From Asparagopsis taxiformis (lineage: Eukaryota; Rhodophyta; Florideophyceae; Bonnemaisoniales; Bonnemaisoniaceae): a stretch of 64,000 nucleotides of DNA. Numbering within the stretch: position 1 is the stretch's first letter; each line of letters starts with the position of its first letter. This document shows, piece by piece, positions 1-64,000 of the stretch. The translations under genes were made by a program, and so were the position numbers. Where the stretch lies: NCBI GenBank assembly GCA_030407315.1, contig JALQPE010002093.1, positions 1 through 64,000 of the forward strand. Reading direction: 5' to 3'. The notes under the pieces are model-generated. The model saw only the letters and a program-made list of their open reading frames with translations. It had not been told where the DNA came from and ran no database searches.

Positions 1-655
1 AATACGTGGCAATCCGAAATTGCAAATATTTACGTTTTCCGCGGAATTCGAATTTCGGCGGATACGACCGGCGACAGCAATGCACGAACATTGCTGGCGC
101 ATGCGCGCGCGCAACCGGCACACGTGTGCAACGAACGTATTGGCAACGGCCAACGGACCAACGGGTCCCTACGTGTGACCCACAAGGTCCTTTCCCATTC
201 GGGGACGTTACGAGCAGTGTTTACACTGTAAAGCGATGCCATCGTGGCTATATAGGTATTGGCATCGTGCCGGGAGGGAAAGGGGACAAGACAACGATCG
301 AGCAACGGCTCTAGTCTACGACTGACTTCTACGTTACGTTTACGTTTTGCCTAACGAGGCTTCGTCTCCGTCGAGCTGCGTACTCCCTACCCATCGCCGC
401 ACGTAAGGCTGATTGCGTGTAGTGCCTACGGGCTTGGTTGAGAGCGCCTCCGGTGACGTACCACCTCGTTCGCTAACGTAATCCTCGCGTGGATTGTTGC
501 GTCGTGACGCTCGTGTCTACCTGCTAACCTATTCTACCCTATTCTTCTTTTCTACCACATACAGTCAAAACACCAGCGGGTGGACTTATTCGTTTCGTTA
601 AGGACAGCGTGTCCGTGGCTCGTACCAGCTACTTCTAGAACTAACGTTTTCCACA
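1..655 (+). repeat. 5' LTR of element A (left edge truncated)
   Basis: This stretch is repeated at 12850-13520 with small indels and substitutions. It ends in ccaca at 655, immediately before a plausible primer-binding site. A TATATA box lies at 249-254 in the U3 region, and the same box is found in the 3' copy at 13106-13111. The first bases of the LTR lie outside the window. Short ORFs here on both strands are not genes. Confidence 0.93.
249..254 (+). promoter_or_regulatory. TATA box of the 5' LTR
   Basis: TATATA, followed about 400 bp later by the LTR end and the primer-binding site, is in the place expected for the Pol II promoter that transcribes the retrotransposon. It is conserved in the 3' LTR. 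Confidence 0.55.
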
Positions 656-675
656 CTGGTCTCTCGACCTAGAAG
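656..675 (+). other. Putative primer-binding site of element A
   Basis: The sequence just inside the 5' LTR starts ctggtctctcgacc. A TGG one base after the LTR is typical of tRNA-primed minus-strand synthesis, where it pairs with the tRNA CCA end. I cannot name the tRNA without a tRNA set from this genome. Confidence 0.5.
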
Positions 676-759
676 TTGCTACGAGCATAACGACAACCAA
701 CGAGGTTGAGCTCTTTTACGTTAACGAAAAGCTACGTGCTACGCTACAGACGACGGTCT

Positions 760-3161
760 ATGAATTACGCTGTGTCGAATTCCAGCGCGTCGCCCAGGCA
801 ACCGTTGCCAACGTCAGCGGACGCCGAAGCCGACGTGGCCTTGTCAGCAGAAGCGATCTTCGCGACTGATCGATCTATCCCGCCGGATATCGAGGCGATC
901 GGCCAGCTACCACGTACGGTAAGCCCGTTTGAGTCCGTGAGTATGGACCCCGCAACGCGCGGTCAGCTCAACGAAGGGAACGTGACTCCCACGGCACTAC
1001 GTGTAGTGTACGAAGACCTTCGAGGTCACATCGAAAGGGCGAGCGACGCGGCCGTCGACGAAGCCGTAAGGCAGAGACTCGGAGTCTCGGAGCGCGAAGC
1101 TCGTGCGTTACGTGAACGCTCAGCGACCCTCGAACGGGAAAACGAAGATTTACGAAACCGCCTCTCCGCCGTGGAGGGAAGACTCGACTCGTTTGTCGTA
1201 GTATTCAACGAAATCGTCGCCGGACGTTCCGCTCCGCCGAGCGGAAGCGATCCGAATTACGAAGGCTCGCGCGCCTATAACTCGCAATCCTCCCCGGCCG
1301 TTCCGGGAGGATACCCACCAACACCCGGTCCGACGACCCCGACAACGTACGGAAGGGGGGCGACAGTGCAACGAGCCATCGCCAACCCCGACGAGACGCC
1401 ACGAAGGCAATTACGTTTTAACGATACGCCAGACCACGCGCGGTCGGCGGACGCAGCACGAGCTGCGCAATTCGATACGAGAGCTCCCCCGCCACGTGAA
1501 ACGTACATTCCGTGGCTGGGTACGTTCGGCACGACGGACACGCGAGTCCACGAAAACGAACGTGCCGACGCGGTACGCTTACCAGGGAACGCCCTCGGAC
1601 CCGTTTGCCACGCGTTGGCAGAGCACACGACAATGCTCGACGCATTTGCGAACGTGGTATCGTACCGCATGTACCGACTTAACGATGTACGTGAACATCT
1701 CTACGTGAACGAGAGTCAAAGCGTACATAAGCTCAAACGTGAGCTGGAGGGACTTTTCCCTACGTTAAAGCCGTTCTCCGGCCGGAATCCGATTACGTTA
1801 CTCGGATTCCTCGCCCAAATACGTGATGGGTTCAGCACACTCGGAGTGTGTGAGGGAGTGGCAGTACGTGCGCTGCACTTCTTCCTCGAGGGGACGCCCG
1901 ACGGTTCTACGATTCCCAGTGTACGACTGGTGTGATCACGACTGATCCGACGAAGAGGTTCTCGTGGCCTCACGTAATCAACGCGTTGATCAAACGATAC
2001 CTGCAAGACGACGTGCTGCAGGAGGCCTACGAAAAGGTCACGATGATCACGCAGAGTCCTAACGAGGACGAGAATCAGTACGCTGATAGACTCGACACCG
2101 CCACGCGGGCGTGTAACTACGTGTTTACGGACCGACTCCTCGTTCACCACTACGTACGTGGTTTGCTGCCCTCGACGCGGGCAGCCGTGACGGAACGACT
2201 CCGGTCACTCCCCGAACGAGAGAGGAACGACCTCACCGTTGTGAGACGATTGGCGACGGCCGAAGGAACGACCTTCCGTGCACGTACGGCAGCTGTCGCG
2301 TCAGCCGCGAAACCGAAAGTGCGGTTTCCGGTGAAGCCTACGTTGGCTATTTCCGACCACGAGTCGAGGAAGTTCGCGGACTACGATGAGTCCGCGTACT
2401 TACGTAATGAACGGGCTAGCGAGCCCAGTTACCACGATGGTAACCCGAACATCCCCGCGAGGGATGATGACGACGTGTCGCTCGCTGCGGCTCACGTTGC
2501 CGAGAATTTAGAGGCGATCCTCTTCACGAACGGGCCGCCGCCCAACGATACGAAAACGGCAAACGAAAAGCCGGACGAGCTCGAAGCTCGATTGAACCGT
2601 CCATGCGAGGACGTGCCGAAGCTCACGAGCGAGCAGACGCAATTGGCGCACTCCGTAATCCCGAATGATTACTGGACGCTGTCGTGTTGGTCATGCCGCG
2701 AAGATGGCCACTCGACGTTTACGTGTCCGCGTCTGACGCCAGATCAACGGATCTTTTTCGCGTACAAGTACTACCTCTTCCACGTGAAGAGCAACCCACG
2801 TCAGGCTGAGTACTTCCGCCAACGAATGGCCAAACGTAACCAGGAACGACCTGGCGAGCGAGGGAACGTGACCCCGCGGAGGTACGGCACGCCGCCTACG
2901 ATACTCCGAAACCCCAATCGTGACGGGGGAAGGCCCTTCGACAGGCGCCGCGGCGACTTTCGTAATGACCGACGTGACCCCCGCCCGTGGGCGAACGAAC
3001 GAAATGGCCAGCGTAATGGCCGCAGCGGAGTCTACGTGACGACCTCCGCTGACGAAACACCACTCGAGGTGGAAACGAGTCACGATGACGAACGAGCTTC
3101 GTGGGCTCACGACGACGACGTGTCGAACGGCCCCGCGCCGGAAAACGACCAGGCGATGTAG
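760..3161 (+). pseudogene. Gag polyprotein of element A, split by a frame change
   Basis: The first ATG of the reading frame is at 760; the upstream open stretch has no ATG. The N-terminal half (to the TGA at 1933-1935) has a helical, charged region around residues 90-150 and a capsid-like C-terminal part. The second half is in the -1 frame from about 1932 and overlaps by four bases. It carries a CCHC zinc knuckle (C-W-S-C, four residues, H, four residues, C) near 2689-2730, followed by an Arg-rich tail, as expected for nucleocapsid RNA binding. The break could be a one-base deletion or a recoding site, but I see no classical slippery heptamer at the overlap. Confidence 0.8.
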
Positions 3162-4072
3162 GTCACGAGCCACCCACATCGCCTGAACCCTTACGTGAAA
3201 GGGGGACGACCGACGTCGATGATTGGTCCTCCGCAGGCTCACCGATGAACGAGAGTTACGTAAAGCTCACGGCCGCGAAGGCCAACTCGAGTCACACGAC
3301 ACCCGACGTGGGGGAAGAAACGAAGTCCGACGGGACGAACGAACCTCACACGAAGAGGAAGTCTCGCAGACGAGCGAGACGCGCTACCCGGAAGCACGAC
3401 GCTTCCGAGCGCGAGAAAGCCAAGCACGCGGCTTATACGAAGCGTGTCGACGCAAAAGAAGCCATACGGGCTCATACGGTGAAGCGACGAACCGCTAGCG
3501 AAGACGTAGACCGCGCGCCGGTCAGGACCGAACCGTTGGTCCTCGACGGGCATACGTGCCTACTTGCGTCGAAGCATTATATCGTGTCCGGAACGATCGG
3601 ACTAGACCTCAACGTGATGAGGGCGATTACCATCGCGATGGATACGTGCAGCGGCTACAACTTGATACGAACAAGTTTACTACCCTACGACTGGGTCGAC
3701 CGCTGTCTACGTGACGAAGAGCTACCGAAGCTCGGAGACGCCAACGGGCGACGTTTGCCTATCGAAGGCGCCATCCTGCTTCGTGTCAGGTTGGGGAACT
3801 CGCTGTTCCGCGTAAAATTCTTCGTAGCCAACACGCTGGCTGTTCCCGTTATAATGGGCACGTCGTTCATGTCGAAGCATGTCGATGCTATACGCTGTCG
3901 AGCGCAGACAATCGACCTCCATCGGGGGGATACGATACCCATTATCGCGGAGGGCGATACGACGACTCCGTACGAGGAGGGGGAGGAGACGAATCCAAAC
4001 GTGGAACCCCGAAACGCCGCGAGCGTAACGCGGCCTCGAATAGGCCGAGCCGAACGTTCTCGGTTCGCCTGA
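3101..4072 (+). pseudogene. Element A pol: aspartic protease segment
   Basis: A retropepsin-like stretch contains MDTCSGYNLI (near 3638-3667), a variant of the D-T/S-G catalytic loop, and downstream VPVIMGTSFM (near 3844-3873), matching the second hydrophobic-G motif of the fold. It would cleave the Gag-Pol precursor. It lies in the -1 frame relative to the gag C-terminal half, overlapping it by about 60 bases, and ends at 4072. The linker towards reverse transcriptase continues at about 4076-4225 in yet another frame. Coding capacity is recognisable, but the reading frame is broken on both sides. Confidence 0.75.
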
Positions 4073-4075
4073 CGA

Positions 4076-5955
4076 AGTACACGCGTGTACCGGCGATGTC
4101 GCAACGGACCGTCAACGTGACGACGGATGCGACCGGACTCGTGTTCCTCGAACCGAAAGCGTCGGTGCAATTCCGGCATGGGCTGCGCATAGCCAACGGA
4201 GTGGTCGACGTAGGACCGAGAGAGACGTTCTCTATATCGTGTCGAACTTCACGAAGAAGGACCGCGATTTGCCGAAAGGCGCAACGATTGCGTACGCGGT
4301 ACGCTCCCCGTTGGGAATCGTCCCACTCAAGCGTGAGGGCGGCGAAGCCCTCGCGAAGGTTTTGAACCTACCGCTAGTCGACGCGACGACGCGGACAACT
4401 ACGAACGGGTTGGGCGACGAAACGCCAGACCCGTTGGTCAACGAAAAGGGGAACGACCCCCCCACGGATTGGCAGTCGACAATCGATTTGTCGCACCTCG
4501 ACGACGAGGATTTACGAAAGCGCATCAACGAGATGCTAGCTACACATTCGTCAATGTGGACGAGCGGACGCCTCGGCGAAATCAATGCTACGGAGCATCG
4601 AATCGAACTCGAACCGGGCACGCGGCCCATACGTTCAATGCCCTATCGTCAGGGTCCGGCTCTACGTACGATAGCCGAGGAGCAGATCACGAAGATGCTC
4701 AACGAAGGGGTTATCGAACCCGCGTCCAGCGAATGGGCGTCACCAATCGTGTTGGTGCCGAAGAAGGACGGATCCTTACGTTTCTGTGTCGACTACAGAC
4801 GTTTGAACGCGAAAACGATCGCTGATTCGTACCCGCTTCCTCGTATGGAAGACTGCCTCGATTCGTTGGCGACGCCGCCATCTTCACGACACTCGATTGT
4901 AACGCCGGTTACTGGCAAGTGCCCGTCTCCGCCGAGGACCGTGATAAGACAACGTTTACGTCTTTCATGGGAACGTATCGCTACGTGCGAATGCCATTCG
5001 GGCTACGAAATGCCCCCGCTACGTTTCAGCGGACGTTGGACATCATCCTCTCCGGAGTACGTTGGCAATCGTGCCTGGTCTACTTAGACGACGTAATCGT
5101 CTTTTCGAAAGACCTCGAGTCTCACCTGGGTCACGTTGACCAGGTGCTTTCCCTGCTACGCGCAGCGGGAGTAACGTTAAAGCTCACGAAGTGCTCGTTC
5201 TTTCAACCACGAGTTGACTACCTGGGGCACGTGATTACCCCAGGGAAGCTGCACGTCGCAGCACGGAACAAGGAAGCCTTTCGTACGGCTACGTTCCCAC
5301 GAGACAAGACGCAATGTCGATCGTTTTTGGGCGCGGCCAACGTTTACCGCCGTTTCGTAAAGGCGTATGCCGAGATCGCTCGGCCACTCAACACGATGTT
5401 GAAGAAGGACGCTTCCCCCGATTGGACGAACCAACGGACGCGCAAACGAATGCGTTCGAAACGTTGAAGACAATACTGGTGTCGCCACCAGTATTGCACC
5501 TTCCGAAGGCGGGACGTCCGTTCATGATCGATACCGACGCGTCGGCGTATCAGCTGGGAGCTACGTTGCTCCAGCAGCAGAACGAAGATAAGCCCAACGA
5601 ATGGGTGCCGATTGGGTACTGGTCGAAGACCCTTAACGAAACCGAACGTGGTTACTCGGCGACCGAGCGCGAGTGTTACTCCGTCGTGTGGGCGATAACG
5701 TCGCTCCGACCCTACGTAGAGGGTCAACGATTTACCGTACGTACGGACCACGAAGCCTTACGTTGGCTGATGACGTTGACGGACGCGTCCGGACGACTAC
5801 TACGATGGAGGCTACGCGTTGCCGAATTCGATTTCGAAGTCACGTACAGGCCTGGGCGCGTGCACCAGGTACCTGACGCTTTATCACGTCGTGATATCTA
5901 CGTTGACGACGGTCGGACCCCGCGAAGGACGACGACCGTCGAACGAGACTCGTGA
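4076..5955 (+). pseudogene. Element A pol: reverse transcriptase and RNase H, frame-broken
   Basis: Reverse transcriptase motifs run in order over three frames: LVPKKDGSLRFCVDYRRLN near 4749-4810, the palm sequence with the first catalytic Asp near 4880-4900, RMPFGLRNAPATFQR near 4987-5031, and the catalytic YLDD at about 5080-5091. An RNase H domain follows with D-T-D-A-S near 5530-5545 and a second acidic motif near 5660-5680. Frames change at about 4225-4240, 4870 and 5430. The RNase H frame ends in two consecutive stops (TGA TGA, 5953-5958), after which the same frame reopens into integrase. It would copy the element RNA into cDNA if intact; this copy appears degenerate. Confidence 0.88.
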
Positions 5956-6090
5956 TGAAAACGAACATCAGCCACGACGGCTGGCCACGATGGCCTCGAG
6001 TTCAACCGCGACGCGTCGCTCGATGACGTTCTTGACGAGGAACCGGATTTCCTCGACGAACAGCGCGCTGCTGAAGACGATTCGGCACGC

Positions 6091-7569
6091 GTGCCACCAG
6101 CTGACGTTCAGCTTCCCATTACGAGGGACGAGCTTATCGAAGCTCAACGCGAGGACGCGTTCTGTCAAACGATACTGACACGACAGTCCGAGACGCAGGA
6201 CGCTGCATTCTTCGAAGGCCACGATGGCTTACTCCGACGCCGGAACCCTCACGACGAGGAACGTACACAAATCGTTGTGCCGGCTTCGTTACGGCCGCGG
6301 CTGCTGGAGTTAACGCACCACCACGTCCTCGCTGGACATCCCGGGCAAACGCGTATGTACTATACCCTACGGAGGACGTACTACTGGCCCGCGATGGCCG
6401 CCGACATCCACGCAACGGTACGAAACTGCGTTGGATGTGCGAAGAACCGCGTGAAGCTTCGCAAACGGACGAACCCGTTACGTTTATTTCCGGCTACGGA
6501 GCCGCTGCGAGACCTATGTATCGACATACTAGGTCCGCTTACGAAGACCACGCGTGGTAACCGATTTATTCTCGTGATAACGGACCGCTTCACGAAGCTG
6601 ACTAGAGTCGTACCTCTACGAAATATCGATTCCGCCAACGTGGCGAGCGCGTTCGTCAACGCGTGGGTCTTCTCGTATGGACCCCCACGGACGCTCATAA
6701 GCGATAACGGAAAGCAGTTCGCTGCTAAGTTTTTCCAGCGCGTCTGCAACGAAATCGGCGTGACGAACGTCTTTACGTCGACGTACCACCCCCAAACGAA
6801 CGGGCAGGTGGAGCGCTACAACAGGACGATCCTGGCGATGCTGCGCAATTACGTGAACGAAAACCAGAACGACTGGGATCGATACGCATCGGCGTTAACG
6901 TTTGCGTACAACACGCATGTGCATTCGAGCACGGGCACGACGCCCTTCGACTTGATTCTCACGAATCCACCGCCACCGTTGGCGCTACACACGTCGGTAA
7001 CGAACCGCGAACTACCCGACGGGGGAGGGCGAGCCACTTACGTTCGTGAGCTCGCCACAACGATGGATAACGCGTATCGAACGCTGAAGGCCGCACAGGC
7101 ACGTTATAAACGAAATTTCGACAAGCGAGTCCGTGTCTCGAATCGAAATATCCGCGCGGGAGAATACGTATTCATCGACCCGACGGACGGGACCACGAAG
7201 GGCACGAAGCTCGGCAACCACGCGTTGGGACCGTTCCGCGTACTACGTAACGACGTACGAACGTTCGTCATCCAACGAGGAGACGTAGTTGAACGTGTCA
7301 ACTCGGACCGCGTTGCGTACGCGCCAACGCCGGCGAACGCGCCCCCGCCGGAGCCATACGATGCCACCGAGGCAGACCTCGACAAGAACCGCGACGGTCC
7401 GGCGTATGTAGTAGACGACCTACTAAACCATCGCGTAAACGATGACGGCACCCTAGCCTTCCTCGTGAAGTGGGTCGGGTATCGTAACCCTACGTGGGAA
7501 CCCCGCCGGAACGTATCTGAAGAGAGCGTCTCTCGATACTTCGCACGCGTGCGACGAGCAACAACGTGA
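6091..7569 (+). CDS. Element A integrase with C-terminal chromodomain
   Basis: An intact 492-residue frame holds the N-terminal HHCC zinc finger (two His near residues 75-85, C-x2-C near 113-116), the integrase core with D, D and E in CIDILGPL, LISDNGKQF and NGQVERYN, and a C-terminal chromodomain around residues 425-490 with the aromatic residues of LVKWVGY and the PTWEP motif. Integrase joins element cDNA to host DNA; chromodomains in this clade bind modified histone tails and bias insertion. The frame is the same as that of RNase H, separated only by two stop codons, so the ATG at 6091 is probably internal to an original Pol polyprotein rather than a true start. Confidence 0.9.
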   Translation: MPPADVQLPITRDELIEAQREDAFCQTILTRQSETQDAAFFEGHDGLLRRRNPHDEERTQIVVPASLRPRLLELTHHHVLAGHPGQTRMYYTLRRTYYWPAMAADIHATVRNCVGCAKNRVKLRKRTNPLRLFPATEPLRDLCIDILGPLTKTTRGNRFILVITDRFTKLTRVVPLRNIDSANVASAFVNAWVFSYGPPRTLISDNGKQFAAKFFQRVCNEIGVTNVFTSTYHPQTNGQVERYNRTILAMLRNYVNENQNDWDRYASALTFAYNTHVHSSTGTTPFDLILTNPPPPLALHTSVTNRELPDGGGRATYVRELATTMDNAYRTLKAAQARYKRNFDKRVRVSNRNIRAGEYVFIDPTDGTTKGTKLGNHALGPFRVLRNDVRTFVIQRGDVVERVNSDRVAYAPTPANAPPPEPYDATEADLDKNRDGPAYVVDDLLNHRVNDDGTLAFLVKWVGYRNPTWEPRRNVSEESVSRYFARVRRATT

Positions 7570-9007
7570 AAGTCCACGACGGCCCCCCGAGGACGCACAC
7601 GAGCGACGGGTTAAGCGCATGCGTGCGCGACGTTGCACGATGCAACAAACGAAGGCGACGAGCCGCACGAACGAGAAGCGAAGGCACAACGAGTGGCCGG
7701 GACGTCCACCCTTGCGTTGGGGGGGCGCGATGCGTGCTAGAGCCGTCGCTCTTTTCGTTTTCGACACCATACGTTGGCGGAGGCACGAGCGCCAACGAAA
7801 GATTGGACGACGAGTCCACGCGCGGACGATTCACACGATGTGAAGAGCCACGACGGGCTCGACAGTGTTGGCCGTCCCACGGGCAAAGGTGACGACACCA
7901 CGGGCCACGGACGGACAACACGTCAGATTTTTCGCGCGAAAAATTATACGTGGGCCAGCGGGCCATGGACGCACGGTACGAAAAATCGGGCCGATTACAG
8001 TGCGCTAATCCGGCCAAATCTCGGGACACGCGTGCCCCGAAAATTTCGTAATTTCGGCACGTCACGTGAGCCATCGTACGTCCCCGTGGACAGCCGCTGA
8101 CAACGAGTCGCATCGACCAACGAGGTCAACGCCAAACAGCTCGCGAGCTAACGGCAACGTGACGCCGGAAGGCGGAGAAACGACGTAGGACGGACGCGTC
8201 CCCAACGAAGATGGCAACGGCCTCATTACGAAACTCCTCGCACGAAGCGGAACGAAGCTATACGTTAGCCGACGAATTAGACCAACGGGTCTCAGCGCAC
8301 GAAGCGCGCGAGTAAAGAGTGCGAACGACGAGCCAACGAGGCCGCGACGACGGACGGCGAACCGAATCGCCATCGTGAGGCACGACGCCGAACACGGTAG
8401 CCACGTACGGCAACCACGGAACGACACAACGGTGTCCGGCCACGCGGGCATAACGAACGACGCGCGAAAGCGAAAAGCCCGCCGGCTAGTCGAAGCGCAC
8501 GAACAAACCCAAAAGGGGTTGACCACGTACGGTCACGAAGACGAAGACGCGCACGTCCGCGTCGCAACCGTAAAAGCTAACGAAGCTTCAACCTCGTACG
8601 CATTCGAAGGCACACGCGCCACCGGCCACGTTGGCCAGGATACGAGCGCGTACGCGGACGTCGTAACGATAACGACGTACCTCAACGGGCCGAACGCACG
8701 AAACGAAATACGAATACGCGACGGCGTACAAGCTGGTAGCCAACGTGAAACGGCGCAGCCGAAGGCGACGAGCCGACGAAAAACTGGCTCACGTAACAGC
8801 CTCAAACGCCCGCGGGCATGCGAAACGACTTCGTCAGTCGCGTCCCCGTCGGGTTCGCAAGTCGAATGAACGAAATTACGCAACGGCGTAGAGGTCGAGC
8901 ATTACGTATGCCCGGGTGCACGTCGCACCACATAACGGATGAGCCAACGAAACGCTCCTCGGACGCCGCGGCGAACGGCGCCACCACGCGAAGTGGACTA
9001 TCGCAAC
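7570..9007 (+). other. Non-coding 3' region of element A
   Basis: I see no conserved ORF here on either strand. The base composition is that of the rest of element A, with very frequent ACG and ACGT, unlike element B or the CACTA element. Open frames on both strands are a by-product of that composition. Confidence 0.5.
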
Positions 9008-9716
9008 GATTGCGCCACCGGCTAACGTGAAGCCGCGGGAACATGAAGCGCGACGGCGCCAATGACGTGAACGGCTATACGAAAAGCCAAGCCCGCCGGC
9101 TAACACGTCGTTAACGGAACCGCAACGTACTGCGACACGCCGCCGCGTACACGCCACGGCGTAGAACGTCAAACCGACTCACGCGCGAGTCGGCCTGACG
9201 CTTAGCGAATTTTTCGTCCAGCTCATCGGAGAAAATTAAAATTGGCACCGACGTGCTACGTGCCAAAGAGCTCGAACGCTCAACGGAATTCGACACCCGA
9301 AGGGGTTATCCGCACGAGGAACGACGGCGGAAACGAATTCCGAGATAGTTACAAAATGATAACGCCACTGGCCAACGTGAAGCCGCGGCAACGCGAAGCG
9401 CGACGGCGCTAATGACGTCAACGGCTATACGAAAAGCCAAGCCCGCCGGCCACCACGTCGTTAACGGAACCGCAACGTACTGCGACGCGCCGCCGCGTAC
9501 ACGCCACGGCGTAGAACGTCAAACCGACTCACGCGCGCGTCGGTCTGACGTTCGACGAAATTTCCGCCAAGCTCATCGGAGCAAATTAAAATTGGCACCG
9601 ACGTGCTACGCGCTAAAGAGCTCGAATGCTCAACGAAATTCGACACCCGACGGGGTTATCCGGACGAGGAACGACGGCGGAAACGATTCCTGAGTTAGTT
9701 ACTAAATGATACGCAC
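9008..9716 (+). repeat. 350-bp tandem duplication inside element A
   Basis: Two adjacent copies with a period of 350 bp (one from 9021, the next from 9371) share almost every base, for example gtgaagccgcgg, ggctatacgaaaagccaa and gctcatcggag. They differ by scattered substitutions and small changes. The unit carries no gene. Confidence 0.9.
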
Positions 9717-9895
9717 GCCAACGGGCTCTAAGATCGAGGTTAACGTACCACTCGCAGTGAAAAGCCGCCGCTACGCGCCGCCGCTTTGCCGAATAATTGC
9801 GTGTGTTACGAACTTGCCAACGGGCACGCGCCGCCGCGAACTCAAAGCACGGGCTACGTAAGCCGTACGACACCCGACGGGGTAGACGCCACAAC

Positions 9896-9936
9896 AAAAA
9901 AATTGTGGGGAGGGGCTTAACGCTAAACCCCTCCCC
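9896..9936 (-). terminator. GC-rich hairpin next to a T-run, downstream of the antisense ORF
   Basis: ggggagggg (9907-9915) and cccctcccc (9928-9936) form a perfect 9-bp stem with a 12-base loop. Read on the minus strand the stem is followed by a run of seven T (A-run at 9896-9902). It lies about 135 bp past the stop of the antisense ORF, so it could affect 3' end formation of that transcript. The shape is that of a bacterial intrinsic terminator, which a Pol II transcript would not use, so function is uncertain. Confidence 0.35.
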
Positions 9937-10070
9937 TGCTGCAGACGACCTGCCAAACGCAAATTACGAAGCTCAACGGAGCCATGCGATTACGCAAAGA
10001 AACAAGACGAAGTTTACGAAGCAATACGATGCTAGAGCCGACGTGGCCTACGAACTAACCTAGGAACGAC

Positions 10071-12251
10071 CTAGTAGCGACGAGAACGCTTGCCCGCAGG
10101 GTCATACGGACCAGGGCCTTCGCCGCGGCTATCGTGGCTGCGGCTGCGAGTGGGCTGAACGAAGCCCGGCGCGTACGGATCGACGGTCTGCGTGGCCACG
10201 GGGGCTCGCTCGCGACGCGACGCGGGGTCCCTAACGTAAGGATCCGCAGTCCCGTGACTGCGCGTATCCGAAGGGTACGCCGCCGCGTGGCCATACCCAA
10301 CGGGGTTTCCGTAGCCGCCGCCACTTGCGTATCCATAGGGATCATTACGAACGCCAACGGGCGGCGCGTAACTACGAGTCGCCGCGGCGAGACGCTCAGA
10401 AATCGCGCGTTCCGTTGCCAAGCGGGCAGTCAGGTCCAAAGTCTGGGCCCTGAACTCTTCGGCTGCGCGAGCCACGGATGAGATGAGGGAACGAATAACC
10501 CAGCCGTCCGCACGGGGCGGAGCGGCCATCGACGTACCGAGAAGCCGACGGGCATCCTCATCGGAGACGCGGTCGTCCAGGCTCACGAAGCGTGGCGCAC
10601 GTTCGGCCGGCGTGGCCACATCCGAGCGACCGACACGGGCAACGTCGCCCCCTTCCGTGGCCTCGCGAGGCACAATTTCACGAGGATCCGGCGCACGCGG
10701 CGCTTCATCTTGCTGGCCACGACGGCCAGAACGTGACCCGCGAGGTCGATTACTGCCACCGAGGCCGCCGTAGTAGCCCGAACGATTGCCACGACGGCGT
10801 TCGACTCGGGAAACGTCCCGCGGTACGTACGCGCCGTCGCTGCGTACCTGGACGAACTCTTGGTTGTCCCCGGTCGCGTAATCCGGGCGCACAACGCGAT
10901 ACTCCGGCCCCAACGCGAGGGCGCCGCGAGTCTCCGCCACCACGCCGGTGACGGAAACGAACATGTCGGGGCCTTCGACCGGCATTGCACGAAGCAATTC
11001 GTAATCTGCCAGGTAGTCCAGCGTGGACTCCGGCAGTAGGCACGCGCGCCCAAACACACGCCGCTCCACGTAAAGCGAGCAAGCGAACATCGCTGCGTGC
11101 TCAACGTCCACCGCCGTGAGGAAACGTTCCTTCACCTCCGCAGGCGCGTCCTGCATCGTTCCGGTGAAGTAATGTACCACGCGAGGTAATAACGTAGATG
11201 ACCCGCGGGGATACGGATACGCGCCTACTACGTCTGGCAGCGTCGGGAAATAGTCCCTACCCGGAACACCTAGCGAGGTGGACGCGTGCGACACACGAAA
11301 GTCGTCCGCGTCGGCGTAACGGAGCGCGAAGTAGTCGTCGTACGATATGACGCGGTTGCCCATAACGCTCAACGAGAGCGCGGTTTTCCACTCGGCACGC
11401 TGCCGCTCCGTCAATGTCCGCGGACACACGTACACGGACGCCAACGCAGTGAACGGCGGTTCCTCGGGCGTCCCCTTCCATAAGTACGCGTCCATGATGT
11501 CTACGTAGACCGCATCGTCAGCGTCGCGCAACCACGAACGGTCGCAACGAATCGACGCCGGGATCTGGTAACGAACCGATCCCGCGGTCCCGTGGGCGAA
11601 ACGACGCCCGGCACGACGCCCCCACGAATCTTCAGCAATGCGCATGTACTCGAGTACTGCGCGTGCGTCCAAACGATCTTTGGCCAGCGTGGCCACGTCC
11701 TCGTCCGACACAGCCACCCGAGGCAGCACCGCCCACGCGTGGGATAGGGAACTCGCGTCGAGCGCGACGCCGTTGCGATCGGAGGTTCCGACGGTTCCCG
11801 TGGGAACGTCCAACCCTGACGAGTCCCGACGGGGAGACTGGGGAGAACCCTCACGACGAGGTTCGCCAGCGCGCGACGCTGCCCCGGCACGACGTAAACG
11901 AGCGGCCGCGGCCATCGCAGCCACTCCACGACCAGAGGGCACGACCTCCGGCACTATCGGTGACTCCGGACTCGAGACAGACGCCGCGGCGTCGCCATCA
12001 GCAGGGGCAGCGGCCCCTACAGCCTCGACAGGCGGAACGGGAGCCGTCGGGCGTGACGATGAGGCAACGGCCTGCGGAGCAACGGCTTGAACCGCCCCAA
12101 CGGACGGGGCGGGCGCGACGGACGCTTCCGTCGCTGGCAGCGCACCGACCCTGGCGAGGGAGGGAGCGCCCTGCGAAGGGTTCCTCGCTCCACCTCCAGC
12201 AGAGCCGGCGGGCCGCGGAGTGTTAGCATCGGTGCTACGGGTCGTAACCAT
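10071..12251 (-). CDS. Antisense ORF of element A, RGG-box protein of unknown function
   Basis: A single uninterrupted frame of 847 codons runs opposite to gag-pol between the integrase and the 3' LTR. I prefer the ATG at 12251 (726 residues, MVTTRSTDA...) because it has A at -3 and G at +4; an upstream ATG at 12614 is possible and would add a hydrophobic stretch. From 12251 the product has an Ala/Pro/Ser-rich N-terminus of about 200 residues, a more globular middle, an Arg/Gly-rich segment (RRRGNRSGYYGG...) suggestive of RNA binding, and a Tyr/Gly-rich tail. I recognise no family. Its integrity, in contrast to the broken pol, suggests selection or recent acquisition. A second Gag-like protein is one possibility. 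Confidence 0.7.
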   Translation of the reverse strand: MVTTRSTDANTPRPAGSAGGGARNPSQGAPSLARVGALPATEASVAPAPSVGAVQAVAPQAVASSSRPTAPVPPVEAVGAAAPADGDAAASVSSPESPIVPEVVPSGRGVAAMAAAARLRRAGAASRAGEPRREGSPQSPRRDSSGLDVPTGTVGTSDRNGVALDASSLSHAWAVLPRVAVSDEDVATLAKDRLDARAVLEYMRIAEDSWGRRAGRRFAHGTAGSVRYQIPASIRCDRSWLRDADDAVYVDIMDAYLWKGTPEEPPFTALASVYVCPRTLTERQRAEWKTALSLSVMGNRVISYDDYFALRYADADDFRVSHASTSLGVPGRDYFPTLPDVVGAYPYPRGSSTLLPRVVHYFTGTMQDAPAEVKERFLTAVDVEHAAMFACSLYVERRVFGRACLLPESTLDYLADYELLRAMPVEGPDMFVSVTGVVAETRGALALGPEYRVVRPDYATGDNQEFVQVRSDGAYVPRDVSRVERRRGNRSGYYGGLGGSNRPRGSRSGRRGQQDEAPRAPDPREIVPREATEGGDVARVGRSDVATPAERAPRFVSLDDRVSDEDARRLLGTSMAAPPRADGWVIRSLISSVARAAEEFRAQTLDLTARLATERAISERLAAATRSYAPPVGVRNDPYGYASGGGYGNPVGYGHAAAYPSDTRSHGTADPYVRDPASRRERAPVATQTVDPYAPGFVQPTRSRSHDSRGEGPGPYDPAGKRSRRY

Positions 12252-12835
12252 CGTGGTTACGCTGTACGCAATATTCACGACGAGTGCAACGAGCACAAGG
12301 ACGAAGGCCACGCGGGCAAGACGAAACGAGAGAACGAGGAGAACGGAAGCAGCCAGGAGTACCCAGCGGGGGAAAAGGGAGTGCGGAAAGGAAAGGCAAC
12401 GGCCTGGATGTCGATGGTGAGAGGAAGGGTGAGCGACGATCGCTAACACGTTAAGCCGCGGCTTAAATAACCTTCCGACGACCGTCGTCGTAATGCCCGT
12501 TGGCAGATTCACGAAATGGCCGCGGCCTGCGCTCGTATCGCGCTGAATTGAAGCACACCCGCGTGGTGGAATTGGACACTGCATTCGTTGCAGGGAAACG
12601 CCTAAGCGAGGCATTGACGTACGATGCCAACGGGCGGGCCGCGATGATTACGAAAGAGCCGGAGCGCACGCGCGCGCTCCGGCGTCGTGGCGATTCGATC
12701 AGCCAACCGGGCCGCGTACGTTTAAACGAGATTTTTTCGGGACAACTGCCACGTCCGCAGTTGTACCCGAAAAGGCGCCACGGCCCCGTGTCTCAGGCGC
12801 GTCCTGACGGGCCTCGCGTGGCCGGGACGTCCACG

Positions 12836-12849
12836 TGTGGGGGTAGGGC
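12836..12849 (+). other. Putative polypurine tract of element A
   Basis: A purine-rich stretch (gtgggggtagggct) directly precedes the 3' LTR, where plus-strand DNA synthesis of an LTR element is primed. Confidence 0.55.
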
Positions 12850-13520
12850 TGTGTAGTATACGTGGCAATTCCGAAATTGCAAATATTTACGTTTTCCGCG
12901 GAATTCGAATTTCGGCGGATACGACCGGCGACAGCAATGAACGAACATTGCTGGCGCATGCGCGCGCGCAACCGGCACACGTGTGCAACGAACGTATTGG
13001 CAACGGCCAACGGACCAACGGGTCCCTACGTGTGACCCACAAGGTCCTTTCCCATTCGGGGACGTTACGAGCAGTGTTTACACTGTAAAGCGATGCCATC
13101 GTGGCTATATAGGTATTGGCATCGTGCCGGGAGGGACAGGGGACAAGACAACGATCGGGCAACGTGCTCTAGTCTACGACTGACTTCTACGTTACGTATT
13201 ACGTTTTCGCCTAACGAGGCTCCGTCTCCGTCGAGCTGCGTACTCCCTACCCATCGCCACACGTGAGGCTGATCGCGTGTAGTGCCTACGGGCTTGGTTG
13301 AGAGCGCCTCCGGTGACGTGCCACCTCGTTCGTTAACGTAGTCCACGCGTGGATCGTTCGTCGTGACGCCCGTGTCTACCTGCTAACCTATTCTCTACCC
13401 TATTCTTTCTTTGCTACCGAACATACAGTCAAAACACCAGCGGGTGGACTTATTCGTTTCGTTAAGGACAGCGTGTCCGTGGCTCGTACCAGCTACTTCT
13501 AGAACTAACGTTGTTCCACA
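12850..13520 (+). repeat. 3' LTR of element A
   Basis: This is the complete LTR copy, starting TGTGTAGTATA (or two bases later at TGTAG) and ending TTCCACA, about 670 bp. It carries the TATATA box at 13106-13111. The flank from 13521 is the integrase C-terminal coding sequence of element B on the other strand, whose last in-frame codons run into the LTR. The target-site duplication cannot be checked because the left flank of element A is outside the window. Confidence 0.92.
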
Positions 13521-14182
13521 GTTACCAGGACCTCGTCGCCTACCTCGAACCGTCGCTCAGGTAGATGGGCTCGAGCTCGGTTATTACGCAGATGCGTTTC
13601 TACCCTGCTCGCCCTTACCGACTGGAGAGCTAACATCTCAAACAGCCGGGATTGAGGATCCAGCGGACGGTCCAGAAGCGGTGACGGGTCGTGGGCGACT
13701 ACCCTCGGGACTACTCCGTACATCAGTTCGAAGGGGGAGGTTCCGCCTGTCATGCAACGACGGCGATAACCGTAGAGAACGTGCGGAAGAAGCGTGTCCC
13801 ATTCGACCGAGTCCCTTCCTTTGACTTTGGCTAAGGACTTCTTGATGGTCCCTACCATCCGCTCGGCTCGCCCGTTAGACATAGGGGAGTATTCGAGCAC
13901 GGTCTTCCAGTCGATCCCGTTACTCCTCATGAAGTTCGCGAGTGTCGCGGCTGTGAAACACCCCGCATTGTCGGATACGATGGTAGTCGGGGGACCGAAA
14001 GAGAAGATGATCTCATCCTTCACAAAATTGAGTGCGACATCCGCGGTACTAGCTGCGGTGGCCCTGGCGATAGGCCAGCCAGTGAGGTGTTCGACGGCGA
14101 TGAGAAGGAATCGGTTACCCTTGGCCGTGCGCGGGAGCGGCCCTGCAAAGTCGATGGAGAACGTGTGGAGAAGGCCTGTCAA
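13521..14182 (-). pseudogene. Element B integrase core, 3' truncated
   Basis: The DDE core is readable: FSIDFAGPL, IVSDNAGCF with the second Asp, and NGRAERMVGTIKKS with the Glu. The C-terminal domain starts (FEVGDEVLVT) and then runs into the LTR of element A, where four unrelated residues precede a stop. The frame differs from the upstream pol ORF, so there is a frameshift near 14180. The missing tail would have carried the rest of the DNA-binding domain. Confidence 0.88.
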
Positions 14183-15480
14183 CGGCTGACTTAAGGTAGC
14201 CTACGCTATCGGACTGAGTCCGATAGCGGGGTACCGGCTTGTTCTTCTGACACCCCTCACAACTCTTAACGTAGTCGTGAATGTCATTGCCCATACGCGG
14301 CCACCAGTAACGTTCCACGATAAACTGGCGGGTCGAAGCAGCGTCCCAATGACCGATGTTGTCGTGGAACATTTGCAGGATCTTGATTCGGAACGGAATC
14401 GGTGCGACGACCTTGGGTCCCAACGCGGTGCGGCAGAATAGCTGGTCTTCCCAGACTAAGAAATCCTTGGAACTCCGTCGAATCTTTTGTCGAGTGAGAC
14501 CCTCTACTTCGGGCTCAGCTCCACCCCGTAAGTATTGGAACACTGCGACTAGGTCAGGTTCTATGCGGAGGGCTTCTGGAATGGCAAGCAGAGCGAGTTC
14601 GCCCTCATCTTCTCCTGACCCCGGAGCGGTCTGGGCTTGTTCTACACAGGACAAAAAGTCGGCAGCTGAGTTCTGCCTTCCCGGCCTGAACGAGATAACG
14701 AAGTCGTATTCCGCGAGGAAGTCGAGCCAACGGGCGAGTCGTCCGTGTATATCCCTCTTCTGGAAGGCGTATTGCAACGCTTGGTGATCCGTCATCAGCT
14801 TGAAGGGCTGCGTGGAGAGAAGGTAGAGTCGGAACTTCTTTAGTGCGAAGATAACTGCTAGGGCTTCTCGTTCGCATGCCGAATATTTTCTTTCGGCCGT
14901 ATTCATTGTCCTGCTCGCGAATTGAATAGGATGAATACGCCCGTCTTCCTTCTTCTGCGCTAGGACAGCTCCGACGGATACGGAGGAGGCATCTGTCTCG
15001 ACTACGAAGGTAGTATCGAAGTCAGGGAAGGAAAGGACAGGAGCCGAAGTTAGTTTTTCCTTCAGCGTCCAGAAGGCCTGATTCATCTCCTCTGTCCATT
15101 CGAAGGAACGTCCAGAAGAGGTAAATGGGAATAGAGAAGCCGAGATGTCGGCAAACCCCTTAATGAACCGGCGATAGTAGCCCGCCAAACCGAGGAAGCT
15201 GCGGAGCTCGGAAGCAGTTTGCGGCGGAGCTACGTCTCTAATGGCAGAAATCTTGGCGGGGTCTACTGACACCCCATCCTGGCTAACTATGTGACCAAGC
15301 AACTCGACTTTAGGTTGAGCGAAGAAGCATTTGACGATCTTCAGCTTCAAACCCCTCTGACTTAGGGTCTCGAAGAGGATACGAAGGTGGGAGACGTGTT
15401 CTTCCATGTTTTTAGAGAATACCACAACGTCGTCGAGATACGCTCGGACGAATGGCAGATCCTTGACCATCTCATCCATC
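14115..15480 (-). pseudogene. Element B pol: RT catalytic half, RNase H, integrase zinc finger
   Basis: The frame opens with MDEMVKDLPF and the catalytic YLDDVVVFS, continues through the RT thumb, an RNase H domain (VVETDASSVSVGAVL near 14955-15000) and the integrase HHCC finger (FHDNIGHWDA and C-E-G-C near 14265). Its upstream continuation, the RT fingers and palm, lies beyond the solo LTR at 16242. The last residues before 14115 are out of frame with the integrase core. Confidence 0.88.
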
Positions 15481-16240
15481 TGTGGGACAAGAGCTGAAGC
15501 GGGCGAGCACTCAATGCATCCGCCAGTAGCTATCATCTCTCTCCAGCAGTTTTCTTGCGTAATTTGGAAATTTTCGAAATTGTGTAGAATTGGCGGGTGC
15601 ACATGCGAGCATGATGAGCGCCACGTGTAGGGTTATTGGTCGTAGTACACGTATTGCAACACCACCGCGGCCGCCGGCGCGGCCCGTCCCATAGGGCCCT
15701 CGGGGCGGACCACTCGGCCCCGGTACGCAATTACAAGTAGTGACCCATCTCCAATGAGTAAAGGACAATAAACCCCCTCAAAGGTACCGATCCAAGTCAA
15801 TCCTAGAGGTGACGCATTGTTTTCGACACTTGTGTCTATCGTTTCCGTCTTAGGGATTGTTCCGTTCCGCATCACGGCGTGGGTGCGTAACGTACCGTGG
15901 TCCCCGGGTTGCCACGGAACGCCAACACGACGTCTACGCGTGTGAGGCTGATCAAGGTCAACGGTTTCGTCTAAGCGTGAGTGCCCGGAACCGACATACA
16001 CTGTGTGTCGCGCCGCCCGTTCTGAGTTGACTATCCGCTACAGCGCCCGCCTGTTTCCGTGATCTGACCTAGCAACCGTTGGCTCGTGTGTCGCCCTGGT
16101 GGATTTTCCTCTAAGGGTGATCAAGATCCGTCCGATTCAAACCGCTCTACCACCTACCGAGTCGAGACCACCGTTGATTAGTCGAGGCGCCTGATCGGCC
16201 ACCCGAGCCTTTCGCATAAGCGCCAAGTTTAAGTCCTACA
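15481..16240. mobile_element. Solo LTR inserted in the reverse transcriptase of element B
   Basis: The RT reads ...STFQRMM up to 16242 and resumes with MDEMVK at 15480, so the 760-bp block between is foreign. It starts TGTGGGAC and ends GTCCTACA, short inverted ends of the TG...CA type. It is flanked by CCATC on the left and ACATC on the right, a target-site duplication with one mismatch (or a perfect CATC if one base is moved). It has no ORF. It is not the LTR of element A. Confidence 0.8.
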
Positions 16241-16241
16241 A

Positions 16242-16640
16242 CATCATTCTCTGGAAGGTGGACGGGGCATTCATTAATCCAAAAGGCATAACTTCGAACT
16301 TATAGGTGCCGTACCGCGTGACGAAGGTCGTGATCTCCTTACAAGCGGTATCCATTCGAATCTGCCAATACCCAGAGAAGAGATCGAGGGTGGTAAAGAG
16401 GGAATTCCCTCCCAATTCATCGAAAATCTCTTCGATCCTGGGTAAAGGCCAACGATCTGGTTTGATCTTACGATTCAGGATGCGATAGTCAACGCAGAAA
16501 CATGGTTTCCCGTCCTTCTTCGTAGCGATGACCACCGGGAAGGACCATGCCGATGAGGCCGGAGTGATAATTCCCGCTTCTAGCATCCGATCGATTTCGG
16601 ATCGTACTACTTCGTTGTGTTTCGGTGACAACCGACGAGG
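16242..16640 (-). pseudogene. Element B reverse transcriptase, fingers and palm
   Basis: This holds motifs PKHNEVVRSEIDRML, VVIATKKDGKPCFCVDYR, the first catalytic Asp in TTLDLFSGYWQ, and VMPFGLMNAPSTFQR, all typical of Ty3/gypsy RT. It is in the same frame as the upstream protease ORF but separated from it by a TAA at 16641-16643, and its downstream half is displaced by the solo LTR. Confidence 0.9.
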
Positions 16641-17937
16641 TTAGTGGTAGACTGGGGTGGCATCTTCTAGCTCAAAGGAGTGTTTAACAGGTACGTCGGC
16701 TTTCCGGAGATCGTGAAAGGACCAAGCGACGATTCCGTAGTCCTTCAACGATTCCGATATAATGCGCCTGTCCGATGCTGACAGGTGTGCGAGCTTCTCT
16801 TCGACGAGTTTATCGTGCTCTTCGGTTTCAGAGCGGTCGCTCTCCTCTTCTACCGCTGCTTGCGGCTTGGAGAAGTCAACGTGGGCGACAATTAGCGTAC
16901 CTTCGTCTTCGTCCCCTGAAGAAGTCGTCGACGCTCCTTCATCGGTGCTGAGAGACGTGAAGTCTTCGCTTTTACTACCTCCCTGTGGAAGGAAGTGGAG
17001 GCCGTTATCGGGTTCTAGCCCAACCCGCGCCGATTCTTCGCCGAGTTGTATCTCGACTACTCGACTCCCAATGTCCAGTTTAGCCTGAAGATCCTCCATG
17101 GCCGGTAAGCCGATGATGAGGCCGATAGGTGCCTTTTCGATGGTGAGAAAATCCATGGAAGCTGTGAGGTTTCCAAAGGTTATGGGCACATCTTTGACAC
17201 GACCAATGCAGTTGGCGCTCGACCCATCTGCGACCGTAATCCTCTGCTTGGTACGCTTCGGCAGGAGGCACAACTGACGGGCGAGATCAGCAGAGATGAT
17301 ATTGGGTATAGCCCCGGTATTCAGGAGCGCGCGAATCTCTCGCCCATAGATACGAACTGGAGCGACCATCAGAACTCGTTTGTTCTGAACGTTTAAGGCT
17401 GGCGCAGCCTTACTCGGTCGGCGATTCTTAAGAGGGGAGAAGAGACGTCGCATCTCTTTGGCGGCTTCGGCGGCGTCTCCACGGAGGAGTTGGCCGAACG
17501 TGAGGCCTGTAGACGCATTAGCGAGCTCTCCAACGACGTCGTACTTTCCGACGTGATCTTGAAGAACCTTCTTGGAAGCGTTCTTTTTCTTCGCCTTGCG
17601 GTTTTTCTTCCCTCGGATGGGAAGAGGTTCCAGTTGCAAGGGAGGTAGGATACAACCCGGCGTTGGATGCATGAGGTTGTCTGCATTGATCCCCTCAGCT
17701 CGACGTTGCTTCGGAACCGCTTCTCCCGTCATGGTACGTTTGGCAGTACCAACGACATCGGGAGTCGCGGTTACTACGGTAACCTGATTCGCGCGGGAGG
17801 TGTCGTCCCTACCGGTAGAGGGGCTCTTCTGCTTCTCCGTGCCCTTCTGGCGACTATAGCAAGTCGCGACAGAATGACCCAGACGACCACATTTGGAGCA
17901 ACGAGTGTCTCGGTGTGGATTTTCAGGGCAGGAGTTA
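16641..17937 (-). pseudogene. Element B gag nucleocapsid end and protease
   Basis: One frame is open from the CACTA boundary at 17937 to the TAA at 16641-16643. Two CCHC zinc knuckles lie back to back at about 17863-17939 (CNSCPENPHRDTRC, then CSKCGRLGHSVATC), followed by a Lys-rich linker. A retropepsin fold follows with LLNTGAIPNIIS near 17300-17335, and IIGLPAMEDL further down. The catalytic D-T-G is N-T-G here, which should inactivate the protease. The ATG at 17732 is internal; the rest of gag is missing because the CACTA end starts at 17938, inside the first knuckle codon. Confidence 0.87.
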
Positions 17938-18373
17938 CACTACGGTGTTGAAGAGGGGGCCTCAGACAGTACGGTGAGACAGTGATTTTTACTGTCTGAG
18001 ACAGTAAAAATCACTATGCGGCAAATGAAAATTAATGCCACACTTGGAGACAGTGATTTGCACTGTCTGGCAGACAGTACGGGACACTGTCTGCAGACAG
18101 TAAAAAACACTCTCTTACCGTACTGTCTGAGGCAGTGAATGGAGACAGTAAAAATTAATGATTTATTCAATAGTTGGATATGATGTAATTTACTGTACTG
18201 GGCAGTGTTGGCGGATAGTGTTTTGTATTGGCCAAGGCAACATGGCCGGATAGTGAAATACGCTGCCTGGGACAACAGATGGAACCAACACGGTGCACTG
18301 TCCTGGGCAGTACCTGGAGACAGTGATTTTCACTGTCCTGGGCAGCACCTGGAGACAGTGATTTTCACTGTCC
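17938..18373 (+). repeat. Left terminal inverted and subterminal repeats of the CACTA element
   Basis: This begins CACTACGGTGTTGAA and contains alternating acagtgatttttactgt-type repeats in both orientations, then about two copies of the 35-bp ctgggcag-cacctggagaca motif. It is near-identical in inverted orientation to about 49227-49663. Subterminal repeats in this superfamily are binding sites for the accessory transposition protein. Confidence 0.9.
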
Positions 18374-18600
18374 TCGTCTGTGTTCTCGGAAATGAACGCA
18401 GACGTCCACAACCTCTAGTACACCTAGTATTACTAGGCGGACGTCCATGTTCTCCAGTATTTTTGGATGTCCGCCTAGAACCGGACGTCCATGCGGTCTA
18501 GTACGTCTAGTATTACTAGGGCGACATTCATTGTTTCTAGTACCACGGATGTTCCCCTCGGGATGGACTTCCGCCATGTCTATGTCCACCTAGGACGGGC
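18374..18600 (+). repeat. ggacgtcca / ctagta repeat, possible end of another DNA transposon
   Basis: From cgtctgtgttctcggaa the sequence has several ggacgtcca motifs and ctagtattactagg palindromes. A related block in the same orientation is at 20022-20195. The shared sharp start suggests a transposon end nested inside the CACTA element, next to its subterminal region. Confidence 0.55.
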
Positions 18601-20021
18601 GCTGGTTCAGAAATTCAAAAATTTCGACCCCAGAAATTTCTGCCGCCGTCCTCGACATGGATGTCCGCATCCATCACGGCGGCCACTCTATTTTTCCTTG
18701 TCGGTCGACTCCAATTTCGTCTTTAATTTTTTCATCCTCTCGCTCACACCCCCTTCCAGTTGGTGCTCACCTCCCCCGTACTGTACCTCAAACACCCCCA
18801 TTACCACTCTAGCACGCATTTTCAACTACCTATCCCCGCTTCCACGGTGCATACCTCCATTCCATACATACTTTTCTGCTCTACCGTGCAGATTTCGTAT
18901 AACCAGTCCTCATACTACCTCAGAATAGGGAAAAACACCCCCTATCTCCTCGACCATGCTCTCCCCCATCAACTTTGAAACGTATTGTTCTTCAATACCC
19001 TATCTCCTGTACCTTCAACCCCTCTCCTTCGCCCTCTCCACAAACTTCCCCTGCAGCTTACCTTTCCAAAACCTCTCACTCCCCATCCCGTACCCGACCT
19101 GCTCTAACCCTCCCTCCCTCAGCTGCTCCATGCCCCCCACGCCATCCGCATCTTCGATACCGTATACACCACCACCACCAGCCCACGCTCCCGCTCCCCC
19201 GCCGTCTCCCCAGAAACCTCCCCGCTCTGAACCACATATCAACCCTCCACTTCGCACCCTTCCTCCCACTCCCCTCCCTCCCCAAATACAATAACCCCCT
19301 TCTTCTCCATCACATCCCCACTCACCACAGCCAGAACAGACGCCACCCCCTCCCCCTCTTTCTCCTCACTTTCCTAAAACCCCCTCCTCTCGGCGCCTTC
19401 AACCGCACCCTCCTACGGTCCCACCTAAACACCTCCTCCGCCCTCACTACCCAACACCCCGCAGCGTCTCCCCAATCCCCATAATATGCTTGTCGGCACT
19501 CCTCTCCGAATCACACTCCAATCTAAACCCGCACTCCGTACATTTCCAGCTCCCCCTGTACCATCCCAAGATTCCATCCACCCCCCCCACAGAACACATC
19601 CTCATACCACAGAAGAATTTTCTTCCTCTCATACCTCATCCTTAAAACCTCCATCAGCTCCATGTAAATTTCGATGTAAATATTTTCTCCACTATGCAAT
19701 CCCAAACATGTATGAGCGTATGCCTTTCCGCTTTGTCAACCCTGAATATTGGTACTCATGTATTCATAAAATAGGGCCACCCACATCCCTATCCCGTTCT
19801 GCAAGCTTTACAAACCACTAGATGCATACTCCACAACTATACAACAAACACTACTCGCTATTTCGGACGACGCGGTACACAAGTAGCGTAGTCTCAACCT
19901 TCCGTGACGCCTTCCCTGATGCGTACAAGTGCGAAACACGTCTAGACTACTACTACTACTACTACGATATAGTATATCAGAAGTGAGTGCGGGAATTTTC
20001 GGCACAGGAGATGGTGCGTCT
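18601..20021. other. Non-coding, pyrimidine-rich stretch
   Basis: From about 18720 to 19620 the + strand is dominated by C and T with runs of ccctcc. The long open frames there (Pro/Ser/Thr-rich) follow from the skew and have no domain I recognise. A short (cta) microsatellite is at about 19948-19966. No gene is supported. Confidence 0.6.
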
Positions 20022-20195
20022 GTGTTTTCGGAAGTGGACGCGGACGTCCAGTCTCTCTAGTACGGGTCCTAGTCGGCCCCGAGATTTACTAGAACAAATG
20101 AACGTCCGCGTCCAAAAAAAATAAACATTTTTTGGATGCGGACGTCCACTTTCTCTAGTACATATGGCGGAATACTAGGACCCGACATCCAGTAT
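20022..20195 (+). repeat. Second copy of the ggacgtcca repeat end
   Basis: It starts cgtctgtgttttcggaa like the copy at 18374, then has gcggacgtcca, ctagtac and an inverted pair gacgtccgcgtccaaa / ggatgcggacgtcca around a short A/T centre near 20123. Confidence 0.55.
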
Positions 20196-20317
20196 ACAAT
20201 ATATCAGCGAAAACCGGGAGGGAAGAAATTACAGCGGATGGTAAATTCAGGGCCCATATCGGACCGTATTTTATTCTCTCATTTAGGAAACTGCTCGTAT
20301 ACAATACGTCTCTCTAG

Positions 20318-20455
20318 AATAGGGAATACATATCTGGTCAGAATAGGAAATAAATACCCGGTTAGAATAGGAAATACGTATCCAGCCAGAATACGTAATA
20401 TGTATCCAGCCAGAATACGAAATACGTATCCAGCCAGAATACAAAATACCTGTCA
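20318..20455 (+). repeat. 24-bp tandem repeat
   Basis: About six copies of a unit resembling agaatacgaaatacgtatccagcc, increasingly uniform towards the right. No gene is visible. Confidence 0.8.
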
Positions 20456-20759
20456 GCATATCGTCGATCACCCATCTCCCTCACTATCGCGTTCTCCCTA
20501 CCATCCGAACGCCATGCACCACCATCCGCACATACTGCAAGAACCCTCACGACCTAGATTACAAAAAATACGCTCCTTCCCAATACCATCCCCGCTTTCC
20601 TCGACACCACCCCAGCCCATTAAATCATCAAGACATCAAACACGAACATGGTCAGCAAAATCTTACACCACTTGAAACGCACTCTCACTTCTATCGTATG
20701 CCCCAAAATATACACATACCAGAAACACCTCACAGCTTCATTCCCCATCTTCCTACATC

Positions 20760-21840
20760 CCTTCTTCACTCTCCTTCAGTCCTGCCGTTCCTGCTTCACC
20801 ACTCCTGCATCACATACAAAACATCAACCCCAACAGTCAGATTCAAAAGCAACGCTTACCACGACAGATATACTAGGAACTCCCTTACTTACCTCTCCGA
20901 GAGGATGAGTGAATCATCCATCCTACACAAAATACAAACCATGATCCAAAAACCTTGCAATGAATAATCAAAGTCAGCAGTCCATATCTTCGCAAAACAA
21001 GTCTTGGTGCTCAATGAAACTTACCTTCCGTCATCACCATTCCTGCATCACCTACACAATATCGGAATCAACCACAACAGTCAGACTCAAAACCAACCTT
21101 CCCTCACAGCATACTTTCAAAACTCGCACACTTACCTTCGCTCCACACAATACACACCATGACTCAATAGGCTTCTAATGAAAAATATCGCATCAACGGA
21201 AATAGTCAGACTCAAAACCAACCTTCCCTCGCTGCTTACTTTCAAAACTCGCACACTTACCTTACCTGTTCCATCCTGCACACAATAAAAACCATAAATC
21301 ACGTAATCGTGTAGCCAAGAAAAGTAGTCAACATTCCGCATCTTCGCACAACCGGTCTAGGCGCCCAATGTGACTTACCTTCCGTCATCACTATTCCTCC
21401 ATCACCTACGCAACATCGGATTCAATCGCAACAGTCAGATTGAAAACCAACGTTTCCCTCGCTACATACCCTGAGAACTCGCAAATGTACCTCTCATCCA
21501 TCCTACACACAATACAAACCATGATCCAAAAACCTTGCAATGAATAATAATCATAGTCAGCAGTCCATATCTTCGCAAAGCACATCTTGGCACTCAATGA
21601 AACTTACCTTCCGTCATCAACATTCCTGCATCATCTACACAACATCGGAATCAACCACAACAGTCAGACTCAAAACCAACCTTCCCTCACAGCATACTTT
21701 CAAAACTTCACGTACCTCTCTTCCATCCTCCGCTCAATACACACCATCAGTCAACAGGCTTCCCATGAAAAATATCGCATCAACGGAAATAGTCAGACTC
21801 AAAACCCACGCTTCCCTCAACGCATACCCTCGAGGGTAGA
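20760..21840. repeat. Degenerate tandem array with periodic splice-donor-like motifs
   Basis: The motif gtcagactcaaaaccaacc recurs with variants near 20836, 21079, 21206, 21433, 21662 and 21791, and a larger block starting atgatccaaaaaccttgcaa recurs at 20940 and 21520 (579 bp apart). On the minus strand several copies contain GGTAAGT, a perfect eukaryotic splice donor, and some contain TTGTGTAGG-like acceptors. It may be an amplified exon-intron fragment; there is no intact frame. Confidence 0.6.
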
Positions 21841-21853
21841 GGATGGAACGAAG

Positions 21854-21891
21854 GTACGTGCGCGAATCTTGATCAAGATTCGCGCACGTAC
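21854..21891. repeat. Perfect 38-bp palindrome
   Basis: gtacgtgcgcgaatcttga is followed directly by its reverse complement with no spacer. It can extrude as a cruciform or fold as RNA. Confidence 0.95.
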
Positions 21892-22487
21892 AAAGCAAAG
21901 TCGGTCAAAGAAGATCAGTCGGTGATGAGGGCGGAGTGGAGCCTGCGGCGTCGACCGGATAGCTTTCTGCGTCCGCTTAAGTCTTGCTGTGCATACTCGA
22001 AATCATCGCCGGCAGTGAGATTGAGTATGGCCCAAGCCATGGTCTCTGATTCCCCGAACAATGAGATCCGGATCGAGAACAACGAATATAAACATATAAT
22101 CATATATATGAGAATCCATTTGCTTTCCTTACATGATCCGTGGCATATCCGCTGTAAAGCACATTCAGATTCCACGAAGTTTGGAAATAAAAAGTTTATT
22201 ATTACAAATGAATTAATTGAAAATTCATGTCCCAGGGCAGTCGTTCGTCCTTCCATGCACACGTTGCCAGCACGCAATGTGATGTAACAGTTGGAAATGA
22301 TTGAACTCTCGGTTAAATTCCACCGTTGGGATGTCAGCTGGAGTGAGCACAAAACTACTACCCAAAAAACTACGAACACGTTACATTCCAAGTCTCGAAA
22401 GCACCACAAAAATAAAATTGGTCGCATCTGGACGGCACAGTCTCCCCTGTTCAGCTCGCAATCCTCCCTTTTGCGTCAAAACTCGAC

Positions 22488-23266
22488 ATGGAATGCAAGT
22501 ATGAAGGGTGCTTCTACTACTGCGTAGATGCTTATGCGCTCGCGCTGCATGAGCGAACGTGTCACTACCGTTTCAACCCCTCTCTCCAACATTTCAACAA
22601 CGCTCGTGTCCCTGCCGTCACCCATGAGCCTGCTCGAAACGGCGACCATGATTCCCCGCAACCCAGCTCCCCAGACCCAGAATCTGGTCGTGCTTCCTCC
22701 AGCGACTCACCCTGTGACGCTCCACTGCCACCAACCTCAACCCCCTCCCGCGCAGACCTCCTCGTGCAATCCCTCGCCGCCAGTCTCACAACCCTCGAGT
22801 ACAAGGCCGGGGCTGGCCGCGTGAGCGAAGTCATCACCATCCTACAAGACCCCGCATTCTCCCTAGAAAAGTTCAACAGCGCCGTTCGCACCGTAGAAGA
22901 ATGTCGCCACGTTACCGCTTCCATGGTCGAAACACATTTCCGCACCGAAGGTTACAAGAGCCACATCATTCCAGACAAAACTGGTAAGTACTCGGCACAG
23001 CTGTACCTCCGCGACCCAGTCGACATGCTCCGCAGGCAGTTAGCACTGGCTAACGACCAAAATACTCTCTTCCACCCCTCCCCACAGACCGCCCCAGACG
23101 GCACCGCAATATTTTCTCATCCCCTACACACAGAATTCGCGAAAACGCTGCACCAGGTTACTAGACAGCGCGTGCAGCTCTCGGAAGATCCACAGGTCGT
23201 ATGGGCAGAGGAAACTGATCCCACCGCTTCCTCCTTTGCCGGCCTCCTCCAAGTGTACTCCGACAA
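22488..23266 (+). pseudogene. N-terminal part of a second DDE transposase (Plavaka/CACTA-like), truncated
   Basis: The ATG at 22488 opens a frame with a C2H2-like finger (Cys at residues 3 and 8, His at about 21 and 26), a Ser/Pro-rich linker, and then a conserved-looking region with HFRTEGYKSHIIPD and, close to the end, GLLQVYSDNTT. The last resembles the first catalytic Asp strand (SDKT-type) of CACTA/Plavaka transposases. Exactly there, at 23267, the sequence turns into another CACTA terminus, and the frame continues into transposon repeat DNA until 23312. All catalytic residues beyond the first are missing. Family assignment is from motif resemblance only. Confidence 0.5.
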
Positions 23267-23650
23267 CACTACGGTGTTGAGAATGAAAACAGACAGTAAA
23301 TTTACTGTCTGAGACAGTAAAAATTACTGTCTGGCCAAGACAGTGCGCGGAGACAGTAAAATTTACTGTCTGGAAATTTCAGAATACTGCTGCAGCAGTA
23401 AACTGGCACGAAATCTGGACAGTACCAAAAACAGTAAAATTTACTGTCCAGAACAGTAAATTTTACTGTCCGGAAGTGTTGCCGCCAGACAGTATGTGCA
23501 GACAGTACATTTTACTGTCTGAGACAATACATTGTACTGTATTACTGCACTGTCTGGGGAAATCTGTAGACAGTAGTGTAGATAGCAAATTGTATTGTCT
23601 GCGGGTAGTACCGTGCATTGTTTGACAACACTGTCTGGTGGAGTGGACTT
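23267..23650 (+). repeat. Second CACTA-type terminus with subterminal repeats
   Basis: CACTACGGTGTTGAG starts at 23267 in the same orientation as the left end at 17938. It is followed by some twenty acagtaaa / tttactgt motifs in both orientations, but apart from the first 14 bases it is not closely alignable with the 17938 end. It marks either a related element inserted into the transposase above or an older end. I found no matching right terminus. Confidence 0.75.
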
Positions 23651-24168
23651 AGAGGAAATATGGAGCATAGTGTTGGTGTGAAGGTAAATATTGGAATGGT
23701 GTGTGGTATACGACTATATTAATTGTGATGGTGCTTTACAGATAGTTGGGTGCGGGGAAGCTAGATGCTGAATAGGACGTTGGAGAAAGGAAGATTGGGA
23801 GAACAGAACATATCTGGTTTGTCTCACCGTAAGGAGAGAATGTACATAGTAGCTATAATATGTTGAGTTTAGCATTTCAAATTATACCTATCTATCTTTG
23901 CATTGAAAGTGTCTAGTAGGAGACGTCAGTCTGGTAGCGAGGTGTGGTATGCACAGGACGTGGGTGGTGGCAAAGGAAAGAATACGCACCATCCACCACT
24001 AAATTATGAAAAATAACCGTTACGGAGCACTGGGAAGCATTATTATTATGTAGAGTAGACCAGGATGGATGCATCCACTGAAATGATATTTGCTACAACA
24101 CTGCTGTACTAAGCGTGACATCCTTCAAAGCAATTCTCCTTTTAGCAAACTCCAATTGCAAGGTCAAG
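23651..24168. other. Non-coding spacer upstream of the coiled-coil cargo gene
   Basis: I see no ORF or repeat of note. An A/T-rich stretch around 23850-23900 may hold promoter elements for the gene starting at 24169. Confidence 0.4.
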
Positions 24169-25695
24169 ATGAATCCCGAAACCTCCGTAAGCATCGCCGC
24201 ATTTTCCGAAATAACGCGTGAGGGCTTTTCGAACATCACTGCAGAGTTGAAAGCCCTGAGTGATAAAATGGATGCCGTCGAGAAGAGCACCATTCAATTA
24301 CGCGAGACTCTCGGAAATGTCGCCAAGACTGTCTCCATGCTAAACACCGATATGCAGGAGGTCAAGAGCATCGTCGATGGGCTTCTGAGCCAGGGACAAG
24401 GACATCCGAAGAAGATCGCCTCCGAGAAGGACAGGGAACGTCTCCGCATTGCGCAGGATGCGGAGAAATCGTTCACGTTCGAAATGGTGTGTGCTGTGCT
24501 GTGTGCTGTTGTTCCAACGTACACGAAGGCAATGGTGGATAAGAGGGATAGGCATTTCAACGGATGCCAGCTAATCAATACGCTGATGTTCGCCAGGCAG
24601 AGCAATGAGCGAAAGGATGTGTTCAATAGGACGCTTGCCGGCCGGAACCACATTGAATTGCGCTGCCAAGTTGTGACCTCTTTAATCAAGAATACGTGTC
24701 AAAACAATTCTTTCAGAGAGGGAGGAGACCGTTCCAGCTCCAATGGAACGTCGGAAGGTATCGAACGGTGGAGGGCGCGGGGGTATGTGACTACCGGGAC
24801 CATTGAGGAGACAATTCGCGGAACGGACTCTGCTCGCATGGATGGAATGCATGGGACGTCCGAGGGAAGTGATGGGGCCGCTCGAAAGCAGAAGCGAAGA
24901 AAGGTTGGAGACAATGGGCCGTTGCACAGAAAGGAGGTAGGCATCACTGTGACGAAATCGGCACTCACAGCAGTGACCGGGTTTATGAACAAGTCCAGAG
25001 ATCATGTGCGAAACCGGTTCATCCGAGATCTTGGATTCGTTCTATACAGTGGGTTTCAAGGTTCAGTCCGAATGGAGCATCATTTGCACGACGGTGGGCT
25101 GGACATTGAGTCAGTTCCAAGTCTGTACTCGGCGCAGAGGAAAATGAATGCAGCGGAGCGTGCAGCAATGGATGACAAGAATATGAAGATTCTTCGCGAC
25201 TTCATTGCAGTGCGAAAAGAAATGCTATTCAAAGTCGAGTACGAAGTTCAAATAATTGGAGAACCGGACAAGAGGTTTTTGACTAGGAGGATCAATTTAG
25301 TAGAGGTTGCACTGAACTTTGCAGTCGCCTACACGCAATGTTCTGATAAGAACATGTTCCTGCGACGTTCAGAATACTCCTTGCAATTCATCTACATACT
25401 TGCATACGGGTTCCGAACGATTTTGAAATTTCAAAGTGGAACAGAGGTGGAAGGAGCGCAAATCCGGGAAATCAATGAAGCAGTGAAACTGCTTCTTCCC
25501 GGGGAGCGGGTGAGTAGTCGGTTCATGAATGAGGAGGTTTTGACTATATCGCGTGATAGATATGAAGAACTGAACGTAGACGATGGGGGGGAATCAGTGC
25601 TGGAGGAGAGCTTCAGGTCTATGGAAGAGGACGGAGGAGATGCAGAATATGTGAAGGTATTCGTCGATGATGAAATCGAGAATGAAGGGGAGTAG
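24169..25695 (+). CDS. Coiled-coil cargo protein of unknown function
   Basis: The open frame begins further upstream at a GTG, but the first ATG, with A at -3, is 24169, giving 508 residues. Residues 10-75 are heptad-like (FSNITAELKALSDKMDAVEKS...), predicting a coiled coil. A basic stretch KQKRRK around residue 240 could be a nuclear localisation signal. The second half is helical and ends in a very acidic tail. I do not recognise a family. A homologous C-terminus is encoded at 63752-64000 on the other strand, with matching LLPGER / MLPSER, VLTI and YVKVF / YVEVF motifs, so this is a recurring transposon cargo gene. It is convergent with the next gene. Confidence 0.75.
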   Translation: MNPETSVSIAAFSEITREGFSNITAELKALSDKMDAVEKSTIQLRETLGNVAKTVSMLNTDMQEVKSIVDGLLSQGQGHPKKIASEKDRERLRIAQDAEKSFTFEMVCAVLCAVVPTYTKAMVDKRDRHFNGCQLINTLMFARQSNERKDVFNRTLAGRNHIELRCQVVTSLIKNTCQNNSFREGGDRSSSNGTSEGIERWRARGYVTTGTIEETIRGTDSARMDGMHGTSEGSDGAARKQKRRKVGDNGPLHRKEVGITVTKSALTAVTGFMNKSRDHVRNRFIRDLGFVLYSGFQGSVRMEHHLHDGGLDIESVPSLYSAQRKMNAAERAAMDDKNMKILRDFIAVRKEMLFKVEYEVQIIGEPDKRFLTRRINLVEVALNFAVAYTQCSDKNMFLRRSEYSLQFIYILAYGFRTILKFQSGTEVEGAQIREINEAVKLLLPGERVSSRFMNEEVLTISRDRYEELNVDDGGESVLEESFRSMEEDGGDAEYVKVFVDDEIENEGE

Positions 25696-25970
25696 TATCG
25701 GATGAAACCAGTTTCGGTGTAGTAGACGAAGAATGAAGAAATAAAATTTCTGTTGAGGTGAATTTTGTAATAGATGGAAGTAGATAGGTGCGAGACATCA
25801 GGAAACCAGTCAGACGATAGTGTCAAGTCGAAGGAACAGCGCAGAGACAGGTAGTGGAATAGTCGAAGTAGGAAGGGGCGAGGGTATCCGTCTTTACTAG
25901 AAATTGATGGCCACAGGAGCTCTAGAATGGAATACCCAGGAACAGGATAACTACGGATAGGTGTGCTTTA

Positions 25971-27332
25971 TCATTTTTGCTCCGGACTGCAGGTGGCAGG
26001 TGGAGGAGAGGGTGGGTGGGTAGTGTCTGAATCCGCATTGAAGCCAAGACGAGAGATAGCCTCATAGCCAATGTCTTCAAGCTCCTGGCATATAGTAGTA
26101 CCACTGAAAATACAGCAAGGTAAGCGTAGATGTAGTGTACCAAACGTCTCTGCGGTTGATAGAGGCTGGAAAGTGCTGTAACAAGCTCGGCGCTGAATAC
26201 GTCTCCACAGTAACGAAAACGTTGCTCCATAAGTAACAGTAGCCTTATCACGTAGGTGGAAAGAGTCCACGATGCTAGACTGTGATAGTTGGCTAAGACA
26301 TAGGGGATGTAAAAATGTATTGTTGACATGGTCAAACTCGTAGGAGTCTCTGCAAAGAACTGTCATACGTTGGTCTGGGCTGGACAGGACGTAAGCAGAT
26401 GAGCCGACGAGAAATGCGGAAGAAGGAGCATCATGAGAGCAGTCAACGTCGACTAGATTTCCTAAAATTCGGACAATCGATGAGCTGCCTCCATCGCGTT
26501 CCGCCCTGCTCTTCACCAATATTTTCTGGAACCCGTGTTGCGAGGTACCTATGGAGTCACATAGTGCCTGAAAGGTGGGGAAAATGATGGAAAGATCCGA
26601 CTCATTTCCAGAGGGAAAGGTGATGTCCTCAAAGGACGGCAGGAAGAGAACATCACGATTCTCTTTCGCCTTGCATTGAATGGCAATAGTGCGGAATTGA
26701 GCAAGGGAGCAGTCAGCCTGTACTCTGATTTCTTCTTGCGATGTTTGTCGCATTCCCCTGGAGTGCTCGGATTTTGTCATCCGGAGGGAGAGGGGCTTGT
26801 CCGTGTACACACCAAGCTTCTGAAACAGAATGCTACATACAGTCAGAGCAGAGGAGGTCATGGAGCTGTTGGAATCGAATGGAGGGGGAAGAGGATGTTT
26901 GGCAGCTGACTCCAGCTTTTCCAATCTTGCCAGCATTTCTGCTATGGTCTTCTTCATTTGATCCGCAGTGCAATCTTGAAGGATGCCGCGGTGGCGGTGG
27001 CGAGTGTGGTCAATGCCGTAGTCCGGGTCTCTCTCTGCTGGGGATGCAGGTGAGTCCATACTGCGAAGCTCACCACTTCGCCACGGGAGAACCCTTCCGG
27101 AATCCTTGTCGACGAGCTCGTTACGATCTGAAATCTTGACTTGAGAAAGGGTAGAGTCGAAACCATATTCAGCTTTGTATTCGAGCAATGCATGGAGGAA
27201 TGGGTCTGTTTCGGTCTTGACCTGAGTAATTTCCTTGACGATTGCAGACCACCACACAATTTTTCGTTTCCTCCCAAACGGCCGAAGTTCCCATTGAACT
27301 TCTATAACGTCGTTTGGAGCGAGAGGAAGCAT
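25971..27332 (-). CDS. Cargo protein with possible Tudor-like N-terminal barrel
   Basis: The ATG at 27332 opens an uninterrupted 453-residue frame. The first 90 residues alternate hydrophobic and polar residues around aromatic positions (VIEVQWELRP, KIVWWSAIVKEI, LLEYKAEYGF, GRVLPWR), a pattern like Tudor or Agenet barrels that read methylated residues. This is a resemblance, not a confirmed domain. A short helical segment (MKKTIAEMLARLEKLESAAK) follows, then a globular C-terminal part with no known motif. It is divergent from the ParB-methyltransferase-SET gene; the 513-bp interval between them probably holds both promoters. Confidence 0.65.
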   Translation of the reverse strand: MLPLAPNDVIEVQWELRPFGRKRKIVWWSAIVKEITQVKTETDPFLHALLEYKAEYGFDSTLSQVKISDRNELVDKDSGRVLPWRSGELRSMDSPASPAERDPDYGIDHTRHRHRGILQDCTADQMKKTIAEMLARLEKLESAAKHPLPPPFDSNSSMTSSALTVCSILFQKLGVYTDKPLSLRMTKSEHSRGMRQTSQEEIRVQADCSLAQFRTIAIQCKAKENRDVLFLPSFEDITFPSGNESDLSIIFPTFQALCDSIGTSQHGFQKILVKSRAERDGGSSSIVRILGNLVDVDCSHDAPSSAFLVGSSAYVLSSPDQRMTVLCRDSYEFDHVNNTFLHPLCLSQLSQSSIVDSFHLRDKATVTYGATFSLLWRRIQRRACYSTFQPLSTAETFGTLHLRLPCCIFSGTTICQELEDIGYEAISRLGFNADSDTTHPPSPPPATCSPEQK

Positions 27333-27845
27333 GTTGGGATAGCTATGGGATAGAATTGTTGTATTAGTGAAAGCCTAACCGTTACCTTCTGCTAAAGAGT
27401 AGTATATACTAGGAGGATTGGAAAGGTCCAGAAGAGATGTTTAGGTGGTGTAGAAATAGAATGGACAATTGACAAAATTGACACGTCAGTGTGGATGATG
27501 TCTGCCATGAACTGATTGCAGCATAAAATTTGATGTGAATAATCGTTCTAGAAGTGAATGTCGGATGCATACGATTGGACTACAAAGATACGCTTAGAGA
27601 TGTTACGGGGCCCAATAAATTGCATGGAAAAATATTTTGAGTATTACTTTAGTATTACATTGATTATTGAGCTAACAGTCGATGTAGTTATCTTGTAAAG
27701 GTTCGGACAGGGGTGGAAAGGAAACAGCCACCGAAGTGCTACCACTCGCTGACACTTTGTTTTAAACAACCAACTTCTGCTTTGCGCCACCCTGGTCAAG
27801 CAGCAACCAACTATCCCTTTCTTAAAAACTCTACCTTTGTTCGCC
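27333..27845. promoter_or_regulatory. Divergent promoter region
   Basis: This A/T-rich interval separates two divergently transcribed cargo genes. An agtatatact stretch at about 27402 could serve as a TATA element. No repeat of the palindrome family is present here. Confidence 0.35.
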
Positions 27846-30800
27846 ATGGAAGGAACGTTCCACAATCACGGTGAAAAGCACGACGGATGGGTGTTCATCG
27901 ACCCCAATCAAGTCAGCAAATTCGTATCGATTCGCGATGTTGATGCAAGTCATGTGGAAGCGCTCATGGAGAGCATTCGCAACAGCGGTTATGACACAGC
28001 TCATCCCGTGACTGGCAGGTTTCGAGAAGGCGTTCTGGAGATATTGGATGGAGCGCACCGCTGCATGGCAATTGTACGTGGAATGGAGAAGGGCGTCTTT
28101 CCTCCTGGCGTTACGATTCCTATGCGAGAAGAGTCTATCGTGGCGGACACCAACAGCAGTACTGCTGTTGTGCTGGACCGTGTGAGAGCGACGACATCCA
28201 ACGACATTGCAGGCCTGCAAAGGCGCATGATGTTTGTTGAGTATCTGATGATCGCCGTTGATCTCAGAGACGAGTACTGGGTCCAAAAAGGAAAGGACAA
28301 GTACGCTCATATTTCGTCTGTGAGGATGGCCGATGTGTTGGGCTGGATCAAGTCCTGCGATCCAAGCGGCCAAATTGCTTCAAGCCTGAGTGGTAAACCG
28401 CAGTACAGCTCATGCATGTCTATCCTGGCTGTGCTTCGGCCGTATCACCGAGCAGAAGATTCGAGTGCGATTGATTTGCGTCTGTGGCAAATGTTTTGTC
28501 ATGCATGGGGACTCAATGCAGAGATGGGTGATTCTCCGAGGATGGTTGAGTTTCCGAAACAGGTGGGGGTGACTAGTTCTCGTGCCGTCGAAATGTTTGG
28601 CAAGACACCCCGCGGAGAATTGTCCTCTCCACTGAACCGCGAACTGCTTTCGAGCAGGTACTTTCTAGACGGCGCTACATCCGACATGCAAGATTCTTTG
28701 CAGGCTAGCCAGAAGCGGTTCAGGAGGCTGATGGTTATGATGTGCCAGTGTATCTTGGCTATTCGCAGTAAGGAGATGGGCAGTGCGCCATCTAGGCGGG
28801 CCAGAGCCACATCCGGGGCCATTGGTGGTGGTGGAATGGTTGGAATTGCAACATCCAGTGCGCAAGCCAACCAGCTTGGATTTGTTGTCGACCGTGTGTT
28901 AGCTGCGTGGGATACCGGGGCAAGAGTGTTGGGGTATGAGGATGTTGAATCGATGTGCTGGCCGTTCATGGTATTCGATCCTGCGAGCCTTTGCTTCAGG
29001 TCACTCCCGAATCGGTCTGATGGCTGCGCGGTCGAGGAGCATCGGAAAAACCTGACCATTGTCCCGAAAACTGTAGACAGTGAAAACGGGTTCTGTGCCG
29101 ACCTTCCAGTGGCTGTGGATGCAAGGCTGCGATCATTGACAAGCGCCTTCCTGCTGTCGATACGCCAATGTGTCACTGAGGTGAATGTGTTCGCCGAGCG
29201 TGGTCAGCTGATGCAGAGACTTCGAGCCTTGCTTTTCGACACTCCTGACAAGTTCGGATTGAACTCGTTCATGCGAGCCAAGTTGAACACGTCTCATGCC
29301 CTGGATGGTCAGAGGAGGCTGAAGGCTTGGTTATTGCGAACCCGAGAGCAACGAAAGCTTCCTCTGACCATGGATGAGTTGCACAGTCTTGAGGATACGC
29401 CCGAGCCTGGCATCCTTGAAGGTGCACCTGCGCAGATGGAAATATCCGCAGCAGTGCCAAACAATGGCAGCGAGGATATAGAAGAGGATAGTCTGGAGCC
29501 ACAGAGGAAGAAGGCTAGGCTGGAGCGCGGTGGTGGAGAGGACGATAATGCGGCGGTTGCTAGCGAAACAGCAACAAGAGAAGGTGCGGCCGAGGATGAC
29601 GCTATGGAGGTTGACACTGTATCGCCTACAGAAGCACCGCTCGTTGACGTCGGAAAGGAATCCAAGCCGGAATATGTCACCAAGCTGGAAGCTGTGATGG
29701 GGCGTTACATTCACACTGTGAATTGTGACGCCACTGATGTAGCCAAAGAGGTGGAGGACAAAATTAGTTTCCTGGAAGATGGCGTGTTGGAGGACAGTGT
29801 TCAGCTTGTGCTCACTGATCCTCCATTCAACACGAGGCGGGAAGGCGGCAGAGAAAACTCGGAGTACGATATTCTGGAGCCGGAAGAGTTGGCGAGTGTT
29901 GCGTGTGAAATAGTTCGAGTTCTTCGGCCTGGCGGTCATGCTCTAATCTATTCCAGCGTGCGCCAACTCGTGGCATGGATGGATGCAATCAGAAATGCCG
30001 AGCCTGGCAAGATGATTGTGGACAGTGTTCCAGTCGTGCTATCTCGCCGACCACACAGCTTTACGTCCAATCCATCGACGAAAACGTGCACACTGCATAA
30101 TATGCACGATTTCGTTATCCATGCGTATAAGCGGGGGAAGGGTATGGCTGCATACGATATGGTGGATTACAGGTTGCACAATCCGGACATATCGAGGCAC
30201 CCTGGGTTCACCAACGCGATTGACAACGTTCCGAGGTTGTCGGCTGGTGAAGCTCAATACGATGGGCAGAACAACCGACTGCGCCATGAGCAGAAGGCGT
30301 TGACCACTCTTCGTGAGCTTCTGGAACGATTTTCGAAGCAGAACGATATCGTGATGGATTTCTTCTCGGGAACATACAGCACAGCCATAGCGTGTATGAC
30401 GTTGAGGGATGGTACGTATCGTCGGTTCATTGGGTGTGAGAAGGAAAAAAGGTGCCACGATGCATCGCAGGAGTGGATACTGCATGCTTTCGTCAGTGAG
30501 GTGAAAGCCGGGCGATATGGGGGGATCTTGCAGCGTGAGGTGGAGAGTATTCTTGGGGACGAGTCGGTACCGGTCACAGGAAAAGCTCCAAGGCTTCGTC
30601 AGAAGCACATCTCAGATGCACCAGAAGGTTTACCTGCTGTGACAGCATTGCCGAACCATCTGCTTGTGTTCGTTGCGTCAATGAAGAAGGACGGTTCTAT
30701 GCTTCACAGATTGAGCGGGGTGCCTATGGACCAGTGGCCGGCCGAGGACATGCACTCGTTTTGGAGCATAGACCCGGACGCGATTCTGGCTGCTGATGCC

Positions 30801-31313
30801 GCATTCTACGGTGTCTATGTTTCGCAATCGGAGGTAAGAGGTGGTGGGTTTGGCGTATTCGCGGCGAAGAAACTGAAGAAGGGGACGGTCATTGGCTGGT
30901 ACAACGGGACGATTTTCTATGCGAAGATTCGAGACTCGGAACCGCAGAGATCAGTGATGTACGGCCCGGAAGGATTTGGGTGCACAGGACAGAGGTTCCA
31001 GGACTACAACATGGAATTGGAAACCACGTACATAGGGAGGGGTGCACCTGTTCGGAAGGTCTGGCTCGTTCCAGCGGTCTATAATTGTACCAGCTACCTC
31101 AATGATTGTCGGGTCATTGACGGAACGGAGAAAGCGACCGAGGTGAGTCGAACACAGTCAGCCGAGTTTCGACAAGGCGATGCCATAGACAAACCGGACT
31201 TTGCTTCGAATATCAAGAATCCCCATGCTGTCAAGGTCGTTCTGACCAGAGACGTTGAAGCTGATGAGGAGATATTTGCTGACTATGGTAGAAAATATTG
31301 GCCAGCTAACTGA
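27846..31313 (+). CDS. ParB-like / DNA methyltransferase / SET domain fusion protein
   Basis: The start is the ATG at 27846 in an excellent context (cgccATGG); 1155 residues, no introns needed. Residues 15-110 look like a ParB/sulfiredoxin-fold domain with LDGAHRCMAI (D68, H71, R72). A helical region shared with the two paralogues downstream follows, then an acidic linker (about 540-620). A DNA methyltransferase of the N4-cytosine/N6-adenine class has motif IV TDPPFN (D658) followed by motif I DFFSGTYSTA (D838), the order of the beta class. Residues from about 990 to the end are a SET domain: GGGFGVFAAKKLKKG, YNGTIF, NIKNPH and DEEIFADYG. It could methylate DNA and a histone lysine. I know of no such three-part protein; nuclear action is inferred. 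Confidence 0.88.
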   Translation: MEGTFHNHGEKHDGWVFIDPNQVSKFVSIRDVDASHVEALMESIRNSGYDTAHPVTGRFREGVLEILDGAHRCMAIVRGMEKGVFPPGVTIPMREESIVADTNSSTAVVLDRVRATTSNDIAGLQRRMMFVEYLMIAVDLRDEYWVQKGKDKYAHISSVRMADVLGWIKSCDPSGQIASSLSGKPQYSSCMSILAVLRPYHRAEDSSAIDLRLWQMFCHAWGLNAEMGDSPRMVEFPKQVGVTSSRAVEMFGKTPRGELSSPLNRELLSSRYFLDGATSDMQDSLQASQKRFRRLMVMMCQCILAIRSKEMGSAPSRRARATSGAIGGGGMVGIATSSAQANQLGFVVDRVLAAWDTGARVLGYEDVESMCWPFMVFDPASLCFRSLPNRSDGCAVEEHRKNLTIVPKTVDSENGFCADLPVAVDARLRSLTSAFLLSIRQCVTEVNVFAERGQLMQRLRALLFDTPDKFGLNSFMRAKLNTSHALDGQRRLKAWLLRTREQRKLPLTMDELHSLEDTPEPGILEGAPAQMEISAAVPNNGSEDIEEDSLEPQRKKARLERGGGEDDNAAVASETATREGAAEDDAMEVDTVSPTEAPLVDVGKESKPEYVTKLEAVMGRYIHTVNCDATDVAKEVEDKISFLEDGVLEDSVQLVLTDPPFNTRREGGRENSEYDILEPEELASVACEIVRVLRPGGHALIYSSVRQLVAWMDAIRNAEPGKMIVDSVPVVLSRRPHSFTSNPSTKTCTLHNMHDFVIHAYKRGKGMAAYDMVDYRLHNPDISRHPGFTNAIDNVPRLSAGEAQYDGQNNRLRHEQKALTTLRELLERFSKQNDIVMDFFSGTYSTAIACMTLRDGTYRRFIGCEKEKRCHDASQEWILHAFVSEVKAGRYGGILQREVESILGDESVPVTGKAPRLRQKHISDAPEGLPAVTALPNHLLVFVASMKKDGSMLHRLSGVPMDQWPAEDMHSFWSIDPDAILAADAAFYGVYVSQSEVRGGGFGVFAAKKLKKGTVIGWYNGTIFYAKIRDSEPQRSVMYGPEGFGCTGQRFQDYNMELETTYIGRGAPVRKVWLVPAVYNCTSYLNDCRVIDGTEKATEVSRTQSAEFRQGDAIDKPDFASNIKNPHAVKVVLTRDVEADEEIFADYGRKYWPAN

Positions 31314-31609
31314 GCTACTTTGATAGATTTGAGTAAACACGCATTGACAGAGACAATAGACTGTGCATCATCTTCCAAGAGCGCTAGATATTATAGACTA
31401 CACTACAACAATCGTGACATGACTGCAGGAAGGCATCTGCGGCCTGGAGTGCAAACTATCCACTTTTCAACTGCTATACCTATGGATACGAAAGGGAGAG
31501 AAACTAGAAAGATGTGAGTGCGAAATTGTGTAGCAACGCAGCATGTAGAACACCAGTAACAGAGCGATGTAGGAGAAGCAGTCACCCCATTACAGTGCGG
31601 GCCGTTTAC

Positions 31610-31930
31610 CGGGGATGCTGACAGCAAAGTCATCGTTACGATGACTTTGCTGTAAGAAAACAAATCATTACAGCAGCCATGATTTCTTTACCGGGTAAAA
31701 AAATTGTGGCCGCTGTAATGAAACGTTTTCTTACAGCAAAGTCATCGTAACGATGACTTTGCTGTAAGAAAGCAAAACATTACAGCGGCCACAATTTTTT
31801 ACCCGGTAAAATTTCTTGCTGATTTTTTACCCGGTAAAAAATCTTTGGCCACTGCAAGGAAACGGTTCCTTACAGCAAAGTCATCGTAACGATGACTTTG
31901 CTGTAAGGAACCCTGGTAAACGGCTTCAGC
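31610..31930. repeat. Palindrome array 1
   Basis: Three copies of the palindrome acagcaaagtcatcg / cgatgactttgctgt (31621-31653, 31731-31767, about 31867-31909) are separated by attacag-ggcc blocks and ttaccgggtaaa / ttacccggtaaa palindromes. The array is bounded by gtttaccgg and cctggtaaac, themselves inverted. It lies just past the 3' end of the methyltransferase gene. Confidence 0.95.
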
Positions 31931-31936
31931 TGTAAG

Positions 31937-32014
31937 CAGCAGGGAGTTTCGTCCTTCTCCCTTCTTGGTAAAGGTACCTTTACCAAGATGGGAGAAGGAC
32001 GAAACTCCCTGCTG
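31937..32014. repeat. 78-bp inverted repeat adjoining array 1
   Basis: cagcagggagtttcgtcctt at the left is matched by its complement at the right around a central ggtacc, with only two mismatched positions. A diverged half-copy follows array 2 at about 32818. Confidence 0.9.
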
Positions 32015-32489
32015 TCTCACATGAGAAGCGAAGTGTGAAGTAGGGAACATCACGGGAGGATGGTTTGGACGGCTGTTGGTCGCAAAATCTACTCCTTGTG
32101 CCGTGAGCCACAGCGACCATATGGTACCTGTGCCTCACGGCATAAAATATATATTCAACCCGCCCGGGCGGGAACCGGCGCCGGTTCCGGTGCACTATAG
32201 TCGTCAATAAGTAGGACTCTAGCTACTCACTATACAACTATAATCGTAAGGTAGGATAGCCTAAGATCGTAGTACGGAAGAGACGGATGGGAGGGTGTGT
32301 GTAGAGGAAAATTAAGGCGGCAGTACGAGTAGCCTATCGTGGTAATAGACGAGTATTTCATTGCGAGAGGGGGCGTGAGGGGGGAAACGAAAGGCGTCAG
32401 TCGTCACCAGAGAGGCTGGGATGCTGAAGGCGGAGTAGAGAAATGGGGGAGAGGGTGAAGCCAGACTGCTTACAGCTTTGGCAGTTCCG

Positions 32490-32870
32490 GCGGGGTGCTG
32501 ACAGCAAAGTCATCGTTACGATGACTTTGCTGTAAGAAAACAAATCATTACAGCAGCCATGATTTCTTTACCGGGTAAAAAAATTGTGGCCGCTGTAATG
32601 AAACGTTTTCTTACAGCAAAGTCATCGTAACGATGACTTTGCTGTAAGAAAGCAAAACATTACAGCGGCCACAATTTTTTACCCGGTAAAATTTCTTGCT
32701 GATTTTTTACCCGGTAAAAAATTCTTCGGCCACTGCAAGGAAACGGTTCCTTACAGCAAAGTCATCGTTACGATGACTTTGCTGTAAGGAACCCTGGTAA
32801 ACGGCTTCGGCTGTAAGCAGCAGGGAGTTTCGTCCTTCTCTCATCCTGGTAAAGGTAAGAAGCGAAGTTT
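32490..32870. repeat. Palindrome array 2
   Basis: It is almost base-for-base identical to array 1 over about 330 bp, with three palindrome copies, so one was copied from the other recently. The segments 32015-32489 and 32871-33292 around it hold no gene I can support, apart from an aaaatatatatt stretch at 32143. Confidence 0.95.
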
Positions 32871-33292
32871 GAAGTCGGGTAAATTGCTCAGCAAAGGTCT
32901 GTACGGCTGTGAGCAGCTCTCAGGAGTATTTTACCTCACGTGGTCTCTGTTCAGGTTATACCCTGTATATATATAGGTAGCCTAGTGTAGGTGGGAAGAT
33001 AGACGAAAATTCTACAAATAATTTATCACAGTGACGGCTCTCGTAGTCGAAATCTGCGCGTTGTCAAGGGTTGAAACTAGTCTCCCCCTACGGCCTAGCT
33101 AGTAAAATCATATAACGTTGTAGACTAATATTAAAAAGTAGCAAGCAATCTGCTGAGTAGCACTAAACTATGAGATGAAGGACAGATGTATAGATGAGAA
33201 CTGAAAAATGGGCTAAGGTAACAATGTTGAGATGAGAAAGACAGAACTTTATAGCAGGGAACAGTAGTATAGGTTTTAATACTTCTGATATG

Positions 33293-36200
33293 CTATCTAT
33301 TGCTCCTATCGTACTTGTAATATTCGACGGTGTGGATGTGGTCCGTGAGGACGTCCTTCTCCGTCTTCAAGTAGATGTGGCCGCGCGTGGGCAGGCCATA
33401 GACTAACTTCTCGCCTGCAGGAAGATCTCCTCGGCTGAAGCCGACCCCGTAATGGTAAAGGTCACCGCGACCAACCAATACGGAATAGGGTGGCACCCAA
33501 AAGATGAGAGGGGGAACCTTCCACATATCGGCGCCCGGACTGGCCAGGCATACATGACTATAAGGGGCAACTACTATAGAGAACCCATCGGCTCCGCTCG
33601 ACATCATGAAATATGATGGAGACGTGGTAGGACTTCCAACACTATTCGTCGCTACCTTGAAGTCCGTGTGCCCATCCTGGTCCGCAGCCCCATCTGCTGT
33701 AAGAAGCAGCCGCAATCCTGTCTTCGGGAAGAAGACAGGATCCTCACCCTCCATTCCCAACTTCAAGAACTCCGCACAAACACCAAGAGCAAGCTCTGCC
33801 ACCAACTTGTTCTTATACATCTCCAAATTCCCCTCCTCCAACTTGTCGCACAACTCACGCCGCGGCAGAGAGAGGCGCCCACGACCACCATCGATGCGGT
33901 CCTTCGCATCACCCACGTTGTGGATGAACTGCCACGGCGAAGGATCGAAGCCGGGCTTTGCGAAAGCTGGCGGCTCGTCCTGTGGCTCCCTGTCGTCATC
34001 GTTAGAATCAGACTGCTGGGAGGGTTTTTCAACCTCCTCAACCAGCGGGAACTGCCTAGCGAAGTGACCGAACAACTCATGCGTCGCATTACCAGCCGTG
34101 GACGATGCCAACAGGCCTTCCATAACAATAACCCCCAAGTTTTCCAACAATGCCTTCTTCACCGCAAAGTACCTGTCCACCACCGTATCCTCAGCACCCG
34201 GCGATGCAGCTGCCTGGAATGCTGCCGCCCTCATTTCCGCCCGAACCGTCTCCACCGTCGTACTTTCCATATAGTACTTCATCCGGCTGCCAGACGCAAT
34301 TGCGCTGGGGAGAACGGCGGCCACATTCTCATCGACGATGCTGTCGGGAATGGGATTCTCCTGGGCGTCGTCGAACTGGAGAACCGGCTCCCGAGAGCGA
34401 CCTCGGGAAGCCGACTTGGATTTCTTTGACGACGACTTTGATGAAGTCTCACCGAGCCTTCTCTTTTTGGTAGAAGGCTCGGGCGTCGCAGAAGCGGCTT
34501 CCAAGTTACGCTTCCCGAGGATGGAGTTTTCACCCGCATCCTCGGGGGCGCTCTCCAGCTCGACGACCTCCACAGCACCACCCGCCGTTCCACCACGACC
34601 GGAACGACTCGCTTGCAGGCGGGTACTCCTTCTGGGCATCACTTTCCTCCCAGAAGTTTCCACTCCGGGCGGTGCAGAATCACTGACTTCAATGACATCT
34701 TCGTCAGGATCTGCACCGCCCTTCGCACTGCTGCCCTCGACCACATTCTCGGGAGTAGGGCCCTCCGTCGAAATCCTCGCAACCGTCTTCTGTCCAACCC
34801 CACCGGATGGTGAAGGGACGAAGCTGTCATCGCTGGAGCTTCCCGAACTGCTAGCAGATGCAGAACGGGAAGCTTCGACAGCGGGGGCCGGAGCAGCAGG
34901 GTGCTGCTCGGCAGCCGGAGTCGCAGGCTCAGGCTGCGAAGCCGGTGAGACCTGCTCCTGCGCGGCTTGGACAGGACGGTTGGGGGTACCAGTCCCGGCG
35001 TGGGAAACTGGACCAGAGCGTTCGCTGCCATCCTGGGGACCACGCGCAGTCGGCTTGACCGGGGTCACCGCAGGGGAGGATGCAGACACGGCAGGGGTAG
35101 AGACAGGAACAGGGGCAACCTCGGAATTGCTGGAAGATTCCAGTTGAGGTGGTGGGGGCAAAGGAATGGAGGATGAAGGGATGGGCAAGGAATTGGAAGA
35201 GGAAGGGATGGGGGCATCATCACCACATGTGGCTGGGAGCGCAGCATGTGGGATGTCTGGGTACATCGCGTGAAAGCGTTTCCGCATTTGCATGTCGCGG
35301 TACCCAGTGACGCGCAGGAGCATTTTCCTGGCGTCCTTCCCGAAGACAGACTTCTTACGGGGAAAAATATTTTCGTAACTGTAACCATCGGGGGGGCCTT
35401 CCTTGGGACGGAAGTCTGCCCAGCACCCCTTCTTGGGGACCATCTGAGCAAGAACTTCGACAACGCGCGAGCGAATGTCGAAGCTCTTGCTCGGGTCACC
35501 CCGCTGGGAATTGACCCATCCAGCATCCTCAACACATCCGACACGTTCCAGTACTCGGCCACCTCCTTCACGTACCCGAAGATTTCCAACAAACCAGCAA
35601 TCCATTCCTGCCCAATGGTACCAACCGAGTACGGTTTCAGCCCGGCCGACCGACGGCTACAAGTGTAGCGCGCCGTCATCTCCAGGATGAAACACTTCTG
35701 CACATCCGGAGCACTCCTGAACGACCCATTGAACAACAAGTTCACCGTACAACCAGCCAGATCCTCGGTCGAAGAGAACTGCACGAACTCCGGCCTGTTC
35801 GGGATGCTCGACCAGTACTTGAAAGCAGGGCTTTCAATGGTCTTGAACCCTCGCGCGATCGAGACGTAGCGCATGAGCTGTCTCGGACGAATCCAGCTCA
35901 GCGCTTTCCGTTCTTTTATGTATTGAACGGTCGGCTCGATCTTCTTCTTTCCCAGGCGGTGGATATTGATGAACTCCATCACAGAGCACACATTGTCAGC
36001 AACTGTTACCTCGCTGACATTGTGGGTGTGGAAGTTCATCAGCCGTGAAAGCGGGAGTACTTCTTCGGAGCAGAAGACATCCCGGCCAAGCCGAGTCGGT
36101 GGGAGGAGAAAGTCGACTGGAATAGTTCCAAAGCGACGGTAGATGTCAGACTTGACAAACTCCTCCCACTCTGGACTGTCCTTCGCAGGAGCAGGTCCAG

Positions 36201-36939
36201 CCGACTCGAGAATGGCCTTCAACGCGGTCACTCGGTGAGATCCATCGACATATTGCAGTCGTACTTTTGCATTGGAATCAATCACCTCGCAGACGGACAC
36301 GCGTGAAGCAATCACGGAAAATCCCTGAGTGAGAAACGTTTTCTTCAACTCATCAACGCGATGCGGCCTGACCACCCTGGACACGACTGCCGGAGGAGAA
36401 ACATCCAGGGGGGAAATGAAGACTGGAATGTTTCGGCAGCTCTCCGGACTTATGTCGTAGTCCACATCCACCGGGATGGGCACTGTGCCAGGGTAGGCCA
36501 GCCTGGTGCTGCGGAGAGGCTTGTTCGGTACGATGTCACGAGCGTTGTGATCATCGACCTTCTCCGCATCCTCTGCCAAGTCGCTGCCGGACGCGATGAT
36601 CATGTCCGGAGCAGGCGAGCTGGGCAGAGGAGCACCAGATCCCTCGACGGCTGGCGCCGCTTCGGCAGATTGAGCCGGAAGCGGAGTTGCGGGAACGCCA
36701 GCGTCGATTGTCGGGACAACCGCGGGATCGGAAGCGGAAGGGGGGGAGGGGACGGGCTTAGGTGCTGGGCTGAGCTGGGTCAGCGCTGCAGCAGCTTCGC
36801 AAACGTCCATGGGGACAGGGGGGGCCAGAGAAGGAGAAGGAGAGGGAGAAGGAGAGGGAGAAGGAGTGGGAGAATCGTTGTCACGGCGGCTGGCAGAGCG
36901 CACCTGGCGGTCGAAAGCGTTGGGGGATTGTTGAGCCAT
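33293..36939 (-). pseudogene. ParB-like / 2OG-Fe(II) dioxygenase gene, one frame change
   Basis: The start is the ATG at 36939 (gcaATGG). The first frame has a Pro/Ser-rich N-terminus, a ParB-like domain with VDGSHRVTAL (D232, H235) and a helical region to about 35520. Homology to the paralogue at 38516-41775 then continues in the -1 frame, at a GGGG run, through a Ser/acidic linker to the stop at 33293. The C-terminus, from RMKYY, is a double-stranded beta-helix dioxygenase: H-T-D (33662-33670), distal His in LYHYG (33452-33454) and Arg in PTRGH (33383-33385). Such enzymes oxidise methylated bases or proteins; DNA is a plausible substrate given the context. The frame change may be a deletion, assembly error or recoding. 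Confidence 0.82.
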
Positions 36940-37008
36940 TGCTTTGGTGAGTGATTGACAAACGAAGAGTGAAAGATTGAGAAAGAGAGAAGAAGATCTG
37001 AACGACAA

Positions 37009-37155
37009 GCTGTTTTGCTGCGTAAGCTGAGTAAGATAGGCGAAACTTAGAGATCTGACATATTCCTATTAGTATACACCCTGGTAATGATATTCAGCGG
37101 TTGACCAATCCGAACCTTCCACATCACTTTTCGTTGTACGACAATTACAGCTCAG
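37009..37155. other. Leader region of the ParB-dioxygenase gene
   Basis: A short A/T-rich interval between the gene start and palindrome array 3. It probably contains the promoter; no clear TATA box. Confidence 0.3.
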
Positions 37156-37450
37156 GCAGTTTACCAAGGATCCTTACAGCAAAGCCATCGTTACGATGAC
37201 TTTGCTGTAAGGAAACGTTTCATTACAGAGGCCAGGAATTTTTTTACCGGGTAAAGAAATCATGGCCACTGTAATGTTTTGTTTCCTGACAGCAAAGTCA
37301 TCGTTACGATGACTTTGCTGTAAGAAAACGTTTTCATTACAGCGGCCAGGAATTTTTTTACCGGGTAAAGAAATCATGGCCACTGTAATGAAACCTTTCC
37401 TTACAGCAAAGTCATCGTAACGATGACTTTGCTGTAAGCATCCCTGGTAA
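37156..37450. repeat. Palindrome array 3
   Basis: Three copies of the same palindrome (near 37166, 37290 and 37402) with the usual spacer blocks and ttaccgggtaaa motifs. It lies some 220 bp upstream of the ATG of the ParB-dioxygenase gene, so it could act as an operator-like site. The interval 37451-38025 has no gene I can support. Confidence 0.95.
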
Positions 37451-38025
37451 ACTGCTCCATCTGTAAGCCGTTGGTCTCAACCCTCGCTCTCGTTTCTGTT
37501 GTCCTCCTTCATCATCTCCACCTACCTTCCCCCTACACACCACCTCTCTAATGTCACTCTACCCACCCTTTGGTGCATGAAATATTTTCTTACCACTGCC
37601 ATAGTCTACACATACTGCTGCCTTCATACCTCTGCATGCCTACCCTTCAATCTTTCTTCCATCTTTCTCTACCGTGCTAGGCTTAGACCATGCTCTGTGC
37701 ACATCTGACTTACTTAATATCATTGTATAGCTAGAAACTAGAATAATAATTACATCACTAGAGTACACTGCAAATGTTAGTAACTATGGTTGGTGTGGTA
37801 CACAACACCCTAACTCCTTCATGAGTAAACTTTGCGCACAGAACCGTTCAATACCAGGTAGTGCAGCCAGCGCAAACCAGGCTTGCACGACGCAGAGTGC
37901 TCCCCAGAGCCGTCAACAGTCGTCCAAACCATCGTTGTACGATGTTCCCGGCTCCACACTTCCCTTCTCACCCTTCCCAGGGTGGGAGACGGACGAAACT
38001 CCCAACCGCTTACAGCCGAAGCCGT

Positions 38026-38285
38026 TTACCCGGGATGCTTACAGCAAAGTCATCGTTACGATGACTTTGCTGTAAGGAAAGGTTTGATTACAGTGGTGAG
38101 AAAATTTTACCGGGTAAAAAAATCAGCAAGAATTTTTTACCCGGTAAAAAATTGTGGCCGCTGTAATGATTTGATTTCTTACAGCAAAGTCATCGTTACG
38201 ATGACTTTGCTGTAAGAAATCAAATCATTACAGCAAAGTCATCGTAACGATGACTTTGCTGTCAGCACCCCAGCGAAACTGCATC
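38026..38285. repeat. Palindrome array 4
   Basis: Three copies of the palindrome (near 38041, 38180 and 38233), two of them nearly adjacent, with one ttaccgggtaaa and one ttacccggtaaa between. It lies about 230 bp past the 3' end of the second ParB-dioxygenase gene. Confidence 0.95.
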
Positions 38286-38515
38286 ATCTGTAAGCCTTCC
38301 TCACCTCAATGTTGTAACCAAAGACGACTGCGATATTACCTTGTTCTATTCTAGTAGTGCCCACCATAGTTTCCTCCCCTTCTCATATTAAATTGAGTAT
38401 TGTATATCTCTCGACCCGTCTACATACGCAAACGTCATGTACTAGCCTAACTTTCATCGTTTACTTGAAGGCGGCCTTGATGCCTGCCATAGAATGCTAT
38501 TAAGAACTAATTTCA

Positions 38516-41500
38516 TCAGATATCTAAACGCTCCCAGTAGTTGACATTGAAGGGAGGCTGTAGCAACTTCTCCCTGGAAGTTCGCAGTGATAGATGGGAC
38601 CGGATAGGATGCTGGTACCTCACCGAAGAACGACCCTCCGCGAATCCCATTCCTCCGTGATACACGTCCGTTCGGCATACAAGCAGGGAATACGGTGGGA
38701 TGCGCACGTTCGTCACTGGCACGCGGTACTTTTCTTTCGCTGGATGACTTAGGCACACATGGCTGAACTTGGCGATACGAATGATGAACCCATCCGCACC
38801 AGCAGCCATCATGAAATATGATGGCGAGTTGAGAGGACCAGTTCCAGTTCCCTCACGGACGGGAACATCGGTATGCATAAGTTGCTCCTGACTACCTTCT
38901 GCGGTCAAAATCAGACGAAGACCCGTTTCTGGAAAGACCACCGCTTCTTCTCTTCCAAACCCGAGCTTCAGGTTCTCCGCACAAATCGCCTTACCTAGCT
39001 CCAGAATCAGCTTGTTCCTGTACTGCCGCGCGCTTTCTTGCTCAAGGTCATCGCAGATGCTTTTCCGGTCCGTCTTGAATACACCAGTGCTGTCTTTCGG
39101 TCGAAGTGGTTTCCACGGGTTCTTCTGACTTGCACTTGAGCCACTTGTAGTACCTTGGAATGTGCTGGCCATCTGTGTGAATAACTCGTGCGTAGCTGCT
39201 CCCACTGTAGTAGAAGAGAAAATGTCTTGCAACACCACGTAACCAAGCTCGTCGATCATTCTTCTCTGGTAGCTGAAGTATTGTTGGCTTTCACAAGAAC
39301 CGAGGGGACATACCAAAGTAGAGTAGCCTGCAGCTGCTTCCATTATCTCCGTCCGGATTGTATCAATGTCTTCTTCTGTGATATAATACTTCATTCTCGA
39401 GTTGGAAGGAACGCATAAAGGCAGCTTCTCAGGTATGTCCTCTGCGAATGTGCGGTCTGGAAGGGAGTTTTCTTGCTCGTCAGTGAAGAGTGGTGCTTCT
39501 TCTCCAGTCGTTCGTTTCTTGCATTGACTCTACTCTTCTTTTCCCGGGGAGGCCCAATCTCAATGTTGTCATCCGGCGTATTGGGCTCAGAAAACTTCGC
39601 GCTAGTATCTTCCCTTCTTCGCTTCTTATCCAACCTGGACTCGTTTTCATCGCCGCTTCCACCAGAACTCCTGCTTCTTCCCGAATTCTCCTTGTCCACT
39701 TCGGCCGGGCTAGTGCTGTAAGTTTCTGGTGTCCTGATTCGAAGTTTCAATATCACAGAGCGGTTCTGCGCATCTCCAGCTTGTTGTCCAGGCGTGTCTA
39801 TGTCCATGCGACCACTATTGTCCAAGTTGATATCCAGACTTTGCGTATCGCCGCTTTGTTTCCTTCCCTGAGGAAGATCTTCTCTGACAATCCTTCCCGG
39901 CGAATTATCCCTGGCACGACTTTCCCGCTCTGCCCTTGAAGCTGAAAGACGTTCCTGTTCTTTTTGGAGAACAGCAAGACGTTCTGCTTCCCTCTTCTCA
40001 GCTGCTGCAAGACGCGTGGCAGGACGTTCCTGTCCTCCCTCTTTTGCTGCGGCAGGACGGTCTTCTGCTTCTTTCGGGGTGCTCAGAGGTGCCTCTTCTA
40101 TTGCTTTCGTCGCGACAGCAGGAATCACTTCTTCAGCCACCACATTTGGAGTAATTTCCTGTTCTTCCTCCACAACAGCAGAAACTTCCTGCTCTGCTTG
40201 GGCTTCGGCAGATACTCCTTCTTCTGCTTGAACAGGACCAGAAGTTTCCACAGTTTCCTTCTCTGTAGAATTATTTCCCTGTTCTGCGGCAGTAGGTGCT
40301 TCTTCGTCTTCTGCTTTGGCGCCATCAACAAGTGCTTTTTCTATTTCTCCGGGGGTCATGCGATTCCGTTCCCTCTCCTCCTCCGCTTTCGTCTCCTGCA
40401 TTGCCTTTGTCCCGGTAGCATATTCCAGTTTGTCGTAAAAACTGTTTGTAAACATCCCGTTCTTGGTTCTCAGACTGCTACTGTCTACCACGTCGTCATG
40501 AAAGTCGACAAGGACGAATACAATGCGCTCTCCAATGCGATGATCATTATCCCCGACCTCCTTCGCGTTTTCTGCTGCCAAATCCGTTCGCACGAATTCC
40601 TCCATCGTTGCAGAGTTCAACCACTTGCGGACGACCTCTGCCATATCATAGATGGCCAACAGAGCCAGTAGCCAAGTGCGCATCGTGAACGGACTTCCGC
40701 TTCCGATATTTCTGACAAGTCCTCTCTTCCTCCTCATCCTTGTCCACGACGCTGTCATCTCGAGCACAAACCACTGGAACCACTCCTTATCGCGCGTCCC
40801 GCGTCCGTCCGTGCCATTGCGGAATATTGCGTTATTGACAAGATCGAGCACGCACCCGTACATATCGGCAGAGTCAATTCGAGAAAAGTCCGGATCTCTT
40901 CCCTCGGTTCTTGCATCCTCGATTTCTCTGTTCCTATCCAAAGCATTGTAAACGCTAGGGATAGAGCTCCAGTACACGAAAGCAACGCTGTCTGTGCGAT
41001 TGAACCCCTTCGCAATGTTGATGTACTGCCTATACGAGTTCTCCGAACGGTTCCTGTCGGACGGCAGAATATAGCTCACTTCTTTCAGAATAGGAATAAG
41101 CCGGACAACAGGAAGATCCATCTGGTTGGAAAACCTGAGAAACTCTATGACCGCACACACATTGTCGGCAATGCTCACAGAAGCGACATCGTGAGTTTGT
41201 ATATTGGCTTCGAGAGACAGTTTCAGAACCTCCAGCGCATCGAAAATTAGACGCCCGTTCGGCGCAATCAACTGTTGTACCCAAACCAATTCCAAGGAAT
41301 CCCTGTTCTTTCCTGAGTACTTCTCCAGGCATAGTTGCAGAGCAGCTATGCGATGAGAGCCATCGATGCAGTAAAACTCGTCTCCTTCGTTATCTTCCAT
41401 TTTGCAGACTGTAATCATAGTTCCAGTGGTAGAGAAACCTCTATCCATGAAAATGCTGGCCAGTTCGTTTACACGACCCGGTCGCACCAAACGGGAGGTC

Positions 41501-41775
41501 ACTGTCGGAAATTTCACTTTGCGAGGATCAACTTGCACTTTAGAAGAGCTGTACTGAGCAATAGTGATGCTTTTCTCTTCAGCAGAAGGAGAATTGCTCT
41601 TCTCCGCTGTAGTATTCATGATACTATTGTCTCCCATTGTAATCCCTGCAATCTCAGTTCGTTCAATCGGTTCTCTGTTCAAATGTTGTGTAGACGATGA
41701 AATCCACAATTGTGGTACCTCCGAGTGCGCTTCCCGTCTCTCAGCTTCCTCTCTTATACTGTCCGGACAAGACAT
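38516..41775 (-). pseudogene. Second ParB-like / 2OG-Fe(II) dioxygenase gene, one frame change
   Basis: The start is the ATG at 41775. The ParB-like domain has CIDGSHRIAAL (D138, H141), followed by the conserved helical region (DVASVSIADNVCAVIEFL) and a long Glu/Ala-rich linker. The first frame stops at 39391, overlapping by four bases an ATG at 39394 that opens a 292-codon frame. Homology to the paralogue already runs in that -1 frame upstream of this ATG (EAPLFTDEQEN... SRMKYY), so the shift is near 39500 in an AAGAAG stretch and the two frames were one protein. The dioxygenase has H174-T-D176, distal H246 (VYHGG) and R265 (PIRSH), numbered from 39394. Termination-reinitiation at ATGA is an alternative way to make the second half. 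Confidence 0.82.
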
Positions 41776-42454
41776 TCCCTACCTACGTTCAGTCCTGATG
41801 AACCTTACGCTGCACCCGCTCAGCACCTCTGACTCTACCTGATCCTGATACCTCCACAAAGCGTTTAGCCCTTTCCATCAATCTACACCTAATAGTATGT
41901 ACCTCTAGCGCATATAATGCAATCGAACCCGTTTACCTCACCACGTCAATTATCATTCATATTCCAACAACCTATTTCATCCACACTCTCCACCTCGCTT
42001 CTTCTTCCGTACCATTGATTCCTATCAATCGATTCTACGTGAGTTTTATACATTTACTACGATCCACCTCTCCTACAAGTCTGAAAAATTCATTTCTACA
42101 CTAACTTTTGCTACTCACAAATGAACGGTTCCCGTGCAGGCCACTGCTTGAATTTCTTCCTATTGGCGTACTCGGCTGCAAAGGATTCATAGACTATTTA
42201 AACGGTGATCATATAAATGGTTTTCAATGTGCTCCAATGGACAATACACCAAAGAACATCAATATGAATTCATTTCAACTACCTATTCACTACTGCGATT
42301 CAGTTTTCTTGCATACCAAATCTCATTGCGTTCCTACCCTAGTCGATTCAAAATGCTTCCTCTTCGTCAGTTGATCAATATTCCTTATTCCTTACAACGA
42401 GCAGGTCCTCTGGACATCCTAAAGTTGGTTACTTAACCTTAACTATCGATGAAT
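41776..42454. other. Non-coding region upstream of the second ParB-dioxygenase gene
   Basis: C/T-rich then A/T-rich sequence, probably promoter and 5' leader of the gene on the minus strand. No ORF or repeat that I can support. Confidence 0.4.
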
Positions 42455-42995
42455 TTGCTGTAATGAAACGTTTTCTTACAGCAAAGTCATCGTTACGATG
42501 ACTTTGCTGTAAGAAAAGAAAACATTACAGCAGCCATGATTTCTTTACCGGGTAAAAAAATTGTGGCCGCTGTAATGAAACGTTTTCTTACAGCAAAGTC
42601 ATCGTTACGATGACTTTGCTGTAAGAAAAGAAAACATTACAGTAGCCATGATTTCTTTACCGGGTAAAAAATTGTGGCCGCTGTAATGAAACGTTTTCTT
42701 ACAGCAAAGTCATCGTAACGATGACTTTGCTGTAAGAAAGCAAATCATTACAGCGGCCACAATTTTTTTACCCGGTAAAATTTCTTGCTGATTTTTTACC
42801 CGGTAAAAAATTCTTCGGCCACTGCAAGGAAACGGTTCCTTACAGCAAAGTCATCGTTACGATGACTTTGCTGTAAGAAAGCAAATCATTACAGCTGCCA
42901 CGATTTTTTTACCCGGTAAAACATTCTTGGCCACTGTAATGGAAACGTTTTCTTACAGCAAAGTCATCGTAACGATGACTTTGCTGTAAGCATAC
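42455..42995. repeat. Palindrome array 5 (largest)
   Basis: Five copies of the palindrome (near 42476, 42592, 42705, 42839 and 42957) at 113-134 bp spacing, separated by the gccatgatttctttaccggg and ggccacaatttttttaccc blocks. It sits between the second ParB-dioxygenase gene and the 3' end of the transposase gene. Confidence 0.95.
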
Positions 42996-43110
42996 CTCCC
43001 TCCATCCTCTCAGATCCTCTCCCCACTACTTTGCACCAATCCACCACCGCCCTAGAGTGTACAATTCATATGTGATGCATCTGGTTATTCATTTTATTCT
43101 TCCCTAAAAA

Positions 43111-46100
43111 TCATGCAGCCCTCGGTGGAAATCCGTCTCGCCTACATAGTGCATATATCTCTCCACCCTCCAGCAGTCCGGGTCCGTGCCTTACCTCCCT
43201 CATGTTCTCATCATATTCGCATACACTCCCATTGCAATAGTGCATACCAAACACCTCAGTGACTCCCTCACTCATCTCCACAATTACTGTTCGTCGCCTC
43301 TCTTCGACCTTGAACACTCCTTCATCAGTTTTTTGCAAACCCAGGCAAACTCCATAAGCTGTACCTTGCTCATCTCTCGCACTCTCGTTCCTCAGGATAA
43401 AGAACGCTAGAACAATAAAAAACCGCGGTTCATAATTAATTCTTCCCCGCATTATCTCTGATGTGAGACGAGACGCCGGGTACAGAATCGCTTGTGAAGT
43501 TGCACCATCCTCACATTTCATCTGTTCAGGGCAAACAGCATGGATGATAGCTCCTGATTCTAGAGAGCCAGACCTCTGCACTGTTTTCCTTCCCCACTCT
43601 GTCGTAGTGCTTCTAGAAACTCTTCTCACCCATTCGGCATACTTTCCACACCCGCTTGTTCCGCTTCCGTACCTTTCGGTAAAGAACCGTTTGAAAACAC
43701 CTACAGCACCCTCTGCCATATCACATTTTCCATTCATGTACTCCTTGACCTCGTCAATAGATATACCTCCATGCCCTCTCCACGTCACAATTTCACCATC
43801 CGCCGACAATATCTTTCCTCGACGCTGGGAGAGAAGCTGGAGAACCGGTTCCTGGAAGCAGTTTTTCACTACCTCGTCTTCCACATCTATTTCTCTCCCT
43901 AGCTCCTGTGAAAGAACGTTGACCATTTGAGAGCATTCGGACGAGGACCAATGTTGTGGCTCCATGCCGATTTCGCGCAAAACAATGGCCACTCTCGTCT
44001 GCCAGTCATCCGCAAGAACTAATTCCAGCGCTGAAAGCTGTTCGCTTTGGTGATTGGACATTCTCACACCTTTCTTCAGCGGCTGATGCATCCGTTCGAA
44101 TATAAGCTCCTGCACGTGCTTCACAGAGCCGTAGGCAGGAAGCGTATGAACACAAAACTCGACAAGACGATGAACATTAGGCTTGTCCAAATGTGCTCCT
44201 GCTCCCTTCACTTTCCGACAATACTCATTCAACGTCTCCACGTAGTCTACAGTTCTTCCCAGAATGTATTCATTCCTGCCACCTTCTCCGTCAGCCGTCT
44301 CTACTTCATGGGGACCGTCTTTCCACCATACGGGCATGAAACTAATACACGAAACCAGCTTCTGAAACATCACTACTAGTTTGACGGCCCCATCAAATTT
44401 TTCACGATGACCTTCCCCTTTCCCATCCATCATTCGAGCTGCGTTTTCGAATGCCATAGGTGCTATCAGAAGCACACTGAATATGTCACTCATGTTCATG
44501 GAAAGCAGATTGTTGGTTCCAAATAAACGGTTCTGCCTTCCCATCCTGAACTTCTTCAGAGCGCCCAGAATTTGCAATTCAGCTACCTCTCGAATTCGTG
44601 GGCTGGCAGCTGAAATACAAGCGTTCAGTACATCTTGTGCCAGTCCAGACAATAGATGGTCAGGTGCTATCACTGCGGAACGGTACGGGTCAAAAATTGC
44701 TGGGACAACTGAAACTCCGTTTTCCGTCTTCGGTACTTCTTCCTGCACTGCTTCCAAGGAAGTGCTCAGGACATGAAATGGTAAATCTTCCCCTTCTTCT
44801 GCAGCCAGTCCGAGAGTGCGAAGCTGGGTTTCTGTGGCATCCTTACGTGTCGATGCATTCCGATACTTGCTCCTGGCATGCGTCGATGTTTGCCCGTTCA
44901 CTACCGAAGTGTATGCATTCTTCGTGCCACCAGTACTGCTCAGGTCATATTTGCGGAAACTGCAGATGTGGCACGGAGAGTTTGATGTGTGTCCAAGAAC
45001 ATCCAGGGTATGTGAAACTGCAGGATAGTCTCCAATGCTCCCCACTGGGTCTAGAAATACCACAATATCTTCTCCCTCTGCATTTTTCGTTGGGAAACCC
45101 TCTGTGCTTCCTCGCACTATATCTTGAACGATATATCGCAATACACAATTTGTGGACACTCCCGGAGGTGGCAAACCAATCACTCGAACCGCTTGGTAGC
45201 TTCCCCTTTTCCGAGGCGGTAGATTGAGAGGTAACATATAGCATCCACCAAAACTTCCCTTCCTGCTTGTGAATGGTTCAAAGTCATCCGTGTAAAGGAG
45301 AAATCGGTAAACAAAGTAGTTTCGACCATCCTCCAGCTTTCCCCAACATGGTGCATCTTCTCGCGGAGACGCTGGGTGCCATTGCGACCTGTGGTCTCCG
45401 AAACCATCCGAGAACACCCCTGAAACACGAATTTCTTCATAGTTGGGGCTTCCTAGTCTATCGGGCGGGTTTCTGGCTTCAGCAAAGCTCGCGCCCGGTG
45501 AAAAGCAAAGTAACATGGTGGATGCTTCTCCGACCTGCTCTTTCAAATACCTGTTCACCAATACGACGTGTGGAACAATATCACCCTCTTCCATTCCAAT
45601 TGGTAATAGAACGGTTATCACGTCCCCAGCTCGTGTTCCTTTTCCCTTGGCTCCTGCTCCGATTACACATTGCGATATCGCTCGCAGAGCATGCTGCCTC
45701 TCCCATTCCAATAGATGTGACATTCGCGGCTGCAGATATTTTTCGACATGCACATCATGCTCACCGTCGTGTCGAGCCTCATAGGTAACTATGGTCCTAG
45801 CATGAAGTTCCCACAACGACGTAACCGCCACTCTTCTCCTCTTCGGTTTCCCACCATCTCTGTCATTCTTCCTGAACCCTTTTGCTCTTTCGATGACGGC
45901 AACCTGACGAGCTCCTGGATGACATCGGATTCGAATTGCTGTTCCATCAGGTACATAAATGTGCTTCAAACCCTTTTTCCCATCGCTGTCAATGGGAACA
46001 ACTGCTGTGCGAACGAATGGGTCGCTCAAAACACCCCTCCTGCACTTTGCAATGAACGAATCTTCAATGCTGCACTCTGCGGTTGATTTTTCTCCTTCCG

Positions 46101-46914
46101 AGCTTCGATTGTTCGCATCACTGCGGAATGCTTCAAAGATTGGTCGAGTCTGGACATCTTTCAGAGCCCATGTGCTTGGGAGTACAATACGAACTTTCGC
46201 CATTCCTCCACAATTGTCTCTGTCATCTGTTGTTCCACGGGTTCCTACTGCACCTCGATGCTGTGCAGCTCTTGCTCCGCTCTTTCGAAGGTCTATCGGA
46301 AACTCGATGTCACAGCTCTTTGCATAGCAGTGTTTCCTCAAGAATGGTAGTATCTTCTGTCGCATCACAGAGTCCGACGGGACGTGCTCACTTGGATCTC
46401 TGCGGAAATTCATTCCGAACAGGGTACCTTCATAGTGGGCTCTTGTCATTCTTTGAGTTCCACTCAGCTGAAGAGCCCCATACATCGCAGGCCATTGTAG
46501 TAATGCCTTGAAATCACCACATGCTTCATCCCCAGCATTTCGGTCTATCGGGCCTCCAGTTGAAATGGAATCAGAACCTCGTCCGGTTGCTTCTTCCGAT
46601 TCCATTAGCGTGCTCGATGCTACGTAGATGTCACTTCCAGCTTCATCGTTGTTGCTGTACACATCAATACAACCTTCTATTGTGTCACCCATAGGGATTG
46701 GGGACTCCAATAGGTCATCTGTGGTACACTCACGTCGTAGCTCATTACCTCTCGGGATTTCTTTGTTCATGCAGGCTGCATCACTGCTGCGGATTTCTCC
46801 CTGCAGTTTCCCAGGAAGCTGTTTACTGGGACTGGCCACATTGAGTGAATCGAATCTCGCCTTTGTCCTACGACTTGTGGTTTTCTTTCGAATAGGAGTC
46901 CGTCTCGGAGCCAT
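43111..46914 (-). CDS. CACTA/EnSpm-like DDE transposase
   Basis: The ATG at 46914 (aagATGG) opens a 1267-residue frame with no interruption. The basic N-terminus could be a nuclear signal. The catalytic region reads YTDDFEPFTSRKGSFGG followed by LPLNLPP (first Asp, D543 or D544), the arrangement of EnSpm/tnp2-like transposases. It continues with SIGDYPAVSHTL and GHTSNSPCHIC (second Asp D629 with a C-x2-C insertion) and FERMHQPLKKGV (Glu E940 followed by His). The large helical insert between second Asp and Glu is also usual. It would cut and rejoin element ends; the nearby CACTA terminal repeats are its natural substrate. It is transcribed leftward from near the right end. Closest subfamily (EnSpm, Plavaka, KDZ) is undecided. 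Confidence 0.85.
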   Translation of the reverse strand: MAPRRTPIRKKTTSRRTKARFDSLNVASPSKQLPGKLQGEIRSSDAACMNKEIPRGNELRRECTTDDLLESPIPMGDTIEGCIDVYSNNDEAGSDIYVASSTLMESEEATGRGSDSISTGGPIDRNAGDEACGDFKALLQWPAMYGALQLSGTQRMTRAHYEGTLFGMNFRRDPSEHVPSDSVMRQKILPFLRKHCYAKSCDIEFPIDLRKSGARAAQHRGAVGTRGTTDDRDNCGGMAKVRIVLPSTWALKDVQTRPIFEAFRSDANNRSSEGEKSTAECSIEDSFIAKCRRGVLSDPFVRTAVVPIDSDGKKGLKHIYVPDGTAIRIRCHPGARQVAVIERAKGFRKNDRDGGKPKRRRVAVTSLWELHARTIVTYEARHDGEHDVHVEKYLQPRMSHLLEWERQHALRAISQCVIGAGAKGKGTRAGDVITVLLPIGMEEGDIVPHVVLVNRYLKEQVGEASTMLLCFSPGASFAEARNPPDRLGSPNYEEIRVSGVFSDGFGDHRSQWHPASPREDAPCWGKLEDGRNYFVYRFLLYTDDFEPFTSRKGSFGGCYMLPLNLPPRKRGSYQAVRVIGLPPPGVSTNCVLRYIVQDIVRGSTEGFPTKNAEGEDIVVFLDPVGSIGDYPAVSHTLDVLGHTSNSPCHICSFRKYDLSSTGGTKNAYTSVVNGQTSTHARSKYRNASTRKDATETQLRTLGLAAEEGEDLPFHVLSTSLEAVQEEVPKTENGVSVVPAIFDPYRSAVIAPDHLLSGLAQDVLNACISAASPRIREVAELQILGALKKFRMGRQNRLFGTNNLLSMNMSDIFSVLLIAPMAFENAARMMDGKGEGHREKFDGAVKLVVMFQKLVSCISFMPVWWKDGPHEVETADGEGGRNEYILGRTVDYVETLNEYCRKVKGAGAHLDKPNVHRLVEFCVHTLPAYGSVKHVQELIFERMHQPLKKGVRMSNHQSEQLSALELVLADDWQTRVAIVLREIGMEPQHWSSSECSQMVNVLSQELGREIDVEDEVVKNCFQEPVLQLLSQRRGKILSADGEIVTWRGHGGISIDEVKEYMNGKCDMAEGAVGVFKRFFTERYGSGTSGCGKYAEWVRRVSRSTTTEWGRKTVQRSGSLESGAIIHAVCPEQMKCEDGATSQAILYPASRLTSEIMRGRINYEPRFFIVLAFFILRNESARDEQGTAYGVCLGLQKTDEGVFKVEERRRTVIVEMSEGVTEVFGMHYCNGSVCEYDENMREVRHGPGLLEGGEIYALCRRDGFPPRAA

Positions 46915-47873
46915 CTTGATGTTTTTGTTCTTTTCTTCTTCGCTCAGTTTTGTTGCATAGAATACAACTCTAAACTTCTATGACATGACTACTATCTCAA
47001 TACAGTACTACTACTTTTAACCGTTACGAAACCTTTCCAGGCTTTCATTCGATCCAATGAACTGGTTCACCACAATGCTTTGCCCTATGCTCATTGCTTT
47101 ATGCACATTGATTGCTATTTCATCCGGACTCAACATCGTTTTGCTATCTTGTATCGCATCCCCTAACCACAAACCCAGCCAAGATGTATCCATTTCCGGA
47201 AAACGGCCGTTTATTTCGCAGTGATGCTCTAGGCACTAATACTGAATCTGATTTTCTCATACACGTACTTCCTACTCGTATACTCTACCATTTTCGGCCC
47301 TATTTACAAGTTGAAAGCACAATCTCTCGTTGAATCGTACTCGGTGTGATATCTTAAATTAGCATAAATTTATATATTGCAATGCAGATTCACTGCTCGC
47401 TTGCAACATGAAAATTATAAAATTTCTCCCACACTGCTGTTTCCTAGCCGCCCACATCCACGTGGCCCGCTTTGACTGCCTGCCAAGTGTGCTCAGAGCA
47501 TGCAATGACGTCATCGATATATACCGTCCAAATCATCACTGGAAGCGCGGACTCCTCGTCCAGGAAAGTGCGCCATTTTTCCTACTCCTCGCCTCCCCCT
47601 TTCCAGTAGGCCCGATATGCTAGTGTTTTTCCTATATTTCTGTAGTGATGACGTCATTATAGACTAGAGAAGGCGGTAGAAGATACAATAATTTTGCGCC
47701 TGTTCTGCCAGGTCATGTGCTTCAAAGCGTAATTCGCACCCTAGGTATCGTTTTTCTGGGCCTCCCATCGCACCGCTCCGTTTCAAATTCATCCCTCTAT
47801 TGTTAGAGTACACGTCATTTCCGCCCGCAGAGTGCTACTTAAACAACAGATTCTGGAGATCCCTGTTTCCATC
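46915..47873. other. Non-coding region upstream of the transposase gene
   Basis: Probably the transposase promoter and leader. Two tgacgtca-like motifs occur near 47508 and 47648. No supported gene; the small ORFs lack features. Confidence 0.4.
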
Positions 47874-48014
47874 TTCATATCCGTCGGAAGCAAAGCAACA
47901 ACCCTGGCCGTGGAAGCCGTATAGATCATCTAAACTGCTTCCAAAGCGTAAGTTTTAGATCATCAATACGGCTCCCAAGGCCAAAGTTGTTGCTTTGTCT
48001 CCGACGGATATGAA
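47874..48014. repeat. 141-bp imperfect hairpin
   Basis: ttcatatccgtcggaagcaa at the left pairs with its complement at the right through about 60 positions with roughly eight mismatches and a loop of about 18 bases. The imperfect long stem is similar in shape to a small-RNA precursor or a foldback transposon remnant. The rest, to 48700, is A/T-rich with no gene that I see. Confidence 0.8.
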
Positions 48015-48715
48015 CCATGATGGTACGTTTCCACAACTCACGCCACTAACCCAGTTTTCTATTCGTTTTCTCTTTCTCAGGTTTCCAGTCGGTGAGTGTT
48101 CCAATTCTACTTTCATTTATCTTTCTCTCTTACCACTTCTCCACTAATTTTCTTTTCTGCCTGTGAGTACATATCTCAATTTGGGATGCAATGGTATTTG
48201 TTAAGGTACGTTAGTCTCCTAATCACCATCAATTTCCCTCTCCAATTCAACGTCACTAACTTGTTTCCTTTCTCTACATCATTTTTTCTTCTTCTCTTCA
48301 TTTCCTAGCTTATTCATGCAGCTCAATCAGTTGATAGATTTCTAGACTTTTCTAGTAGTTTTAGTTTTACTCGTCGGAATAGTGTTAGTTGTAGTAGCAT
48401 TTTTAACATAGGGATTGTTTATTCTCAATGTAGCCTGCGCAAATAAACAAATCCAGAGTGAAGCTTCCCATATCGCACCCTCTTAGATTGCTACCTATCC
48501 TACCGCGTATACCTCTCGCTAGCTCATAGTCACTACGAAATAAAAATTCCTAGCCGTACTATTCTGTCCATTCCCATATGAATACCGTCCATGCCCCATC
48601 CTCATAGCGCTAGAACTGCCTTCCTCTACCCCAGAAAGATGCCCACGACAGCGTGACGCTCCATCTCATCCACCACTCCCAGACACCGAATTTTACTATA
48701 TCAGGACACTACTTT

Positions 48716-49300
48716 TACTGTCTCCAGGTGCTGCCCAGGGCAGCACGAAATACTGTCTCCAGGTGCTGCCCAGGGCAGCACGAAATACTGTCTCCAGGTG
48801 CTGCCCAGGGCAGCACGAAATACTGTCTCCAGGTGCTGCCCAGGGCAGCACGAAATACTGTCTACAGGTGCTGCCCAGGGCAGCACAAAGTACTGTCTAC
48901 AGGTGCTGCCCAGGGCAGCACGAAATACTGTCTACAGGTGCTGCCCAGGGCAGCACAAAGTACTGTCTACAGGTGCTGCCCAGGGCAGCACAAAGTACTG
49001 TCTACAGGTGCTGCCCAGGGCAGCACAAAGTACTGTCTACAGGTACTGCCCAGGGCAGCACAAAGTACTGTCTACAGGTACTGCCCAGGACAGTGAAAAT
49101 CACTGTCTCCAGGTACTGCCCAGGACAGTGAAAATCACTGTCTCCAGGTACTGCCCAGGACAGTGAAAATCACTGTCTCCAGGTACTGCCCAGGACAGTG
49201 AAAATCACTGTCTCCAGGTACTGCCCAGGACAGTGAAAATCACTGTCTCCAGGTACTGCCCAGGACAGTGAAAATCACTGTCTCCAGGTACTGCCCAGGA
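48716..49300 (+). repeat. 35-bp tandem array in the right subterminal region
   Basis: About 17 copies of a 35-bp unit of the form ctgcccagggcagcac plus actgtctccaggt. Variants are grouped: cgaaatactgtctcc first, then caaagtactgtctac, then agtgaaaatcactgtctcc. Each unit contains the inverted pair ctgccc / gggcag. The left end of the element has only about two copies, so the array expanded on this side. Open frames here are artefacts of the 35-bp period. Confidence 0.95.
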
Positions 49301-49663
49301 CAGTGCACCGTGTTGGTTCCATCTATTGTCCCAGGCAGCGTATTTCACTATCCGGCCATGTTGCCTTGGCCAATACAAAACACTATCCGCCAACACTGCC
49401 CAGTACAGTAAATTACATCATATCCAACTATTGAATAAATCATTAATTTTTACTGTCTCCATTCACTGCCTCAGACAGTACTGTGAGACAGTGTTTTTTA
49501 CTGTCTGCAGACAGTGTTCCGTACTGTCTGCCAGACAGTGCAAATCACTGTCTCCAAGTGTGGCATTAATTTTCATTTGCCGCATAGTGATTTTTACTGT
49601 CTCAGACAGTAAAAATCACTGTCTCGCAGTACTGTCTGAGGCCCCCTTTTCAACACCGTAGTG
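49227..49663 (-). repeat. Right terminal inverted and subterminal repeats of the CACTA element
   Basis: This is the inverted near-identical copy of 17938-18373, ending in ACACCGTAGTG at 49663. Differences are few (for example caatagatgg for caacagatgg). Confidence 0.9.
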
Positions 49664-50330
49664 GTGACAAGTCTATGTTCTGGCAGTAGAGTAATGTAGT
49701 GGAATATGATGACAGCAGACATGCTTCGAGGCTGTGTATTCTACTGCCTGTGGAAGCGAGTGGGGACAGTAAATTATGATGTCTGACGAAATGTGTGAAA
49801 GCAATGAAATGAGGTGCTGATAGTCTCTGGGAAAAGCTGCCTGATAGTACTGCTTTATGATACGAAAAGAGCTACCGTACCGTGCTACTTGCCGTGGTGG
49901 AAAGTGCTGCCGTGCTCTACTACTTGCGTATGTGTAAATCACTGCCACGCTGTACTGCTCCAGGATATGTGAATTGCTGCCCCACATCACTACAAAAAGT
50001 AGTATATTTTGATGTATTATAGAGCTGTCCAGATCAGCGTAAAGTACTGTCTGAGAGTGTTGTACTCGACAGGGGCATAGGACAGTACCAGTTACTGCCT
50101 GTAGCAGTGCAGTGTACTACCTGGAAGTGCTACCTGTGGCAGTACATTTCACTACCTGGAACTAGTGCTTGAGACAGTACAATTTACTGTCGGGAAGTCT
50201 ATACTAAACCAGTAAATTGTAGTGCCCTGCGGTACTAACTCGGACAGAACAGGAAAGTAGTATAATATGATGCCTGCGGTAATACTTTCTAGTGCCTACA
50301 ATTGACGTTTAGGACGATAAAATCAGGTGC
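49664..50330. repeat. Further acagt/actgt repeat region beyond the CACTA end
   Basis: Degenerate acagtaaatt, cagtacatttcact and related motifs continue past the right terminus, without a CACTACGG end that I can find. It looks like the subterminal region of another, older CACTA element adjoining the first. Confidence 0.6.
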
Positions 50331-52300
50331 AAATGCCATTCCAGCCGCATGTTCAGGAATCCAGCTACGAAATTTCTGGCAGAATGGAGTATCTCTCTCG
50401 GTAGTCTTCATAGAAACGTATAGGGATAATCAAGTGTGATCTGAAAGGACGTCAAAACTTTTATATTGCATGGAAAACGATGCCTAACGGACTGTTTCAG
50501 TTCTATCATTAGACTAGACTACTCATCAAATCGAACTATCGTACCTAGAATCTTACTATCTCTACAACTAGGAGTAATGTTCAAGCAGCTCTAGTTTCTT
50601 GCTATTTGAACATGACATGCTATTTCTGTTCCACCCTATCGGGTGGACAAGGAATAGCATGTGATGTTCAGACAGGAAACAAATAAACACAACTATAAAT
50701 GATCTGAAACCAGTTAGCAATCGGATATAGAAAAGTATCGAAAGCATGGGAACAAAATGAGTATGAATGGAATGAACAAACTTATCATCATTGAACTATT
50801 TTTGCAAGCTTCCATCAAGCCAACTTACAATCAATACCCCTGTGCCAGAATCATTTCGAATCAATAGACTAGAAAGAGGATCAGTGCAGAATGATATTCA
50901 TGGATAGTGCACTATCTTTCCTGGAGAGCATGTGGTAAGAAAGGAAAAAGGGGAAAGATACCTCTACGACAACGTACCAGTCTTACCTGCCATCTTCATG
51001 ATACCCAGATGATGAAATGGTCCTATACGTCGCGCATCAACTGCCTTAAATAGACAGCTCATACACCCATAATGACCTCGTCGTAACCAGAAGGCAGATG
51101 ATTTGGCAGACGATGATGTGGCAGATGATTTGGCAGCGAATGATCTGTCAAATTTTCTGGACGTGAGAAATTAGCAGAAATTGAAATCATGTCCCTACGC
51201 AAAGTCAAAACAACCTAAAATTATTGGTAGTGATATCACTAGGACATATGTCCAGCTGCATACTGAAGGAGAAACAGCTAATAAATGCTTTAGATTAGAG
51301 AAGTAGAAAATTTCATTGAGAATTACAACTGTTTCCTCAAGAATATAAATTTGATTACCATACTAAGACTATTACTGCGACGCACTGTGCAATATGCTGA
51401 AACGTGTTCATAAGTTTTTTTACTGGGGAATTTCTAGTAAATAATGGAAGCATAGCCATTTCATTCATGAAGAGCAATCAGGAATCTATGTAGTCCTGAA
51501 AGCTCACTGAAGAACCCAGAATGGGATAACTAGTCAGATTATAATTGGGTAAATAGGGAACTATTCTGTATTTTGTTTTCGATATGATGCAACAGTAAGA
51601 AAATATAAACAGCATGAGTTACTAAAGTTTATCAGCTATATAAAGACGTATATCACTATTTCATCCTACTCTTTATGTAGGGAATGATACTAATCAACGA
51701 TTTTTGTGATGTTCTCTCGATTCTAAAGAGAAGAAATTAAAATTATGTATGCTAGAAGTAGGGGAAATTGCTAAGCGGCAGGCGATATATCGCACACATA
51801 TTTTTGTAAGCTGATTACTTCCAGACATTCATCAAAAGCCTTTGTACTGGCTGCAATTGCGAACAGTTGCGAATTGCGAACAGTTGCGAATTTCGAAGAA
51901 AAAATATCTATCTATGTTGAACGGTGCTGCTCATACTCCCTGAATAGTGAATTTCAAGGCTATTGTAGCGCAAAAAACTGCTCTCTTCTTCACTTTCGTG
52001 CTCTGACGGAATAGTGACACTACTGCGAGGCTGTGCTGTTTCGAAATCACCATTGCGCGAGAGGGAGATGAAATAAAACGAAATACACAGTTGATATCTT
52101 TGTAGAAAGTGAGAAGGATGAATATCGTTGCATTCAAGACATATATTCCTGGTCGGAAGAAATGGGATTCTGGCTTTGGCACTTTCTGATTCTATCGTGC
52201 ATTTTTACTCATTGCCTCATAGTTTTCTGCTGCCTGTGACTATGGAGACGGAACTCGGCGCAAGCGCAATACCCGCAGAACTTGTTTTGCCCTAAGCGCT
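50331..52300. other. A/T-rich non-coding stretch with a hairpin
   Basis: No gene is supported on either strand. At 50607-50670 an imperfect inverted repeat pairs tgaacatgacatgctatt with aatagcatgtgatgttca around ccaccctatcgggtgg. Short direct repeats of gcagatgatttgg lie near 51100. Confidence 0.6.
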
Positions 52301-52303
52301 GTT

Positions 52304-52382
52304 TGGCAAGAAAGGGATCCCTTTCTTGCCAGCGCAGGTCATTTTCAGAAAACCGGTCAATCGGTTTTCTGAAAATGACCTG
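52304..52382. repeat. Two adjacent perfect inverted repeats
   Basis: 52304-52331 is a spacer-less 28-bp palindrome centred on ggatcc (tggcaagaaaggga and complement). 52335-52355 and 52362-52382 are 21-base arms starting caggtcattttcag with a six-base spacer. They lie directly left of a stretch (to about 52510) resembling the aggtgca / ccattggc repeats at 59840-61985. Confidence 0.95.
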
Positions 52383-52982
52383 CTGTATGCAGTTGGCCAT
52401 GGCCACGGGTGTAGTTTCACATCTCCAAACCAGGTGCAGCGCACCCATTGGCCGCACAGCAGCCAGCTCTGCCAGCCAATGAGCGCATTGCATCTGGCCA
52501 TTGGGACACTGAAACTATACCTGCGATGGTGGCAGTTTGGGATTTATGGGCACATAATTTATCAACTTTTTACTACTGTACAGCCAGTTGTTGTCCAGTT
52601 TTCATCCATTCACACGTGCCGAAGTCTGCTTTCCGCCAAGTCTGTCACACCTACCTATCACAAGGTTCATAGGAGACAATCTGACACCACGTGCAACTTT
52701 GACGCCACGTTCCGCTTTTGGGATGTCGTGATCAATGCCCGACTTTACTGCGACACCCGGTCAGAGACAGTAGCCGCAACGATTTAATCAACTCACTAGT
52801 ATATCGTGCATCATTGCAGACGTTCAACCAGTAATTCTTCTTCTACGAAATCATCTCACACCACTTCCGCTCTGCCATCGTTCCAAGTCGCCAGCCACCG
52901 TTCCATCTTTCCTACTCTCTTCAGAACTCGTCGTCCATCTCTACACCGCCAACAGTCGTCATGACCTTCTATTGCCAGCATC

Positions 52983-54024
52983 ATGCTCCGCCAGTCGCAA
53001 CATCGTCCAACCATATCTCCATTAGCTACTGTCATAGACTATGACTCCACGACCGTTGAACATTTTCACTGTCACGACCTATCTACTCTGTCGACCGTGC
53101 TGCATACACCATACACAACGCGCTATATCCATGTCCGCCAAATTGAATCGCGCATCTCTCATCTCCTCGAAAAACACCATCAACTGCATCCTGATGCTCT
53201 TCGCGTCGTAGTAACTCCCTCAGCACGCCCATATGTACGACTATACGAGAACAATCTCCTTGTCGTTGCCCATCTCCCCGTCCGGAGCAATTTACTCCAA
53301 AAAGCACTTCTCTGCACGGACAAAGTGGTCGTTTGGGTGCAGTCAGGTCCAAATTCGCGGACGCACTCACCTGATCTATTGCTGCACGTCCTCCGCAATA
53401 ATGTGCACGGTGTCCGAAACAAACAAGTTTCAGACTTGATGTTCGTTCTCATGCATGCCTTACTGGAAAGCTTCTTCCCAGCGTTGGAGCTTGCAGGCGA
53501 GGAACTGGACACACTCGAACAGATCATTTTGTCAGACAGTCCGAGTCTAGCGTTTCAAGGTAGATGCAACGTTACGTTGCGTATCAAACAGTCCAAGCGA
53601 TATATTGCTGCCCTCAGAACGAGCATCTGGCCATTGCGCCACTGCCTCATGACGCTCTCCATGCTGTCGGAACAATGGCTTTCAGAACATTCAAGTAGAC
53701 ATTTGCGGGATGCGCAAGAAATTTTGTTGTTCATTCTAGACGTTTTGGAGAGTTACCGGCTGTGCGCTCATTGCCTACTGGAACTACAACTGGCGAGACA
53801 AAACAATCGAATGCAGGAAGTTATGCAGACGCTAACAATTGTCACCACAATATTTGTGCCATTGACCTTTCTTGCTGGCATTGAAGGGATGAATTTCAAA
53901 TACATGCCCGAACTGCTCGGCAAGTGGAGTTACAGCATTTTCTGGGTCACTGACCCACAATGGCATTGTGGCTGTTTTGGTGTTGCTTCAGATTGTAGTT
54001 TTTCGGAAGAAGGGCTGGATGTGA
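52983..54024 (+). pseudogene. CorA/Mrs2-like Mg2+ transporter, frameshifted copy
   Basis: From the ATG at 52983 the frame encodes a long cytosolic helical domain and the first membrane helix with TIVTTIFVPLTFLAG followed by E-G-M-N-F, the CorA-family signature. The frame then goes wrong near 53955, at a ccc run. In the +1 frame the second membrane helix (NGIVAVLVLLQIVVFRKKGW) is readable and ends in TGA at 54022-54024, a natural end for the family. The uncorrected frame instead runs to 54218 with unrelated residues. Such proteins form pentameric Mg2+ channels. Either one inserted base or an assembly error explains the break. Confidence 0.82.
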
Positions 54025-54536
54025 GCGCTCAACTATACACCTCATCCCCAATTCGTTGCTCGTCGACGAGCGGGGATCCCTCAAACTCCTTTTTTTTGAA
54101 CGAAGCTTCGCTCATCTACCAAATGGAACCGATTTCTAGCGGTCGGTGCAGACAAGAGCACAAAAACTTGATTGCGTGCGTGTCAGGTTCTCTCCGTGCG
54201 TCGGCATGCACTCACTAGAAAACGACTTGGATAGGTTTGCCTCCAGTAGCAAGAGAAGCTTACGGCAGAACATTTTTCGAAGCAACACATGAGAATAGGC
54301 AAATCATGCTTGTGTACATTCCAACATTTGGATTATTGTATGTCCAGCCTACATCAAACGTAAACCGCTATCAGTATCCTCGCTACTCCGGCACTTCAAA
54401 ATCCCTCTTACACAGTCAAGACGTTGCCTTCACTTGTTCGTCTTCGTATGGCTCCTCGATGGCCGGCTCACCGTCCGCCGGCGCCGTTATCGTTACCATC
54501 TGTTCTTTAGCAGTTATGCTGACGTCTTCCATCGCA
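54025..54536. other. Unassigned sequence between transporter and phosphofructokinase copies
   Basis: Open stretches exist on the + strand (for example around 54330-54540), but I recognise no domain. It may be a further captured gene fragment. Confidence 0.35.
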
Positions 54537-57500
54537 CTAGTTACAGTCGAATCCTAGGATTCGGAGAAGCTTCTTGTAGGGAGAGACGGCCGAGAGACGT
54601 GGTTGATGGGTTGTTGAAATCACACGTTGCCACATTCGGCTTTTCACATCCACTTTCGTTCGTCCGCGATGGTAAATTTCCTCCATGGGGATGAGAACGA
54701 AAAGTGTGTTGATCAATCCAACGGAAACCCTGAAAAGCCGTACGTGGCACCGTGAACAGCGCTTTGTGCAAGGAGTGAGCAGTGCAAATTGTCGCTGGCA
54801 TTAGCAGGGACGGAGCGAATTTCGTAGGTAGGATCGATGAGCTTCAAATTGATCTCCCTTCCACGCTTCTTAAAATCCCCGTTAATCTTATCCTTGAACC
54901 ACAGACCGACGTCGGGCAAGTGCTTATTCCCTGACGCGTCAAAGCCAGTGGTGACCTGTTCTTTCTCTACAAGTTCTAGCCCGGCACCTTCGGCAATCCC
55001 AATGACCATGTGCCCCTTCGATCGTATCATATCCTCAATGTACTGGAAAAGACCACACTTACCTTCCAGTTCGAATTTGACCTCAGGAATGAGGCAGCAA
55101 TCTACATCCCTAGATGCGAGCGTAGAAAACATTACAATCTGACCCGAGTGTCTACCCATAAGTTTCACGAGTCCTATTCCGTTAAGTGCACTCCTTGCCT
55201 CTGTTTTTGCACACTTGATGCTTCGTTGCGCTTCTTCCACAGCTGTGTCAAATCCAAAGGACTTGTCTATCAACGCAATGTCATTATCAATCGTTTTCGG
55301 GATACCTACTACTGCAGCCAAATAGCGGCGGGCCCTGAGTTCTTCAAAAATCTTCACAGCACCACGATGGGTACCCCGAAATCAACTTTTCTTCGCCTGA
55401 GCTCGGATCCGTTGTCTCAAAGTAACTTTCCACTTTCAACATATGACCGGTTGGGTTGAAGAGAAGGAATCGAAGCGGAATAACAGATGTGGGTATGATC
55501 CCATTGTTCATGAATGTGGAGACGTTGATCTCTACAACAAATACTCGCAGACTGCAGCATCGATTCGCATATCGTTGGAACATTCGACGGCAAAGGGCCT
55601 CAATGTCATCAATCTCTACCTTGACAGGCGGAATCACATTGAGGAAAATATGGTTGAAATCGGTTCTCCGGAATCGACAATCGCAACTTGCCATTTCTAC
55701 TGCATCTAGAGCCTCGACAAAAGTTCTTTCCGCGTCGGGGATCGATACAATGGCACCAGCATTTGAAGAGGCAAAGATATTAGCCAGTCTGATAACAGCT
55801 CGGACAAAAACTCTTGCATCGATATCCCGATCAGATCTAGTTGGTTTCTTCGCATCTGGCATCCCTGGGGCTGGTTTCCCGCTTTGCAAACTATCTGTAG
55901 ACTCTGCCCTGGATGACCCAGGATACAGATGTTGTCCGGTTCGCTTCGTACGGGAGCCATCAGAGACACTTTCATTGAGAGGGGGGCGTTTTGCAGATTT
56001 CGAAGAATCTTCACTTCTCTTCTTCCGAGTAGTAGACTTGTCCTGAGCGAAGAACACATGCACAGAACGCGTAGGATAGTCAAAGCGAGTAATCGAAAAG
56101 TTGGATAAGCGAGACAACTCAAGCTGGAACGCCATAGGAGGATCAATATGTCGGAATATAGGGTCCTCATTAAAATTATCCTGTACCCGGAACGTGTAGA
56201 ATCCAGGATAAGTCACAGATTCACTTGATGGGGTAGGAGCGACAATAAAGGATATCGTCTTGAGCCCGGCTCTTGACGACAATTCCATTCGACTGGCCTT
56301 TGCGCGACAAAAGGCTGACAAGCTTTGGCTCATCAATACTTCGGACGCTAATGGATCACGTAGGGTATCATTACGGCCTGTCTGTTTCCCCTCTTTCGAA
56401 GATTCTTTGTACTTTGCTGTATCGGTTGTATTACCCGGCGCACTTTCATCCCATCGTAACAAGACTGTCATCACATTGACATTCCTGGGCTGAACTGCTT
56501 TTGCAGAATTTGCGTACGCACGCAGCACGTGCTGCTCAAGAATCATGTCAAATTCTGCTTCCATAGATGACCAGTTATCAAATGCTGCCATTAATCCTCT
56601 CCTATACGGCTCACTTTCCGACTTATCAGAAGTGCCTCCATTTGCATAAGAGAGATTGTCTGCAGAATCGAAAGACGAGATTCCCTTTGGAACTTGCAGT
56701 TGGCCATTACCCGTTCCTTTCATTGATCGTACTACAGACACAGGAGCAGTGTGTTCGGCTTTCACAAAACGGAACTGCCACTCTGCTGTTAATGCAGAAC
56801 AGTTGAGCAATCCACTCCCAACTGACATGGTGAGATTGGATACTTCATACGCTCGGTAGGACCTTAGCAATTGAACTTGAATAGCAGCACGCCTAACTTC
56901 AACAGACACAGACTTGGCATCAGGAGGGAGGGCAAAAGCAACCAGGACATCCAAAATAGACTCACTCAGGCCGACAATAATGTACATCTGATTGAAGCCC
57001 GTGATCTGGATTGAATCGCAAACCATCTTTGTATTATGGCCGCCACGCGAATACCCCAATATACTGCCACCATCATGATGAATGGACTGAACCTTATCCT
57101 CCGTAAGTGGAATAAGTTTGAGATGGGTCGAATAGAATCCACGATAGCCATATGGAATTCCAGAAATATTCTGACCGCCATACAACAGCGAAAGCGTAAT
57201 CACCAGCTCACGAATAACAGAATTGAGGCCAGGACACAAACCGCCGCAGGTGACGATACATGCACGGACCATATTGCGCGGATGAAAAGCGAGCAGCCCT
57301 CTGGGACCTGCACGGTAGAATTCGCGACACATGGTAGTGTTCTCCGCATCTGAAATAATGTCGACAAGAATGGTATCATTGGCGCCGACAAAGCTCATGC
57401 AGCTCATGCCGAGGTTGCTCTGACCGGAGGGGTCGGATCCTAGCGGGCTGGGGAAGGAGCCGACGGTGGCCCAGGAGGAAATGTGCTGCGGTTCGAGACA

Positions 57501-57710
57501 TTGTCTCGGACGTGGGAAGAAGATCTTGGAGAATTTAGCAAAGCGAGGGGCAGTTATCTTGGACGCGTTGTCGTCGTACGTTACCTGTGCATCACGGATA
57601 ATTTTTGGCAGATCATGAGTCGACTATACATCGTCTTCTGGGGCGAGGTTAACAGTGTCAAGCGTCTTGGTGCGGACAATGGGCGTGGCTGCTGTCGGAG
57701 GACGGGACAT
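54537..57710 (-). pseudogene. Plant-type 6-phosphofructokinase pseudogene, interrupted by an ACC fragment
   Basis: Starting at an ATG at 57710 the frame reads on with one in-frame TAG (57624-57626) into clear phosphofructokinase sequence: FYRAGPR, ACIVTCGGLCPGLNSVIRE, YGYRGFY and YSRGGHNT. At the glycine of the G-G-D-G-T substrate motif (56970) it passes directly into acetyl-CoA carboxylase sequence. It resumes at 55375 with [12 protein letters not shown], then [33 protein letters not shown] and [11 protein letters not shown] further frameshift near 54720 leads to the C-terminus, whose stop is the TAG at 54537-54539. The G-D of the catalytic motif is missing, so the enzyme would be dead even if expressed. 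Confidence 0.88.
55376..56969 (-). pseudogene. Acetyl-CoA carboxylase central-domain fragment inside phosphofructokinase
   Basis: The insert is coding in the same direction and in frame with the upstream phosphofructokinase part. It holds the eukaryotic ACC central region: SESILDVLVAFALP, YRAYEVSNLTMSVG, GLKTISFIVAP, DPIFRHIDPPMAFQLELSRL, FVRAVIRLA and FNHIFLNVIPPVKVE in the correct order, ending near YFETTDPSSGEEKL. The biotin carboxylase, biotin carrier and carboxyltransferase domains are absent. No intron interrupts the roughly 1.6 kb. It is a captured piece of a host gene, fused to another captured gene. Confidence 0.85.
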
Positions 57711-57843
57711 TTTGACAAACGAACTGGCTTTGGGAACTGCAAGGCTGGCGATGGTGATCGACTGAGTCTTCTACCGGCATTTCCCAACTGGCGCAATTCA
57801 TTCAACCACCTTTAATGTCCAGCAAACTTATCGTTTTTTCGCC

Positions 57844-58680
57844 TTATGCAATATGTCGTCGTGGAGCAGCCAACTTCAAAATCTTATCCCCGATAGTGTA
57901 GCTGACTATAACATGATGTAAGTAAGTTGGATGCACCTTCCCAATTCGATGAACACAACCGACAGCCTGCGCTTCCAGAAATATATTCATACTCGGCTCC
58001 ACCAACACCACATGATGTGCGTCAGTAAGATTGAGACCAATACCTGCACAACGCAGTGGTATTAATAGAACGTTGAAATCTATAAAGATATAGATAAGCA
58101 TATGCTTGATTTGAACTTGTCCACAATCTTAAGTTTGTGCGAATTTGCAAACACCATGGTGTTTGCGAAGATTGTGGTTCTATTCATAGAACCTTTCTCT
58201 AGCACTCCGTTCAAATGCGTAATACCGTTCATTTCGAGTGCTGTCGAGATCATTTTCAGCACGTGCTGCAAAGCGTACGCTTTGCCACTCGGAGAATACC
58301 ATAACTTTCCGCGTAGCGTCCACTTGCCATATGCCGCGCAGCAATCGGATAATAGCTCTTGCTTTAGCTCCAACAAATCAGCGCACTGCATCTGTACTGT
58401 CTTAGAAAATTGACCTTCGTTCACTGCTAGTCGCCTCCACCTTTTGTCCTTTTCCACTTGGCGAGATCAAAGCGTCTAATTCTTCCTCTTCTTAAGAAGA
58501 GCAATCGCAATTGCGAGCCGGGTGACGGCGGCAGCCCACTACCATCACCTTTTGTTTTTCCAAGTCCACCAAGAACAGTAAAACTAACTTCATCTGCAGA
58601 GCAACATAAACGACACCTTGGACAAGCAATGCTTTGTACGTATGAGAGTACTCTCGTTCGCAACTCCTTTTTCTTAATCG
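57844..58680 (-). pseudogene. SHPRH-like SNF2/RING E3 ligase fragment
   Basis: Reading leftward, SIACPRCRLCCS (near 58610-58630) is the second half of a RING finger. After a poorly conserved linker, HVLKMISTALEMNGI and then FNVLLIPLRCAGIGLNLTDAHHVVLVEPSMN, VHRIGK and IGDKILKL match the SNF2 helicase C-terminal lobe of SHPRH-type proteins, which have exactly this RING-then-helicase order. The frame breaks at least twice, the ATPase N-lobe is absent, and a palindrome-bearing insert (centred at 58156) sits in the middle. Intact relatives polyubiquitylate PCNA; this piece cannot. Confidence 0.75.
58147..58166. repeat. Palindrome inside the SHPRH fragment
   Basis: A perfect 20-bp palindrome centred on ccatgg, flanked by outer inverted arms ccacaatctt (58121-58130) and aagattgtgg (58168-58177). 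This is probably a small foldback insertion, since the surrounding coding similarity is lost across it. Confidence 0.85.
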
Positions 58681-58684
58681 ATTA

Positions 58685-58758
58685 ATTCCTCATCAGTTCC
58701 AACTCTGCGATACCCGCTCACGTGAGCGGGTATCGCAGAGTTGGAACTGATGAGGAAT
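58685..58758. repeat. Perfect 74-bp palindrome
   Basis: attcctcatcagttccaact at 58685 is the start of a 37-base arm followed, without spacer, by its exact complement; the centre is cacgtg at 58719-58724. It abuts the RING end of the SHPRH fragment. Confidence 0.97.
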
Positions 58759-59017
58759 AGCGGGCGCATAAGCGTCGGGTTTTGAAATAGCCTGAGTGCA
58801 GTTCATTTTTCGTGCTGGTTGGAATGCGTCTGTAACTCGTTTCAAATTGACAAGATACTGACATTCACGCTAGTGGGGGATTGGTGAACCAAGATCTTGC
58901 GTGTTTCATGACAATCTGGCTGATATCGCGGTGGTATCGACTTATTCGTGTTAAATTATGCTTTGATAGATATATCGTTGTCGCATTATATACATATCTA
59001 TACGACGAGCTTGGCAA

Positions 59018-59058
59018 CTACAGACACTGTTTCCGACTGTCTGAAACAGTGTCTGTAG
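59018..59058. repeat. Inverted repeat with 16-base arms
   Basis: ctacagacactgtttc (59018-59033) and gaaacagtgtctgtag (59043-59058) around a nine-base spacer. The acactgt core recalls the CACTA subterminal motifs. The surrounding 58759-59840 contains no gene that I recognise. Confidence 0.9.
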
Positions 59059-59839
59059 ACATCAACGAGCGGTCAGAAAGGGAAGACGGATCTGTATGTG
59101 CTGCAGACATTGGCGAAATATAGATATGGACATTTTACAATGGGGAGGATATAAGTGCAGCTGATCGACGAATAGGTACAATAGGCATGTTGACTGTGAT
59201 TCATATTGGAGTTCAATGGAGCAAAAACAATATTGAAGTATGTCATGCTCATCCATTGAGATGGCTACCAATGCTGCAGCAATCTCATGACATTGGAGAT
59301 CTGGAGGTGGTAGGTGGAAGCGCGGTATTAGGGATGGGGAATATTGGTTTCCTTCTCAATGGGCGAAGAGTAATAACTGGTGATAGCTGTGCCGATGCTA
59401 CGGGGTGAATCTAGTCGACGTATTGGCTTCACGGTGTATTACCGACGCCTATCGAATACCGCAACCGCTGTCCGGCTGATGAACTGAAATCCAGGCACTG
59501 ATTTCTCGCCTACCGACATTGCAATATTTTAATTACACTACCATCTTTGAGTCGATTCAAGTCAAGTCACAGCACGGCTGACGTGATAAAACTAGACCAA
59601 TGGAACTGTCATCGACATAGAGTCTCAGACGGGTGTTAGTTTGGTGTAGGCAAGGCAACAAACCTCGATTATTTGGCATTCTAGAGACCTTATTCCCTCC
59701 AACTCCGCCATGTACTGGTTGCACGGGTTTGTGCTTCTAATCTATCTCCATGATGCGTTCAATTTCGGCATTGAGTCGGTCAAGTCTAGCCAGGCCTCGG
59801 CAGGTTGCTACCATCCTTCACTGACGGTCACTCTATTCC

Positions 59840-60290
59840 AAATAAATTACCATCCTCAGCCGCTCTGCCATTGGCTGCTGGTCGGCTGGCCGCTTCTGGC
59901 CAATGGCATTGCAGCACCTGGACTGGGTAGACCCAGAATAATACCGGGTATAGTTTTGCCGTACCAAGAGCCAGGTGCAGCAGTGCCATTGGCCGCCGGT
60001 AGGCTGGCTGCCTCTGGCCAGTGACAATGCTGCACCTGGACTGGGTAGACCCAAAATAATACCGGGTATTATTTTGCCATAGCAGAAGCCAGGTGCAACA
60101 CAGCCATTGGCTGGTGGTCGGCTGGCCGCTTCTGGCCAATGGCAGTAGTGCACCTGGACCTGGTACACCCAAAATAATACCGGGTATAGTTTTGCCATGG
60201 CAAAAGCCAGGTGCAACACTACTATTGGCTGTCGTCGGCTGACCGATTTCTGCCAATGGCACTGCTGCACCTGGACCTGGTGCACATCTC
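59840..60290 (+). repeat. About 119-bp palindrome-rich tandem repeats, cluster 1
   Basis: Four units alternate between a long inverted pair (caggtgcag...ccattggc / gccaatgg...tgcacctgg) and a second palindrome (aataataccgggtattatt, in some copies shortened to ataccgggtatag). Spacing of the ccgggtat core is about 119 bp (59945, 60064, 60182). Confidence 0.92.
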
Positions 60291-60517
60291 GCACGTCCTC
60301 TCCACCGATGATAGTCTTTGGACTGGCCATTTGTGCGCGCTGCTGTGTAGGACGTTGTTTGATTTACGCAGAATAGAAGATATGGATCACCAAGCAAGAA
60401 ACGATAGTGACATGTTCTGCTTATGTTTTGTTGTGGTTGGGTTCAAGTGAAGGTAAATGCTATCATCTTTTTGAGGAATTTGGGTGTCATGCGACAAGAT
60501 TTTTGTTATGTGAACGG

Positions 60518-60619
60518 TGATGTAGCTATCTTTGCGTCTCGATAGTGGGCTATTGCAGTTGCATAGTGGGCTATTGCAGCTGCAATAGCCACTATCGAGA
60601 CGCAAAGATAGCTACATCA
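60518..60619. repeat. Long hairpin with 39-base arms
   Basis: tgatgtagctatctttgcgt at 60518 starts an arm that is matched by 60581-60619 with a single extra base. The loop itself repeats gcatagtgggctattgcag. Confidence 0.93.
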
Positions 60620-60989
60620 TCGCTAGCCTAGGCTATTTCGCTTTATGGGAGTTGATAGTGATAGGGGAGATTGTATGTTTGGTTGGGAATGTGCCTGTAT
60701 GTGTCTGCGTGAGTGTGTGTCTGATGAGGAGGATAGGAATGCAGCCTCAGTTGTTTGTCCTGAAGAACCAAGGTGGTAAATGGACATGTAAAAGTTTGCG
60801 TTTGAGTTTGCAAACTGTACATGTTATACATGTATGGAAGAGAATGGAAATGTGGCAGGCAGAATTGCATTATTAATGACAAGTCTAATTGATTTAAGGT
60901 TATGAAGGGATGGTAAAAGACATTGTGGAAACCGTCACCAAAAAGATCATTCGAATGGCTATAGCCGTGTCAGGTGTGGGGTGTGTGTT

Positions 60990-61085
60990 GTGTACGTCGG
61001 GACTTGAACCCGAGATGGTGTAATATAGTGCGAGTAGTGAGACTGGGCCTGCAATCTCTGAAAACCATTGTACCACATGTCCCGT
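60990..61085 (-). tRNA. tRNA-like sequence with Pol III A and B boxes (degenerate)
   Basis: On the minus strand tggtacaatgg (61065-61075) fits box A and ggttcaagtcc (61000-61010) fits box B, 55 bases apart. A T-arm tcggg-ttcaagt-cccga folds with five pairs and a seven-base loop. The acceptor stem does not pair and no clean anticodon arm forms. It is therefore a decayed tRNA or the head of a tRNA-derived SINE rather than a working tRNA gene. Confidence 0.35.
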
Positions 61086-61144
61086 GTGACTTGGTGGCAG
61101 TTCGAGGATTAGAAAATTTCTCCCACACTCCTTGGTCGAACAGG

Positions 61145-61985
61145 AGCCAGCTGATTACGCCTATGAGTGCACTGCACTTGGCCGGTGAAGCCCAAAATCT
61201 ATACCCGGTATTATTTTCACTTCACCAAAACAGGTGCAATGCACTCATTGGCCACATTGAAGCCAGCTCATCCAGCCTATGAGTGCACTGCACCTGGCCG
61301 ATGAAACCTAGAATCTATACCCGGTATTATTTTCTACTCGCGAAACCAGGCCTGGTTTGGCGAGTTTGTACTTGGTTTCGTCTGTACCGGTACAATGCAC
61401 TCAATAACCAGACGAGATGGGACTCCCATTGCACATATTGGCCACGCTCTAGGGGGGCCAGTATGCGCAGTGCTAGGGATAATCATAGTTCCGAGTCCAT
61501 CGTTTTCAGGACCAAGCCTGGACTAACCAGACCCAAAATAATACCGGGTATAGTTTTGCCATGGCAAAAGCCAGGTGCAGCACTGCTATTGGCTACCGGT
61601 CGGCTTACCGATTTCTGCCAATGGAACTGCTGCACCTGGACTTTGCAGACCCAAAATAATACCGAGTATAGTTTTGCCATGGCAAAAGCCAGGTGCAGCT
61701 CTGCCATTGGCTCCCGGTCGGCTCGCCGCCTCTGGCCAATGGCAGTAGTGCACCTGGGCTTTGCAAACCCAAAATAATACCGGGTATTATTTTGCCATAC
61801 CAAAAGCCAGGTGCAGCACTGTCATTGGCTCCCGGTCGGCTCGCCGCCTCTGGCCAATGGCAGTAGTGCACCTGGGCTTTGCAAACCCAAAATAATACCG
61901 GGTATTATTTTGCCATACCAAAAGCCAGGTGCAGCACTGTCATTGACTCCCTGTCGGCTGGTTGTCCCTGGCCAATGGCCGTGTT
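61145..61985 (+). repeat. Palindrome-rich tandem repeats, cluster 2
   Basis: Same family as 59840-60290, with about seven units. The last ones (from about 61700) are nearly identical to each other. Early units carry the opposite-phase core tacccggtattatttt. Confidence 0.92.
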
Positions 61986-62080
61986 CCAGGTTATTTTAAG
62001 TGCAGTCTAGTATTCGAGAAATGTTGAAACTATCCAGCTTGGTTGCATGACGGTCATTGGTTGTAATATCCTGTTCATCT

Positions 62081-62479
62081 TCAAGTAAGATGCGGGTTCG
62101 AAGAGAGAGTCATGTTTTCTCGCTTGGATACTATTTCATTTGGGATTGAAACTTTTACAGTATCCAGAAGGAAAGATGCATTTGTAGCTGGAGACATGCC
62201 GAACTCCAACTCAATCATAGGAACTGTATAGTCCTCCGGAAGCCCATCATCTACTATGAGTATGATTACAGTTCTGGGAGTATGTTCACTATTCATTATC
62301 TCTATCTCGCCCTCAATGATCCGACCCTTATTAGGGTTGATTTCGGAATAGCTGTAGGCTAGAATACTCCCGTTAATGACGTCGACGAGCCTGTACTCGA
62401 TTTCGCGAATCTCAACATATCTTTCGATCCTGAATGGATCGATATGTAATGGGCCATTGCGTGCCCCTAATGACCTCAA
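62081..62479 (-). pseudogene. Unidentified open fragment, possibly Calx-beta-like
   Basis: An open stretch of 132 codons without an ATG at its start contains TVIILIVDDGLPEDYTVPMIELEFG, a pattern reminiscent of Calx-beta repeats, preceded by alternating beta-strand-like sequence. It is probably another gene fragment. The region 62480-63300 upstream shows no further convincing part of it. Confidence 0.3.
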
Positions 62480-63299
62480 AATCCTCTTAATATACTTTCA
62501 ATCGGGAGAGGAAAGAGCTATCAATCCGCTTTGGAAAATACTACGACCTATGCATTACTGAAGCCCCTCCCATGTCTACATTCACTAAATATACTATTTC
62601 CAAGTTGAAGAAAACACGACAAGATTCTGGGTCCTCTGTCATAATAATTTTGGGGACTCTACCAGACGGTGCTCACTAAGAGTCAGTTTCATCTGCAAAG
62701 GCTGTTCTCGTGGGGTCCTCTGTAAACAGGTAATCTGGAGAAATGAGTAACAACATCGTTCTGATTCGAGAATCTGAAGAGTAAGACTATGTCAATTATA
62801 GATATTCTTACTCCTGGACGCTCGCGTACTTCAAAGTAGAACAATGATGGAGAACTTTGAGCTGCCGGACAAAAACAATTTCAACTATTCGGACTCGTTC
62901 ACATTGACATGGAAACCTGTTCAGGGCCCTCTTTCATATAGAACTTTCGAGCGAGTTCCCAGGAACATTTTTTGGGAACCGCATACTTGAACCTCCCAGC
63001 CTGCATCTTCAGCGGACACACCATCTGCAGCGAGCTAGACAGAATTGGGCATGATGTTATTGTTGGACAGAGTAGTTCTCCTGTAGACGTACCCCATCCT
63101 ACCGTACACGATGTCGCCTCTGAGTAAAACGTTTTACTCAACGTACGTTGTTCTATCTTTTCTAAATGATTCTACACGACTGTTCAGAATTAGTCAACCT
63201 CGACTACGTCGATGGTATCGATCGATACATGCTCCATATCTTTCTTGCCTGTTTCTTCGTCCAGGGACTGTCGGCATTCTGTAACAATGATTGCCCTCC

Positions 63300-63440
63300 A
63301 CTTGGCAAAATATCCCTGAAAATAATACCGGGTATTATTCTTAGGTTTCGTCCAGGGATCGCCTGTAGTCGGTACCAATGATTGCCCGCCACTTGGCAAA
63401 ATATCCCTCGAAATAATACCCGGTATTATTTTCCGCACTA
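63300..63440 (+). repeat. aataataccgggtattatt palindrome pair
   Basis: Two copies of the palindrome (near 63318 and 63411) with shared flanks cacttggcaaaatatccct, related to the core of clusters 1 and 2. Confidence 0.9.
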
Positions 63441-63751
63441 CTCTGCCAGGTGGAGCTACGGCATTGGATAGGACTGTACAGGCCCCGGAGCCACTAGAGG
63501 CGTGCTCAATGACAGGGTAAAACTCTTAACCGTTGTAGACATGACGCTTTCTAGTCGCAGAGTGAGTTGGAAAATTGGAACGATAGCTATTGTTTCCAAT
63601 ACACCATGTAGTACGTAGCATGCTAGGGTGCACATTTTCCACTCATATCCTAGACAGTTTCATATCTAAAGGTTTTTATTTCTCCCAAGTCTCTCTCGTA
63701 GTAATAGCTGTACTTCAAATGATGTGAAACTTTACATCTACGCTTCCATGA

Positions 63752-64000
63752 TCAATCTTCCTCATCAAGGAAAACTTCAACGTAGCTTTCACTCCCATCT
63801 TCTTCATTTCCATGTCCGCTATCCTCCTCAAACGCGGTACTACGTTGTTCCAAGTGTTGTTCATCGAATTTTTCGTTAGTAATTGTCAGTACATCTTCGC
63901 AGAGATGCCTCTTACAGATTCGCTCACTCGGCAACATCGCCTTTCCTAATTGTTTGAGCTCGTCTTGTACACTTTCTTCGAAGGTCTGACCTGATTGTAC
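63752..64000 (-). CDS. 3' end of a second coiled-coil cargo gene (continues outside the window)
   Basis: The frame is open from the window edge to the stop at 63752. Its product aligns with the C-terminus of the protein at 24169-25695: MLPSERICKRHLCEDVLTIT against LLPGERVSSRFMNEEVLTIS, and SYVEVFLDEED against EYVKVFVDDE, with the same acidic stretch in between. The apparent ATG at 63937 is internal. It indicates a second, related cargo-bearing element on the right in opposite orientation. Confidence 0.75.
   Translation of the reverse strand, partial: VQSGQTFEESVQDELKQLGKAMLPSERICKRHLCEDVLTITNEKFDEQHLEQRSTAFEEDSGHGNEEDGSESYVEVFLDEED

Follow-up and report, generated by a model that had tools for sequence, protein, structure and literature searches.

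A 64,000-nucleotide stretch of the Asparagopsis taxiformis genome (assembly GCA_030407315.1, contig JALQPE010002093.1, positions 1 to 64,000; hereafter the window) raises the question of whether one transposon carries several epigenetic modifiers and, if so, where that transposon ends and what its modifiers might act upon. The preliminary description had placed a CACTA-type element of about 30 kb here, beginning at 17938 and bounded by near-identical 430-bp inverted ends.

Boundaries and copies of the element

The features that define the element and its surroundings in the window are as follows.

17938..18374, + strand: stray truncated right-type end, outside the element, bordering a Gypsy-like gag-pol region (13505-17939)
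20141..23266, + strand: left part of the target repeat, outside the element; occurs elsewhere without the element
23267..49663, + strand: whole element, 26,397 bp, CACTACGGTGTTG ... CAACACCGTAGTG, bounded by the left-type end at 23267 and the right-type end at 49663
23267..23654, + strand: left terminus with subterminal ACAGTAAA/TTTACTGT motifs
48716..49663, - strand: right terminus, with subterminal tandem repeats of 35 bp at 48716-49303

An inverted repeat does connect 17938-18381 with 49220-49663 (444 nt), but the left arm, rather than being the left terminus, is a right end that has been truncated, and the real span of the element is 23267-49663, or 26.4 kb. The true ends have in common CACTACGGTGTTG and the subterminal motifs, of which 10 lie within the first 500 bp of the element, 6 within the last 1000 and none between. 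The CA...TG (CACTA) termini typical of CACTA/EnSpm elements are formed by CACTACGGTGTTG at 23267 and its inverted copy at 49663; the sequence at the true left end is CACTACGGTGTTGAGAATG. The CACTACGG termini and subterminal repeats described earlier are confirmed. We compared the 17938-18374 sequence across eight loci, one being the window itself and a second (on C1966) sharing its insertion and its flank; in all six others it continues into the interior of a right end. Among the matches listed (contigs up to C373), a left-type end lies 4485-4490 bp from the methyltransferase match in 11 of 12 copies, and in the twelfth (C353) the expected place of this end falls off the contig. A single 31.7-kb CACTA element from 17938 to 49663 with 430-bp terminal inverted repeats, to which the 97% complementarity of the arms lends some appeal, is ruled out by the truncated left arm, by the same left-end distance in all 11 listed copies where that end is visible, and by the DNA left of 23267, which is a repeat that occurs elsewhere without the element.

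At two loci (L031 and L046) the DNA left of 23267 continues uninterrupted, without the element. In L046 the insertion point falls within an open frame (193-2499) that matches Plavaka (PF18759, 1.5e-16); the window ORF at 22416-23312, which is in another frame, gave no family match. By this match, the element sits within a repeat of the Plavaka type. The window copy's flanks, reported earlier as unmatched, are still so at the corrected ends (AA and GT), with no target duplication.

Exact left-end tags occur 623 times in the genome and right-end tags 886 times (control 0 for each). Of 18 end pairs, 8 show a 2-bp target duplication, against a shuffle mean of 1.72 (P 1.3e-4); among the seven pairs spanning at least 24 kb, one does. 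A flank match of 3, 4 or 5 bp was found in none of the 18, which leaves no case of the 8-bp duplication of KDZ (Zisupton type) elements. Four genes were looked for in other copies, namely the transposase, the dioxygenase part of ParB-dioxygenase 2, the methyltransferase-SET gene and the 453-aa ORF, with scores referring to the best-scoring copies of each, which are intact and near-identical. Both ends are joined to three or four of these genes on contigs C632, C168, C1708, C74 and C44, as the preliminary description had proposed to check. On C632 the order is right end (34561), transposase, dioxygenase 2, methyltransferase-SET, 453-aa ORF and left end (61071), which is the order in the window. 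The transposase-dioxygenase spacing is constant in 19 of the 20 contigs common to both match lists; in C1830, also present in both, the two lie far apart. Among the matches listed, a dioxygenase lies at the expected distance from 16 of 39 methyltransferase copies; for the other 23, with no dioxygenase among those matches, 11 run off the contig, and the remaining 12 either stay within it or lie on contigs whose length is not given. The 26.4-kb element is best read as a cut-and-paste DNA transposon of CACTA/EnSpm type that has spread recently to high copy number and is probably autonomous. The view of a CACTA-like transposon carrying methyltransferase-SET and dioxygenase-like proteins is supported, and in other copies, too, the searched genes travel together.

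Proteins encoded by the element

The coding features are listed below; the coiled-coil, 453-aa and transposase-like ORFs named previously are all present.

24169..25695, + strand: coiled-coil ORF, 508 aa, Pfam matches only below cut-offs
25971..27332, - strand: 453-aa ORF, first described as a possible methyl-reader
27846..31313, + strand: methyltransferase-SET protein, 1155 aa, with ParB/Srx-like domain, beta-class adenine-type DNA methyltransferase and SET domain
33293..36939, - strand: ParB-dioxygenase 1 (candidate), two overlapping window frames, 35065-36939 (ParB-like) and 33293-35605 (dioxygenase-like)
38516..41775, - strand: ParB-dioxygenase 2 (candidate), two frames in the window
43111..46914, - strand: transposase, 1267 aa, candidate DDE triad D564, D650, E961 with C669-x2-C672 (numbering from 46977)

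The methyltransferase-SET protein was confirmed by Pfam matches to N6_N4_Mtase (2.4e-16) and SET (PF00856, 4.4e-6; 27.5 bits against a cut-off of 22.4). Profile comparison of the methyltransferase with the PDB returned DpnA (4.1e-7) and CcrM (1.4e-4), with MboIIA also among the relatives, and its NCBIfam matches, to CcrM and other adenine methylases, are below cut-off; PDB relatives of the SET domain are weak. DPPF at 658 precedes FSGT at 840, an order (DPPY/F before FxGxG) that we take to mark beta-class adenine DNA methyltransferases. All 39 best-scoring genome copies (100%) are intact.

The methyltransferase-SET protein and both dioxygenase-like proteins each start with a predicted ParB/sulfiredoxin-like domain, a domain met mostly in bacteria and phages; its presence on all three is new here. 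DGxHR, a form of the G-x-H-R motif that is presumably the ParB/sulfiredoxin pocket, occurs in all five sequences. A Foldseek search with a model of mean pLDDT 43.6 gave sulfiredoxin (or its complex), ParB or KorB as the first 24 matches, the best at E 8.7e-3 and none at E ≤0.001. For the methyltransferase-SET protein, sequence searches found a phage protein annotated as ParB-like (4e-5) and the PHROG ParB-like partition family (0.003), and the methyltransferase N-terminus matched the dioxygenase N-termini in a profile-profile comparison (E 7.4e-5, probability 62%). The domain of ParB-dioxygenase 1 was named by no sequence model searched, and a profile of all five domains found no ParB in the PDB. 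For a piece of ParB-dioxygenase 2, SNRNP27 outscored GmrSD_N, both below cut-off.

The two ParB-dioxygenase genes of the preliminary description stand as two pairs of ParB-like and dioxygenase-like ORFs. A relative of the first protein, P0019, has both parts in a single frame, and the second is one 1087-aa open frame in many other genome copies, its dioxygenase part being free of stops in all 119 best-scoring copies. An HxD...H...R pattern (H663-T-D665, H735, R758), which we take to be the 2OG-Fe(II) dioxygenase signature, is invariant in three of three sequences. The Pfam scan of these ORFs and P0019 gave neither TET/JBP nor any other 2OG family, the PDB profile search returned only a chance-level match, and the structure model had a pLDDT of 30. 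Both ORFs are termed candidate dioxygenases from the HTD...H...R pattern; since they match no Pfam dioxygenase model, TET/JBP included, the comparison with TET/JBP is an analogy.

In the transposase, D564, D650, C669, C672 and E961 are invariant in all 16 aligned sequences (the window protein and 15 relatives), and the three acidic residues, with C(2)C between the second D and E, form a candidate CACTA/EnSpm-type catalytic triad. H774, H936 and H964 are also invariant in the 16, with a spacing that differs from H(3-4)H. The window protein matched no Pfam transposase family; among the 16 sequences, Plavaka was matched by three (best 0.059) and Transposase_21 by one (0.0077), scores that are near chance because the unrelated T4SS_CagC matches one of the 16 at 3e-4. 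The 36 best-scoring genome copies are all intact. The 453-aa ORF has no Pfam match, and its 93 best-scoring genome copies are all identical and open; for the coiled-coil ORF, an accessory DNA-binding role would be a guess. The Pfam scan of nine ORFs found no capsid, packaging or polymerase family and no ParA.

Palindrome arrays and a possible address for the modifiers

The element also contains arrays of a 39-bp palindrome, likewise new here. Its 17 copies form three intergenic clusters, and the rest of the window has no further copy.

31626..32780: cluster A, with six copies of the palindrome CTTACAGCAAAGTCATCGTWACGATGACTTTGCTGTAAG
37181..38257: cluster B, with six copies
42483..42982: cluster C, with five copies

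The palindrome core has 8,711 exact occurrences in the genome (control 0). Two derivatives that lack intact genes keep the palindromes, which diverge by 4.2% and 5.9% against 16.7% and 18.2% within 600 nt, while other aligned stretches of the same derivatives (ends and gene remains) diverge by only 7.6-7.7%; hairpin-driven gene conversion could have kept the palindromes similar.

Bacterial ParB loads at parS. By analogy, the palindromes may be recognised, or used for loading, by the ParB-like domains or by the part of the protein that follows them. The DNA-adenine methyltransferase, the predicted histone methyltransferase and the candidate oxygenases would thereby be brought to the element's own copies, even to derivatives that lack genes. 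The resulting chromatin state might in turn keep copies expressible or transposable against host silencing, and an escape from silencing through the element's own marks is plausible. The anatomy of the locus is plain from the sequence; for its function, we see an even chance that the modifiers of this CACTA-like transposon have the element's own palindromes as their address. Only tentatively do we suggest the fuller form of this reading, a self-addressing chromatin system in which methyltransferase-SET and oxygenases are borne on a ParB-type clamp domain loading at element-specific palindromes (a parS analogue); every copy, gene-less ones too, would then be marked in cis.

It is also possible, if somewhat doubtful, that the transposon and enzymes are the same and the palindromes are not the enzymes' address. 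The modifiers would then act broadly, like TET/JBP of fungal transposons. The palindromes would have a part in transposition, in replication or at RNA 3' ends, or be binding sites for the transposase, the coiled-coil protein or the 453-aa protein. Each cluster is found 3' of at least one gene, so that the palindromes could be 3'-end, replication or structural signals, and Kojima 2025 (PMC12730594) describes DNA transposons that carry TET/JBP as well as oxidised 5mC that occurs on retrotransposons, too. However, no cluster comes within 6.7 kb of an element end, unlike CACTA subterminal sites, the ParB-like domain is on all three modifier proteins, and the palindromes persist in two derivatives whose genes are gone. 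A domesticated or host-serving cassette, multiplied by the transposon by chance, would fit the many intact copies of every searched gene; we consider it improbable, as in the copies checked the genes lie between transposon ends with the transposase, mostly at constant spacing. An integrated virus is more improbable still: phages and conjugative elements are the usual carriers of ParB-methylase proteins, and the ParB-like and methylase matches are to phage families, but the nine ORFs scanned with Pfam show no capsid, packaging or polymerase family and a DDE-type transposase candidate is present with CACTA termini.

Relation to known systems

The element resembles ParABS partition systems in having a ParB-like domain and repeated palindromes; it differs in that no ParA was found among the scanned ORFs, the palindrome is 39 bp (about 16 bp in ParABS) and its binding is putative. 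Bacterial and phage ParB-methylases and polyvalent proteins, as described in PMC5512222, likewise fuse a ParB-like domain to an adenine methylase, whereas here the setting is a eukaryotic transposon, SET is added and the domain is also on dioxygenase-like proteins. Transposons with one epigenetic gene (TET/JBP or SET) are already known. Fungal DNA transposons carrying TET/JBP include KDZ, EnSpm, Plavaka and others (Kojima 2025, PMC12730594); as outlined there, they too are DNA transposons with a dioxygenase-type gene proposed to counter silencing, whereas the dioxygenase of our element is not recognised as TET/JBP, is joined to a ParB-like domain, is present as two genes and is accompanied by an adenine-type methyltransferase-SET protein. 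In Phytophthora, HarbingerS and MuDR elements also carry a SET histone methyltransferase gene (cited in PMC12730594), but belong to other superfamilies, and the passages on them in that paper mention no DNA methyltransferase.

The fusion of a DNA-adenine methyltransferase to a SET domain joins two kinds of mark, and a recent review (PMC13297926) describes an early-diverging fungus in whose open chromatin 6mA and H3K4me3 occur together. Because a candidate address (the palindrome) and a candidate reader (the ParB/Srx-like domain) share one element, self-targeting is directly testable, and the more than 100 intact copies of one element gene offer natural replicates within the genome. If the proposed addressing holds, some 8,700 sites in the host genome would carry an epigenetic identity that belongs to the element.

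Boundaries, insertion site and target duplication

We assessed the boundaries of the CACTA-like element by comparing both of its ends with other loci of the same genome. The preliminary description had placed the element at 17938-49663, between near-identical inverted ends; the inverted repeat exists (444 nt, 97%), but both of its arms belong to the right type of end. Read towards the interior, the right end gives CACTACGGTGTTGAAAAGGGGGCCTC, and the sequence at position 17938 is right-type too, CACTACGGTGTTGAAGAGGGGGCCTC. Eight genome loci were retrieved with the arm at 17938 (L001-L008), L001 being the window itself. The second, L002 on contig C1966, is 99.7% identical to the window over 3.4 kb and shares both its inner and outer flank, and is therefore the same insertion; the C1966 copy is probably an allele. 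In all six other loci (L003-L008) the arm runs on as sequence homologous to window 47.3-49.2 kb, which is the interior of the right end. In the window, the right-type sequence breaks off at 18374. This truncated end (17938-18374), common to C1966, borders a Gypsy-like gag-pol region (13505-17939).

A left-type end, CACTACGGTGTTGAGAATGAAAA, begins at 23267, and the sequence to its left is uninterrupted, without the element, in loci L031 and L046. The insertion point in L046 lies early in an open frame (193-2499), residues 42-234 of which match the Plavaka transposase family (1.5e-16); the window ORF ending at the junction (22416-23312) is in another reading frame and has no family match. From the empty-site frame, the insertion target (20141-23266) is thus predicted to be a Plavaka-type repeat. 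The right flank, 49661-52455, is likewise uninterrupted without the element in L048. The element occupies 23267-49663 (26,397 bp). The boundaries 17938-49663 are ruled out by the right-type left arm and by the genome-wide positions of left ends. Besides a coiled-coil gene, the element contains the following features.

Features of the element
25971-27332 (-), 453-aa ORF
27846-31313 (+), methyltransferase-SET (MTase-SET) protein, 1155 aa
31626-32780, palindrome cluster A, 6 copies
33293-36939 (-), ParB-dioxygenase 1
37181-38257, palindrome cluster B, 6 copies
38516-41775 (-), ParB-dioxygenase 2
42483-42982, palindrome cluster C, 5 copies
43111-46914 (-), transposase, 1267-aa ORF

Two observations concern the neighbouring sequence. 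The right flank (49664-52455) is a different repeat with GCAGTA-type motifs and may be the terminus of a further CACTA-like family. Farther on, at 54713-57623, a long frame has a phosphofructokinase match that is apparently interrupted by one to the central region of acetyl-CoA carboxylase.

Target duplication was tested in 18 end pairs. The pairs of contigs C59 and C174 were excluded, as their right end has an internal-end flank, which C212 and C228 also show at their inner right end; for the latter two the outer right end was taken. Left ends at the extreme start of C4, C64 and C116, without flank, were also excluded. The flanks matched at 2 bp, a length that was not preset, in 8 of the 18 pairs (1.72 on average in shuffles, P 0.00013), and at 3 bp in none. 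The 2-bp match occurred in 7 of 11 derivatives of 14-16 kb versus 1 of 7 pairs of at least 24 kb, and the flanks of the window copy have no 2-bp match. Flanks may have been exchanged by assembly or recombination in long near-identical copies. KDZ membership is ruled out by the same test. Six contigs (C4, C64, C116, C323, C337, C2821) start or stop no more than 3 bases from an end of the element, which fits assembly trouble at this repeat.

A left-to-right end spacing of 14-16 kb, found in 11 of the 18 tested pairs, marks a common derivative (C10, C19, C21, C64, C101, C104, C117, C192, C212, C215, C228; also loci L069-L071). The sole one fully read, C192, contains remains of ParB-dioxygenase 1, an internal second right end and no intact element gene. 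The inner right end of C212 and C228 has a constant flank identical to that of C59 and C174.

Copies and gene order in the genome

The 141.5-Mb genome contains 623 copies of a left 23-mer tag and 886 of a right 26-mer tag, with 0 for both reversed controls. Gene copies were searched for four genes. At least 39 copies of MTase-SET (39/39 scored) are 100% full-length and stop-free; there are at least 36 intact copies of the transposase (36/36), at least 93 of the 453-aa ORF (93/93), and at least 119 copies of the dioxygenase part of ParB-dioxygenase 2 at 98-100% (119/119). As the scoring covers the best candidates, these are minima for intact copies and carry no information on the share of broken ones.

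Twelve MTase copies are on contigs among the left-tag matches listed. In 11 of them the MTase match lies 4485-4490 bp from the left end (C3, C116, C123, C132, C159, C168, C202, C253, C278, C289, C337); in the twelfth, C353, the expected place lies beyond the contig. On the 20 contigs common to the listed transposase and dioxygenase matches, window excluded, the two genes are 4106-4596 bp apart in 19 (12 at 4596, 4 at 4484), compared with 4595 in the window, and the 112-bp step between spacing classes is about one palindrome-repeat unit. The exception is C1830, with transposase and dioxygenases far apart among the matches listed. A dioxygenase stands at the expected distance and strand in 16 of the 39 MTase copies, among the matches listed. 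For 11 of the other 23 the expected place is beyond the contig; for the remaining 12 the place falls within the contig, or the contig is of unrecorded extent, and there is no dioxygenase among the matches listed; part of them may be lower-ranked or insertion-shifted copies. In C1608, for example, sequence that matches window 39.3-44.3 kb at 99.8% lies about 7.8 kb farther off than in the window.

Two-ended copies and the genes found inside (all but C632: among matches listed)
C632, 34561-61071: transposase, dioxygenase 2, MTase-SET, 453-aa ORF
C168, 2748-28895: dioxygenase 2, MTase-SET, 453-aa ORF
C1708, 24891-51330: dioxygenase 2, MTase-SET, 453-aa ORF
C74, 32666-57929: transposase, dioxygenase 2, 453-aa ORF
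C44, 50859-78046: transposase, dioxygenase 2, 453-aa ORF

Transposase, methyltransferase-SET and ParB-dioxygenase proteins

In an alignment of the window transposase with 15 of the 16 relatives found (near-identical P0003 left out), D564, D650, C669, C672 and E961 are invariant. A Pfam scan of 16 members gave Plavaka in 3 (best E 0.059) and Transposase_21 in one (0.0077); because an unrelated model matches one member at 3e-4, this naming is at chance level. Judged from sequence, the element fits the CACTA/EnSpm description in excerpts of Kojima 2025 (PMC12730594), with two exceptions: the H(3-4)H motif was not seen in the transposase, and target duplication gives partial support only. A virus was rejected because the scanned ORFs matched no structural family; searches of viral contigs with the transposase, MTase and palindrome yielded nothing useful.

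By Pfam, the 1155-aa protein combines N6_N4_Mtase (2.4e-16) with SET (4.4e-6). A relative, P0002, which matches it at 38% over the best local stretch and at 33% overall, has these domains in the same order. A profile of both proteins retrieved DpnA (4.1e-7), CcrM (1.4e-4) and MboIIA from PDB, and KMT2A weakly (0.027), and NCBIfam pointed to CcrM-type adenine methylases, below cut-offs. DPPF precedes FSGT, as in the beta class of methyltransferases.

The two dioxygenase-like proteins and P0019, a 1174-aa relative with ParB-like and dioxygenase-like parts in a single protein, have in common an invariant HTD, H, R pattern. These motifs alone suggest that the dioxygenase part is very probably a 2OG-Fe(II) dioxygenase. 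It has no useful-level match in Pfam or PDB and its structure model has a pLDDT of 30; with no such Pfam match for the dioxygenase ORFs, a place in the TET/JBP family, named in the preliminary description, found no support. The window copies of both genes are each split into two frames. For ParB-dioxygenase 2, a count by eye places 69 of 119 scored copies in a single 1087-aa frame, and 11 more in frames of 1074-1095 aa. The single open frame in many other copies rules out two genes or a splice; the break is therefore a feature of the window copy or its sequence.

A further domain, in which DGxHR is invariant, is common to MTase-SET, both dioxygenase-like proteins, P0002 and P0019. The MTase N-terminus, searched against phages by tblastn, gave 27 records to E 10; the best (4e-5) is a Leptospira phage gene annotated ParB-like, the next one listed is at 0.04, and 5 of the ten best rows are annotated ParB or ParB-like. 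It also matched a PHROG ParB-like partition family (0.003). For a piece of ParB-dioxygenase 2, SNRNP27 (0.0011) outscored GmrSD_N (0.056), both below cut-off; the GmrS part of the latter is described as ParB-like in excerpts of PMC5512222. The ParB-dioxygenase 1 domain matched no model, and the five-domain profile did not find ParB among PDB sequences. The MTase and dioxygenase versions matched each other in profile comparison at E 7.4e-5, probability 62%. With the low-confidence model of the ParB-dioxygenase 2 domain (mean pLDDT 43.6), the first 24 Foldseek matches were sulfiredoxin or its complexes, ParB and KorB (name incomplete in two rows), the best at E 8.7e-3 and none at 0.001. The same excerpts (PMC5512222) describe a bacterial protein that joins ParB to an adenine methylase and has nicking activity, as well as phage polyvalent proteins with ParB-like domains.

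Palindrome arrays and their possible role

The three intergenic clusters contain 17 copies of CTTACAGCAAAGTCATCGTWACGATGACTTTGCTGTAAG, a 39-bp palindrome that the preliminary description had overlooked, with symmetry arms of 18-38 nt (one mismatch permitted). A second palindrome, TTTACCSGGTAAA, has 15 copies, confined in the window to the same clusters. The 23-nt core of the 39-mer is exact in 16 of 17 copies and was not found elsewhere in the window at up to 4 mismatches (0 in five shuffles). The genome has 8,711 exact cores (reversed control 0), about 14 per left-end tag, a genome-wide count taken regardless of position relative to elements.

We read two derivatives in which no element gene is intact: C192, of 14.5 kb, and C59, of 8.35 kb as far as an internal right end. 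C192 has 14 sites of the 39-mer with 25 of 532 positions changed, and C59 has 9 sites with 10 of 342 changed. In pairwise alignment with the element, the two derivatives diverge by 4.2% and 5.9% at palindrome positions, by 16.7% and 18.2% at the other positions up to 600 nt away, and by 7.7% and 7.6% at remoter aligned positions, which are mostly termini and remnants of genes. Given this lower divergence and the lost genes, the palindromes have outlived the genes in C192 and C59. Hairpin-driven gene conversion could also keep the palindromes alike; our own reading is that they are under selection as cis sites.

In the mechanism that we propose, the ParB-like domains, or the stretch that follows them, would bind the palindromes, the enzymes would then modify the element's own chromatin, and the modified chromatin may help the element's expression or movement. 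According to excerpts of PMC13297926, 6mA in Rhizopus microsporus accompanies H3K4me3 where chromatin is open, and a TET-type dioxygenase is able to oxidise 6mA; for these reasons a writer combined with a histone partner and an oxygenase within a single element would form a coherent set, if the host resembles R. microsporus. In the host genome, PF00145 (C5-methyltransferase) had 0 matches in an exon-by-exon search that is weak for intron-bearing genes (prokaryotic controls positive in 10/14); PF00172 and PF05063 also had 0, in an equally exon-by-exon and weak search whose controls were silent too; for none of the three did the initial pass give a candidate. DNA transposons carrying TET/JBP or SET are already published, as excerpts of PMC12730594 describe. 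In open-licence PubMed Central, as far as listed titles and abstract openings show, we found no report of a CACTA or other transposon that combines a DNA-adenine methyltransferase with SET and a dioxygenase, and none of a transposon with ParB-like domains or such palindrome arrays. If it is true that the palindromes serve as an address, this would be categorically new.
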